From contig BDSL01000018.1 in assembly GCA_003116995.1 (NCBI GenBank), forward strand, positions 248,001 to 312,000: a stretch of 64,000 bases of DNA, read 5' to 3'. The translations under genes and the position numbers were made by a program. Positions 1 to 64,000 of the stretch are shown piece after piece. Origin of the DNA: Yamagishiella unicocca (Eukaryota; Chlorophyta; Chlorophyceae; Chlamydomonadales; Volvocaceae). The stretch's first letter is position 1. Every line of letters begins with the position of its first letter. The notes below the pieces were generated by a model. It searched no databases, was not told the origin of the DNA, and saw only the letters and a list, made by a program, of their open reading frames with translations.

Positions 1-1574
1 CAAGCCGGTGGTGGAGGACATGACCATCCGCAGCGAGGTGAGTGTGCGTGTGTGTATGTGTGTGTATGTGTGTCTGGATGTGTGTGTGGATGGCGGGGAT
101 GGGAGGGGTGTGGGGCTCACATAAACGAACCGTTGACTCGACATGGGCATTGTAAGGGTGTGGGGGGGTGGTTGCCGGGGGGGTTCGGTGTCGTGTGGCG
201 CTGGATGGACGTTACGGACGCAGGTGCACGTCAGGAGATCCAGGATCCAGGATCGGGGATTTGAGTTCGGGTGGCTTGCTTGTCGCCAAACCCTAAAAAC
301 CCCCCACCAGCCCGCCCCACCGCGCCGCACCGCCGCCACGCGCTCACCGCTCCCCCCACCAACACCTCCCCCAGCCGCCCCCCGTCTCCCACCCTTCACA
401 CACCCTACTCGCTTCTACTTGCGGTGCCGACCTACTCGTTTCCTGCCATACACCCCTCCCCCTGCAGGTCCCCGCCATCGCCATGGAGGAGGCCGCGCCC
501 CTGGTGGTCAGCAAGGCCGCCATGCAGCTGCCGGGGGAGGTGTATGCGCCCGGGGCCAAGGGCGGCAGGCCGGTGGCGGAGACGGAGCTGTCCAGGTCGG
601 TGGGCCGGGGGCTGTAGCTGGGGAGAGCTTCCTGGAGAGGTTTTGGGGTTCAGGTGGCATCACCTTCAGGTGGCACCACCTTCCTCCTCCGCCTCATATC
701 GGTGTTGAACGCTGCGTTCCCCCGCCAGCACCCACGCGCGCTTTGCTCTCCCCCCCTTCTCCCGCGTACGTGCTGCACGACTGCCCAAGTAGTCGTCATG
801 GCCCCCCCCCCGCCTGACCGCCTCCCCCGCCTGCCCCGCCTGCCCGCTTGATCGCCCCCCACCAACCCGTTTTTTGCACACACACGCACGCACACACACC
901 CAAACCGCCTCCATCTCCCAACCCCCCAGGGAGGAGCGCAAGCAGCGGCGCGCCACCAAGAAGCGGGTGCGGCGCACCAAGGAGGAAGCCAAGCTGTCGG
1001 AGCGGCGGATGCAGGCGGTGGCGGCGGGGGGCACTGCGGAGGTGGTGGGGCGCAAGTCGGACAGCAAGGTGGGTGTTTGGGGGGATAGGTGGTGGTGGGG
1101 GAAAGGGGGGAAGGGAAGGACGCGGGGGCGGTGTGTATGTGTACGGGCAGGGACGTGGGTGGTGACGGCATCGCGAAAACAGTGGCGACTTGGCAATGCA
1201 CAGCTCTACACAGCCCTCCTCCGCCTCCCCCATCCCCTCCCTTCTTCCCCCCCTCAACCCCTCCCCCCTCCTCCGATTCCGCCCTCCCTCCCCTTAACTC
1301 TCCCCTCCTCCCCTCAACCCCCCCCCCCACTCACCCGCAGGTGGTCGCCGGCAAGGGTGTCAAGGTGGCGGAGGGCGCCGGCTCCTCGCGGCACGGCAAG
1401 GCGGATGTGGGGAACAGCTCGGCGGTGTTTGCCAAGCTGGCGGCGGAGCAGGCGGCGGCGGCGGGGGGCGGCGGCGCCGCCAGCAAGGTCTCACGCGAGC
1501 TGAAGAAGGCCGCCGCCGCGGGGGGCCAGGAGGGCGCGGGGCCCAGGAAGGGCTCCACGGCGCTCAAGCTATAG
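1..1574 (+). CDS. MPP10: MPP10-like U3 snoRNP protein, C-terminal part
   Basis: Only the last four exons are in the window: 1-37, 468-595, 930-1068 and 1341-1574 (stop TAG). Joined, they give 178 residues in one open frame with consistent phases. The order of motifs matches the C-terminus of the MPP10/MPHOSPH10 family: a PAIAMEEAAPLVVS block, a basic stretch beginning REERKQRRATKKR, a VFAKLAAEQ block and a terminal ALKL. MPP10 belongs to the U3 snoRNP/SSU processome, which processes 18S rRNA precursors in the nucleolus. An Ala/Gly-rich insert lies between the last two conserved blocks, as is common in volvocine proteins. The 5' part lies left of the window. The family call rests on motif order remembered from the family, not on a search. 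Confidence 0.82.
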
Positions 1575-3109
1575 GCGCCGAGCAAGGGTGCGTAGTACGG
1601 GGACGGCGACTGCGGCGGCGACTGCGGCGGTGGCGGCGGCGGTGGCGGAGGAGGAGCAGGAGCCTTTGGTGTTCCGTGTGTACGACATTCACAGTCGGGG
1701 GGGCTGCGGCGAGACGTAAGGCCCGGGTAGCAGCAGGGTGGGGCTTCCGGGGGCTGCTGGGCAGAGCCCGCCCGCTGCAGCGCGGCTCTGGACGTCACAT
1801 TTGAACACCCAGCGGCGACCCCGGGGGGGAGGGGGTAAAGGGAGGTAAGAGGGGAAACCCATGGTGAGTGCATGCCACTGGGTGAAGGGCGGTGCACGCT
1901 AGGATCGGATTCGGGGCGAGGGGTGCGCTTGGCCGACAACGGAAGTACCGGTGGCTGGGGACGCGTTTCATGTGGGCGGGAGGGGAAGGGAACGGGCCCG
2001 TCGCTGCGCCTTCGATCAGTGCGCGCGTGACTGGCGCCTTTTTATATCCCCGTGTAGCAGGGGCATGTTGTGGGGCTTATGGGGCATGTGGGGCTTATGG
2101 GGCTTGCGTCAAAGCCCACTCGGGATGTGGGGTAGCTTGCTTGAGGCGGGGGCGGGGTTCGGAGGCGCGGTGTGCTAAGCCGTGCGAGGATGGCCCCAGG
2201 GGGGCGAATCTTAGAAAGCGGAGGAGGATGAATGAACCGCGGGGCGGGGCGGCTTGGGGCTTGGAGCCTGTGTGTGTGTCTGGCGGTGGTGCTGTTCAGG
2301 TGCCGCCAGGGCGCCTGCCGTACGGACCCGCCGGATCGAGGCTGGGCTTTCTGGCTGGCTGGAAGAACGCCACGGCTGGGTGTTGGCATCCTCAATTCGT
2401 CATGGTGGGTCGTAGGTCCCGGAGGTGTCGAGGCCCCAGCTGCGGGGTTGCAGTAGTCCGAGGGAGGGGGATACACGAGGCGCCGATCAAGGCGGCTGTG
2501 GGAGGCATGCGCGCTTCGAGGCAGGCAGCGGGGTCGCCACCTGCAGGCGGGGCGGGCGTACGACGAGCGGCGCCGGGCTCGGCCACGTGCCCCAACAGAG
2601 GACCCACGTGGTGCGTCCGCACGGATGTGGATGCAGAAGCCTCGACTGACCCGGACAAACATGTAAAACAATGCGGATGACGCACACACAACGGATCCGG
2701 ATCCGGATCCGGACCCGACAAGTTTTCTTTTTACTTTACGCCGTGTTCAGGCATGTTACTTATCCGGCGAGCCGTGTTTTGTTGCTTGTGTTTGTGACAA
2801 CCCGAGCTCAACCGGTCCAGAAGGCTCGTGTGAGACAGTTTGAGACGCTGCGAGCAGCCACGGACAGGGGACACACTGTGGGGCCGCAGGTGGAGACCCT
2901 AGGGGCTAGGGGCGCCGAGCCGACCGAGTCGGCCTCAGTGGGTCGAGAGGGGATGGCAGCCCGCGAGTGCGCCTCACGCGCGCACCCACCCACCCACCTG
3001 CCTGCACCCTGTGTGTGTTACCCTCGCCCCCGGACACGTCCTTCTGCGCTGTCGCTGGCCGCCTAGGGCTGCTCCGAAGATCAGGTAGAGCGCTACGGGA
3101 CCCGGCCCC

Positions 3110-3188
3110 CCAATTCTCCAGCATGTATCTCAGAAAGTCTATCCTAAACGGTTTTTTCTGGCATCCACGGGTCTTCCTCGAAACCCCG
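3110..3188 (-). repeat. introner-like motif, type B, outside any modelled intron
   Basis: Read on the minus strand, this matches the sequence just inside the 5' splice site of the intron starting at 32938. Shared features are GGGTTTCGAGGAAGACCC, then GTGGATGCCAG, an AAACCGTTTAGGA block and a conserved CATGCTGGAG tail. It lies between two gene ends, so it may be an intron of a 3' UTR, an unmodelled gene, or a free copy. Confidence 0.6.
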
Positions 3189-3706
3189 GATATCAGGCGG
3201 AGGAGCCAGTACCGACCAACACACACATACACACTGATGTTGCGCCAATTACACCTCATGGCTTTCAGCGGGCTGGCGGCTCCACTGTCACACGCAGAGC
3301 CAGCACCGGAGGCCGCCGGGGAGTCCTCGCTCCCTCCGCACCCGGCCTCCCACCCCCCCCGCGGCTACGCTTCCGCAGCACCCGCGGCAGAGCACCGTCA
3401 CCCGCACCTGCGCTCCCCTCACTCCTCGCTCTCTCCCCTCTCCCCCTCACTCCTGGTATACACCCCCCCTCCTGTCTCATCAGCCGCCCCTAGCCGCAGC
3501 CCTCCTGCCCGCTGCCCGGCCGTGGCGTGTGCTCCTCAACGCACCTACTCCGCTGCGTGACCCGCCCCCCACCCCTCGCCATCAGCTAGACAAATACACA
3601 CACACGGCACTGCATCACGCGGCGCAATCGCCCTGCACTCCTCCTGCTCCCACTCGCGCGACCACACGCTACCCCCAGCGTCCTACCCCCCCCTTCTTAT
3701 CCCCCC

Positions 3707-3777
3707 CTCCTCCTCCTCCTCCCCCTCCTCCTCCTCCTCCTCCTCCTCCTCCCCCTCCTCCTCCTCCTCCTCCTCCG
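3707..3777 (+). repeat. (CCT)n microsatellite
   Basis: Nearly pure CCT trinucleotide run with a few CCC interruptions. It lies just downstream of the IGPS stop codon, so it is probably in the 3' UTR, where it reads as (AGG)n in the transcript. Confidence 0.9.
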
Positions 3778-3812
3778 CCCCCCCGGCTCCCTGCCATCGC
3801 CGCCGCGCCCCC

Positions 3813-6800
3813 TCACGCCAGCAGCGCCTTCACCCCGGTCTCCGGGTCGCCCTGCTTCACAATGGCCTCGCCCACCAGGATGGCGCCGCAGCCGGCCTGC
3901 AGCGGGGTGGGGGTGGGGGTGGGGCCCGAGAAGATCCGTGGGTGTGGGTGGGTGGGTCGGGGTTGTCGGGGTGGGGAGTACAGAAGGCGGGGGCCGTGGG
4001 TAGGTGTTTAGGGTTTTAGGGTTTTGAGGGGCGTCAAGAGGGGTTGAGGGGCGCAAGTGTGTCGTTGCCCAGGACGATGGAGGCGGCGCAGCGGTGCTGG
4101 TGCCGGCACCGGAGGGGGGTGCAGCGGCAGGACAGCGGCGCAGCCGCCGACTGCGCCCGTGAAGCAAAGAACTTGCAGCACCGAAACCATACACGCCGTA
4201 CTCTACCTGTTGTACGAACGCCACGTCCTCGGGCGTGAAGATGCCGCTCTCGCCAACCATCACGATGCCCCGCTCCTTAACCTGAAGGGGTGGGGGGTGG
4301 GGCGGGTTATCCGCGAGCGAGCCGCGTCAAGACCGTGGCGTGTCTGTGTGTGTATGGGCTGACCCCCCCCCGCCTCCCCCCCTGTGCCCCTGCCCGCACC
4401 TGCTGGCCCCACTCGCTCTCCATGATCCGCTTGGTGTTGTTCAGGTCCACCTGGAGGGGGAGGAGGGGGAGGTGGGGTGGAGGGGGAGGAGGGGGGTCTG
4501 GAGGGTTTGCGGGTGGCGGTCAGCAGGTGAGGCGGCAGCTGGTGGGGGAGGCGGCAGGGCAGGATTGGGACGTGGACACGGAAGGTCAGCGCAGGGCAGT
4601 GAGAGACGACCCGTGGGTCGGCACCGAGGGGGCGAGGGCTGGGGCTGCTCGGCAAGGAATCCGGTATCCGCGCGAGACGGCAGCAGAAAACATGTCAACC
4701 AGCAACATGGCCACCAGCACACACACCCCGGCCCCCTTCCCCCTTTTAAGTTCAGTCCCTTCCCTCCCCCCACCCCACTCCACTCCCCCCAATCGGACAT
4801 CCACGGGTTTCCCTCGAACTCCACTCCCCCCAATACTTACAAAAAACGCACACACACACGCGCACTCACCTTGAACGTGCCCAGGTCCCGGTTGTTGATC
4901 CCCAGCATGTGCTGCTCGACGTCCGGCAGCTGCAGCACACGGGCCAGCTCGCCCTCGGTGTGCACCTGAGGGGGAGGGGAGGGCGGTGTGAAGGGGGCGG
5001 GGGGGGTGGTAAGGTGCGAAGGGGGTAGGTAGGCGTGAAGGGGGGGAGGAGGAGGTAGGTGTATCGGGGGCGGCGGCGGGAAAGGAGGAGTGCGGGGCCT
5101 GACACGGACGAAGGTCGGAAGCGAACCCCAAGGGAACAGCTGTCGTCATAACCGTCCAGTGCAAAGTACCGATCACGTGGCCTCCCTCCCCCCCGGCCCG
5201 CCCTGCACCCCACACGCCTCGCACCTCCAGGCACAACCCGCCACGACCGCGTATGTCGGACGCCGCGCTCCCGGGGGGTGAACCCCTCTCCCCCCTCCCC
5301 CGCCTGACCCCACCCTTTCCCCTCCCCCCTCTCCCCTCTCCCCTCTCCCCCATCCTGTACACTCCCCCTTGTCTCCTCCCCCTCCCCCTTCCTCCCCCCA
5401 CCTCTCCCCCCCCAACACACACCTCTATGAGACAGGACATCCCCAGGTTGGTCGCCGCCTTCATAAAGTACGACAGGTCGGAGTTGGGCAGCACCGCCGC
5501 AATGAGCAGGATGGCATCAGCGCCGCTGCGGGCGGGAGGGGGAGGGAGGAAGGGAGGAAGGGAGGAAGTGGGGGGAGGGAGGAAGGCAGGAAGGCGTTGG
5601 ACACGGCATAGTGAGAAAGGGAGAAGAAAACGGGGCTGGGGGGGAGGGTATTGCAAAGGCCGTGTGAAGCTCGCGGGGGCACACGTGACCCCAGGCTGGC
5701 TCTGCGAACAGCGCACCACCATACCCGCCAGCCACCCCCTCCTCCATCTAGCCCCCCATCACCCTAGGCCCACCGCCGCCTCTCATCCCCCCCCCCCGCC
5801 ACCCCTCCCGCAGGTCGCCCCACCTGGCCCTGGCCTTGTACACCTGGTATGCCTCCACGATGAACTCCTTGCACAGCAGCGGGCACTTGACACCGGCGGA
5901 GCGGATGCGCGTCAGGTTCTGGAAGGAGCCCTGGGGGGGGGAGACGAGGGGGAGGAATGGCGGGGACGGAGGGGCGAGGGGTGAGGTCGGGCGGGGCCCA
6001 GGGTTTGGGGGTAAGTGGGCCCTGCCTCGCCCTGCCTCCGGATTCCTTGGTCTCTTCGCGCTCAGTCTCCTTCGCGGCTCAGCGCAGCATTTATAAAACA
6101 CACCCCAACTACGACACCCCCAAACCCCGCCCCGCCGCATGCGAAGGGGCCTTCCCCTCTCCCGCCTGTCAGCCCCACCCCCGCCCCCAGATCCGTGCCC
6201 ACCCATCCCCGCCGCTTATTTTCCTTTTCCTCCTTTTCCTCCCTTTTGCCGACTCATGGGTTTCTCTGCCCCTCTGCTCCTCTTCGCAACCCCCCCTCGA
6301 CAGCCCGCGTAAACGGTTCCCTTATACCCCCCCCCCCCGCAGCTCCCACCTGGAAGAACTTCTCGTCCGTCAGCACCGACAGGCAGGCGGCGCCCCCCCG
6401 CTCGTAGGCCTGGGCGATACGCACGGGGTCGAAGTCGGGCTGGATGACGCCCTTGGAGGGGGAGGCCTTCTTCACCTCGGCGATCAGACCGGGGCGGCCT
6501 GGGGGGGGGGGCGGGGGGGGGGAGGTGGCGAGGGTGGTTGGGTGGGTGGGTGGCTGGTGGACAACCGAAGTTCAAAGCTGATACCAGCGGGATGTACGGG
6601 GCCGCTGGGCGCTGACATGGCCTATGACAGCGCTTATTTAGGATGCGTACGGACGACGGGGGCCCAACATAAGGCCCCCAGCACGAAGAGTGCCGCAATC
6701 CCTGGCGCCACCTCACACCGCCCCCACCAGCCGCCCCAGAGCCCCCCCCCCGGGACCCTCCCAGCTCCCGACACCGCCTCCACCCCCACCCAGCCCAACG

Positions 6801-8334
6801 CAACGCCCCGGCCCCCTCTGCTCCCTCCCGCCTCCACCCCCTCCACGTCCCTCCACGTCAGCACCCCCTCCCCGACTTTGAACCTCTCCCTCCCCACCCC
6901 GCCTGCCGCTCCTGCTCCTCACTCCCCACCCCGCCTGCCGCTCCTGCTCCTCACTCCCGACCCCGCCTGCCGCTCCTGCTCCTCACTCCCCACCCCGCCT
7001 GCCGCTCCTGCTCCTCACTCCCGACCCCGCCTGCCGCTCCTGCTCCTGCCTCCCCACCCCGCCTGCCGCTCCTGCTCCTCACTCCCCACCCCGCCTGCCG
7101 CTCCTGCTCCTGCCTCCCCGACCTCCCCTCCCTCCACCTAGACGCCCTCCGCCACACCTACACACCAAACCTGGTTCAGCGGTAGCTAAGACCCCACCCG
7201 GACCCGCACGAAGGAGCCTCCAGGTCCCCTTCCCCCCCTTTCCCGCCACCTGGGCAGCTCGTGTTTGACACCTCGTGGTTTGCCTCGGCGCGCGCCCTAA
7301 CCAACACAACCAGCAACCGCCTGGGTTCGTGTGCAACTCCCCAGAACATGAGACACGCCCCCCCTGGACCGCCCAGGCGCACGCCGCGGCCCTGGTAAAG
7401 AGCGGCCCTGCTTCAATGGCGCACACAACACTAGAGCCGCTGCAATCCACCCACCCACCCACCCAGCCACCCAGCCGCCCAGCCACCGAGCCATCCACCC
7501 ACGGGCTTCTACGCTAGCCGCCCAGCCCGGCGCTCACCCGTCTCCTTGGACTTGGCCAGCACCGCCGCCCGGAAGTCCCGCGCCGGCTCCATCCTCTTGC
7601 TAATCGCCTGCAGCATCACCAGCGGCTGCTTCTCGCGCATCTTCTCCACCTCACGGGCCTTCCACCTGGCGGAGGGGGGGAAGCCGGGGGAGGAGGGGTG
7701 GGGGCGTGTTTTGGTAGAATGGCAGGGGGCCCCGCCCCTGCGGGCTCACGGTAGGGGGCTGGCTTACCGCAGACCCGTCCCTCAGGGCCCTCGCTCGTCT
7801 CCTTGGGAGCTATCCCCGTGAGGCCCTCTCGCTCTCCCCCCTTTGCGCACCAGACGATCTCCTCCAGGATGTTTTGCGGCTTGTTCTCATCGGGGAGGCC
7901 GCCCACGCGGAAGGCATGCGGTCCGCACCTGTGTGCCCGGACGCACCAGCGGCAAGCAAGCGCGTCCCTGTCAGCATCGCAGGGCGCATCGTGCGTGTGG
8001 TGCAGAGGTGTGATGCGGGCAACGCGCTTACGGCTGCGTCTCCAGGCCGTGAGGCGGGCGCCGGCGGATTGTGACCTCGCCCATCTGCGAGCAGAGCGTC
8101 CATCAAGGATCGAGTGAACAATATGTGGCTACGACTAAGATGTGGTTCCAGCCGTACTAGCGGCTCAAAGTCGCGGTTAGAGGTGAGCGTGTGAACTGCT
8201 TGCGTCGGCGCGCAAGGCCGACTCACCGTCGCCGCCTGCGCGCTGCACGCTACGCGCACGCCAGTGCTAGCTGGCCTAGCGCCACGACTATGTCTGGCGG
8301 AAGAGGAAGCAGCGCGGCCCTTTGTGAGCATCAT
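3813..8334 (-). CDS. indole-3-glycerol-phosphate synthase, plastid-targeted
   Basis: Eleven exons on the minus strand: 8227-8334, 8032-8084, 7851-7928, 7538-7665, 6350-6498, 5824-5930, 5423-5525, 4870-4965, 4400-4450, 4207-4281 and 3813-3896. They join in phase to 343 residues. IGPS makes indole-3-glycerol phosphate in tryptophan synthesis and is a TIM barrel. Family landmarks are NILEEIVW near the N-terminal helix, VKKASPSKG (phosphate/catalytic loop), [17 protein letters not shown], and [13 protein letters not shown] at the C-terminus. The first ATG (8334) opens a Ser/Ala/Arg-rich stretch ending near VACSAQA, as expected of a chloroplast transit peptide. The start lies 235 bp from the divergent methyltransferase start. 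Intron 4 holds a 32-bp minisatellite. Confidence 0.93.
6901..7124 (+). repeat. 32-bp minisatellite, 7 copies
   Basis: Seven head-to-tail copies of a 32-bp unit start at 6901, 6933, 6965, 6997, 7029, 7061 and 7093. Each begins GCCTGCCGCTCCTGCTCCT. Small variants (CACTCC or GCCTCC, CCCA or CCGA) separate the copies. The array lies in IGPS intron 4 (6499-7537). Confidence 0.95.
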
Positions 8335-8569
8335 AATGTGTACAATTGCGCAACTATAAGTGGAACCTTCCAAGGCCAGGAACCCCGCGCTATATTTCAG
8401 CCAACAGAGACGGTAAATGTTAAAGACGACTTGCAACTTGTCGTCCATAGGCTACCCGCCGGCCTTCGTACGTCACATTGTGGTAAATGCGCACGGCAGC
8501 TCCTTTCGCACCCGCAAATACTTCCAATTGCATTGTAATAAAATTTACAAGCAATCCTAATTCATACAA
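8335..8569. promoter_or_regulatory. divergent promoter region, IGPS / NSUN
   Basis: Only 235 bp separate the start codons of two oppositely transcribed genes. The sequence is clearly more AT-rich than the flanking exons. It must contain both 5' UTRs and promoters. No convincing TATA box or known operator was recognised. Confidence 0.6.
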
Positions 8570-11522
8570 ATGCGGTCAAGTAAACAGACCTACGCTCGCG
8601 GGCATCGCGCGAAAAGCAAACAGCAGGACAACAGCAAGGAGTTCGACAAGTACTTCAGCAGTGCTTATGGCTCCAGGTGACCCACCCCCCATCTGCGCGA
8701 AGCGGCGAACCCCGTCACGTCGCGGCGGCCGCGGCGGCGGTTCCGTCCACCCACGCCTCCCCCCATCACCTCCCGCCAACCCCACCTCCCCACCACCCCG
8801 CGTGCCCCCCTCCCCGACAGGTGGCCCACCCTCAAGGAGGCCCTCCTGAAGCCCACAGTCCACTCCGCGGCAGCCAACGGGTTCATCCCGGACGGAGCAG
8901 CCGCTGTCTGCGCCGCCGCCGACCTGAAGCCCCTCCTGGCCTTCGGCTCGCTGTTAGCGTACCTGCGCTCCAGCCCTACGGACCCCTACCCGCCGCCCCC
9001 CCTGGAGCCCTCCTCCACGCTGCGTGCCTGGTACTGGCTGGACCTGGCGTCGGCCCTGCCGGTGCTGCTGCTGCAGCCACGCCGAGGCCACGCCGTTCTC
9101 GACATGTGCGCGGCACCCGGTAGCAAGTCGGTGCTGATGGCGCAACGGATGTTTGGGCCGGCAGCGGCAGCGGCGGCAGCGGCGGCGGCGGTGACGGTGA
9201 CGTCAGCTCCGGGACTGGTGACGGCGCCGGGAGAGCCGGCGGCGGCGGCGGCAGAGGCATCGACGTCAGCACAGTCGGCTGGGACGGAGTCAGCAGCGGG
9301 GGAAGCGGCGGGACGCGCGGAGGAGGCGGCGGCGAGTGTAAGAGGAGGAGGCGAGGCGAGCTGCTCGGCGGCCGGAGAGCCGGTGACGGCGGAGGCGGCG
9401 GAGGCGGCGGAGGCGGCGGAGGCGGCGGAGGCGGCGGAGGCGGAGGTTGCCGCCGCGCCGGACGCCACCGCCGAATCCGAGCCACCTTCGCCGCCCCCTG
9501 CACCCCCACCCCTCCCACAGCCGCTGCCGCTGCCGCTGCTGCTGCCGCCTGGCAAGCTGGTTTGCAACGAGCCCGACCGGGTGCGGGTGCAGCGGCTGCA
9601 GGAGGTGCTGGCGGAGTACCTGCCGCCAGCTGCCAGGGCCAACATAGAGGTGAGTCGGGGACGCGGCCGGCGGTGCCCTCGACGGTGTACGACACCGCGC
9701 TCCGGAACCTGCTCTCGCTCGTGCAGTACACCGGACCCCACCTCCTTCTCCATCCGCACCTCACCCTATCGCTCTGTCAGCCACCCACCAGCGGGTCCAC
9801 TCCTATGCCGCGTTGCCGCCATCTCAGCAACACGTCCATCCAGGGCATGGTTTACGGAAACTTGCTTTTTCCCTCTATCCCAGAGTATATGAGTGCTGAT
9901 CTCCGGCCTCACCCAACCTCACACCGGCCTCACCCGGCCCCTTCTCCCCCCGCCGCCAGGTGCTCAACTACCAGGGCCACACCCACTGGGGCCGCAACCA
10001 GCCCGCGTGCTACGACCGGGTGCTGGTGGCCGCGCCCTGCTCCGCGGACCGCCACGTGCTGCAGCACGCGGCGGGGGGGCAGCGGCGGGGAGCCATCTTG
10101 GCGGCGGAGTGGTCGCTGCCGGGCGTACGGCGCATCGCGGACACGCAGCTGCAGGTGCGGCATGGCAGGACGTGGCGTGTGGTGTGGGGTGGCGTGATGT
10201 GGAGTGACGTGGAGCGATGTGGTGTGATGTGGAGTGACGTGGAGTGGTGTGCTACTTCGCTATTGGTCACTCGGGAATGTTTAGCCTTACGCGGTGGTCA
10301 TCGCTGATTCACACGGGATTCCACGTGCCCCATGCTGGGTGATGTGGGATGGTGTGACGTGCGGCATGCGGATTGACTGCGGCGCGCGGCTCCGCGGTTT
10401 GTGGTGCGGTGGTTGGGGTGGTTGGTTCGCGGAAGTGGAAGGGACGCGTGAGACCGGCCCGTGAGCCGTGTTCAGTAGGCGTTGGGATGCGGATGCCACA
10501 CCACACGCAGAGGACGCGCAGAGGACACGCAGGGGACACGCAGACACGCTGGCAGTGTGCCACTCCACACCGCACAGTGCTAGTCTAGGTGTGCGGTTGG
10601 GCGAGCCACGTGATGAGCCCAGCACCAACGGTATCCACCCGTTGGGGCGAACCGTCGTCGCGAATGTAGGGTGGCTGGGCCGTGTCTCTGGAACCCTCTG
10701 GGTCCCCCCAAGGCCACTCGCCTTCCCTTCCCTTCCCGTGTGTATCCCCCTTCAACCCTCCTGCCCCTTTACCTCCCTCCCATACCTCCGTTGCCTAATT
10801 GGACACGGGAGTACGGTATCATCACCATGCCATCACCACCGCCACCATCAGCATCACCACCACCACCGCACCCGACTAGCGCACCCCATCACGCCCCACC
10901 CCCGCTACGACACCCCTGCCCTGCCCTGCGCCCTCGCTGCTTCCGACTGGGTTTTCCCCCTCTTATCAAACCCCCTCGCTTCTTCCTCCCCCCCCCCGCC
11001 CCTGCCCCCTCGCAGCTCTGCCTGGCGGCCATGCGCGCGCTGCGGGTGGGCGGCCGCCTGGTGTACTCCACCTGCTCCGCGGCGCCGCAGGAGAACGACC
11101 AGGTGGTGGAGCGGCTGCTGCGCCGCTGCGGGCCGGGCGCGAGGTTGCTGCCTGCGCTCGGAGAGCTGCGCGCCGCGGCGGCGGAGCAGCGGCTGGGGCC
11201 GGCTGGGGCGGAGCAGGGGCAGGGGCAGGGCGCGGTTGGCGGGGCCGGCGCTGACGCCGCCGGGGGCAGTCAGCAGGGTGTGGAGGTGGGGGTGGAGGTG
11301 GTTTTTGGCGCCGAGGCGACGCAGCACGGGGTGATTTGCTTGCCGGACCGAGGCGGCTGGGGGCCTGTGTACGTGGCGGTGGTGGAGAAGGTGGGGGAGG
11401 TGGAGGGCATGGGCGCGGCGGCGTCGCTACGGCCGCAGCCGACTGGCGGAGAGGAGGAGGAGGAAGAGGAGGAGGAGGAGGAGGAGGGGCAGGAGGTGGT
11501 TGCGGGGGCCGGCATGGAGTGA
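8570..11522 (+). CDS. NOP2/NSUN-family RNA m5C methyltransferase
   Basis: Four exons (8570-8676, 8821-9649, 9960-10154, 11016-11522) encode 545 residues. The product should transfer methyl groups from SAM to cytosine C5 of rRNA or tRNA. The SAM-binding motif LDMCAAPGSKS is near residue 130, an NEPDRVRVQRL motif follows near 283, and the two expected cysteines occur as VAAPCSADRH (about 339) and VYSTCSAAPQEND (about 397). The N-terminus has FDKYFSSAYGSRWPTLKEAL. About 130 Ala/Glu/Pro-rich residues are inserted between the first two SAM motifs (9157-9552), and the C-terminus ends in an acidic Glu run. PCSADRH with an adjacent HWG resembles NSUN3/NSUN4 organelle enzymes; that subfamily choice is inference. 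The ATG at 8570 is the only in-frame one that gives this conserved start. Confidence 0.9.
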
Positions 11523-13389
11523 GGGGCTGGGGGGGCCTGCGAGGAGGGTATGGGTCGTAGGGGCAGGTGCAGGGTGGCGGTGGTGGTGACGTGGGGGGCG
11601 CTAGGCGGTTGGCGCAAGAGGTCCCCGGCTCCATCGCCCTGGACCCGTCCTGCTTGTGGTGCCTCCTCGAGGGCAGTCTTGGAACGGACCCGGAGGACCG
11701 TACGATGCCGTTTAAAAGATATGGCTTGGGGGGAATGGCGGATCGTGTACACAGCTGTTCAGGAAAAGCGGGCCGCCGGCGGGGTAAGTTGAACAGCCTC
11801 CAAACAAGGTTCGACCGTGGCCTGGTAAACGATGGTACCAGATCAACACAGCGGCAAATCGGTAATCCCCACGGTCACCTCGCCAGCAGGAAGATAGACA
11901 CAATGCGCAGGGGGGCCTTATTATAACTCCACCCCCACACCCGGCCGCATATGGCCTTTTGCCGGGCGCAACCCACTACATATTGCAAGAAAGAACGCAC
12001 GTCGGCCTGACTCGAAAGCTTGTTTGTGCGCGTCTCAAAAGGGACTATCCGCCCCGTAATGAAGCCCGCGACAGCGCGGGAGCTTTGGCCATGGCATGGT
12101 GGTGACCCATGGGGTTGTCACTGGCGCACACGCACTGGCAGTGACCCGTGGCCCCGACAGCGCGCATACCCACCTCTGTCACGCAACTGCGGCCCTTAGC
12201 CGCTGCCGTTATGGCTGCTGCCGTTATGGGCTGCTGCCGTCCTGACCAGGAAGCTGATGCGCCCCCTCCGTGTCTTTCGGGTCGCTGGCGTGTTTCCAGC
12301 CCCGTGTGCCTTACAGTGGGGTCGCCACGGTCTGGGCCCTCCGCTCCTAGCCTGGGGTTGCCCCTGCTTGTCGGTGTGTTCTGATCAGGCTCACCTTCGT
12401 TTGCATCGTCGCTCTGGCTCCCATCTGCCACATAATCCTGATCTCCTCCATCCCTCCACCCCCACCCCATGTTTCTCGCATCCACGGGTCTTCCTCAACC
12501 CCCCCCATGTTTCCCCCCATGCGCCCCCAAACGCTCTCAAGACGCCTTATAAACCGCGCGGTTACATCGCCCTTCAGCGAGGGGTCTCGTCCCAAGTACC
12601 AATGCCGTACTTGGTACTCCGCGCATTGCGCTCCAAACGGTGACCGTGGTTCCGGAGCCGAGAAGGGCCGAACCTGAATAGTGACGGCTTGACACATCAA
12701 ACGTCGGCCACCTCATCACTCGACAGCCTTGTCGACAACCACGTCCATCTGTGGATCATCCACTGGCACTTCCTTTTCCCCGCAAGCGGACATTCCGCGC
12801 GGCCCCTTGCGTGGATGGGCCGTCGCGCACACGTCTTCACGCACGGCACCGATACATGCACGATACCTCTGTTCCCTATTGTGTCCGGATCGCCCCTTTT
12901 ATAGTTCCAACGAAGCCCACGCACTCTTCACCCACGGCAGTTTCAGCTCCCCTGGTTCCGTCTGAACGGGTGATTACCGGTACGGCCGTGCTGCGCCTGG
13001 GTATCGCTACACTCCTTGCACTGCCGCAAGGAGGCACACCAGCACGATACCCCCCTTCCCCCGCGCGCCCCCCTCCCACCAGTCCACGGTTTTTTCTCGC
13101 ATCCACGGGCCTTCCTCGAAATCCCACCAGTCCTCACTTTGCAGTGACGGCCTTCTGCCGCCATCACCCCTGGACCTCCCACCGCCCGGGCTGATATGAA
13201 TGCACGTCCGATCGCGGCGAGCTGAGGCGTCCCCCGAAAAATAGAAACACTCGCAAGCCGTGTCCTGTGTCGTCCGCATCCAGGGACCCGCCGCCTCCCG
13301 TTCGACCAACCCAGCCGCAGCGTCGGCGACTGCGTCGGCGGCGGATACCTTGAGGATACCGTGTGGAGGCGGTTGAGGCAGGCAGGCGT
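11523..13389. other. gap between convergent NSUN and GT90 genes
   Basis: This should hold both 3' UTRs. No supported coding region was seen. Two type-B introner-like fragments occur (about 12472-12500 and 13083-13116), both in the orientation seen at 5' intron ends of minus-strand genes. A short GCCGTTATGG duplication lies near 12205-12240. Confidence 0.55.
13083..13116 (-). repeat. introner-like motif, type B
   Basis: On the minus strand this reads GGGATTTCGAGGAAGGCCC followed by GTGGATGCGAGAAAAAACCG. It is a close relative of the motifs at 32952, 47838 and 3110. It lies downstream of the GT90 stop codon, so it could mark an intron in the GT90 3' UTR. Confidence 0.6.
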
Positions 13390-16300
13390 TCAGCGCCTGC
13401 CGAAGAGGATGTACTCGGGCAGGTCCTGGTGCTTCTTGAGCAGCTCCTCGTAGCCGCTGTCGCCGGGCTGCGCGTCCGGGTCGTCGTACGCGTACTGCTC
13501 CAGGACTTCGTGGTACCTGCGGACACGCCCGCCCGCCGAGAGCACGAGGGCAGCGGAGGCACGTGCGTTGGGTGCAAACACGCACGCAGACGGGAGGGAG
13601 GGATACGGAGCGAAACTTGGTGGAGCGGGGCGGACCATGTTGTGTCGGCAATGGCAATAGGTAGCTCAGGTAAAACGCGTATTCGTGTTTGACGTGCTGA
13701 GGAGTACAGAGAAATCGTCGGCGACGGCGAGGTGGAAAGCGGGCTGCCGCCGCGCCGCGTGCGCCTGGGCGGGGGCGGATGCGCGGCGGGCGGCGGCGGT
13801 GAGCAGCCGGCTGCCGTACCGTCGTACCTGCACTTGGTTTTCGTCCAATCCACCTTGGACATGAACTTGATCTCCTCCACCAGGGGCACGCATACGGGCC
13901 GCCGGCTGCAGCTCACGTCGTACCTGCGTGTGCATGCGCGTGCCGCGGCACGAACACACGGCGAGCGGGCGGTTGAGCACCACACGCGGCGGGGCGGAAA
14001 TAGGAGGGTGGGGAGAAGCGCGGTAAAACCGGTGTACACGACATAGGCGGCGGAGTGGGGGGCTGAGGGCAGGGTTGCCGGGTATCAGCGGCCAGGCGGG
14101 GACCGAAGAGCTGTCCGGGCAGCTGGGCGGGCAGCTGGCTGCTGCTGCTGCGCTGCCCACCCAGGAGCCAAAAAACACCATGGACGGACCACGGCGCCAC
14201 GCAGTCCTCCAGGTACCACCCGCTCTGGCGCCCGGAGCTTCGTATTACTCATGGCCGTTAGGACCACACGACACGCCACGTCACGTCGCCGTGTGCGAGC
14301 AAGGCACGTGTCAAGAGGAAGCGAGCATGCAGGGGAAGCAAGGCAAGAGACCCGACCGCGCGCGGGTTGCTGGCGGCGGCGGCTGAGGGGGCCGCCCGCA
14401 CATCCAGTCGGGTGGCGCGCTCCCTGGAGCAACCAGCGCACCTCATCTTCTTGGATAGCTCGGTGATGAGCCGGAAGATGTAGCACAGTCGCGCCTTGCG
14501 GCTGAGGTTCCGCATGGCGAACTGCTGGGCGTTCCGCGCGATCCTCTGCGCCTCTTCGTCGTGCGTCTTCGCCCACTCGATCATCTGTACGGCGGCGGCG
14601 GCGGCGCGAAGCGCGGGCGGTTCGGAGTTTGGAGGGACGCCCGGAACACGCGACAAGGCCAACGGCAGCCTCTTCGCCTTCGGCCGAATCCGCGGTAGTC
14701 AGCGGTGCCCGCTCAAGTCATCGAAAGCGGGGCGCTGCGGCCAACAGCAATACGCCGCACCGCGTGAGCCATCCATGTCCCAGGCAGCATCAGTTAGAAC
14801 GGGAGCGCTGCAGCACCCACCACCACACAGCACCCCCACCCCCAGCAGCCCCACCCCCAGCACCCCCACCCCAGCACCCCCACCCCACCACCGCACAGTA
14901 CCTCGAGGATGTCGTTCTCGTGCTTGAGCATGATGGGCACGTAGTGCTCGAACGGCTTGATGGCGGGGTAGTAGAACCCGTAGGTCAGCCCCTCAGCCTG
15001 GGGGCCAGCAGCGCGACACACACACGGCGGAGGGGGCGAGCTTCAGCTGGTGCTGTGGAGACACGCCACCCAGCGGCCCGACCACACCACCGCTGGAAGG
15101 CCGCAATATCGCTCTGCCTTCCGACCACGTGTGGCTTGAGGGATACATACCGTGCGGATGAGAGCAAGGCGGCGGGTCGGCGGGTCGGCTGGGTCTTCTA
15201 GGCAGCGCAAGTAGGGCTTACTCATCAGTACAACGGCCAGGATAACGGATAACAGAACCAGGCCTGTGGCTACGCTGCCGAGCTCGTCATGCCAGCCCGC
15301 GCGTTACAACCACCACCGGCAACACTGGCGGCTGCCTAGACCCGTGCACCGCCACACCCAAGCACCCTTGGGCGGCACTCAAACAGGAGACTCCCTGGCT
15401 CCACCGCCGGTGGCCGCATTCGAGCCAGTGGCTTCCCGGCTGCTGACTGCGCTAGGCGCGACTCCCCAGGCACCCCCCTGGAGCACCCCGCCCCCAGCCA
15501 AGCGCGGGGCTCCGGAACCGGCGCACCTTGAGGATCAGGCTTCCCAGCAGCAGGTACTTGTCGAACTTGGAGCTGATGGACCAGCCTGCGCCCAGCATCC
15601 GGGGTTTCGGAGCAGCATCAGCAGGGTTTTCGGAGCAACATCAGCAAGGGTTTCAGAGCAGCAGTGCGCCGTGCCGTGTTCGCGAGCGAGTCACTAACAA
15701 CTGAAGGAAGACCGACGTTGCGACCAACTGAAAACTGCAACACAACCGCCACGACGCCTGTGGGTGCACAACAGGGCAACGTAAGTAACGCGTTCGTCGC
15801 TCCCCCCGCCGCACTCGGATGAGCCGGCCCCAAACCGCACCCGATACACACACCTCGGCCCGCTTCTTCGCCGTCACAGCGAAGCGCCGGCGAAGCAACG
15901 GAACGGACCGAAACCCCTGGAAACCCTGAGCAATCGCCTGCCCCTCACCGTCTGTTGACACCAGGTAGCGGTACTGGTTCTGCTCGTGCAGCGAGACGGG
16001 TCCCGCCATCTCGCCGTCAGTGAGGTTGCGGTGCAGGGCCGCAGTCAGCAGCACGTCCAGGTGCTTGTAGTACATGTCGCTGTAGTGCTCGCGAGGGCAG
16101 GGCGCGGAGGTGCCGTCCTGCAGCTTGAGCAGACCCTTGTAGTACCAGGCGCAGAAGACTGCGGGCGGCAGCAGCAGCATCAGGGCCGATGCGGGTGGGG
16201 GCGGCAGCATCAGGTCCGATGCGGGTGGGGGCGGCAGCATCAGGTCCGATGCGGGTGGGGGCGGCAGCATCAGGGCCGATGCGGGTGGGGGCGGCAGCAT

Positions 16301-17054
16301 CAGGTCCGATGCGGGTGGGGGCGGCAGCATCAGGGCCGATGCGGGTGGGGGCGGCAGCATCAGGGCCGATGCGGGTGGGGGCGGCAGCATCAGGGCCGAT
16401 GCGGGTGGGGGCGGCAGCATCAGGGCCGATGCGGGTGGGGGCGGCAGCATCAGGTCCGATGCGGGTGGGGGCGGCAGCATCAGGTCCGATGCGGGTGGGG
16501 GCGGCAGCATCAGGTCCGATGCGGGTGGGGGCGGCAGCATCAGGTCCGATGCGGGTGGGGGCGGCAGCATCAGGTCCGATGCGGGTGGGGGCGGCAGCAT
16601 CAGGTCCGATGCGGGTGGGGGCGGCAGCATCAGGGCCGATGCGGGTGGGGGCGGCAGCATCAGGCGATGCGGGGGCGGCAGCATCAGGGCCGATGCGGGT
16701 GGGGGCGGCAGCATCAGGGCCGATGCGGGTGGGGGCGGCAGCATCAGGGCCGATGCGGGTGGGGGCGGCAGCATCAGGGCCGATGCGGGTGGGGGCGGCA
16801 GCATCAGGGCCGATGCGGGTGGGGGCGGCAGCATCAGGGCCGATGCGGGTGGGGGCGGCAGCATCAGGGCCGATGCGGGTGGGGGCGGCAGCATCAGGTC
16901 CGATGCGGGTGGGGGCGGCAGCATCAGGGCCGATGCGGGTGGGGGCGGCAGCATCAGGGCCGATGCGGGTGGGGGCGGCAGCATCAGGTCCGATGCGGGT
17001 GGGGGCGGCAGCATCAGGTCCGATGCGGGTGGGGGCGGCAGCATCAGGGCCGAG

Positions 17055-17110
<56 letters not shown>

Positions 17111-20100
17111 CATCAGGTCCGATGCGGGTGGGGGCGGCAGCATCAGGGCCGATGCGGGTGGGGGCGGCAGCATCAGGTCCGATGCGGGTGGGGGCGGCAG
17201 CATCAGGTCCGATGCGGGTGGGGGCGGCAGCATCAGGGCCGATGCGGGTGGGGGCGGCAGCATCAGGTCCGATGCGGGTGGGGGCGGCAGCATCAGGTCC
17301 GATGCGGGTGGGGGCGGCAGCATCAGGTCCGATGCGGGTGGGGGCGGCAGCATCAGGGCCGATGCGGGTGGGGGCGGCAGCATCAGGTCCGATGCGGGTG
17401 GGGGCGGCAGCATCAGGTCCGATGCGGGTGGGGGCGGCAGCATCAGGTCCGATGCGGGTGGGGGCGGCAGCATCAGGGCCGATGCGGGTGGTCAAGCATC
17501 AGATGCGGGTGGGGCGGCATCAGATGCGGCGGCAGCATCAGGGCCGATGCGGGTGGGGGCGGCAGCATCAGGTCCGATGCGGGTGGGGGCGGCAGCATCA
17601 GGTCCGATGCGGGTGGGGGCGGCAGCATCAGGGCCGATGCGGGTGGGGGCGGCAGCATCAGGGTGGGGGCGGCAGCATCAGGTCCGATGCGGGTGGGGCG
17701 GCAGCATCAGGTCCGATGCGGGTGGGGGCGGCAGCCGATGCGGTGGGGGCGGCAGCATCAGGGCCGATGCGGGTGGGGCGGCAGCATCAGGTCCGATGCG
17801 GGTGGGGCGGCAGCATCAGGTCCGATGCGGGTGGGGCGGCAGCATCAGGTCCGATGCGGTGGGGGCGGGGCGGGTCAGGTCCGATGCGGGTGGGGGCGGC
17901 AGCATCATGCGGGTGGGGCGGCAGCATCAGGCCGATGCGGTGGGCGGCAGCATCAGGTCCGATGGGGTGGGGGCGGCAGCATCAGGTCCGATGCGGGTGG
18001 GGGCGGCAGCATCAGGGCCGATGCGGGTGGGGGCGGCAGCATCAGGTCCGATGCGGGTGGGGGCGGCAGCATCAGGGCCGATGCGGGTGGGGGCGGCAGC
18101 ATCAGGTCCGATGCGGGTGGGGGCGGCAGCATCAGGGCCGATGCGGGTGGGGGCGGCAGCATCAGGGCCGATGCGGGTGGGGGCGGCAGCATCAGGGCCG
18201 ATGCGGGTGGGGGCGGCAGCATCAGGGCCGATGCGGGTGGGGGCGGCAGCATCAGGTCCGATGCGGGTGGGGGCGGCAGCATCAGGGCCGATGCGGGTGG
18301 GGGCGGCAGCAAAGTGCAACCCAACATCGACCCTCGCGCACAGCGATGTGCAAGCGAGACCCCACCCACCCCACCCTGCCCCCTTGGGAGCCCCGCCCGG
18401 TTGCTTCGTGCAGGGTTATCCCCCGGCGTCACCCCCATCGCGGGCGGGAGCTGGGTTCCCGCAGCGGCGGCAGGGCCCCCCTCAGTCCCCGGAGCCCCCT
18501 GCAGCCCCGAACCGCCCGTCAGGCCACTCACTGTTCCAGCGGCCGAAGGCGATCTGGGTGGCTCGGTCGTCGCAGTCGCGGAGGCAGCACCGGCCGTGCG
18601 CGGGCAGGGCATGTTTGGGAGGGGACACGGAGCGGGTGGTGGGTGCAAAGAGCCAAGCCTTAAGTGTTGCTGCGTGGACACGTCGGACGGGCGCCGAGAC
18701 TCAGCCGAAGACGGGGTCGGGATGGTGCCTTCTGCTGCGGCCCACCCCTCATGCGTCCGCCACACTTCCACATCACCAGCAGGTTCCGCGACCGGTGGTG
18801 TATTCGTCACCGCGAGACCAGTAGTTGGCACCAGTAGCTGCCACCGGCGACTGCCGCCAGCCGTCACCCAGGTAACCCAAACGAGATGCTCTGGGTGCCT
18901 CGTCTGCGCAGTCCCCGCCTGCCTCTCAGCGGTCCCTCCGGCTGCCGTTTGACGCATCCCCCCACCGCCCCCGGCACCGCAGCACCGACTCGACCCCGGG
19001 CGCCCCGGCGGCGCCACCGCTCCCAGTCGGCAACGGACAACTGTCCCAACTATCCTCGCGCCACCGCTTCCAGTGGGCAACGGACAACTGTCCCAACTGT
19101 CCCCGCGCCACCGCCCTAAGTTGGCAACGGACAACTGTCCCACCTGTCCCCGCGCCACCGATCCCAGTTGGCCCAACTGTCACAAAACCACACTCTCCCG
19201 GCCGGCCCCACTGGCACCGTATGCGGCGTCGGGCCCTGCGGCCACTGGCCGCAGCAGCGCCCTCCCCGCCACAACTGCAACTTGCACGGCGCCCTCCAGC
19301 AGCAGCCACCCCCCTCCCCAGGCAGGCGCCACCCACCCTGCCTCACCGGCTGCCGGTCCGCCCAGGGGGTCTCAGAGATGCGCTGCACCTCATTCATGAT
19401 CGCGTCGAAGCTGTCGCGCGGGCACCTGCAGAAGCGCGAGAGATCGCGGTGGGGCGATGTGGGTTGCGGTGCGCCGCGGTGGGGGGCGCATGCCGCCGCC
19501 AGCGCACCCAGCCCCTACAGTGCTGGCTCCTCCCCAGAGACCCTTTCCCGCCCGCCGCCATCAGCGGCGGCGGCGGCGCCGCCGCCGCACCTGAAGGCGC
19601 CGCTGTACGGCACCAGCAGCGCGCCGTGCTGGGCGGCTTTGCTCCACGCCAGTATGGGCGGGAGGCCGTGCGGCGGGAAGGGCCACGACCAGCCGTCGCC
19701 GCTCTTGGACGACTCCGCGGGGGCGTTGTCGTCGTGCCAGTAGCTGAACTCCACATCAGGGAGCCTGTGGGAGTGCGGGTGCGAGGAGGGGAGGACGGGA
19801 GGGTGGGAGGGGGTGCGGGTGCGAGGAGGGGAGGACGGGAGGGTGGGAGGGGGTGCGGCGCAGCCGCGTCGGGCGCTCGAAGGGGCGGCAGTGTATGGGG
19901 TCCAGAAAGGGCATACACACTGCAGCTGGATTCCAGCGTCCCGCCCTCCCCCGCCTGGGGGCTGCAGCCGGTTTACAAGCAGGGTCCGGCCCTGCCGTGC
20001 CAGCCGGAGGAAGAGGAGGACTCACTGGTACACCTGCGCGGCGGGGGGCGCGGCGGAGGGAGGGGAGGTGAGGGCGGGGAGGGAGGGGGGAGGAGCTCAG

Positions 20101-20914
20101 TGGCGGCCAAACCCAGCAGGCCATGTCGGTGGTGTCGTGTGCAAGGGGAGGTGGTGCCTGGGCAGCTTCAGCGTCATGCTCCCTAGGCGCACCGAAGCGA
20201 ATGCGAACACGGAAAGAGGCGGGGAGAGATAATGGCCTGAAGGTGGAGCCGGTAGAAGGCCCATATACAAATCACGGGGGGCCTTACTCGCGGCTCACGT
20301 GCTGCGTGTTTTTCCGCTGGCGGCTGGGAGCCGTACCCGCGTCGCTCCCTCTTCTAGCCCCACGCTATGTGCCCGCGGCTAACCCCCGATCCACAATTGC
20401 CGGATCAATAACGAACCTGACTGACTTCATAGAGCTCCACCAAAAAGCCGATGAGCTCAATGGCGCCAAAACCGTTTGCCTGCACCGGGGTCTTTCGTGA
20501 CGTGCTGTAACGTTGCTGCCCAAAATGCAATGTACAATTACTTACGGGCATCAAACTTGTCAAGTAAACGGTTCCATTTTTGATTAGGATGCGCTGCGAC
20601 TTCACGCAAGCATGCACGCGCAGCTCCGTGGGCGGACATGGGTCGTGAAGGCTCCGCACCAAGTCTTCGGTAATACCTTTCTCACCCCATACGCTTGTTT
20701 CTTGAAGCATACTGCGGGCGATCAGCTGCCAAGTTAATAATGTAAAACATTCGTATCGCGCGCGCTTGCTTTTACATCCTTACAGTTTTTCTATCTCTGG
20801 GTGTATTTCGCATGTTGTGAGCTTACTCGGTCTCCAGTCAGCGCTGGCGATCCAGGGTGCGCTCAGCAACAGCAGCGTGAGCGGCACCCACACCTTTACA
20901 ACGACGGTCCCCAT
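13390..20914 (-). CDS. GT90 (CAP10-like) glycosyltransferase, secretory pathway
   Basis: Thirteen minus-strand exons: 20784-20914, 20546-20711, 20417-20479, 20026-20033, 19591-19764, 19347-19425, 18532-18553, 15949-16158, 15527-15585, 14902-14997, 14442-14584, 13828-13905 and 13390-13516. They total 451 residues and keep phase throughout. The start has a signal peptide or membrane anchor (VWVPLTLLLLSAPWIASA). GT90 landmarks follow: LPDVEFSYWHDDNAP, VPYSGAF, PWADRQPIAFGRWN (about 201-214), YRYLVSTDGWSISSKF (about 276-290), LLLGSLILK, FEHYVPI and WAKTHDEEAQRIARNAQQF. Known GT90 members transfer xylose or glucose to proteins or glycans in the ER/Golgi; the substrate here is unknown. Two exons are tiny (8 and 22 nt). 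The intron before exon 8 holds a 2.1-kb minisatellite. The exon 12 boundaries are the least certain. Confidence 0.85.
16174..18310 (+). repeat. 30-bp minisatellite, about 70 copies, with a G52 run
   Basis: Head-to-tail copies of a 30-bp unit with core GGCAGCATCAGGKCCGATGC followed by GGGTGGGGGC. Units differ mainly by T or G at one site. A run of 52 G (17056-17107) interrupts the array, and 17485-17960 holds shortened, degenerate units. It lies in the GT90 intron between exons 7 and 8 and starts 15 nt from the exon 8 splice acceptor. The unit length is a multiple of three, so several frames on both strands are open for hundreds of codons; these are not genes. Confidence 0.97.
19029..19169 (+). 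repeat. 47-bp tandem repeat, 3 copies
   Basis: Three copies starting at 19029, 19076 and 19123. Each begins GGCAACGGACAACTGTCCCA and contains CGCGCCACCG. The repeat lies in GT90 intron 6. Confidence 0.9.
19771..19850 (+). repeat. 40-bp tandem duplication
   Basis: Two consecutive 40-bp copies (19771-19810 and 19811-19850), differing at one base. They lie in the GT90 intron just upstream, in the transcribed sense, of exon 5. Confidence 0.92.
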
Positions 20915-22094
20915 TTCAATAATATTAGCGCAGCTATTCTAACGTCCGAAATCTTTGCTTGACGTTGATCGGCGGTACGGTGTTCAGCGCGTGACCTGGC
21001 TCCATAACGGTCGAAACCATGCCGTTTCATTTTAATTAGCCGCGCTTATTGTTGTTTTATTCACTTAGGCTCGCTTATTCATAGATTGCTGCCTACCCAA
21101 TTTCTACAAGACCTCCTCATCTATACATGCATGGGCCTCTATACCGGTAAAGTGGGTAAACAAACAATTGGTTCAAGGTCCTAACTTGCTCCACTGACGC
21201 GCACAAGCCAGATCAGTAGTCAGGAGCTGAAATCCTGGCAGGAGCTAAACTCCTGGGTGACAAGCATGGCGGGCCCGTCCTTTGTCGAATGCACCACTGT
21301 CCCCTGTGTTCGGGAGGTCGGTTAGGCAATGGGCAAGTCGATGACACCTCTCAAAGGGGACGCACGCGCGGCATCTCCTCACTTTAAATACACCTGATGC
21401 GGTTGGAACCCCTCGCTTGGTTAGCTAGCGTCTGGTTTGCTGGTGCAGGTTAGTGGTTTCGTTACAAGGCCGTCTTAGGAACCGCTGCCGGTGCTAATAA
21501 TTGTCAGGACGAAGACCCAGGCTGTGGGGGAATGAACGCTGTCGCCGTCATAAAGTCCAGGCCATCATAGTGCGCAGAACGCTATCCGATGCTGCGACCG
21601 GCGTCCCGTGCCTCCGCCGCATGTGTCGTCAGCCCTAGCGGGACTGCACACCCCGCCAGCCGCCCGGACTGCCTCCTTCACCGCCGCCGTCCGGGTCCCA
21701 GTCGGTACTCTCCGCCCTGCACCGCCCACCACCTGTCGCGCACACAGGGCAAGGGCAGGCTCTAGGGCAGGGCACGGCAGCGGGTGTAACACGTGCTGTC
21801 CGGCGCTCGGCGTCTCTGTGTGCCGTACGCCGCGTTGAGGACGCCGCCACACGCGTCCCCGATGCATGCATGGGGGTACGCAGCGGGGTTCAAAACGGGC
21901 GGCGCACGGGCCCTAGCATGTGGCGCGTATACTGGTGGAGCATGGGGGCCCTCGACACCGCTGTTTCCTCCCTGGAGCACCACCCAAGATGCCCGCAACC
22001 AACAACGTGTGTTCCCAGCCGTGCGTTGCAGCGGCATGCGGCTATGGTAGGCAGATACATATACACCAGTTTCGCGGCTCCGCGGCGTGGAATG
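20915..22094. other. spacer upstream of GT90 and downstream of the NYN-like gene
   Basis: About 1.2 kb. The half near the GT90 start (20915-21250) is AT-rich relative to the window and probably carries its promoter. Near 21222-21260 there is a short repeat AGGAGCTGAAATCCTGG / AGGAGCTAAACTCCTGG, each copy containing a small palindrome. No gene was supported. Confidence 0.5.
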
Positions 22095-25000
22095 TTATAG
22101 CTGACATCGCGCGCGCACAAGCGCCGCCGCCACAAGCACCCACCTCAGCGCGACATCAGCAGCGGGCACCCGGGACATGCGGGTGACGGCCATCACCAGC
22201 ACCCCACGCCGCTGCAGCCCCGACAGCGCCTGCGGCGAGATGCGGCGGCGAGGGGAGGACGGGGTCATCGTGTCGCGTTGCGTGCGTCGGGGCCCACTAG
22301 TGCAGCTGAGCACAACCCCTGGGCGACGACACCCTGAGCGAGCCTGGGCTTCAACAGCTCAACTCATGGGCGCGGGGGGGTAAAGGACAATCCGCGAATC
22401 CACGGCCGACAAACCAAGGCGGTGAAGATGGCGTTCCAGAAGAGACAGGAGGCGAGTAGACGGAGCGGAGGCGCTGCTGAGGATGGCAAGGCGCGGGGCC
22501 TGCGGGCCCAGCAGGCAGGGGCACCAGCAGCAACGGCACCCACAGCACCCACAGCAGCAGCCGCTTCCAGGCCCGCACGCCCCTCAGACCCCGCGCTCCG
22601 TGCCGTACACTGCACGTGCGTACCTGGTCCAGTCCCTCCACGTCGCTGACCAGGCACAGGCAGGCGGGCGGCGTCTCCCCTTCCGCCGCCCAGGCCTTCA
22701 TGCCGCTGAGCCGCCCTCGCCCCCGCTGCGGGCCGCTCCTGCCCGGCGCGGCCGCACGACCGGGCGGCGGCGGGGCGGGCGAGGCCTGCGGTGGGCGGCG
22801 CAGAGTGGGTGCGTGGGGCGCGTGTAGTGGCAGCAGCCAGCACCCTAGCGCCACTGATGATGACCCCCCCTTTCGGCTTCGGCGTCGCCTGTGCTTGACC
22901 GGCTCACTGCTGGTCCTGAAACACGACTTACGCGTCACCTATCATCGAGAATCCCAGGTTCTCTGCTCGTTTCAGCTCCCAAAGCTCACCTGTTCGTCCG
23001 CCAGCTCCGCCGCCACCCGCAGCAGCGCCGCCGCAACCGCCTCCACCGGCTGCCCCGCGGGCGCCAGGTGGAGGTGCATGCCCGGGCCCGAACAGCCGAC
23101 CTGCGGCTGGCTCCGCGCCGGCCCCAGCTTGCGCGCCTGGGCCCCAGCGACTTCATCCGCTGCGGAGGGCTGGCCGGCTGCCGTGCTGTGAACGGCGGGC
23201 GGTGCCGCGGCCAGCAGGTCGTCCAGGTGGCGGCCGCGGAGGAGCAGCTCCCGCGAGTAGACGAACTCCTGGCGGGGGGGGGCAGGGGTCGGTGGGGCGG
23301 GGCAGGGGTCGGTGGGGTGGTAAGGGGCAGGGGTCGGTGGACCGGAATTCGAAGGGTGAGGGAGCAAGCAGGGTGCGCCGTGGCGAGGGCGAAGGAAGGC
23401 AGGGCGTCGCAACTGGACGGGAAGCAGGGTCGCGAGGAAGAAATTTGGGTGCTAAGGAGAATGGGAAGGCGGTGTTTGATGGCTGATGCCGCCCGGGATG
23501 ACATGTCCTGGACTCGCACGCATAGGTGCGCCGATCCCTCAAGCCGTTTCGCACCGCGCGTCAACAACACGCCCACAGCCGCCCAGCTCCCAAGCAATCC
23601 CAATGCCACCCCACCACTGAGCTCCCTCGCCGCCCGCCATTGCACCCCACGCCGCCGTGCCCACCTGCGGGCTGACCACCACCCGCTCCGGCTCGGGCCC
23701 CGCCGGAGCGCCGTCGGACTCAGCGCCCGCCGCGGTACCGACCCGCGGGTCGGCTGAGCCGCTGGCCGGCAGCGTGATGGCACGCCCGCGTGTCCACATG
23801 ATGTGCGTGCGGGCGTCCGCGGCGGTGGCCGTCAGCAGCGGCCCCTGGTGGTCTGCCGCGAAGTGACGCAGGAGCGCCAGCCGGCTCGGGTGGGCGGACC
23901 GGCACATGGGGCAGTCGTGTGGCGCCGCCCGAGCCGGCGGCGAGAAGGCAGCCGACCGGCGGCGGGAGCGAGCGCCCGAGGTGCCCCCCGCCCCTCTGTG
24001 GGCACTGCCGGCAGGGCTGCTTCCCCCGCTGCTGCCGGTGACCCCGGTGCCGGGTGAGCTGCTGAGCTCCGCAGAGGTCCCGCTCCATCGTTCGTTTGGT
24101 TGCGCGGCCTGCAAGCCCGGTGGTGTGTTACGCTCCGCCGCCTCCGTTTCCGCGGCGGCCCCCGCAGCACTGCCGTCGGTTCCCTCCCCCTTCCCCTCCC
24201 CCTCCGCCCCAACCCAGGTACGCAGCTGCTCCACCTGCCGCCGCAGCACCGGCGCCTTGCCCAGGGTGGCCTCGCGCAGGAACAGGTGTACGGCGTGCAC
24301 CTCGCCGTACTGTTGGAGCGTACGGCACAGCTGGTCCAACGCGCCCACCAGGTCAGGCGAGGAGGCTCCCGGCAGACCTGCGGCCGCCAGGCGGGAGGGC
24401 CGCCCGCCGGAGGCAGCAGGCCGCTGAGCAGCCTGGCGCTGCTGCTGCTGCTCAGAGTCGTCGCCGGTGATGCTCGAGGTGGCGGCGCCACTGGCGGTCG
24501 CTGCGTTCTGCTTGTGTTGCTGTGTGAAGGGCTTGATGGACTCCAGGTCCCACAGCAGCGTCAGCCGGGGCACGCCAGGGCGCCGCTGCATCAGGGGCGG
24601 CAGCTCCTTGAGCGGCGGGGGGGTGGCGGTGCCGGTGGTGGTGGTGGGGCCGCCCCCGGCAGCAACCGTGGCGCCGCCACCTGCGATCAGCCCGGCCAGT
24701 GTAAGGTACTTCAAATCGCTGCGGCGCGGGCATGAACATCGATATGTGGACCACTTTCGCGGGCGCAGCCTCGCGGTTGTTTCCTTGCTTCCTGGCGGCG
24801 TACTGCGGATGAGGTGACTGCAACGCAGCGGAGTGGCGGGGGTCACCATGGGCTGGAGCGCTGCCAGCCACCAGCCCACGACTCAGGGGCACCTTGCCGC
24901 CAGTTGCAACCCCCCGGAGGGGGGGCATGCACCACTGTATCAGGGACGGGTAGCGAGCTCGGGAGAGCACGAAGGCGTTGTGGGCAGGCCCCTTCCCCGT

Positions 25001-25413
25001 CCGTTCCCAATGGCTGGTCCCAACCTATTCAGAGTCCTTCTCCCTTAACCAGCGCCGCACCAGTCCCGTCCACGCCGGGTGCAGTAGCCATACCCTGGCT
25101 CGGGGATGTGGCTACGTTGCAGACACAAGAGCCCAAACACCTGCCGCAACCACAACGCACCTGGAGAACCCAATTGCACCTCTCTAGCGTACCAATCGCG
25201 CAGCTGTCTTTTCGCGAGCGGGTCTAGTTTGATGCCAGCGAGCTCGTACTCCGCCATAAAGCCGTCGGCCGAGTGGGGACCGGGGCCCGAGACGGACGCT
25301 CTCGTGACAACAAGGTTTGTTCGCTGATCTGAGCGACTCCGGGAACACTGAGCGCCAATTGCGGCGAAGCGCGGTGCGCAACGCCATCCCTCCGCTCCAT
25401 GCGGCGCGCGCAT
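22095..25413 (-). CDS. NYN-like (LabA/PIN-type) domain protein with C2H2 finger
   Basis: Five exons: 25161-25413, 23665-24791, 22990-23268, 22624-22785 and 22095-22229, about 651 residues, all joins in phase. The first ATG (25413) begins an Arg/Ser/Ala-rich leader ending near VVTRASV, possibly an organelle transit peptide. Exon 2 has PRLTLLWDLESIKP, a strand with acidic residues like the start of NYN ribonuclease domains, then a C2H2-like finger CPMCRSAHPSRLALLRHF followed by AADH. Exon 4 has ACLCLVSDVEGLDQ, resembling the second acidic motif, and exon 5 has ALSGLQRRGVLVMAV. Plant proteins with this layout are annotated as putative endonucleases. Low-complexity inserts separate the blocks. 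The last exon may be longer or spliced (possible GTGGGT donor near 22143). Function is inferred. Confidence 0.6.
22383..22483 (+). repeat. dispersed repeat, type C, in NYN-like intron 4
   Basis: Matches 49895-50000 in opposite orientation over about 95 bp with only a few differences. Shared landmarks are AATCCGCGAATCCACGGCCG, AACCAAGGCGGTGAAGATGG and GAGGCGAGTAGACGGAG. Both copies are intronic, in different genes. Confidence 0.9.
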
Positions 25414-26187
25414 CGCAGGTAGGACGACACGTCCGGAAACATTCAAAGATAGAATGACATTTAAACTGCCCGTGATGCTTTACATTCCATTTTATAATTG
25501 CATGGGCGGATTAAGGAATGATGTTTGAGACATATGAATGACTTGGATCACCATTATTTATTCATGAACGTCTCTCAAGGTCATAGTCCTGTACATCTTT
25601 ATACACCTGAATCAAATGTTGTCCTTGGCTGTCAGCTGTCGGGAGGGTGTCGGGGGTCGTACGAAACCTGACTGAGTGCCTGCGCACTGTGCCTCACGCG
25701 GATGTATCCTCCCACTGCGACACTTCCGCCACTACACGACTGATGCCCACTCTGCATGTATTTGACGGCTCGCTTCCTCGCTCATGACCTTCCGATGTAG
25801 GTTCCCTTACCCAACGTAGTCAAACAACTGTCGCAACTATTGTGTCTACAACAAACAACCAACACTGCACCGACCGGCCTGCACGTGCCAATGCACACTA
25901 TATCAACCGATGCGTACAGCAACTAAGGCCTGAGCCTTGCGCCACGCGAACATCCCCAGAAGGCAAATTAGCGCCACCCCTGCACCTGCTGCTCCGCATT
26001 ACCGCATAGGTTGTTAGGTATAAGAGGCGTAAAAATCGAATACTAAATATCTCCTTCCTGCTTGGTAAAACGTCGTATCGCCAGTTGGACCCTATAAAAA
26101 GATGCCCACTCCACACATGAAAGCCACTCAATTCCCCAATTTCCCCTCAATCGTAGGCACCTCCGCGCAACCCTCCCCGCACACACA
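25414..26187. other. AT-rich spacer
   Basis: Region between the start of the NYN-like gene and the end of the next minus-strand gene. It is markedly AT-rich from about 25440 to 26100. It probably holds the promoter of one gene and the 3' UTR of the other. No reading frame with protein-like character was seen. Confidence 0.5.
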
Positions 26188-27667
26188 TCACATGATTGCG
26201 CACCGGCAGAGTGGCTCCGATTCGACATCATCCCCGCTGACAGCATCCCCTCTTTCCGCCTCCGAAACCATCGGCAATTTCGCCAGAGCTCTGTGCGCTC
26301 CCGCCGTCACCTTGCCCGCCGCGTTTTTTCGCTGCGCGCCAGCGGCCGCTTCGCGCACCGCCCGCTCGAACGCGCGGTCCACCAGTGCCTTCATGATATC
26401 CTCCGCCACCAGCAGCGCCTCTAACGTGCGCGCCATGTCGGGATCCGGGACCGCGACGATGTCTGAGCGGCAGGGCGACAGCCCGGGCCAGCCGACGCTG
26501 CCGCTCGCGCTGGCGGCTGCGGCATAACGCAGCACGGCCACTCCTCGCGGCTGGTGCTGCACCGGCTTGCGCCCCGAGCCCAGCGCCGGTGAGGGCCGCG
26601 GGGCTGAGGGCGGTGTCGTCAACTGGTACGCTCCCGGGCTGCTCACAGCGCTCCAGTAGGTGCGTCCGGAGCCAGGAGTGCCGCCCTTGGAGGTTGGTGT
26701 CAGGTAGGCAACCCGAGGCACCCGGGTTTCCGGGGTGCGGATTGCGGCTGCGGGGGTTGGTGAGGCGCTGGCACTGTTGAACCCGGATGGCCTGCGGATC
26801 TGGGTGTCGCCCAGGGCACTCGTGCTGCTGTATACTCGCGGAAAAGAAACTGTGCTTGCCGGTAATGGTGACACGCTAGGCGAGGGTGCGGCGTTGCTGC
26901 GGGATGCAGCGGGAGCCCCTGGCTTGCGGCTGGAGGAAGATGCGCCAGCCGCCAAAGACCCTTCGCGAATCTGGGTGTCGCCCAGGGCGCATGTGCTGCT
27001 GCATATCCGCTGGCATGAAACTGCGCTTGCTGGAAGAGGCGACACGCTAAGGGAGGGTGCGGCGTTGAACGCAGCAGGGGCCTCTGTCGTGCGGCTGGAG
27101 GAAGAAGCGCCAGCTGCCAGTGCTCCTTCGCGAGTAGATGGGCCGACAACACGGTCTGCAGTGTTTTTGCTGTTTTTGCCCCGTAAGCTGTAACGTTGAA
27201 TGTGACGTTGCAAAATTGGCGATGGGCCAGAACCCCATACGCGGCGGTAAATGCTGACGCGCGCTCGACCGGACTTTGTTGGTGTGATGTCAGGTTCCTC
27301 ACACAACTGGATGCTGACGAGGGGCTCGGGAATGCATTCTCCGCCGTCGCGGCGCCTGTGCGCGAAGCGAGATGCCTCGCTTGGCGGCAAGGACGGGGGA
27401 GCAGCAGACAGTGAGACATCCTGCGATATTTTGGATTGTGTATCCCGTTCTGCTCCTGTATATGGACGGGGGCACAGTCAGTGTGAGGGCTCGATAAGTT
27501 GGCAGGTGGAGCAGGCTGCGAGTTTGACCTTGCGGCGAGTTGACCGACAGGAATGCCAACGCTGCATCACACAGAGCGTCGAGTATATGGTCATCGTCTT
27601 TAGGGTATATCTTGTCTTCTAGTTTTGGAGTGGTTTGGCCCGAGTCTGCTGGCTGCACGTCAAACAT
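26188..27667 (-). CDS. unrecognised Ser/Ala/Pro-rich protein with internal duplication
   Basis: Two exons (27529-27667 and 26188-27455) give 468 residues in phase across a GTCAAA donor and ATACAG acceptor. I do not recognise a domain. The N-terminus is acidic (YPKDDDHILDALCDAALAFL). Residues about 156-210 and 211-267 are tandem copies of a roughly 55-residue unit: each starts EG(A/S)LAAGASSSSR, has a VSPLPAS centre and ends SALGDTQIR or CALGDTQIR. The C-terminal 90 residues look folded and helical (MARTLEALLVAEDIMKALV, then a basic Ala-rich helix). Two other frames across exon 2 are also open, but this frame alone joins smoothly to exon 1 and has the repeat structure. Confidence 0.6.
26794..27129 (-). 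repeat. coding tandem duplication of about 165 bp
   Basis: Two consecutive in-frame copies inside the unrecognised protein gene. The nucleotide copies are diverged but keep frame, and each ends at the codons for GDTQIR. Confidence 0.8.
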
Positions 27668-28075
27668 GTTATTGACTCACGGCCCTTAATGCAGAATTTA
27701 AGGGCTTTGTTCCAATTAATAATCACTGTTTGGGCTATCTATTCGATCGTTTGGTGGTTTGGGTGGTATTTATACATCTCGTCACAAAATTCTGGAGCCG
27801 GAATGTGCGAATACGTTGCCTAGTATTTGTGTTGCCCTCCCCCTTGCATTATAATACATATTATCTTTATGTGTCAACGCTATACTAATCTGTGCCTATT
27901 TTGTATCCTGTACCTAGTTCCGCCGCCCAATCCTCGCGCGTCCACTTGTTCACATCCTGACAAGTTAAGGAGTAATTGAGGGAAGAGATAGCAACGTTTT
28001 TACTATACCAATTTCAATTCCAAGGTGCAGCTTCTTTACGCCACGTTTGAGGGTGTGGCCACCACACGCGCCGCG
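27668..28075. promoter_or_regulatory. divergent promoter region, unknown protein / OPR-like gene
   Basis: 408 bp between two start codons on opposite strands, strongly AT-rich (27690-28020). It contains a TATTTATA string near 27766, but its role is unclear. No known operator was recognised. Confidence 0.55.
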
Positions 28076-31000
28076 ATGGTGCTTGAGCGGCAGCTTAGCT
28101 CCGCTGGATGCTCCACATCCTATGCTGCCATCCATCAGTCTAGAATCCCACTGAACTCATCGTTCGGCCGGCGTGGTGTGCGCGCTAGGCAAGTGCGCTC
28201 TTCCTGCCAAGCATATTCCAGGGCTCTCCCCCCTCATCATCCTAATTCTGCCGTTGTGTAGGTGTGCTGCTCAACCAAGACCATACCACGGCTCCCACTC
28301 TCCCGAACGGGTGAGCTTTCCTTCGGGTGGCTGGTATTGCTGCGATTCCCAACGCAGCCCTAGAGACCTAATTCCCAATCCCTCCTGCTCGCGCCCCCGC
28401 TCGCAGGACTCGAACCGCCGACATGTTCCACCGCACCGCACGTGGAGTCCGGTGGCCGCGAGCGCAGCGACTGTTGCTCCCTCGTCGCCATCGCGCGACG
28501 GCCTCCGCTCCCTCCCTGCCGACCTCATCACCAGCATTCCCGACGCCATCCCCTGCTTGGAGGATCTGGAGGACTTGCGCAACCGCGCCATGCAGTCGTC
28601 GCCCACCCGGCCCGGCCGCTTCCCGACCGCAGCCACACCCAGCAGCCCACGGCGCGCTGTAGCGGCACCCAACAGCACCCACAGGGCCAACGGCACCCCC
28701 CACATTCAGTCCGACGACTCGGACTGCATGCTCCCCCCTGACGCCTCACCCGTGGAGCCCCCACGCGCGGAGCGGAACACCAGCCACACGGCCGACCTGC
28801 CGCAAGCAGCTGCCCCGCCCCCGGCGAACACCGCCAGCGCGCACCCCCCGCCCGCTGGCCGCTCCGCGCTCTCCCACTCGGTGCCGCTGTCGCAGCCCCT
28901 GGCGCGCCCCAACCCGCCGCCGCGCGACGCAGCGGCCGCCTCTGGCGGCCGCACCCACCACAGCGCCTTCAGCCGCCGGCGGGCGCCCGGGGTGCAGCCG
29001 GTCATGCAGCTGACCATGGTGATCAAGAGTGTGCGGGACTGGCGCCGGCTGCCGGGCCTGCTGGCAGACCTGGCGCCGGACGGCGGCCTGGACCCGTTCA
29101 ACGCCGCCGCCTTCCTGACGCACCTGGCGCAGCTGGTGGCAGCCGCGCCGCCCTCCTCGCCGGTTGACGTGCAGGTGGTGGAGCGGATGCAGGTGCGGCA
29201 ACAGGTGGTGGTGGTGGTGGCGGGGTGGTGGGGAACCCGTGGGTATGGGTAGGGGTGGGGGGCTTCAGAGGAAAGCCGTAGGTCGGCACTGAAAAGTAAA
29301 ACCGAATAGGAAACGTTTTAGTGGTGTTGGGGCAGGCGCGCAGGGCGTGTTGCCCTAACTCTGAGCCTTGGGTTGCTTGTGTGGTCGAGGACAGTCCAAG
29401 GTGCCCGCGGGCGGTTGACCCTATCGGAGCTTACTTGTAGTAGCAGTAGCAGCAACGAGCGAAGCCAGAGGGCACGCAGGGAAGCCCTAGTGACGCCCCG
29501 GGAGCGCCAGCCTCCAGGTGCTTGACGTCGGGGCCGCTTATACCGTGCTGTATGCTGCCAGTCCCCTCCAAGGCTCCCATCGTTCCGCGACGTTGCATGC
29601 CCCCCCCCTCCTCCGCGTGTTACCTGTCCTCCTGCGCTGCAGGCCGCAGCGCTGGCTGTGGTGGAGCCGAACATGCACGAGTACCGCGCGCGCCAGGTGT
29701 GCCAGCACCCCGGGGGCGGGAAGCCAGGGGGGGGGGACGCGACGGAGTTGCAGTTTCACGGGGGGTCAGCGGCAGCACAGCAGCGCTGGAGAGCAATCTT
29801 GAAGGTAGTGGTGTCCTAAAACTTAACTGTTTGCGTAGCGGCGAGGTTTTGGTTGGGTTGTGACAGGGAACCCCGCCCTCCTTAGCCGGGGTTGTCCCGC
29901 CCTCCTCGTCTCCCCCGCATACCCACTCGGTGCCCGACCCAACCCAACCCTCTCATCCCCAGGTGTCCAACATGACCTGGGCGCTGGCGCGCCTGGGCCT
30001 GCCCTCGGGGGCGTCCTTCGTGCGGGAGCACCTGCTGCCGGCCACCTACCCGCTGCTGCCCTGGTGCGGCTGGGACACCTCGGGAGGGGATGTGGGTCCG
30101 GCGAAAGTGCAGGCCTGGGTAAAGTGCAGGCCTCGGAACAGGTTACAGAGAGCGCTGGGGTGCTGGGCGGGCGGGGTGCGCGTGTGCTGCTGCGGAGCAC
30201 TGCACTGCCTCACTTACCGGCAAGGTTGACAACTCAACCACGCGGGCGACCGCCCCTCCCCAGGTATGAGCCGCAGCACCTGTCCAACACGCTGTGGGCC
30301 CTGGCCACCGCCGGCCTGGCGCCCGACGACGGGTGGCTGGAGGAGTACCTCACGGTGGCGTTCGTGGCGCTGCAGCGGAGGGCGCTGGCGCCGCAGCACC
30401 TGGCCAACGTGCTTTGGGCGCTGGAGCGGATGGGAGTCATGCCGGACCAGGTGCGGGAGGAGGCAGCCAGAAGAGCGGAAAACGCAGAAAACGAAAAGGA
30501 GAAAGGAAGAGGTTGCAGGTTGCCAGTGACGAGGTTTAGGAGGCAGTGGTGGTGGTGGTGATGGTGGTGGTCCGTGTAGCGTGTGGAGGGACCCACAGGA
30601 CGGGAGAAGCCGCGGCGTGAAGCATGCCATATGCCGCCATGCCGCTCTCTCCGCGCTGCACAGGAGTGGATGGGCGCCTTCTACGATTGCGTGGAGGCGG
30701 CCGTGCCGTCCGCCAACTCGCAGGACTGCTCCAACATCCTCTCGTCGCTCGCGCTCATGGCCATGCACGAGCACAGCCCCGAAACCACCGCGGTGCTGGC
30801 AGGCCGCCTGGCCGAGCGGCTGCAGTCGCTGCTGACGACGGAGAAGCCCGCGCCGGGCGCGGGCCGCAGGGGCGCAGCCGCCGCGGCCGCGCCCCTGGAT
30901 ACAATCGTGTTGACGCCGACGCCGGCGCGCAGCGCCGGCGCTGCCGCGCCGGAGCCGGTGCCCATCTCAGTGGACGTTAGCGACCAGTCGATTGCCAACA

Positions 31001-34000
31001 GCCTGTGGGCGCTGGCGGTGATGGGGGTGCAGCCGGGCGGCGGGCTGTGGGAGGCGGTCACGGGCGCGCTGAGGCAGCGGATGGCCGACCCCACGCGCGC
31101 GGCGCCCGGCGTACACCCCGCCGCGCTGACCATCGTGCTGTGGGCGGCCACGACGCTGCGGCGGCCGCTGCCGGCGGCGGTGACGGGGCTGGTGTACGGC
31201 AGGGTGCGCGGGGCGCAGATGGAGGCCATGCAGGCGCGCAGCCTGGCGACCATGGTGGGTGCAGCGCCGCTGGGGTGCGTGTGTGTGTGTGTGTGTGCGT
31301 CTGTGTGTGTGTGTCTTACGTGTGTGTATGTGTTATGTGGATGGGTTGTGTAAACAGGAATAGGTCTGCAGGGCATGCGTCGCTTCCCTGCCCCAGCGTC
31401 GTTTTGTTCCCCGGCATTACACATGGGTGGGTGGACGATGAGGTATGATTGGATCAGGCACAGGCGTCTGGTCACAGCTGGTCTTCGGCTGGTGCTGTTC
31501 GCTGCCTTGAGGTCTACTGCTTTCCCCAACCCCACCCCTCCCGGGTCTTCCTCGACCCCCCCCCCCACGGGTCTTCCTCGAACCCCTCCCGGGTGCCGAC
31601 CCACGGGCTATCCTCTCATTACCCCCCCTCCCAAAACGTCGTGGCGTCCCGATCTAGGTCTGGGCTATAGCCACTGCGCCGCCGGAGCAGGCCCGACCGC
31701 CCCCGGAATGGGTGGCGGACGCAGTGGCTGCCTCGGGGCGCTCTGTGCTGCAGCTCGGCTCGCAGGTATGGAGGTTAGGGGGACCTGGCATAAGGCTTCG
31801 CGGGCCTGAACGGTGCCACCATGAGGGCGACTCGAGCGGCGTGTATAAGGGCAGCGTGCATGGGGGGAAACGGATTGCTGACGCGGGTTGGATCCGGGCG
31901 GGCCGGCGGAAGGCCGTGTGCGCGGCAAGCCGCAACGCCACCCACCCACCAATTCCGCGAACTCCACCAAGTCCCACCAGCCGCATCCATACTCCCACCG
32001 CCTTCTGCTGACGGCTCGCAGGGTGTCAGCAACGTGCTGTACGGGCTGTGCCAGCTGGACGCCCGGCCCGCCCCCGCATGGATGTCCGCCGTCGTCAACC
32101 ACTTCCACCGCAACCTGGGAGCCGAGGTGAGCGCGCCGCACAGCACCGCACATCACCGCACTGCACAGCACAGTACAGCACAGCACGTCGCCACACCGCA
32201 CCACACCACACCACACCGTTTAGGCGGCGCGGGCCCAGTGACTGCACGCCGGGGCGGATGGGAGGCCCGATCTCGCGACCAGTCCCCGCCCACCACGGCG
32301 ACGACGACCACGCGCCCTCGCGACGCTCGCCTGAAAAGAAAGAAACACCGGAGGACAATCGCCTTCAGGTTGCGTCGCGGTGCTTGTGCGAGGAGGCTTG
32401 CGGGAAGCAGCCGGGGGTCATTCACGCGGATGTGGGCGGCTTGCGCTCTGCCAACGGGCTATCGCGCCCCGTCCCGCAAACCTTGTCGTGGTATCTGAGG
32501 CCCGTCCCGGCCGCGTGATGCCCGCGTCCCCTCCCTCCCGCGTCGTCGTCGTCCCGAAGGCGAGCGGCCAGTCGGTGAGCAACGTGCTGTGGTGCCTGGC
32601 CAAGATGGGCTACCGGCTGAACGCGGAGGGCATGGACATCCTGGTGGGCCTTGTGCGCACGCGGCTGGCAGCGTGGCAGCAACAGCAGCAGCAGCAGCAA
32701 CGCCAGCTGCAGCAGCAGCAACAGGGCCACAAGCGGCAGCAGCCGCAGCTGCTGCCGCCGCCGCCCTTCAGCTCGCAGGAGATGTCCAACGTGCTGTACG
32801 CCATCGCCAGCATGGAGTACGCCGCGGAGCCGGGGGGCGAGCTGGCGGAGCTGCTGCTGGAGGGCTCGCGCGCGCGGCTGCACGAGGCCAACGCGCAGGA
32901 GCTGAGCAACTTCATGTGGAGCTTGGCGGCACTGCAGGTGGGCGCCATCGGGGTTTCGAGGAAGACCCGTGGATGCCAGGAGAAACCGTTTAGGACAGAC
33001 GTTTTGAGATACATGCTGGAGAGCCCATCGGGGTGGGGCGGAGGGGGCCGGGCGACCTGGCTGACTGGCTGGTTGACCTGCTGCTTTGGGTTTCGTTGCG
33101 TTGGAAGGTACACAAGGCAGTGATCCTGCGGGTCGACCCTTCCTTCTATCGGTAGTAGCCGCTCAACCCTCCGCCGTATTCCTCCATCCTGGATTTCGCC
33201 ACGTGTGTCTGATGCTGTCTGTTGCTGCTCCGTCCAGTCACACATTCCCTGCAACGCAGCCCCACCCCCGCACTCACCCGCTCCCCGGCCCTACCCCACC
33301 GCGCTTCCCCTCGCCCCGCAGATCACCCCCTCCGCCGCCTGGCTCGTCGACTTCTACGCCGCCGCTGAGGCCCGGCTGCCCACCTTCCAGTCCCGTGACC
33401 TGGCGCAGACGCTGTACGGCGCCGCGAAGCTGCGGCTGCCCTTGCAGCAGCGCGCAGCGCCCGCAGCCGACACCCCCCCGGCCGCCGCGACCTGGTTGTC
33501 CGCCGCCCTGTCCGAGGCCCCGCGCCTCATCGCCACCGCCAGCGCGCAGGACCTGTGTAACCTGTCCTGGGCGCTCGTGCAGCTGGGGGTGCCCGTGGGT
33601 CCGAGCTCGCGCCTGGCGGTGGCCTTCACTGCGCGCCTGGTGGCGCTGGCCGCCGCCAGCGACCCCTCGCAGCTGGCGCTGGGCGTGTGGGCGCTGGGCA
33701 AGTGGCGCGTGCAGCCCACCCGGCCGCAGATGGACCGCCTGGAGTTGGCCACGTTTCGACAGGTGGGGGGGTGGCTCGCGTGTGTGGCTGGGTGGCTCGC
33801 GTGTGTGTGTGGATGGGTGGGGGGGATGCCGCGCAGGTGGGTGCCGCGCGGGGGGAACTGGGGATTGCCTGGCCGGGCGACCGGAGATGCATCTGAGATG
33901 AACATGAGCGCGGTGAAATAGAGTGTGGCCTCGGTCAGAAGCCGGTTGCCGGGCGCATGCATGTGCCGGTGCATGCTTCGTGGCATTTCCTCGGCAGCTG

Positions 34001-36633
34001 GCGTACTTGATACTCGATCTCTCTCCTCCTCTCCCTCAACCCTCACCCGGCCCTGCCGCCGCAGGTTCCCTCCATGCGGCCCCACGAGCTGGCGGCCATG
34101 ATGAGCGGCTTCGCGGGCATGGGCCACAACCTGCCCACGGAGTGGCTGGCGGATGCGATGCAGCAGGTGGCGGCCCGCAGCCGGGAGTTCGGGCCGCAGG
34201 TGCGGAGCGGGAGGGGGGGAGAGGAAAGCCCGTGGGTCGGCACTGACGTGGGGGGGAAGGGGGCCCCGCTGCGGCGACGGGGGGGCATCCTGTGAACATA
34301 CATGGTTGGTACATTCGGGTGCGATGCGTGACGAGTAGGGCGGCGGCGAAGGGATGCTGGGAAGCCCGGGGGGGAGATTGATTGGACATCTTTGAGTTGT
34401 TTGCGGGGAGGGGAGGTTGTAAGGAGAACGGGGAGGGGAGGGGAGGTGGCGGGTTGATGGACGCCTCGATTCCGGGGTATCGGTATGCTGATAAACTAGG
34501 ATTAGAAGCGAGGACTACGACTTGCCCATCTTCATGTCCTCCAGCCAGCGACTGCAAGTTGTAGCGCGTACATACATACCACGTAGGGCCTTAGGCCCAC
34601 TGCCAGACCGCCAACCCTCCCTCCCTCACCCTCTTATCTCCCCCTCCCTCCCTCACCCCTCTTATCCCCCCTTTCCCCCGCAGGACTGGACGGTGATGCT
34701 GTACGCCCTGGCGCGCGTCCAGGACGACACCACCAAGCCGCAGACGGAGGAGCTGGTGCAGCGGCTGGTACCCCGGCTGCACCGCCTGCCGGTGCCCTCG
34801 CTGGTGCTGCTGGCGTACTCGTGCGGCTGCATGGGGCCCAACCACACCAGCCGGGCGCTGGTCACCCGCTGCCTCTCGCTGCTGGCGGCGGGAGCCGCAG
34901 CCGAGCCGGCAGGCGCCGCCGCGAAAGCGGTCCCCGCTGCTGCCCTCCGCGCCGCGCCCGGGACATCCTCGCGGAAGCACAGCGCCGGCTCCGCGGGGCG
35001 TGGATTCTCAGAAGCGCCGGCGGCGGCATTGCCGGCGGGTAAGGAGCGGCGGCTGGCGGCGCCGCCGCCGCCGCCGCCGTCGCTGTCCCCGCAGCAGCAG
35101 GCGGAGGCGCGGGCGGTGTCGGTGTCGTCGCTTACTGCCGTGGAGCTCAGCGCGCTGCTGTGGTCGGCGGTGCGAGTGGGCGTCAAGGTGCTCCCGCACG
35201 ACTTCCGCGACCAGTTCTTCAGGTGGGGCTGCGGCGAGGTGGCACCCTCCTCCTCCCACCTCCCCGCGCGGTGCTCCTCTGCTGCCTCATCGCGCCGCAT
35301 CTTCTCGCACCTCGCAGCAGCCCAGTGCGCTCGGTGTCCATCCACTGCCACCGCCTGTGTTGGAAAACGTACTGCTCCCACTTGCACACAGTCGTATTCC
35401 CACCTGCACCACCTCTTCGCCGCAAACAAGCCCTCCAACGCCGCCCGCGCATGGCGGCCTCCCCTCGATGGTGCAAACCATAAAGCGCTAGCGTATCGGT
35501 ACCTGCACGCAGCTTGAAGGCGGCAGGGCCACACTTCACACGAAGACAAACACGCACGCGCGCGCTCGTTGCCTATTCCCCGACACACTGCACTCCGGAT
35601 GGCTGCGCCCACCGCTGCACAACCCAGCCAGCGGGTGGATAGCGGGCCGCGTGCGCCCATGCGTCCTCCGACACACCCTTCGTCCTCCGACACACCCTTC
35701 GTCCTCCACTTCCCTCCCGGCTCATCATCTCGTCATCACACGACCCTCCTCCCGCCTCCATGACGCCCCCCTCGCAGCCGCACCCAGCCGCTGCTGTCGA
35801 GCCTGCCGGCCAGCCTGGTGGCGTCCTACCTGTGGGCTGCTGGCCGGCTGCGCATGTGGCTGCCGGCGGAGTGGCGCAAGCAGCTGGTGGAGCGGGGGGT
35901 GGCGGTGCTGGGGGACATGCGGGCGCGGGAGCTGGTGATGTGCATGTCGGGGCTAATGTGGCTCAGGTGCGAGGCGGGGGGGCAGAAGGAGGTGGGAGTG
36001 AGGGGGGCGCCGGTTGGCGGTGGGAGTGAGGGAGGGTGCTGAGGGAAGTGCTCGGAAACTGCTTGTTCTCGGCTTACATGCGTCCAGCTTTCGCCTGCCT
36101 CCCTCGGCCTCCCTTTGCTCGTTGTTTCGCGTTTCCATTCATCATGGGCTTGCGCATGAGTGGAGGATGACCGGAAGAAACCGTGCTGCAACCGCCTGGC
36201 CCTAACCTAACCCCCAACTGCCCCCCCAACCAACCTCAACCAACCTTCCTGCAGGGTTTGGCCCAGCCGGGAGCTGCTTGACGGGCTGCGCGAGTGTTTG
36301 AAGGCGCAGGGCCCGCAGATGCCCGAGGCCATGCGGCTGCACGCGGAGACGGCGCTGGACGTCCTGGTGAGGCGCGCGGTGCTGGCTCGCTTCCGGGAGC
36401 GGCGTTTCGGGTTGCGGCGCGGCTGGCTCGCCCGGGTGCGGCTGGGCAACGAGCGCGCCGCCGCGGAGGGGAAAGGCAGGGGCTTGGGAGCGGGGGCGGC
36501 GGCGAAGGCGCGGCCGGAGGGCTTCGTGTCTCGGCGAGGTGCGCTGGTCCAGGGGGTGATGCGGCGGCGACCCAGCCGGTTGCCGGCGGCCGAGCCGGCG
36601 TCTGGGGTGCTGGTGGCCGAGGAGGCGCACTAG
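28076..36633 (+). CDS. OPR-like helical-repeat protein, probably organelle RNA-binding
   Basis: Fourteen exons, about 1401 residues: 28076-28255, 28407-29192, 29643-29696, 29963-30141, 30264-30450, 30664-31254, 31691-31765, 32022-32126, 32572-32937, 33322-33762, 34065-34199, 34684-35222, 35778-35966 and 36255-36633. A degenerate helical motif recurs a dozen or so times: VSNMTWALARLG, LSNTLWALATAG, LANVLWALERMG, IANSLWALAVMG, VSNVLYGLCQLD, VSNVLWCLAKMG, MSNVLYAIASME, LCNLSWALVQLG. This spacing and wording match chlorophyte OPR proteins, which bind chloroplast or mitochondrial transcripts. The N-terminus (MVLERQLSSAGCSTSYAAIH) looks like a transit peptide, followed by about 200 disordered residues. 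A poly-Gln tract lies near residue 760. No RAP domain was seen at the basic C-terminus. The ends of exons 1 and 4 (weak GTGTAG and GTTACA donors) and the exon 9 start are the least sure. Confidence 0.75.
29266..29325 (+). repeat. introner-like motif, type A, OPR-like intron 2
   Basis: AGAGGAAAGCCGTAGG, TCGGCACTGAAAAGTAAAAC, CGAATAGGAAACGTTTTA. Same order and spacing as the GLDH intron 10 copy, in transcription orientation, about 75 nt inside the donor. Confidence 0.88.
32952..33020 (+). repeat. introner-like motif, type B, OPR-like intron 9 5' end
   Basis: GGGTTTCGAGGAAGACCC, GTGGATGCCAGGAGAAACC, GTTTAGGACAGACG, then ATACATGCTGGAG. It starts about 14 nt inside the donor. Confidence 0.88.
34221..34246 (+). 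repeat. introner-like motif, type A, OPR-like intron 11 5' end
   Basis: GAGGAAAGCCCGTGGG then TCGGCACTGA, about 20 nt inside the donor. Confidence 0.85.
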
Positions 36634-37787
36634 CCGCAGCCTAGCGAATTTGACGGCTGAGAAGGCCGCAAACGGGTTGGGAGGTTACATGGTTGGGAGG
36701 TTAGGGGGTTGGGGAAGAGAGCGCCTGTCGTTGCATAGCGCGGTTCGGCACGTGAGTGTTGGGGTAAGTTGCCTGCAGGGCGTTGATGGTTGGGCCGGAC
36801 GGTGAAGTAGGGTGGTATGTGTCTTTTGTTTTGGGCCTCTCGAAGGCCCCGCTTACGACTTGGAGTGAGTCAGGCTGCTGTAGTGGATCGCCAGATGTTG
36901 TTTAGAGAGGTGGGAGTGAAGCCTGGACAGAGCACTGCCTGCGAGAGGCTGGTGATCCGTGCGCTTTACCATACGTTTTTTATCCTGTATTGCTTTTCTT
37001 GGCGGAGCTCGCCCGACACTTGCTGCTGGGTGGACAGCGTGGGAGGGGTGTCGTAGGAGGGGTGTCGTAGGTTAGTAGAGCACAGGGACACACGTACTTG
37101 GACTGCATGCGTTGGGTGCGATCCGTCAAGACGAAAATAGCATAGCCGGCTTGATGCCGCCGATGAATGTAACAAGCCCATTCATGTGCATCATCGTTGG
37201 CTCGTGGGGCCAGGCGCGCAGCGTCGCAAATTCCACTCTGAACCCCAAAAGAAAGAAGTCATTTCAACCAGATCGGCAATACCGGTAGGTTGGACCCCTG
37301 GCAGATTACGACTGGGTAGGGCTGCCCGAGTCCCCAACACCAAGAACGCTTGCACAACGTCACAAGACAGCAAAGCTTCGGTACAGCGTCGTGTTCCGAC
37401 ACATAGTAGTCCGTTGCCCGGGTTGTCCAAAATCTCATTATTCAGGTCCCGTACGTTTGCCTCGCACGGTCAAACACTGGACGACGGTGGGCGAATCGAT
37501 GGCTGCCAGTTGGTGCACGGGTTCCATCTCCAGCCACAACAAATAATCACTAATACGAAAGTATTTGAAATTTTGGATGCATGCCAGCGTGCCTTTACGC
37601 CATGAACGCGCAGGGCTTGCCGCGACGCCCCCCTGCAAATGCTTTACACACCACATACCAGCTGCCAAACCAGTATCCTCCTTTACCGGTTCACTGGTTT
37701 ACCCTCTACCCTTATAGGCGTTCAAGGATACCGATACGAGGAACGTCAACCGATACCAGGAACCTCAGCCTCCCCAGGTGCTTGGAG
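36634..37787. other. gap between convergent OPR-like and amine oxidase genes
   Basis: Both 3' UTRs should lie here. Visible are a GGTTGGGAGG-type repeat near 36677-36715 and a GGAGGGGTGTCGTAG duplication near 37040-37070. No supported gene. Confidence 0.5.
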
Positions 37788-39167
37788 TTAGAGCTTACTG
37801 CGCCAGCAGTCCAACGCGGACACCACCTCTTCCGCTGCCCGGTAACCTGCCTCAATCGCCCCTTCAAAGTAGCCCGGCCATTGGCCCGCAAGCTCCGTCC
37901 CGGCAAAAAAGACACTTCCAACGGGAGTGCGCGCTGCCAGACCGTACTCCGTCGCCAGGCCTGGAGGCATCAAAGCAGCGAAGCAACCCCGGCTGTACGG
38001 CTCGTTGATCCAGTCCTTGCTGATGAAGTCGACGCACTGCAGGGCACAGCTGCTGCCAAAGTACCGCGCGTACTGCTTGAGGACATGGTAGCGGCGCTCC
38101 TCATCTGAAAGTTTGGCGAAAGCCACCGCGCTTTCGGCGGTGACAATGCCGATCAAGGCGGGCGCCCCGGCCACTGAGGATGGGAACAGGTTGGCGACAG
38201 GCCCCAACTCCTCGAGATGCCCTCGTGGCGGCAAGGAGTCCCAAAACTTTGCGCCGTACACGGCAACGGTCTTGACGGCACTCCCCATGTACATACGCTT
38301 CGCTACCTCCTGCTTTGCTAGCGGAAGCGGCGGGCTCCACTCGAAGTAAGACCATAGAGGAGGAGAGACGGCCACCACTAGCTTGGAAGCCATAACAACG
38401 GGGCCCCCATGCGCCATCGTCAGCAGGACAGGGCCATCGGCAGATTCCAAGGATATCTTTTTGACTTCGCTATCAAGACGAATCTCTACGCCTTGGAGTT
38501 GAAGGTCGGTGGCCATCTTCAAACAAAGCTGCTGGGCCCCACCCGATATTCTGAAGGTTTGCGCTCCTCCATCGCCGTCTCCGACTCCTGGTAGTCCTCC
38601 GCACATGCCCAGGAAGCTTAGGAAGTAGAGGAATGAAAGCTGTGATGGTTCTGATGCTGTAACCGTTCGCACCAGGAGGTCGAGCTCCCTGCGTACCGCT
38701 GGAAGCTCAACGTTTGAATTGAAAAAATCCATTACACTCATTCGATCCCATTCAGCAGCCTCAACGCTTGTCCAAGACGAAGGATTTCTGGCAATAGTTG
38801 ACCAGGTCTCTAAACGTGCAGCAAGGGTCTCCATCTGCCGAGCCTCCGCCTCCGTCAGAGGCACCGAGCTGCCAGAGTTAAATGTGCTGCCCGCGGAGTC
38901 AGCAACACCTCCTTCCTGAAACCAGAGTTGTTTCACAGTCTTCAACTGGAGGTCATCAAGCAGCTGGAGGGCTCGGTGTTGAGTCGGCCCAACCCACTGG
39001 CCGCCCAGGTCTAATGCGTCGCCACGATATGGAAGGGAAAAAGTGCGCCCACCGACCCTGTCTCTTGCTTCAAGCACAAGTAAAGTGCTCATCGGACGTG
39101 TCTTGAGGAGTTTCCTTGCGCAGGCGAGGCCGGACAAACCAGCGCCAATAATGCAAACGTCGAACAT
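37788..39167 (-). CDS. FAD-dependent amine oxidase-like protein, intronless
   Basis: A single uninterrupted 459-codon frame from ATG (39167) to TAA. The N-terminus carries the dinucleotide-binding signature CIIGAGLSGLACARKL, then LVLEARDRVGGRT and DLGGQWVGPTQ. The C-terminus has the second FAD motif VFFAGTELAGQWPGYFEGA. The length and order fit the flavin monoamine oxidase/polyamine oxidase superfamily. The substrate cannot be told; candidates are amines, polyamines or amino acids. It is the only long gene in the window without introns and without Ala/Gly/Gln low-complexity inserts, and its codons look less GC-biased than its neighbours. This suggests recent transfer or retroposition. No clear targeting signal precedes the FAD motif. 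Confidence 0.92.
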   Translation of the reverse strand: MFDVCIIGAGLSGLACARKLLKTRPMSTLLVLEARDRVGGRTFSLPYRGDALDLGGQWVGPTQHRALQLLDDLQLKTVKQLWFQEGGVADSAGSTFNSGSSVPLTEAEARQMETLAARLETWSTIARNPSSWTSVEAAEWDRMSVMDFFNSNVELPAVRRELDLLVRTVTASEPSQLSFLYFLSFLGMCGGLPGVGDGDGGAQTFRISGGAQQLCLKMATDLQLQGVEIRLDSEVKKISLESADGPVLLTMAHGGPVVMASKLVVAVSPPLWSYFEWSPPLPLAKQEVAKRMYMGSAVKTVAVYGAKFWDSLPPRGHLEELGPVANLFPSSVAGAPALIGIVTAESAVAFAKLSDEERRYHVLKQYARYFGSSCALQCVDFISKDWINEPYSRGCFAALMPPGLATEYGLAARTPVGSVFFAGTELAGQWPGYFEGAIEAGYRAAEEVVSALDCWRSKL

Positions 39168-39367
39168 TTCTTAGATCGGTGTATAGCTACTTCCATGCGC
39201 GTGGATATGCCAATCGCCAATCCAATGGCTGGTTCTGATACGGCAATACCCGTACGGCAACTTTCCAACTGCACGAGCAGAAGGCAGAATGGCGCAGCGC
39301 GCTTACTGTGTCCAGCGGGATCCACCCGACTGTCCTCCGCTGAACCTACGGATACTTGGAGGCACAT

Positions 39368-39775
39368 ATGGCAACGTGTAAATGCATGGCAAAGCAAACT
39401 GGGTTCACCAGTCGCCGTACTGCGGCTCCTCTGTGCGCGCTACGCTACGATACCGATGCTAATAATACCTTGTTGCTTAAGCCCGGGCGAAACCAGGACA
39501 AGAAGAGGGCCCGTGGCCGTGGCCTCACCATAGGAGAGCTGGGGCTGAACCCAGCCGACGCCCCAAAGCTGCTGAAAGGCACAGGAAAGCCTCGAAAGAC
39601 ACAAGAGACGCCCCGGGAAGGCCCAGGACAAGGGGGGAGTCCATACGAGACCTCACCGTACGACACGTCAGTGCTAGCAGCCACAGCGGAAGCCGATGAT
39701 TTACCCCGTGTGCGGCCGCGGACAAATGTGGCCGGACTCTCATTCACACCAACAGTTGACCACCGGCCAGGATGA
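39368..39775 (+). CDS. possible small protein, unrecognised
   Basis: A 135-codon open frame with ATG at 39368, about 200 bp from the divergent amine oxidase start. The product is basic and polar (GRNQDKKRARGRGLTIGELG, then a Pro/Thr/Gly-rich tail). No domain, signal or introns were recognised. It could be a chance frame in the spacer. The less GC-biased base use and sustained openness are weak support only. Confidence 0.25.
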   Translation: MATCKCMAKQTGFTSRRTAAPLCALRYDTDANNTLLLKPGRNQDKKRARGRGLTIGELGLNPADAPKLLKGTGKPRKTQETPREGPGQGGSPYETSPYDTSVLAATAEADDLPRVRPRTNVAGLSFTPTVDHRPG

Positions 39776-39988
39776 TTCCGGAATAATACCACAGTCACTC
39801 GCGTTATAGGGTCAATCTATGGTCATTGGGTGGCCCCCATAGGCGGGGGCGCGCTTGCAGCTTCCTTCACTTCTCCCCTTCGCCCCCCTTTTGGCCAGCG
39901 GGAAGTGCACCACCGCAGCCGTAGACGCAACCCGCGCCGCGTCACACACGTTTTTCTCCGTACAGGTCCCGTCCGTACGGCCCGCCGC

Positions 39989-42450
39989 CTACTCCGCCGC
40001 CGCTGCCAGCTGCCGCACCACCCCTTCCTCCACAGCGAACGCGGCCTGCAGCCGCTGCTGGAGCTCCAGCTCCGCCTTGAGTTGCTGCAGGCAGGCCACC
40101 GCCGCAACGACCCGCGGGTCCTGCGAGGAGGACGAGTGATGGGTGCGGGGCCGCATGCGGCATGACGTCATCAGACGGCGCTGGCCGGCAGGAGGGTACC
40201 CACGCGGGAGAGGAGCAGCCCCCTTCGCGCCAACACCGCGATATACCGCCTCCAGGGCACCGACTGGTACCTCGAGGGTGACTCCCCTTGCCGCACACCA
40301 CGATGCGCCAAGGCCCGCACAGAAGCGGCGCAGTGCTAGGTGGAGAGCAGCCGGTGGAGAGCATTGCGGGCCTTACGGTATGCGTATGGCAGGTGCCTTC
40401 TTAACTCCGTGCCTGGCCTGTTCCGGTGCGCCACCAGCGCCGCTGCCGCCCTGGACAAGGCGCCTTTTGCCCGCCGCCACCCGCTGCCACCCACCTGGTT
40501 GGTCAGGCCCTGCTGCGACTTGAGGGCCCTCACGCCGTCCGCCTGGCCTCGCACCCGCTCCTGCAGCGCCGTCAGCGCCTCCTCGCTGGGCTGTGAGCCG
40601 GGGGGGATCTCGGGCACCAGCGGCCGCCCCGCCAGCAGCACCTGGCTGCCGCCATCGCCTCCCCTCCCCCCGTGCCGCACCTCCCATCGGTCGAACAGCA
40701 AGGCCGCGCCGGCGCACGTGCCTGCGCGCGGCAGCAGTAGTAGCAGCGGCGAGCGGCAGTAGCAGCATCGCAGGTCAGCTTCAGCCTCACATCGTGGCGT
40801 GCGTGCGGTGTGATATGACGGCGGTGAAGAACGGCCATGACACCCGGCAGCCACCACCTGGCAGCCACCACCCGGCAGCCCAAAGCGCCCTTCGTTGACG
40901 CACCCAGACCCACACCAGCTCCATAGCGCCTCTCGCCCCACCCTTCCCTGCCCACAGCAAAGCCCATGCCCCTCCTTCTCCCCTCCCTCCAGCTGACTCC
41001 CCACCCCTCACCGAGTCTTACTATTCAATACTGACCCACGGGTTTGCTCTCATACCCTCACCCTACCGTTGGGTGACATGAGCCCCAGGACCAGCGCCTC
41101 CGGGCAGGTCAGGGCGCCGGGGCCCTCCCCGCCGCCGTCGCCGCCCGCGGTGCTGCTGCCGCGCGGACCGCCAGTTGCCAGCGTGAGGCTGCGCAGCTGG
41201 CCGCGGCGAGGCGGCCCCCGAGCAGCCAGCACCTGGGGCACCAGCAAGGGTAGTCGAGGACAAGCATCATGACCCGGATTCGAAGCATGTTGCCGCCCCA
41301 CTCCGCACAGCACAGCACGCGTTTCCACCCCGCCCCGCCCCGCCCCCGGCCCCAACCCCGCCCCAAACACGCATACACACACACGCACCGTGCGCAGCAG
41401 CTCCGCCCCGCCCTCGTCCGCATCCAGCAACGGCCAGCTTATAGTACGGGGTACGGCAGCCTGCTGAGACGAGCTGCTGCCGCCGCCGCCGCCGCCGTTG
41501 CTGCTACTGCCACTGCAGCTGGCCTTCAGTGCCTCCGCGGCGGCGCGGTTCATGTACTGCACTCTCAAGGGGCCGCTGGCGTCGCCGTCAGCGCTGCTGC
41601 TGCCGCTACTGCCGCTGCTGGGGTCGCTGGCAGAGCTCTCGCCGCCGTGGGCCCCTGACCCCGGTGATGTTGGCTGCGACGGTAACGACGCCGGCGCCGA
41701 CGCCGATGGCACCGCCAGCGGCCGCGGCTCCGGAGCCAGCAGTACGACACAGCAAGGCAGTGTGTCCAGCTGGGTGGGCAATGCTAGCAGGTCCCCGCTC
41801 TCCAGCAGCGGCCTGGGGGGGGGGGTGCGCGGGCGGGTTGTGAGAGCAGGGTTGTGGGTACGAGAGGAATCCCGTGGGAGCAGGATTGTGGGTGGGCAGG
41901 GGGCGAGGTGGCGGGTGAGGCAAGCCCATGGGTCGGCTAGGTGGGGGGGAAACGGAGGTCCGTTACGGGGAGCAGGTACCGACCAAGTGCAGGGGGGCTT
42001 GCTGTTTGGGGTGTAGGCAGGGGAAAGAGGTAGGTACTAAGATGCCGCGACCGGGGAGCGCATCAGGACACGTGCCCACCTGCCGTACGCTCGCCGCGTG
42101 CACTCGTGTAGGAGTACGACAAGGCTGAGGCTCTGGTAGGAGGAGGGGTCGCACGCGGCGGGGGCGGCGCCGGGTGGCGGCGGTGGCGCGGCGGTGGTGG
42201 AGGGCGGTGCCGCCGAGACCAGGGTGGAGGCGCCGCGGAGGCGACCTGCTCTTCGACAGCTGTGCGCCCTCTGCCGGTTGACAGTCGGCCATGCAGATGA
42301 GGGGCAGCTGCAGCTGCAGCTTGTGGGCTCGAGGGCTGTGCAGCGGAGCGCCGCGACAGCCGCGACGGCGGCGGGTGACAGCGCGCTAACGGTTGCCGAT
42401 GCGCTACGCCCTGCGAGCGCGTTGGTGGCAGCGATGCCTAGACGCAGCAT
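39989..42450 (-). CDS. PAS/MEKHLA-like domain protein with WHEP-like C-terminus
   Basis: Five exons (42080-42450, 41389-41812, 41067-41232, 40495-40721, 39989-40120), 439 residues, all phases consistent. The ATG at 42450 starts MLRLGIAATNALAGRSASAT, a likely organelle-targeting leader. Residues about 100-330 resemble a PAS/MEKHLA fold: SLVVLLHECTRRAYG, LPTQLDTLPCCVVLLAPEP, LRVQYMNRAAAEALKAS, a gap rich in Ser/Gly, ISWPLLDADEGGAELLRTV, and later GLMSPNG with FDRWEVRHG. The C-terminal 65 residues read LQERVRGQADGVRALKSQ, then DPRVVAAVACLQQLKAELEL. This is the pattern of WHEP-TRS helix-turn-helix modules normally attached to aminoacyl-tRNA synthetases. Both domain calls are by pattern. The gene is divergent from the mS37-like gene. 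Confidence 0.6.
41012..41058 (-). repeat. introner-like motif, type A, PAS-WHEP intron 3 5' end
   Basis: In transcript sense: GAGAGCAAACCCGTGGG, TCAGTATTGAATAGTAAGAC, TCGG. It starts within about 15 nt of the donor at 41066. Confidence 0.8.
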
Positions 42451-42828
42451 GTCGCGAGTGTGCAATTTATGGAAATTGTGGTGTGTGTCTCAAGGCGGTA
42501 ATGTAGGTAGAGCGGTGAAGGCCATGTGCCCTGTTTGGTTATACTGGCAGTTAGGCGTATTCTCTTTGAATCGTCTAATATGCCCTTGGCGATTTGGAAC
42601 TGCCTGTAGGGTGGCTTGTGCAAGCCCTCCCTTCCGGCCGTCCCAAACCGGCCCCAAACTGCCATGCCACGCTGCCGCTGCATTGAGTCTGGCATTGCAT
42701 TGTTTTGGGTTTCACATATAATTATATTTTATATACAACGACCGTTTTACCTGGAGGGGCCGGGAGCAGGGCGAAGCCATGCACTGATGACGACCGCGTT
42801 GTTGCTGAAGAAACCGAACTAGAGCGCC
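42451..42828. promoter_or_regulatory. divergent promoter region, PAS-WHEP / mS37-like
   Basis: 378 bp between start codons on opposite strands. An AT-rich core near 42712-42740 includes ATAATTATATTTTATATAC. This is the best candidate for a shared promoter. Specific sites could not be named. Confidence 0.55.
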
Positions 42829-43551
42829 ATGGGGCACGACATGAAGAACCTGCGAGAGGTGGATGCCAACGGCGTGGCTAAGCGCCTGGTAAAAACCGAC
42901 GCACCCTGCACCGCCGAGCTGGGCGCGCTCATGGATTGCATGAAGGTACCGAAGCGCCGCACGCGACGTCGCCGTTCCGCAGCTTTGCTTCCAGATCACA
43001 GCACCCAGCCCCTCAACCCGTCTCCTCTTTCCTTCCTTCCTCCGCCCCTCCCTCCCCTTCACCGCAACGCAGCGGGCGGGGACCGACGGCGACTCGGTGT
43101 GCGGCAAGGAGCGCGCCGCGCTGTCTGCATGCGCGGGCCGGCAGGCACGCATGCCCCGGAACACCGCCGCCGAAAAGCGCCAGCTGGTGCGGCAGCTTCA
43201 GGTGCGCCACCCTACCCCCACGCCACGGAACCCAATTTCATAACGGTCCATTTCCGCCACACTCCCTCCCTCTGCCCCTTTCCCCCGTCTCGCCCGCCCA
43301 CGTTGCCGCTTCCTTGTCCGCCGGCCCCCACATGACTCATCCACTGCTCCTGTCAGCTTGCGGTGCGTGCTTCCGTCCTGCAGCAGCAGCCGTTCCAGCC
43401 ATGCTTCGTTATGGCATGTAACACGCCGCCCCCCACTATCACCACCTGTGGTCCCATCCGCCGCTCCGGAAATCGCTTCAGCAACAACCTAGTACCGTGT
43501 GCCACGCTCCCGCAGTCGCTGGTGACGTCCTGGAAGCGCTTCGGGTACTAG
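42829..43551 (+). CDS. twin CX9C (CHCH) protein, mitoribosomal mS37-like
   Basis: Three exons (42829-42945, 43073-43201, 43516-43551) encode 93 residues. Two CX9C motifs are intact: CTAELGALMDC and CGKERAALSAC. They define a CHCH domain imported and oxidised by Mia40 in the mitochondrial intermembrane space, or used in the mitoribosome. The short N-terminus, the spacing between the motifs (RAGTDGDSV region) and the basic C-terminal helix ending SWKRFGY resemble MRP10/CHCHD1 (mS37) of the mitochondrial small subunit. COX assembly factors of the same fold (COX17/COX19 type) remain alternatives. The last exon encodes only 11 residues and the stop. Confidence 0.7.
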
Positions 43552-45860
43552 ACGGGACCTGGCGGGCGGGCGGAGCGGAGCGGGGTGGTGCAATCACGGG
43601 CGCGTCTTGGAGCGCTGCTGGGGGCGGCTCTGGACACCCGGGACGCGGACGTGGGTCGCCTCCGTCCCCGGAGGGCCGCCCCAGCTTCGAAACCAGGCCA
43701 GAGGCGTCTAATTACACCCTGCTGCCTGGCGTCATTGGCGCAGCCATAGGGGGGCCCGGGGCTGGCTGGTCGCTCGCTTCTAAATACCAACTAGCAAGTT
43801 GGCATTGGAGCGGCTGCGGGTGATGGGATGGGCTGCGTCCGATACCGGGGCTGTCTGGACTCTCGGCCAGCGGCGACAGCCGCCCGTTGCTGTCGCCGCC
43901 TCGCCGGTGAGTGATGGTTGTATGGTGGTGCGATTTGGGTCGCTTCGGCTGTATAGGGTGCCGGTGGTTACGCGCCGTGCAGGCCGAGGTGAGCGAATGG
44001 CGGCTGCTGGTCCTCCCTACTCTGGGTTAGCCCTGCTGGACATGGGAGCTGTCATGCGGGCAGGGGCCGCACATGCGGTGCACATCGGGGCAGCCGGGCA
44101 GCCATCCGGCCGGCGGCGGCTCGCATACGGCTGCTGAGACGCAGGGCCGCAAGGTGGCTGGCTCGGATGGGATGCCTAGAAACCAGGACACAGGACGACC
44201 TTGTGCGGGCGCTAGTATTCAGAAGATGAGGGGGCGCGGATGTACCGTGGGGGTCCATCTCTATTGCATTGATCGGGAGGGTAGGGCCTGGAGCTGGAAG
44301 GTGTAGAACCTTTGGTAGGGAGGGTAGGGCTAGGGCGCCCTCCCGGCGCCTGTCCCTCAGCTTGCGAATCAACCCCGGGCACATGGAGACATCGGGTGCG
44401 ATCTAGGGCAACCGCGGCCAAAATGAGACCCTCGGATCCAGGTTTTAGACGCACGGTTTTTAGAGGTGTCTTGTCGACTACCAGGCTGCCGGGCAGAGCC
44501 GTCCCGGCGTTGCGGCGACCGCAAGGCTTGTGTCGTTCACTTGCGGAGGGGGGGCAGAAGTTCGGATGGAATGACGTGGCTTGGCTATGTCTGCAGTCGA
44601 GGAACCGGGAGCGCACTACCTGGAAGTGTAGGTCGGAACAGGTGATGAGAAGCCCGACGGAAGGATGTGGGTTCTAGGGTTTAGGAAGGAGTGTGACCAG
44701 CCCGAGAGGCACTTGACGGCGCCCGGGTCAAAAAGTCTGGACGCAGTGTACGCCCACTGGCGCGGTGTGGCACTGCTGAAGCAGCTCGGTATGTGCAGGT
44801 AGGCGTGTGCTGGGCATTGGGAGGATAGGGGGAGGGGCGCGGAGCGCCTCCCTCACTGCCGTCCGCCAGCGGCCCGGCCAAGGGAGCGCCTGCGTGTCGT
44901 ACTGGCGCACGCGGGGCTTCGGAGCGCGACGGGCGGAGCGGTTCCTCGTCGCCGGTAGCCGAGGTGCAGCTGGCAGGTGGCAGGCTTGCTAGCTCAACCT
45001 CGCGCGTGTAACGTAACACTGGGGGGTCGGCGTCCCAGCCACCCAGCACACACGCCACGTCGTGGGCGCTCACGAGTCACGACCGGCGCGCCTGAAGGAG
45101 AGGCGCCATGGCCCCGAATGCAGGTGAGGCAACAGCCCCTCCGCTCCACTCCACATTCCACTCTTCGCTCGAGTATCGCACGGCCGCCAAAATTGCGCCA
45201 AAGGGTTGGGGCTCCTGCGCATAGGGCCCTGCAGCAGCCACCCGTCGTCATCTTCCGCTTCAACTCCACACCTCCTCAATCGGGTGTCCCCGCGGCCCCC
45301 TCCGGCCCCCGCCCGCTTCCCTCACAGCCACGCCTCACCCTCCCATACCAGACCCGCACTCCGAGGTCGCACTCCCAGACACGCACTCTGTCACCGTCAT
45401 CATCACCGGCACACGCCACGACCTGTGAGGACTTGCTTCCCAGGTGGCACTGTCGCACCAGGAGGTCCCCTCGCTCCCCGGCCTGCCTCCCGCCACTCTC
45501 CCCTAACAGACGAAGCGCACCTCGTGTGTGTGGCTCTGCCAAGCCGAAGAGGCCTCGGCCCTCACCCCACATCACCACCACAGAGGCCCACCACCACCTG
45601 CGTCCGCTCCAGGACCCAGCACCCGAGCGCACCGCTGCTACTGCTGCACACCGCTGCTACTGCCGTCCCTGCACTTCACTTCACTAAACACTCCCCCAAG
45701 CCCCAACCCAAGCCGCTCCAGGCTGATCCCCCAACCATACCGCACAAACAGCACCACCCGCCAGCCGCACAACGTCGCACCCGCCCACCCACCCACTCGC
45801 CCGTAAACACAGTCACGTTAACCCACACGCTCCTCCTCCTCCTGCACGCATCCCGTCCGC
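43552..45860. other. gap between convergent mS37-like and GLDH genes
   Basis: 2.3 kb with no supported gene. Several frames are open, and one minus-strand stretch near 45370-45430 weakly resembles a beta-propeller strand (CAGDDDGDRVRVWE), but no exon chain could be built. The 3' UTRs of both neighbours should lie here. Confidence 0.45.
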
Positions 45861-48800
45861 TCACTTGCTCTGCTTCTGCTGCGGCGCGGGCCCCACCACG
45901 GCGTCCAACCAGCTGTTGCCCAGGGCGCCGGTGGGGTCCAGCGCCGCCCGGTAGCGGGCCAGTGCCGCCAGCGGGCCGCTGAACCTCGCCGCCAGCCGGG
46001 GCCGCACCACCCGGGACATCTCCGCCTCCGGGCGGCTGGTCGCCTCCAGCTTGGCCCAGTGCCACGTGGCGTTGAAGCGGGGCATGAGCTTGGTCTCCAC
46101 GAGGTTCGCGTACTCGCGGAAGCTGTGGCGGCAGCAGCAGCGGCGGCAGCAGCGGAGGGAGCAGTGGAGGGAGCGGTAGTGGGCGCAAGGGGGCGGTGGT
46201 AGCAACGGGTTCAGCGGGGGGGTCGGGGCGCGAATGCAGGTTGTCGTCCTCCCTCACCAAGTCCCTTCCGCGCACGCTCCGGCAACCACGCAAGCCCCTT
46301 CCTCCCTCTTCCTCCCTCCTCTTCCTCCTCGTCCCTCCGCCCTGTCAGTGTCCCCCTCCCAGCCCATGATCGCCCACCCCATCGCATCGCATCACATCGC
46401 CCATCACATCGGATCCCGGCCGCCGCATCCCGGCAGCAGCTGCCGCCGCCTCTGCACTCACGCTTGTGTGACCTGCTGCCTGCTGGCAGCGTCCGGCGGC
46501 AGGTACATGATGACGCCCACCCAGCAGTGCAGCGACTCGGGGGGCCCGGCGGCGGGGCTGAGCGGCGAGGAGCTGCCTGAGGTCCAGCGCACCTCGATGG
46601 GCGCAGGAGCCGCCACCCGGGACCTGCAACCAGGACGCCGGGCCAGCTCATGTCGAATTGAAGGGTGGCGAAGTGGGTCCCCACAACCCCCGCCACCCCA
46701 ATCCATCACCCCGGCCCCTCTCTGCTCCTAGCCTCCCCTACCCTTCCCCCCACGCTTCGTGATGTCACCGCTCCCCGACACGTCGCTGCAACGCGTCCAC
46801 CACCGACTCCGGCCCCCGCCTCCCTGACCCACCGCCCATCACCCCCTGCTGCAGCCGCGCCCTTCCCCCCTCCCTCCCCCGCCACACCGCATCCTGCAAT
46901 TCCAAACGAGCGCATCAAACGTCCCCTACTCGGTTTCACTTCCCACTGCCGACCCACGGGCTTCCTACCCATACCCCACACCGCACCCACTTTGCGATCT
47001 CGGACATCAGCGCGTCCATGTACTCCAGGTCCTTGGTTCGAGCCCCCGCCTTGAGGCCCTCCAGGGAGGGCGCCACCGGGAAGGCCACCTCCAGCACCCA
47101 CTGCTGCCCGCCGCAGTCGAATCCGAGCACTTCATCGCTGTAGCCCACCCGCACGCCGGCGGAGCGCCGCCAGAAGTCCGCCTCCGCGGCGTTCACCGCC
47201 GCCACCCACTTGGGGTCCAGCGGCCCGGGGCCGGCCGCCAGCAGGGCGTCGCGCAGCTGCGGGGCGGAGAGGCCGGCTCCAGGGGGGGCGTCCCCGGAGG
47301 GGGGCGCCACGGTGGCGTAGAGCCGTCTGCGAGGGAAAGGGGGGAGGAGGGTATGAAGTTACGGTGTATTGAGGAGGGTATGGACGTACGGTGTGAGGCC
47401 AGGGGTTTGCCCGGAGGTATCCGTGTGCAAAGTGACAAAGCGAGCGTCACAAAGGGTGACCGGCGTGTTCCGCTGCGAGGCTATGCCGGGCTCTGGGATC
47501 TCGGGGCCCGTGCACGAGGACCGCCGGCCCCTCACCAAAGCCCAAACTCCTGCGTTCCTGCAACGTCGCAGAACGCGTGTTTCTTCGCTGCACCCCAAGC
47601 CCCTCATCCCACCTCCGGCCGCCCTAAACCCACCCCACCCTACCCCACCCCACGGGTCTTCCTCGCAACCCCACCCACCCACCTGAGCGCCTCCGTGCGG
47701 TCCTCCTCCCCGTACGCTGGCTGCGCCGCCTGCTCCTTGGCCAGCCGCAGCTGCTCCGCGCTGGTGCCCGGGTTGGCCTGCACCACCACCACCGTCTCCG
47801 TGTAGGGGATGTACAGGTACCTGGGGACGGGGTGGGGGTAGAGGAAGACCCGTGGATGCGAGGAAAAAACGTTTAGGAAAGACGGGGGTGGGGGCGGGGT
47901 GTGTGTGTGGCGGCAGCAGCTGGGGCAGCTACCAGCTCACGAGCCGTTTCGTGGAGGACTCCAACCAACCCCGTTCCCTTGTTGAAACCTTTTCCCGCCA
48001 TCTCCCCTTGCTCGCCCAACCGGGACTTCTTCCTGCCGCCGGCTAGAACCACGTATGTGGCTGCCGAGCCCATGAGCCCCAGAACTGCCACATGCCCCTG
48101 CTGCAGTTCGTTGCGGGTTGCGTTCGTTGCGGGTTGAGAGCCCCCTCCGCTCTCCTACCTGTTCGGGTCCAAAGCCGCAAAGCAGTCTCCGGGTGGGTTG
48201 CAACGCCCCCGCCCCCGGCCCCGCCTCCGGCCCCCTCCTCGCCCCCGCCCCCACCCCCCGCCGACCTACGGGTTTCCTCTCCGAACACCCCCTGCCCCCC
48301 CGCCTTACTTGATGTGTTTGTTCTCCTTGAGCCACTTGACGTGGTTCCGGCGCACCTCCGCCGGGGTGGCGGTGAAGGTGCGCTCTATGAGCTGGTGGCG
48401 GGGGACGACTTGCAGCGTGGCCTGGGGGGCGGGGGGGGAGGAGGGGAACAGGGGGGGAGGGGCGGGAAGGGAGCGGGATGGGGCGGGGAGGGGGGATGAT
48501 TCCGGGGTTGGGGGGAGGTCAGGCCGCTCCGCTAGTGGAGGAGGGCTCCGGTAGCCCTCCGCACCCGCCACCAGGGCTTGCGGTCACCGGACCTGCTGCC
48601 GGCTTCGTACGCCCTGCGCACCCGCCCCCTTTTCAACACCCTGCCCACTTCGTCGCCATCACCATGCAGCTACCTCCGACATCCACCTCTTCTAGGTCGG
48701 TTTTCCTCATCTCCTAAGTGCCGACCCACGGGTCTGCTCTCCCACCCACCTGCGTCATGACGCCCAGGGAGCCCAGACCCACGCGAGCCAACCTGGGGGC

Positions 48801-51800
48801 GGCCGGGGTGTGTGGGTGTGTGTGTATACGGCGGGAAGACCCGGTTAAACCACCGGCCGGGAGGGGGACGGGGGCATGGGGGGAACGGAATGGAATGATG
48901 TGAACGGGGCAGCCAGGAAAAGGTCAGGGACGAAGCTGGGCATCAACCGATCGAGTGAATCCACTTGGCCAGCGGTCCGTGGAAGCTGGGCACCAAGGCG
49001 CAAGGGCTTCAGGAGGAAATAAAGAAGACGCACATGCCCGTGTTCGGCACTGTGCAACCGAACATGTTCCACGAGATGGTCAACGGCAACAACAGCGATG
49101 GCGTGCTCAACCGCCTCCACGCTGTTCCACTGCCATCGATCTCCATCCCAAGCATGGGTAAGGAAGTTGCTTTGGACCGTCTTGTGTATCATGCGGTTTC
49201 CAAAATCGTGATGGCGTGAATGCCAGGGTATTGCGCACGGGGGTAGGGAGCTACACGGGCGCAACCGCCGCCATTTGCTTATTTGATTATCTCCCATATT
49301 GGCACGCGCATATGAAGCAAATGGCGGCGGTTGCGCCCGTGTAGCTCCCTACCCCCGTGCGCAATACCCTGGCATTCACGTCATCACGATTTTGGAAACC
49401 GCATGATACACAAGACGGTCCAAAGCGACTTCCTTACCCATGCTTGGGATGGAGGTCGACGGCAGTGGAACAGCGTGGAGGCGGTTAAGCACGCCATCGC
49501 TGTTGTTGCCATTGACCATCTCATGAAACATGTTTGGTTGCACAGTGCCGAACACGGGCATGTGCGTCTTCTTTATTTCCTCCTGAAGCCCTTGCGCCTT
49601 GGTGCCCAGCTGCCACGGACCGCTGGCCAAAAGCGGGTGTACCGCCTCGGGCCCTTGGCCATGCAGGGCGCATGCACGGTGCCTTGGGCCTTGGCCATGC
49701 AGGGTGTGTTCGTTGAAGAGCACTCAAAGCTTTCGCACGATCGGTAGAAGTACTCATCTGTAGACCGGCTGCTATTTTCCGCGTCCTTATCCCCCGCCAT
49801 CGTCCCCCTCCGCCAGCCGCCTTTACCTTAGTCGCTTTTATACCATCTTTTCCTTCTCGAATACGTTGCCTGATCACCTTACACTACGATTAAGCAGCGC
49901 CTCGGCTCCGTCTACTCGCCTCCCGTCTCTTCTGGACCGCCATCTTCACCGCCTTGGTTTGTCGGCCGTGGATTCGCGGATTCTTTTTAAACCCCCTCCC
50001 CCAGCGACCCCCGTGTGTGCCAAACGTTTCCCAATCGATTTCACGTTTCCGTGCCGACCCATGGGCCTCCCCTCTCTCATTCCCCCACCTGAACAGCTCC
50101 GGCTCCTCCTGCGCGCTGAGAGCGAGGGTCCCCAGCGCGGGTGTGGCCAGCCGCATGGCCACCACCTGCTCGTCCACGGGGGGGATGCGAGGCCCGGTGC
50201 CGTGTGCTCCCATCTGCGGCCAAGGCGGAGGGGCAGGTGGCGCAGGGGAGGGATCGGCCCCAGGCGTCAGCCCCGGCTTACGTGCCGTAGGGAAGAGGGG
50301 AGGGGGCAACTTGGAGGGCGGGGGGGTATGGGGGAAACCGGTGTGTGTGTGTGTGTGGGGGGGGGGGGGCAATTGGAAGGAGCAGTGCCGGTGAGAGGGA
50401 GAATACGAGGAGGGGCAAAAGACAAGATCAGGGGATCCAGGGAGTTCCCCCGGACGCCACCAGCCCCCCTCTTAACCCCCGCTAACCCCCTCCACCCCCC
50501 CCCTCACCTGCGTGATTCCCCCAATCTGCTGCTCCCTGATGGACGCGTAGTTCTGCAGCGTCAAGCCGTACGGCGCCAGGTGGTCCGCCACCTGCTGCAC
50601 CCGGCAGCCGGCCTGCACAGTCACCTGGAGCAGGCGGGGGGGAAGGGGCGGAGGGGGGGAGTGGCGTGAAAACTGTCGACACGAAAACGACAGGATAGTG
50701 GGCGCATGGTCGGCGGACAGGTGGGGAGGTGGGGAGGGGCAGGCGGAGGGGCAGGAGGAGGGGCAGGAGGAGGGGCAGGTGGAGGGTATTAGGGGGGAGA
50801 GGGATAGGTCGAGAGTAGGAGGGGCAGGCGGAGGGGCAGCCGGCGAGGGAGGGTCTGACAACAGAGGGCTGGGCCCCAGGAGCTGATCGCAGGGGTGGCG
50901 GAGCCGGACCACCGCTGCAAGGTACCCACCCCCACCCGCACCTGCATCTTCTCCCGGTCCACCCCGATGATGTTGTCCATGCCGCCCAGCGCCAGGACGC
51001 CTTCGTCGCTGAGGGCGGCGCCGTTGGGGCTCAGGCCGGAGCCGGCTGGCCGCAGCCGCTCGTTGCGGCGCGCGGCGATGCGGAGGAAGGCCTCCACCTC
51101 GGACTCGGTGTCCGGGTGGAAGTAGCGGCTGGACGGCGAGGGAGGGTGGGTGGCATAAGGAGGGTGGGGGCGAGAGGAGGGGGGAACGTGAGGAGGGGTC
51201 GCAGCCAGCCAGCCAGCCTTGTCGCTTATGTAAGCGCCCAGCTTCGCCCTGCCCCAGGCCCCCTGCCGCTGTTCGGGTTGCCCTTGCCCCTCCTTGCTTA
51301 CCGCCGGCTACTCCCCTGCCTGCCGGCGCCCCCTCGCTTCTCAGCGGGACCTCTCAACCGCTCCCCTTCTCCGGGCCCCCTGCTCCGGCCCCCCCCTGCT
51401 CCGGCCCCCCCCTGCTCCGCCCCCCCTGCTCCGCCCCGCCCTGCTCCCCCGCCCCACCCCGGTGTCGCCTCGTGTGTGCCGCTCCAGTTCGAGAGGGTGT
51501 CCGTGTTGGGGGTCTGCTGCGCCGCCATGTACTGCAGCTCGGGCGGGAACTTCGTACCCACCAGGGGGTCCTGGGGGAGGGGGAGGGGAGGGGTGGGGAG
51601 GGGTGAGGCCGTGCGGTGCTGGCTGGCACTAGCAGCGCCCGGGCCCTCCCCCACCGGTCCATCCAACCCCGCAATACAATCGCCGCCCCTCTCCCACCCG
51701 TCTGACGACCACCTGCCACAGGTCGAAACCCAGGTAGCGGCCCCCACCTCCATTGCGCCCCCACTCACACACACATACACATTTATACACATTTACACAT

Positions 51801-53021
51801 TTAGCATTTATAAAACACACACATACACATACAATACAACATCAACGCACCTACACACACACGTGTATCGCCCGCTGCCCGGACTCTTCATTTTCCGTGG
51901 CGTTAGTTGGCTTGACGTTAAGACCATTGGCGGTAAGCCAGCACCCTCACCTGGTCGGGGTGCGTGTACGCGTACCAGAACATGCTCACGCCGCTGACCG
52001 GCAGGGCGATGAGGAAGAAGCGAGAGATGGCCCGGCGGATGGGGTTGGTCTCCGGCTGGCCGGGGAAGGGCCCCACGTACCGCCCGCCGAGGCCGGGCTC
52101 GGCGGCAGCAGCGTTGCGCCCTGGGATGAAGGTACAAAGGTACAAAGGTGTGAAGGTATCAAGGTACGAAGGTGTGAAGGTAGGAAGTTGCGAAGGTATG
52201 AAGGTTTGATGAACCTGTGTTGGGTGGTTATACGGCGGGAAGACCCGGTTCCACGTTCTCCCCCCCCGTGGGTGGATGGGTGGGAGGGGATGTAGGGCCC
52301 GTGTGTGGGGGGGGCGGGAGTGGAGTGGTGCGTTAAGGGAGGGTTGGGAGGCCGTGGCAAGGGGGCTGGGGAGGCTGGAGGGGCGGGGTTCGGGGGGCTG
52401 GGCAGGTGGCCATGGTGGTCCGGGCGTCCAGGCGGCAAAGGTGCAAAGATGTTGGCGGCATGGGGCCAGTGCGGACGCGCTGGTGATTGCGGGGTGGGGT
52501 CGCCAATGGGTGGGAGGGCCGTGAAGAGGTGGGTGCTGTGGGCAGGAGAATGTATACATGGTGAGCAGGCGGCTACTGATGGATGGGTGGAAGCCCCGCC
52601 GCGCCTCCGGGCGGCAAGCCAAGGCCGTGAGGGGCGCGCAGGGGCTCGTTATGGCGAGGTGAAGCCACCACTGGCCCAGTCAACTGTGTCGGTGAGAGGC
52701 CGAGTGCGACTGAGTGCACTCGCGTGAAGCGGGTGTCGCAGCGGCAAACACGTGGCGTGCGGGTGAGGCCGAGGGACGCACACGACGCGCGAAGACATGG
52801 ACGACACATGGATTCGCTATTACCTACCATCTTCAATACTATGCTGAACAGTGCCACGGAGGTGCATCGGAGGTAAACGGTGTGGTAAAGGAGGCATCGT
52901 GCGACTCACCAAGCCCCGGTCCAAAGTCAGACGCAAGCGTCCGGGACTTCCCATTTGTGGCAGTCGCAAAACGGCGTAGGACCTGACCCGTATAGCGCCC
53001 GCCCCATGGCAGCGGCCACAT
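45861..53021 (-). CDS. GLDH: L-galactono-1,4-lactone dehydrogenase, mitochondrial
   Basis: Twelve exons: 52910-53021, 51951-52120, 51458-51570, 50942-51128, 50508-50624, 50089-50213, 48750-48792, 48309-48421, 47683-47820, 46991-47326, 46462-46623 and 45861-46122, giving 625 residues in phase. It performs the last step of ascorbate synthesis in the mitochondrial inner membrane, passing electrons to cytochrome c; in plants it also helps assemble complex I. A presequence (LRRFATATNGKSR) precedes a membrane segment (FFLIALPVSGVSMFWYAY, about 70-88). Family landmarks are NWSGTHEA, RPAGSGLSPNG, YGLTLQNYASIREQQIGG, GAHGTGPRIPPVDEQVV (about 235), LARVGLGSLGV, YLYIPYTETVVVV, GYSDEVLGFDCGGQQWV (about 434-450), APAPIEVRWT, CWVGVIMYLP and WHWAKLE. 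Intron 6 holds a large inverted repeat. Confidence 0.96.
46917..46975 (-). repeat. introner-like motif, type A, GLDH intron 10 5' end
   Basis: In transcript sense: GTAGGAAGCCCGTGGG, TCGGCAGTGGGAAGTGAAAC, CGAGTAGGGGACGTTTGA. It begins about 16 nt inside the donor. This is the clearest long form together with 29266. Confidence 0.88.
47838..47886 (+). repeat. introner-like motif, type B, inverted, GLDH intron 8 3' end
   Basis: On the + strand (antisense to GLDH): TAGAGGAAGACCCGTGGATG, CGAGGAAAAAACGTTTAGG, AAAGACGG. It lies about 18 nt from the 3' splice site. Confidence 0.85.
48261..48285 (-). repeat. introner-like motif, type A, GLDH intron 8 5' end
   Basis: In transcript sense: GAGAGGAAACCCGTAGG then TCGGCGG, about 23 nt inside the donor. 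The same intron has an inverted type-B copy near its 3' end (47838-47886). Confidence 0.85.
48711..48745 (-). repeat. introner-like motif, type A, GLDH intron 7 5' end
   Basis: In transcript sense, directly after the donor GTGGGTGG: GAGAGCAGACCCGTGGG then TCGGCACTTAGGAG. Confidence 0.85.
48965..49630. repeat. 316-bp inverted repeat with 34-nt loop and duplicated coding fragment
   Basis: Left arm 48965-49280 and right arm 49315-49630 are reverse complements with no gaps and about ten mismatches. The loop is 49281-49314. Each arm encodes the same roughly 84-residue fragment ending in a stop: left on the + strand, right on the - strand. Shared peptides are LQEEIKKTHMPVFGTVQPNM, FHEMVNGNNSDGVLNRLHAV and SMGKEVALDRLVYHAVSKIV. 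All mismatches fall in the coding part and most are silent; the inner 66 nt next to the loop are identical. The element sits inside GLDH intron 6 (48793-50088), so the GLDH precursor RNA would fold into a long hairpin. Confidence 0.95.
49895..50000 (-). repeat. dispersed repeat, type C, in GLDH intron 6
   Basis: Inverted relative to 22383-22483 and about 90 percent identical by eye. It lies about 90-190 nt inside the 5' end of the intron, in the orientation of transcription; the other copy lies near a 3' intron end, inverted. Confidence 0.9.
50028..50080 (-). repeat. introner-like motif, type A, GLDH intron 6 5' end
   Basis: In transcript sense: GAGAGGGGAGGCCCATGGG, TCGGCACGGAAACGTGAAA, TCGATTGGGAAACGTTTGGC. 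It starts about 9 nt inside the donor and shares its 50-nt order with the motifs at 46917, 29266 and 63905. Confidence 0.85.
52128..52208 (+). repeat. short degenerate tandem repeat (AAGGTRYGAAGGT type)
   Basis: Imperfect units of about 8-16 nt built on GAAGGTATGAAGG, in GLDH intron 1 beside the exon 2 acceptor. Confidence 0.85.
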
Positions 53022-53541
53022 TCTTCACAGGCCTGTAGGCGCGATACCTTCAACTGCTATTTGATTATTCAGAGTATGCTCTGATATCACTTTTATTGTG
53101 TTTGGGCCTTTCTGTGCGAAGATGTGTCTCAAGCGTCAAGGCCGTGTCGGGGAAACGGTTGTGTCTGCGATGAAAATGCCTGACATGTCCTACTTTCAAA
53201 CATTACTTATCTAAATAACACGCGTGTTTGCAACGCGATTGAAAGTCGGGCAGCGTTCATGGTTCATGGATCCTGCGATTTAACGTACACGAAGCGACCG
53301 TAGTAAGGTAGGATGGATGCAGGCTAGGCGCTTACAAGTCATCGGGATTGAATTTGAAGTATTACTACTTGCGCTGATGAAAATACGAAAACGACGCCTA
53401 GACCTGCCTTTCTTGATTTCGACAGACCTGACTTCGTCCTTGGCCAACGGTGCGCATGCAGCGGCTGTAACCGTTATCCTGCGGGAACTTATTGTAGGCT
53501 ATGGCTAAAAGCACTAGGGTATAGGGGCGACGCTTGCAAGT
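53022..53541. promoter_or_regulatory. divergent promoter region, GLDH / WRAP73
   Basis: 520 bp between the two start codons, AT-rich around 53050-53290. No TATA box or named regulatory element was recognised with confidence. Confidence 0.55.
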
Positions 53542-56500
53542 ATGGACTTCAGCGACTCCTACCGATGCTCGGGCCCTGCCCCTGCATTTTCACCTGACGG
53601 ACGTTTTGTAGCCAACGTTGCGGAGTACCGCCTTATCATTCGTGAGGTCGAGAACTTACGTGTGGTTCAGCTGTACTCGTGCCTTGACAGCGTTGACAGG
53701 TCAGGCGGGTGTCGTATGGGGGCCGACCTGCACGTTCCCGGCGGAAATGCTGTATGCTACTGGGGATGGAGCTGACTAGAAAGGGCGCCAACTAATAAGG
53801 GCTGGCTTTGATGCCATGTGTGTAAGCCGGGGACCGGGTGGGTCAGGCTAAGGCACCAGAAGGGATCCAATCGGGGCCCTTTGCGACCCTGTCGCGCGGA
53901 GTGCTTGCGTGGGATGGGCCGGCTTCCACTGAGGTGTTCTCGCTAGGTTAGGAATTGAACTTGAGCTCACACATTCCTCCCGCCGTACCCTTCGGAACTT
54001 TTGGAGCGCTCCAGTTGCGTCTCCTCCCTTCCCTGTCTCCTCTCACCTCCCTCCCCTCCCCACCCCCCCCCACCTTCTCACCGCATCCCGTGCCGCAGCA
54101 TCGAGTGGTCCAGCAACTCCTCCTACGTCCTCTGCGGCCTCTTCTCCCGCGGCGTCATCCAGGTCCGCTCCAAACCCCGTCCTCCGCCATTCTCCACCCC
54201 GTTCTCCCCACCTCCCGAGCCGCACCTCTCCCTAACCCGCTCTCTCTCTCTCTCTCTTCCAAGAAACCCTTGACTGCCGTACCGCCGGTCTCCTGCCGGC
54301 CTTGCGGCCTCACCGTAAGGCTCCCATAAGGCCCGCTGCTGCTGCCGGCTGCCGGCCTCGCAGGTCTGGTCCGTGGAGAGCTCCGAGTGGACGTGTAAGA
54401 TCGACGAGGGGCCGGCCGGGGTCCAGGGCGTCCGCTGGAGCCCGGACGGCTCCTGCGTGCTTGTGGTGGCCGAGTTCCAGATCCGGATCACGGTGTGGTC
54501 GCTGGTGGACCGGAAGTGCGTCTACCTGCGGGGACCGAAGCACGCGGAGCGCGGCATGGCGTTCAGCGCGGACGGAACGCACCTGGCCGTGCTGGAGGTG
54601 GGGAGGGGAGGTATGAGAGGAAACCCACGTGGGTCGGCACTGGCTTGGTGGGAAGGGGAGGGAAGGGGGCCAGTAGGGAGGGCGGTGCGGGCGTGCGGCT
54701 GCTGCAGCTCTTGTCGCGGCGCCGCCCCTATGGCGAGGCCCCGGTTCCTGCTGGGCCGGATTTGCCCTCGCGTTATCCTCATGCGGGTCTGCGGTCTGTA
54801 CACATCGTCTCTCCGCGCAGCGGCTACTGTGTGTTGTTCTCCAATACTAGGCGCCCAGAAACCGCCTCGCCTCGTACCATGGACGCCTTCCACCTACCGC
54901 CCTCGGAACGCCCCGCACAGCAAACCCAGCCATCTCCCCCCTCCCCCACCTATGCGCCGACCCACGGATTTCCTCTCTTCCCCCCTCTCCCCCCTCGTCC
55001 CCCTCATCGCCTCTCGCCCCCGCCCGCGCCCGCCACCCCACAGCGTACCGACATGAAGGACTGGGTGGCGGTGTACGACACTCGCACGTGGTCGCAAGCC
55101 GCGCACTTCCAGCTGGAGACCTCTGACGCCGCCGACCTGGCCTGGTCGCCGGAGGGTGGCATACTGGCCGTGTGGGACAGCTGCCTCAAGTACAAGGTGC
55201 CTTCGCCTCGCCGCGTGTGTGTATGTACGGCAACCGTGTCATCTCCCTCCTTCGCCACGCAATGCGCGCAAACAAGGGGCTTTGCGGTGCACGGGAGGAC
55301 GGCGCCGTGGATCCCTGGAGACGTCCCGTCCGGAGGGCGCAAACACGGCAGGCTGTTGCGAATCGCGGACGGGCTGCGCGAGGGGACTGCTGTATGTGTC
55401 CGACCCGGCCCGCAGCTCCCGAGGCGTGAGAACGGCTGCCAAACACTGTCCCCGCCTCTGTCCAACCCGCCTTTTTTTCCTCCGGACCTCACTCCCAACG
55501 ACCGCAGGTGGTCCTGGTGGACCCCAGGACCGGGTCGCCCCTCGCCTCCTACGCGGCGTACAGCCATGATGCGCTGGGGGTCAAGGTGAAGGAGCCGGCT
55601 GGGGCGGGGCCTGAGGGACTGTGGCGGGGCCTGCGGGCTGGGGCGGGAACCAAGCGCCGGGGCAAGCGGTGGGGACGCGTCGTGGGTAGCCGTTCCGTCG
55701 CATGAGGGCTGGGGCGGACAACGGGTTTTGTTGGGACGTCCATGCCACCACACCTGACATGCATACCGCGCACAAGACAGCAGACAGAGAGACGCAGTGT
55801 CCACCATGGAGTCTCGAGCAAGTCGCCACGGAGACTTTCGCGCTGCTCGGCGGTAACTCGAACCCACAATCGGTGGCCCCCGCCGTGCGCCCTCCCTGCC
55901 CCCTTCCCTCCCTGGCGCAGTGCTGCTCCTGGAGTCCCCGCGGCGAGCTCCTGGCGGTGGGCTCCTTCGACCGCTGCGCCAGACTGCTCAACCACGTGAC
56001 GTGGCAGCCGCTGCTGGAGGCCGACCACCCGAACCAGGTGGCAGCGCCTGCTCGCGTGGTGGTGTATCGCGAGGTGAGGCGTGTGCTGGGTGAACAGTGG
56101 GGGTTTCGAGGAAGACCCGTGGATGGGACGGGGGGGCGGGTTGCCATCGCTGCTACGGGGCGCAAGCCCAGTGTGTGCTCCGCACCGACTGTGGGGCAAG
56201 GATCAAGGAACATCAACCAAGGATCGTGGGGCGCCAGGCGCGGTCTGCGCTGCAAGATCCTTTGAGTGCTTCTGTTTGCGCCGCAGACCACCAGTCCATT
56301 TCGCCCCTTCCCGCTTCCATGCGCACGCTGCGCACGACACGATACTTTCAGCGATGAAATTAACACTCAGTGCGACGCAATCCGGTGCGCGCTGCGCTTT
56401 CAGGAGCTGGACGAGCAGGTCGGCCCCGCGTCGCGCCCCGCGGACCCAGCATCGCGATCCACGTACGTCATCGCGCAGCTGCCCGCGGCCGTGCCGCACC

Positions 56501-57899
56501 TCAAACCCCCGCTGGACGCCCCGGGACCCAAGCTTGGAGTGGGTGGGTGGGTGGGTGCTTGTCGGTTTGTGTTGCTGCTCAAGGTACGCCTTAGGTCACG
56601 GACGGCAAGTATCATCCTCCTTGCCAGAAGTTGGCACCATGCGACACGTAATGTGCCGGCAACAGCAAGCAAGCCATTGTCATGGCCACGTGCTGGCCTC
56701 TCACCCCCGGCCAGCTCACTGCACCTGCGGCGCACGGCCAACACCCGCTCCCTGCAGTCCGCCTGCACCGCCGTGTTTTCAGTGGAGCTGCGAGACCCCT
56801 GCTCCTCCGCCGCCGCTGTTACCGCACCCCCCGGCGAACCCTCACCTGCTCCGCAGCCGCCCTCCTGCGCCGGCCGCTCCATCCTCCGCGCCGCCCAGTT
56901 GCTGTGGTTTCTGACATCCCCCCTCCTTCCCGCGCCATGGCGGCACTTGCTTGGGGCCCAACCCACCTGTCGCAGGCCGCTGCGCCTGGAGCGGCGACGG
57001 GCGCTACCTGGCCACGGTGGAGGACGGCAGCTCGGCGGCGGTGTGGGTGTGGGACCTGGAGGCCATGGAGCTGGGCACCGTGCTGCTGCACCTGGCGCCG
57101 ATCACGGACCTAGCCTGGGGCCCTAGGGTGCGTTGTTGCTGGGGCCGCAGGGCCGGCTCGTGGGGGGCTGCCGATAGGCCCCGCGCGTGTGCGCGACGTC
57201 TCCGCGGAGTCCGACAGCGGCCGGAAGCGCGCGCGCGCGCGCGGAGGGGGGTGGAGGCGTGTGGGCGAGCAGCAGCTGCAAGGTTGCTGCGCTTGTTTAT
57301 TTGGTGGTGCCCCGCCCTGCCGTGAGGTGCAGGGTAGCATGCTGGCGATGGCGACGGGAGCTTCCAAGGTGCACCTGTGGACCCCCGCAGGCGCAACCAT
57401 CGTGCAGTTCCCGCTACCCAGCTTACAGGTTCGGGGGGTTGGCGGGAAGACCCGGTTGCACGACATAGGAAACGGACGGCATAAACTATAGCCGGCGAAT
57501 GGTTTTCGGACTCGCGTTTGTGTGTGCATGCAGTCGGAAAACTTGGATTGACTTTCTCACGACCGGGAAACGTGCGGATGCTTCGGAGTTTGCATTCCGG
57601 TAGACCAGGTCCGGGAGGGTCCTAGGGGTAGGGTGGGGCGAAGGCCGTACAGACCTCCTCCGGGAAAAAGACCGCCGTGAAGCCGCTGCGGGGCACAGGC
57701 AGGTTGGGTGACAGGACGCAGGTGCCCGTCCGTCCTGGCCGCCCACCGTGTGCTTGCCTCCGTCCATGTGCTTGCTGCGCCCTCGCCGCTCGCGCCACGA
57801 CCCGCTCCTCAGGCCTTTGGCTGCACGTGGAACAACACGGCGACCACGCTGCTGCTGCGTGGCCCCGAGACCTTCTGCTGCGCCTACCTGACGGCGTGA
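53542..57899 (+). CDS. WRAP73: WRAP73 (WDR8) homologue, WD-repeat protein
   Basis: Ten exons (53542-53699, 54099-54162, 54364-54597, 55044-55196, 55508-55585, 55921-56073, 56404-56542, 56976-57127, 57333-57428, 57813-57899), 437 residues, with phases agreeing. WRAP73 works at centrosomes/basal bodies and spindle poles, with SSX2IP in animals and fungi, in microtubule anchoring and cilium formation. The start MDFSDSYRCSGPAPAFSPDG and the successive blades match the family: YRLIIREVENLRVVQLYSCL, IEWSSNSSYVLCGLFSRGVI, WTCKIDEGPAGVQGVRWSPD, QIRITVWSL, VAVYDTRTWSQAAHF, ILAVWDSCLKYK, ELLAVGSFDRCARLLNHVTW, PKLGVGRCAWSGDGRYLAT, AVWVWDLEAMELG and SKVHLWTPAGATIVQFPLP. The region between the two propeller halves (STYVIAQLPAAVPHLKP) is also typical. 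The gene diverges from GLDH. Confidence 0.94.
54615..54643 (+). repeat. introner-like motif, type A, WRAP73 intron 3 5' end
   Basis: GAGAGGAAACCCACGTGGG then TCGGCACTGG, about 17 nt inside the donor. An inverted partner lies at 54955-54980 in the same intron. Confidence 0.88.
54955..54980 (-). repeat. introner-like motif, type A, inverted, WRAP73 intron 3 3' end
   Basis: Reads GCCGACCCACGGATTTCC then TCTC on the + strand, the reverse complement of the motif at the 5' end of the same intron. A pyrimidine tract and the acceptor at 55043 follow. Confidence 0.88.
56099..56126 (+). repeat. introner-like motif, type B, WRAP73 intron 6 5' end
   Basis: GGGGTTTCGAGGAAGACCCG then TGGATGG, about 25 nt inside the donor at 56074. 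Confidence 0.85.
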
Positions 57900-59393
57900 T
57901 GACGCGCCAGGGCGCTGCAGGCAGGGCGGCGGAGCCAGGGCGCGGCGGCGCTCTGGCGGGGCATGCGGCAGTGCGGAGGAACGGCACGGCTGGGAGCCCA
58001 TGAGGCCTGGGGGATGGGGAATCGTTCGGCATGGTGGTATGCTGCCTTGAACCAAGTTGATGCCACTTTTAACGGTGCCCAAGACGTGAGCATCAGCCTC
58101 CGGGGTCCAGATGTTATGTAGGAATGGCGACGGAGATGCCTGCTCCTGGGCGAGCTCTCGGTCAGCGACGGTCAGCGGCAAGGTCACCTCAGTAGGCGAG
58201 GCCTTTTCAGGTAGAAGGAGTAGCATCGTTGGTTGTCGCGCATCCAAATACATTCATCTCTCACGGCCTCGCGGGCGGGATCTTGGATTTCGGCTACAAT
58301 GGTGGAGTCCTACAGCATATCAATGGTGGAATCGTGCAGCATATCAATGGTGGAATCGTGCAGCATATCAATGGGGGCAGTAGCGGGTGACCGGGCGAAA
58401 GGGCATAGATGCAGGAACCGCGCAACCGCCAATCGGGGTACTGGAGCGCGAAGTGGTAAGCCTCTTCCTGGCACTCCCCGGCACTCCTCCCGGCACTCCC
58501 CGGTAGACTGGCGGGTTGGACGAGTTGGTTGGTGACGGGCACGTGCTCAAGGTGGTACACGTGGTGCAGGGCCGCTGTGGGCAGCGGACGCGACGGAGCG
58601 TCGCTGCATGCAGGATGGCAACCCGGGTACGATGTCTGTAGCCGTCGGGACATGCGGAAGGGCTGATCGATGCACACCGTAACGGCTGCGCTGCGTAACG
58701 CTGATGCTCATCACGTCTTGGGACGGACCGAACGCACTGTCTGGCTGGCACGTGGCGGGAAGAATGCTAGCACAAGGACGCTAGGGGCTGGGGTGATTTA
58801 GTGCTCCGCACCAGGCAACACCAGTCGGGATGTCGGGATGGTGCCTGGGCGCTTTTCAGGAGGTGGCCCTAGCATGGTCGGCCATGCAGCAGACAATGCG
58901 CTTCCGTTACAACTGTCCGTGCCTTCGGGTATTCCCTCCAACGACCAATTACGTCCAATCACCATCGAAAGGTACGCAGAACGTCACAGCCGGCTGCGCC
59001 AGCAATCCAGTATCCAACGTCTCCCATCGCCGATGCCCCCTACACACCGAAATACCGGAGCCCGCATGCATAGAACAAAGCCTTTTGTCGTACGACACGA
59101 GCACCATCTGTATGTCGCGACCCACATCACTAACATGCCCACTCTCACCGGGGTCCGCTTAATCGTGTCGCCATCGAACTCACGTGCACTCGGTAATACT
59201 GCCTACTTCTCGTATCATAGTAGTAGTAGTGACTGTTACAGTGGGCCCCAGACATGTGTGTGTTGTATCAACGGCGAGGATGCACAAGGGTGCATATGAC
59301 AGGGCGCGTTTTGCTGCGGCCCCAGCGAACGTCCCTCGAAGCGGCCGCTGGATGCCTGCGGCATTGCGGCGGACTGGGCGCATTACTGGCGCC
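57900..59393. other. gap between convergent WRAP73 and small membrane-protein genes
   Basis: No supported coding region. It contains a 24-bp tandem repeat (58297-58374). Both 3' UTRs are expected here. Confidence 0.5.
58297..58374 (+). repeat. 24-bp tandem repeat, just over 3 copies
   Basis: Copies start at 58297, 58321, 58345 and partly 58369. The unit begins CAATGGTGGAATCGTGCAGC and ends ATAT. Confidence 0.95.
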
Positions 59394-60317
59394 CTATGGC
59401 GAGGCCCCGGCAGGCTTGGTGGCGCTGTGGTGGTCGATCTTGTCCTTGATGGTGTCCCGAGCGTCCTTGAGGGACTTCTTGATGTCATCTGGGAGGGAAG
59501 GCGGTGGGCAGCAACGACAGCAGCGAGCAGCAGCATAGTGGACGCTGGGTCATTTGGCGAATGACGTGCGACGGCTACACAGGTTCCATCGTTGCGCTTA
59601 CAGAAAGCGAAGTAATAACACATACGACGCCTTTTCACTGCACACAGCATAACAGTGTATGTCGGGCGAAGGAAGGATCGTGGTGCTGCATCGCCCACGC
59701 GACAGGCCGTCGGTGCCCTAGCTTGGAACCCGCGCGTTTTCGCAAGCGCAACCGGACTGCCGGGGCTGCTTCATTCTGCTTCATTTAGTACGCATTTCGT
59801 ATGGCGTTGATGAGGGACCATTAACCGCCCAATATGAAAGCGACAACGAAAGCACGCAAGCAGCGAAGCGCCTTAGGGACGCCGTCCGCACCTCTGCGCT
59901 TGAAAATGAAGTAGCCGCCCACGCCCACTGCGACCGCCCCTAGGGCCGAGATTCCGCCGATGATTAGGTTGCGGCGGAAGTCCTCATCGGTCTCAACGCG
60001 CGTGCGAATGCGCTTGGTCTTTTCCTGCAAACCGAAAGTGCAAGGACACGAGAGCGTAAGCGGGCTGTCTGGGGCTATATGCGCAGGAGCATGAAGTTAT
60101 TCGCACAACGCAAAAAGCAACACGAAACAAGGGTAACGCTCGGGGGAGGCTCACGGAGATGCACGGAGATGCACCCTGCCTCGCAGCCCGCGCCGACGGA
60201 ACCCCTTTGACGAAAAACGAGGTCAGCAGCAAAGCGAGATCAGCGGCGCTGCACCTTTGCACACTTGGCGGTGTCCTCTCCAGCCTTTTCCGCCTTGTGG
60301 GTCAGCGAGGGGACCAT
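59394..60317 (-). CDS. small single-pass membrane protein, unrecognised
   Basis: Three exons (60255-60317, 59892-60024, 59394-59488) join in phase to 96 residues, starting at ATG 60317 and ending TAG. A charged N-terminal part (THKAEKAGEDTAKCAKEKTK, RIRTRVETDEDFRRN) precedes one clear membrane span (LIIGGISALGAVAVGVGGYF, about 41-60). A basic KRR stop-transfer sequence and an amphipathic helix (DIKKSLKDARDTIKDKIDHH) follow. The layout is that of a small tail-rich organelle membrane protein. I do not recognise a named family. If exon 2 is read through instead of spliced, the frame ends earlier in a second hydrophobic stretch. The spliced form is preferred because both splice sites are good and exon 3 is clearly helical. 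Confidence 0.65.
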
Positions 60318-61656
60318 GTTCCTTTCCGAATCTGGCGGTGGTAGCGAAGCAGCGACCCGCGGGACGTTAACAAGTATAAGAGTTTAGGGAAGGTAGTGCG
60401 TCTTAGTTGCTTTGTATTTGTGTAGAACGGACTCTGCGTTCTAATAGCTCCTCTAGACGCCGGCTCCGCAATCGGCAGTACAATGATGACACGCCAGCCT
60501 TGGCCAACCGTAACTCCGAGACTCTGCCATTGCGCGGTCATTGCACCTCGGCACTGCAACATTTGCGGCCTCGCAACGTATATTGCCCTCGCGCGGCCTT
60601 CTTAGCTGACTGTATGTTACAAAGAGCAATCAGGAATCGTTCGAGGTGAAACGCATGTTCCAAATTTTGCCCAGGAATGGCGCTCAATGGGCTTCGTGCG
60701 GGTGCGGATGCCGTTGTATGCGGTCAACCCCACATTAGCTGGACGCGTTGGCTTATCTTGCGTGGCCCTTTGCGTTCGGCACGTGCCAAGCATGTCGTGC
60801 ACCTGGTCGCATTCCCCACCCATAGTACTGCTTGGTGGACCCTGTCGTCTGTCATTGTTGCGGCACAGAACACACCGACCCTCATCGACTCACTTGAGAG
60901 CCGGCGTCACCAGACGCCAGCTTCAGAGCTAAGTGACACACGCTCGCCACGCAAGCCAGGGCTCAAGTGGGTTTTGCAAGGTAGGGCTAGTGGGGCTCGT
61001 AGCCGGCAGTTGTTTATTTCGCTGCAGTACATGTACGGTGTAAAACATATGTCTATACACGGACAAAGTGTACCGTGGATAAGCTGAGCTTTAAAGTTGG
61101 ATTTAAAATGGGAGCAATTTGACAGATGCATGGAGGCGCCGACCCCTCGGCATACCTACCCAGTCCTACCCCCCACCACCGCCACACGCCAGGACCGCAG
61201 AGCGACCTCATCTCCCAACCCCCTGCCCAGACCCCCGGCACCTCAAGGGACAGGACCTGCCAGTCCGGCCACCTCTCCGGCCGGGCCGAGCAACAGCCTC
61301 AGCCTTCACGCAACGCACCGCCCAGCGCATCAGCTACGCAACAAAAGGTTCCGCCAATCGCTCCCTCCTCTCCTCATTCCACACGCCTAGGTACCTCCAC
61401 CTCCACCTCGCAACAACGGCCGGCATACACACCTTCTGCATCACCGCACCGCACTCGGTCAACAGCACGACGACCTGCTACTGACCCGCGAAACACGCCA
61501 CCACCACCACCACCTCACCAACCTTACCTCCGACGAAACACACCACCACCACCACCACGGCCTTGCGGCGGCTCCCTAGCCCGCCTCCGCCTGCTACTGC
61601 CGCTGCTGCTCGGCCACCCCGAGACCCCAGCGCGGAGCTCCTGGCGTTGCTTGGCT
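60318..61656. other. spacer with no supported gene
   Basis: Mixed composition: AT-rich around 60400-60680 and 60990-61130, then C-rich (CCA/CAC-rich runs near 61497-61560) just downstream of the RING gene stop, which is likely its 3' UTR. Open frames here look like chance. Confidence 0.5.
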
Positions 61657-64000
61657 CTACATGTTGAGGGGCATCATCCGCTGCGACCGCTCCCCGCACA
61701 GCGGGCAGGGGTCGCCCACCGCGGAGGCGTCCGCGCAGGGGCGGCAGAAGCACAGGTGGGCGGTGGCGCCGTGCAGCAGCACCACCGTGCGCGGCATGGT
61801 GCGGCACTTGACACACAGGCTGGGGTCCAGGCCAGGCACGTTGCCCCAGAAGGCGCCGCGGGGAGCAGCCGCCGACGCCGGCGGCGGCGGCGGCGGCGGC
61901 GCGGGCCCGGTCGTGGCGCCAGCCGCGGCGGCGGGAGCTGAGGCCGCGGCGGGCTGCTGCGTTGCAGGGCTGGCGCCGGAGGCTGGAGGTGCAGCGGGTA
62001 CGCGCTTGAGGAAATGGGCCAGAGCGGGGTTGAGGCCGAGCGCTTGGTGTGGGCCGGCGGCGGCTGACGACGGACCCGCAGCGACGGGGTTGGGTTCAGG
62101 GTCTGAGGTGTTGGGCGCGGCAGCTGAGGCGGGAGTTGCTCCGGGGAACCGCAGGTGGTGGTGGGAAGGCGCGGCTGCTGTCGATGCGTTGGAGGTTGGC
62201 GGCGGCGGCGGCGGCGCCGCCGCCGCGTCGGCGGCGGGGCGGGCCCAGGAGAATAGGGAGGCTGCGGTGGGGTGGCTACCGCCCATGGCGTCGCCCCAAA
62301 AGCTGGCACCGGTTCGCGCTGCTGCCGAAGTTCCGGAGTGCGATCTGGTGGCGGGGGGTGGGACTTGGGCGGTTTCCGCGTGGCTGGCGGCGGCGGCGGG
62401 GCGGGCGGATGCTTGGCGTGCGAGCGAGGCCGTAAAAGGCAGAGCTGCGGCGATCGCGGCAGCCAGCGATGAACCCGCATTGTGCTGGTCAGGGCTGCGT
62501 TCGTTGGGCTGTTGCTGCCAGCTGGAGGGTTTCGGAGCCGCAGCACCCGCCGTAGCCGGCGCCGCTGCGTTCGGCGCGGGTCGACCCTTGGTGGCAATGG
62601 CCGCAGCAGCAGAGGCAGGAGCAGGGGAGGAGGAGGATGGGGGTGAGGATGAGGAGGGTTCGCCGCCAGCGCGCACAGCTGCTTTGTTGCCATGGCGGCG
62701 GGCCGAGGTTCCAGCCGAGGGTTTGGCGGGCGGTTTGGACGACGGTGGCGCGGCCTCGGCGGGGGGGACAGCGGGAGGTGCAGCTGTAGCCGAAATAGGT
62801 TGTTGTTGTTGTTGTTGCTTAGGCCCAACCCCGCCCTGTTGAGGCCTAGCCTCCCTAGTAGCATCAGGCTTGCTGCCTGCCGGAGCCTTGCCGGCCGATG
62901 CAGCGGCGCCCGCCGCCTTGGACAATGCAGCTCCTCCGGCAGCAACCCCCCTGGCTGCAGCGGCCGGCACCTCCTGCTTCGAATTCGCCTGTGACGTTGC
63001 TGCTGCTGCCCCGCGACCGCCAGCCGCTGGTAAGGTCGAGGCGCCAGCCGCCGCCAGCTGCTGCTTCTGCGACTTGGCGCCTTGCGCCGGTGGTTGTGCC
63101 TTCCTAGGGTGTCTGTCGGCGTCCGCGGTCTTCCTTCGGCTGGCAGCCGAGACCGCTGGCAGCTTTCTGCCGCTGCGGGACGTCCTCGGCCCGAGCATGC
63201 GCTTGACATACGCCGTGACCTCATCCAGGAACCTCTCAGGCGTCTTGCGCCAATGGGGCCGAGACACAATCCCCCATGACACCAGCGCAGTGGCGAGCGC
63301 GAGGTTAGCCAGCGTGTAGACGAGGGTGCCCGCGGCGCCGGCGGGGGGTGAGGTGCTCTTCTGGGCTCGTGGGGGCTGTGGGGTAGGGGGGAAGGGGTTA
63401 CGACGGTTGGGTTAGGAGAGGTTGCAAGGAAAACCCGTGTAGGAGATAGGAGAGGGGTGTTGCGGCACTAGCGTTGGGGGTGAAACGGCAAGTAGAAGCA
63501 CACAAGAGGAGACGAGCTTGGGGCCAAACGGCGTGGACGTGTGGCGCGTGTGCGGTGGTGATGGCTGTGCTTTTGTGGCCTTGACCGGCTATGACGCTAG
63601 CAGTACAAAACGCGGGTCGTTCTATGTGGTCGGGGCCGTAATGACCCGAACTGGGGTGATAGTAGTAGTGAGGCAGGAAGGGGGGATTCCTCGACCTCTT
63701 GGGCCGGCAACAGCGCCCCCGGGGTGGCAAGGGCCGTACGCACGCCCCGCGATGCTCGATGTACGTCATCACAGCATGCAAAGCAGGGCGCCGTGACACC
63801 ATCCAGATGCGAACCCGCCGTGAGCCCAACCCTCCCAGCACTGCGCACGGAGCGAACTCCCGCGCCCCTCCTCCCCGTCCTCCTTGCGCTCCAAACGAGT
63901 GTACCAATCGTAAACGGCTTCATTTCTCGGCGCCGACCTACAGCTTTCCGCTTATACCCTCCTCGTGCTTCTGCCCCACAGGTGGCTTCGCACGGGAGGC
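61657..64000 (-). CDS. RING protein with MDM2-like C2H2C4 finger, 5' end missing
   Basis: The last exon (61657-63375) encodes 572 residues; the previous exon enters the window at 63980-64000 and continues beyond the right edge. The phase-0 join gives KPPPPRAQKS. A hydrophobic segment (TLVYTLANLALATALVSWGI) near the N-side is a likely membrane anchor, followed by a basic patch (RPHWRKTPERFLDEVTAYVK). About 400 Ala/Pro/Ser/Gln-rich, probably disordered residues come next. The C-terminal 50 residues form a RING: CVKC, LLHGATAHLCFCRPC, CPLC. The HGATAH element occupies the place of the usual third Cys and His and resembles the HGKTGH of MDM2-type RINGs. Such proteins are usually ubiquitin E3 ligases. 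The track-like GTG start at 63282 is internal; the true start lies outside. Confidence 0.75.
63410..63450 (+). repeat. introner-like motif, inverted, RING gene intron 3' end
   Basis: On the + strand (antisense to the gene): GGAGAGGTTGCAAGGAAAAC, CCGTGTAGGAGATAGGAG. It lies about 35 nt from the 3' splice site of the same intron that carries the 63905-63955 copy. Confidence 0.75.
63905..63955 (-). repeat. introner-like motif, type A, RING gene intron 5' end
   Basis: In transcript sense: AAGCGGAAAGCTGTAGG, TCGGCGCCGAGAAATGAAGC, CGTTTACGATTGG. It is a diverged copy of the long form, about 25 nt inside the donor. Confidence 0.8.

What the first reader, a model, noticed from the sequence alone, without database searches (positions are those of the whole stretch)
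29193..63979. A family of introner-like sequences at the ends of many introns, in several genes and on both strands
Just inside the 5' splice sites of introns in GLDH (introns 6, 7, 8, 9, 10), WRAP73 (3, 6, 9), the OPR-like gene (2, 9, 11), PAS-WHEP (3), IGPS (5, 8) and the RING gene, the same sequence recurs in transcription orientation. Type A is GAGAGGAAACCCGTGGG + TCGGCACTG, extending in the best copies to a roughly 50-nt block with AAAGTGAAACCGA and GGAAACGTTT. Type B is GGGTTTCGAGGAAGACCCG + TGGATGCGAG + AAACCGTTTAGG. Near the 3' ends of several introns the reverse complement appears (424-445, 31546-31606, 41915-41940, 47838-47886, 48826-48848, 52226-52252, 54955-54980, 63410-63450). Terminal inverted repeats bounded by splice sites are what is expected of introns created by insertion of DNA-transposon-like introners, as reported for some algae. 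Unrelated genes sharing intron ends is hard to explain by common descent of the introns.
Basis: partly seen in the sequence, partly recalled or inferred. Interest (0 to 1): 0.88.

Follow-up and report, generated by a model that had tools for sequence, protein, structure and literature searches.

The report
Truncated retroposon scraps at intron ends
In a Volvox-like green alga, unrelated introns share their end sequences because tiny broken-off tails of a copy-and-paste element tend to land in G-rich runs just inside splice sites; where it can be tested, the element lengthens existing introns rather than making new ones.

Summary
Profiles find 22 heads in the window (none in reversed sequence); 20 lie in predicted introns: 13 sense (median 16 nt from the 5' splice site), 7 antisense (median 68 nt from the 3' splice site). 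Genome-wide, patterns with up to 3 mismatches find 6,916 type B and 1,680 type A sites (controls 16 and 0).

The introner reading fails where testable. In 28 of 97 heads (27 distinct) the head sits between direct repeats, mostly 11-19 nt (2.2% of 737 controls); 24 of 28 lie wholly in one predicted intron that would keep 181-705 nt without the insert. In 20 of 27 the insert matches a consensus prefix end to end (75% identity or more). Copies thin out away from the fixed end. This is the signature of target-primed reverse transcription with extreme 5' truncation, on G-runs. G-runs follow 5' splice sites and C-runs precede 3' splice sites; that predicts the 3' pattern and more than half of the 5' pattern. 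Open: an excess at 5' splice sites, and the partner reverse transcriptase. Relatives could not be checked.

The parts
3123..3183 (-). type B head, 54 bits, sense in predicted intron 3002-3816 of the IGPS gene model; the last two tiny exons of that model are not supported by homologues, so it may lie downstream of the gene
4609..4625 (+). type A head, antisense in IGPS intron 4451-4869
4793..4818 (-). type B head, sense, 50 nt from the 5' splice site of IGPS intron 4451-4869
12465..12496 (-). type B head outside predicted genes; direct repeat GAAACATGGGGGGGG / GAAACATGGGGTGGG, insert 23 nt
13080..13121 (-). type B head outside predicted genes; direct repeat GGACTGGTGGGA twice, insert 36 nt
29267..29319 (+). 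type A head, sense, OPR-like gene intron 29193-29642, 68 nt from the 5' splice site
31542..31619 (-). cluster of three antisense heads (B, B, A) before the 3' splice site of intron 31255-31690; candidate direct repeat ACCCGGGAGGGGT around 35 nt (poor prefix fit, 0.62)
32954..33015 (+). type B head, 57 bits, sense, 16 nt from the 5' splice site of intron 32938-33321
34219..34247 (+). type A head, sense, 14 nt from the 5' splice site of intron 34200-34683
41858..41878 (+). type A head (10.4 bits), antisense, 44 nt from the 3' splice site of intron 41813-42245
46910..46966 (-). type A head, sense, GLDH intron 46558-46990
47650..47668 (-). type B head, sense, GLDH intron 47327-47682
47841..47896 (+). 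type B head, antisense, 16 nt from the 3' splice site of GLDH intron 47821-48308
48260..48283 (-). type A head, sense, 22 nt from the 5' splice site of the same GLDH intron 47821-48308
48683..48740 (-). type A head, sense, 3 nt from the 5' splice site of GLDH intron 48422-48749
50016..50065 (-). type A head, sense, 9 nt from the 5' splice site of GLDH intron 49953-50088
54597..54611 (+). left copy of a direct repeat (15 nt, 1 mismatch to the right copy) that contains the last exon base and the GT of the 5' splice site
54612..54646 (+). type A insert of 35 nt (profile match 54611-54644), sense, WRAP73 intron 54598-55043
54647..54661 (+). right copy of that direct repeat
54956..54977 (-). second type A insert, antisense, near the 3' splice site of the same WRAP73 intron; own weak candidate direct repeat (17 nt, 2 mismatches, score at the cut-off), insert 27 nt
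56104..56125 (+). type B head, sense, 30 nt from the 5' splice site of WRAP73 intron 56074-56403
48830..48846 (+). third related-looking sequence GGCGGGAAGACCCGGTT, antisense in GLDH intron; also at 52234-52250 and 57441-57457

Best explanation
The shared intron ends are very short, 5'-truncated copies of one retroposon family (subfamilies A and B) that spreads by target-primed reverse transcription. Shown: copies share one fixed end (TTCGAGGAAGACCC... in B, TATGAGAGGAAACCC... in A, as read on the cDNA strand), stop at varying points, and in over a quarter of the tested cases sit between detectable direct repeats of mostly 11-19 nt, the left one ending in a G-rich run at the fixed end. Inferred: a nicked G-rich strand primes on the RNA 3' end; the enzyme often copies only some 20-150 nt, and repair of the staggered nick gives the duplication. 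Because introns of this alga are G-rich after the 5' splice site and C-rich before the 3' splice site, heads land in sense next to 5' splice sites and in antisense near 3' splice sites. The introns existed before; the insertions lengthen them. Insertions in exons are probably removed by selection.
For: Direct repeats: score 11 or more in 28 of 97 heads (27 distinct sites) against 2.2% of 737 mismatched controls; 24 of 28 wholly in one predicted intron, remaining length 181-705 nt, inserts 21-142 nt, median 48. The insert is an end-to-end prefix of the consensus at 75% identity or more in 20 of 27. Copy number falls with distance from the fixed end: 6,916 sites for 20 bases at the end (up to 3 mismatches), then first-look candidates 2,970, 631, 395 and 33 for segments further in (first-look candidates are not strict counts). 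Recent activity: the 40 copies scored for a 117-nt segment, out of 2,970 candidates, are 97-100% identical over at least 112 nt. Flank G rises from 0.56 to 0.88 over the last 7 positions, 93 heads. A target model learned from that flank puts 86.5% (window) and 90.8% (loci) of non-exonic sites in introns; observed 20 of 22 and 84 of 90. It expects 22.0 antisense heads within 100 nt of the 3' splice site; observed 24 of 44. It gives exons 15.8% of sites; observed 0 of 112 heads.
Against: 69 of 97 heads have no clear direct repeat, and 7 of 27 inserts fit the consensus prefix poorly, so some repeats may be chance matches of G-rich DNA. No reverse transcriptase partner: the 3' regions of six LINE-like elements lack heads A and B at up to 5 mismatches, and three ORFs of a longer copy have no Pfam match. 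No poly-A or simple-repeat tail is seen in the copies displayed. The target model is partly circular, since it was trained on the same heads. Sense heads within 60 nt of the 5' splice site are more frequent than it expects: 33 of 55 against 18.8. Gene models are ab initio and partly doubtful at gene ends.
Confidence: 0.86

Rival explanations
1. Introners: DNA-transposon-like elements with terminal inverted repeats that create introns on insertion.
For: Heads concentrate next to splice sites in sense and antisense; inverted pairs occur in some introns (54598-55043, 47821-48308). Introners with TSDs and TIRs are reported in other algae (PMC9860276, passages seen).
Against: Inserts of 21-142 nt lie inside introns that keep 181-705 nt without them; both repeat copies are intronic in 24 of 28. 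Variable truncation and duplications of mostly 11-19 nt do not fit the 3-9 bp TSDs quoted for DNA-type introners. The two ends of intron 54598-55043 each have their own candidate duplication. Lengths of head-bearing introns vary widely (10th to 90th percentile 303-626 nt, 82 introns).
Confidence: 0.05
2. A conserved functional RNA element near splice sites (splicing enhancer or stem that brings intron ends together), kept by selection.
For: Heads near 5' splice sites in sense and near 3' splice sites in antisense could pair in the RNA.
Against: Only 15 of 75 window introns carry a head; direct repeats, truncation and near-identical copies are marks of insertion; two heads with repeats lie outside predicted genes; antisense position is explained by base composition; no Rfam match above gathering in the window and two weak ones (E 0.61, 0.78) in five loci.
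Confidence: 0.03
3. DNA-level spread of a minisatellite-like unit by slippage or template switching in G-rich repeats, without reverse transcription.
For: A tandem array of eight type A heads with 49-bp spacing exists at C3:1439830-1440196; the third sequence occurs twice exactly in one gene.
Against: Dispersed copies with an invariant end, a graded loss of the other end out to about 1.8 kb, and repeats specific to each site are not expected from slippage.
Confidence: 0.05

Closest known systems
Non-LTR retroposons (LINE/SINE type, spread by target-primed reverse transcription; general properties recalled, not read here)
   Same: One constant end, graded truncation at the other, target-site duplications of variable length beyond 10 nt, near-identical recent copies.
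   Different: Sampled copies with detectable duplications are only 21-142 nt; no poly-A or simple-repeat tail seen; the fixed end abuts a G-run of the target; no coding domain recognised in a longer copy; partner enzyme unknown.
Introners (Gozashti et al. 2022, PMC9860276; passages seen)
   Same: Mobile sequence shared by introns of unrelated genes in an alga, next to splice sites; a duplication can include the 5' splice site.
   Different: The insert is a small piece of a larger intron; no tested case runs from splice site to splice site; no terminal inverted repeats; duplications longer than the 3-9 bp quoted there.
DNA-transposon MITEs (recalled)
   Same: Short, non-autonomous, high copy number.
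   Different: No second terminus shared between copies was found: copies stop at different points.

Membership tests
Introner | Element spans the intron from splice site to splice site | tested here: not met
   Inserts 21-142 nt inside introns that would keep 181-705 nt (only the sites with detectable repeats)
Introner | Insertion turned intronless coding sequence into an intron (presence/absence in relatives) | not testable with these tools
   No relative's genomic DNA is held for this genome; the repeat positions argue against it
Introner | Terminal inverted repeats and/or short TSDs (common but not universal) | tested here: not met
   Inverted pair of intron 54598-55043 resolves into two inserts with separate candidate repeats; repeats mostly 11-19 nt
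Non-LTR retroposon | Constant 3' end with variable 5' truncation | tested here: met
   graded copy number. Which end is 3' is inferred from this pattern
Non-LTR retroposon | Target-site duplications of variable length | tested here: met
   28 of 97 heads against 2.2% of 737 controls; individual cases
Non-LTR retroposon | Own or partner reverse transcriptase with a shared 3' end | tested here: inconclusive
   Six LINE-like 3' regions negative; only 6 of at least 150 reverse transcriptase places were looked at
Non-LTR retroposon | Poly-A or simple-repeat 3' tail (absent in some known groups; recalled) | tested here: not met
   The fixed end follows the target G-run directly in the copies displayed
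SINE | RNA polymerase III promoter or tRNA/5S/7SL head | tested here: inconclusive
   No family match above gathering score in the window and two weak ones in five loci; the 5' end of the family was not established

The most novel reading that the evidence does not exclude
The retroposon is aimed at 5' splice sites, perhaps through transcription or splicing (for example the displaced G-rich strand of an R-loop just after the 5' splice site), and by duplicating its target it can copy the 5' splice site itself. That would be a route by which a retroposon makes tandem donor sites and shifts exon ends without being an introner. Hints: sense heads within 60 nt of the 5' splice site exceed the composition model (33 of 55 against 18.8; about 24 if motif-free introns set the expectation, 0.441), while antisense heads at 3' splice sites do not; three distinct sites have a duplication that contains or begins at the donor GT (L027, L058/L059, window 54597-54661). 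Against: in the loci, type A shows no such excess (5 of 15 sense heads within 60 nt) while type B does (17 of 27).
Probability: 0.25. Interest if true: 0.72.

Novelty: new variant of a known kind. Interest (0 to 1): 0.5.

Why it matters
Introner scans look for sequence shared between introns of unrelated genes. Here a large family meets that description, yet in the testable cases the introns are older than the inserts: a concrete source of false introner calls, and a cheap test for it (direct repeats inside the intron, graded truncation, composition null). It also gives a mechanism for intron lengthening in a volvocine alga: 15 of 75 window introns carry a piece, and head-bearing introns have a median of 433.5 nt (82 introns) against 282 (225 introns) (longer introns are also larger targets). 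If the excess at 5' splice sites holds up, target choice tied to transcription or splicing becomes testable.

Tried and rejected
LINE partner: 3 kb downstream of six reverse transcriptase domains (L067-L072) hold no A or B head at up to 5 mismatches (the only matches were three to the 17-base third pattern at 5 mismatches, taken as chance), and local alignment scores to the A and B tails (16-22) stay below the best of 20 shuffles scored with the B tail (20-28) in each region. Rejected for those six only.

A separate family 'D' starting TTGCGAGGAAGTCGG was suspected; further loci showed it to be an internal part of the longer B element with a small deletion.

Known RNA family: no Rfam match above gathering in the window; two weak hits (E 0.61 and 0.78) in five loci, taken as chance. 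Coding in a longer copy: three ORFs of L100, no Pfam family. The 5' end of the family was not reached: L105 and L106 share 948 nt that start about 1.6 kb from the fixed end.

Earlier composition nulls masked the target G-runs themselves; the test was redone inside the same introns with only the insert side masked.

Literature: searches (listings with starts of abstracts only) showed no description of this family; only PMC9860276 was opened, and only passages. That is no proof that it is unpublished. PMC11782384, on direct repeats near splice sites, was seen only as a listing.
Full report
What was checked. The window is C18:248001-312000 of a 133.4-Mb genome in 1,415 contigs. Its IGPS protein is 93% identical to one of Volvox reticuliferus and 90% to one of Chlamydomonas incerta, so it is a volvocine green alga; the species was not identified. 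I wrote a small gene-finding model, retrained it on the window and 60 loci without any knowledge of the motif, and obtained 312 introns with donor AG|GTGNG, acceptor CAG|G and GC3 0.876. The models of more than 80 residues in the window translate without stops, largely by construction. The IGPS model aligns with three algal homologues with one single-residue gap near the start and different N-terminal ends; its last five residues, from two tiny exons, are not supported. The C-terminal half of GLDH aligns with a solved GLDH.

Profiles of the two heads, built from loci elsewhere, find 22 matches of at least 10 bits in the window, and no match of 8 bits or more in the reversed window and loci. 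Twenty are in predicted introns, two outside predicted genes, none in exons; the one at 3123-3183 rests on the doubtful IGPS end and may be downstream of the gene. The 13 sense heads have a median distance of 16 nt from the 5' splice site, the 7 antisense heads 68 nt from the 3' splice site. In the 60 loci fetched by exact head matches (the first 30 listed of each type), without the overlapping locus L058, 84 of 90 heads are intronic and 6 intergenic. Genome-wide, patterns with up to 3 mismatches find 814+866 type A sites (reversed control 0) and 3,456+3,460 type B sites (control 7+9).

What the heads are. Reading outward from the fixed end, copies agree and then stop at different points. Segments further from the fixed end are rarer: 6,916 sites for 20 bases at the end; first-look candidates 2,970 for the first 117 nt, 631 at about 155-250 nt, 395 at about 310-440 nt and 33 at about 1.7-1.85 kb (first-look candidates are not strict counts, and only 40 were scored). 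Two long copies agree at 98.7% over about 1.7 kb, and the 40 scored copies of the 117-nt segment are 97-100% identical over at least 112 nt, so part of the family has been active recently. Heads A and B align with each other over about 95 nt with gaps and look like subfamilies.

Direct repeats. Using an ungapped local score with the left repeat ending at the head, 28 of 97 heads score 11 or more, against 2.2% of 737 comparisons with other loci. L058 and L059 show one site twice, so 27 are distinct. Examples: CGTGGAAGCACTGGGGGG around 29 nt in L044; TGCTGGGTCGCTGGTGGG around 59 nt in L063; GTGCGGGTGGGGGAGGG around 49 nt in L059. Repeat lengths are 11-19 nt except one of 25 with several mismatches. 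Of the 28, 24 lie wholly in one predicted intron, 2 cross the exon-intron border and 2 lie outside predicted genes. In 20 of the 27 distinct cases the sequence between the repeats is, end to end, a prefix of the head consensus at 75% identity or more; the other 7 are poor. Longer copies show the same by eye, for example CAAGGCGAAGAGGCT in L088. Heads without a detectable repeat, 69 of 97, may be older or lie in G-rich DNA where repeats are hard to tell.

Mechanism. A fixed end, variable truncation and repeats of this length are the marks of target-primed reverse transcription (established knowledge, recalled). On the strand as read, the flank directly before the head is increasingly G-rich, from 0.56 to 0.88 G over the last 7 positions (93 heads). 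In the clear cases the G-run is part of the repeat, hence of the target. The simplest reading is that a nicked G-rich strand primes on the end of the RNA, and cDNA synthesis often stops after some 20-150 nt. The nick, the RNA and the enzyme are inferred, not shown.

Why intron ends. Introns here are G-rich after the 5' splice site and C-rich before the 3' splice site. Weighting sites by the flank preference, 86.5% (window) and 90.8% (loci) of non-exonic target sites are in introns, against 20 of 22 and 84 of 90 observed. Within the same introns the model expects 22.0 antisense heads within 100 nt of the 3' splice site; 24 of 44 are seen. For sense heads within 60 nt of the 5' splice site it expects 18.8, and 33 of 55 are seen (simulated p printed as 0.0 from 4,000 draws); from motif-free introns the expectation is 0.441, or about 24. 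So composition explains the 3' side and more than half of the 5' side, but an excess at 5' splice sites is left. The window shows it most strongly (11 of 13), and it was chosen for that feature; in the loci type B shows it (17 of 27 within 60 nt) and type A does not (5 of 15). Exons hold 15.8% of target sites but 0 of 112 heads, as expected if exonic insertions are harmful and lost.

Against introners. Each has its own candidate duplication: 54597-54611 and 54647-54661 around 35 nt, and a weaker 17-nt repeat with 2 mismatches around 27 nt near the 3' end. Without both inserts the intron would still be about 350 nt. Among repeat-flanked intronic sites the smallest intron left is 181 nt. In L027 the duplication ACGAG|GTGCGGGG contains the end of the exon and the donor site, so the donor is now present twice, 120 nt apart. 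The 3-9 bp TSDs and TIRs that PMC9860276 describes for some introners (passages) do not match. Loss or gain of whole introns among relatives, the decisive test, could not be run because no relative's genomic DNA is held.

Limits. Gene models are ab initio; the composition null was learned from the same heads; no reverse transcriptase partner was found among six LINE-like 3' regions looked at, of at least 150 reverse transcriptase places; the full length and 5' end of the element are not known. Membership is therefore left at 'works like a non-LTR retroposon'.

Noticed in passing
window 48965-49280 and 49315-49630: A 316-bp inverted repeat, 97% complementary with a 34-nt spacer, lies inside the GLDH gene; the predicted gene model is broken between 49036 and 49948.
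   Followed up: no
window 15949-18332: Long run of MLPPPPASDL / MLPPPPASAL peptide repeats in predicted coding sequence on the minus strand.
   Followed up: no
G000 C3:1439830-1440196 (not a fetched locus): Eight type A heads in tandem with exact 49-bp spacing, so part of the element has become a minisatellite.
   Followed up: no
window 48830, 52234, 57441: A third sequence, GGCGGGAAGACCCGGTT, with two copies in GLDH introns; with the prefix TATAC there are only 6 sites genome-wide at up to 3 mismatches.
   Followed up: partly
L027 1300-1480: Nested insertions in one 5' splice-site G-run: a type B insert that duplicated the donor site, followed by type A heads.
   Followed up: partly
whole genome: 150 scored reverse transcriptase (RVT_1) matches among 610 first-look candidates, many in long open frames with identical scores, so reverse-transcribing elements look active.
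   Followed up: partly
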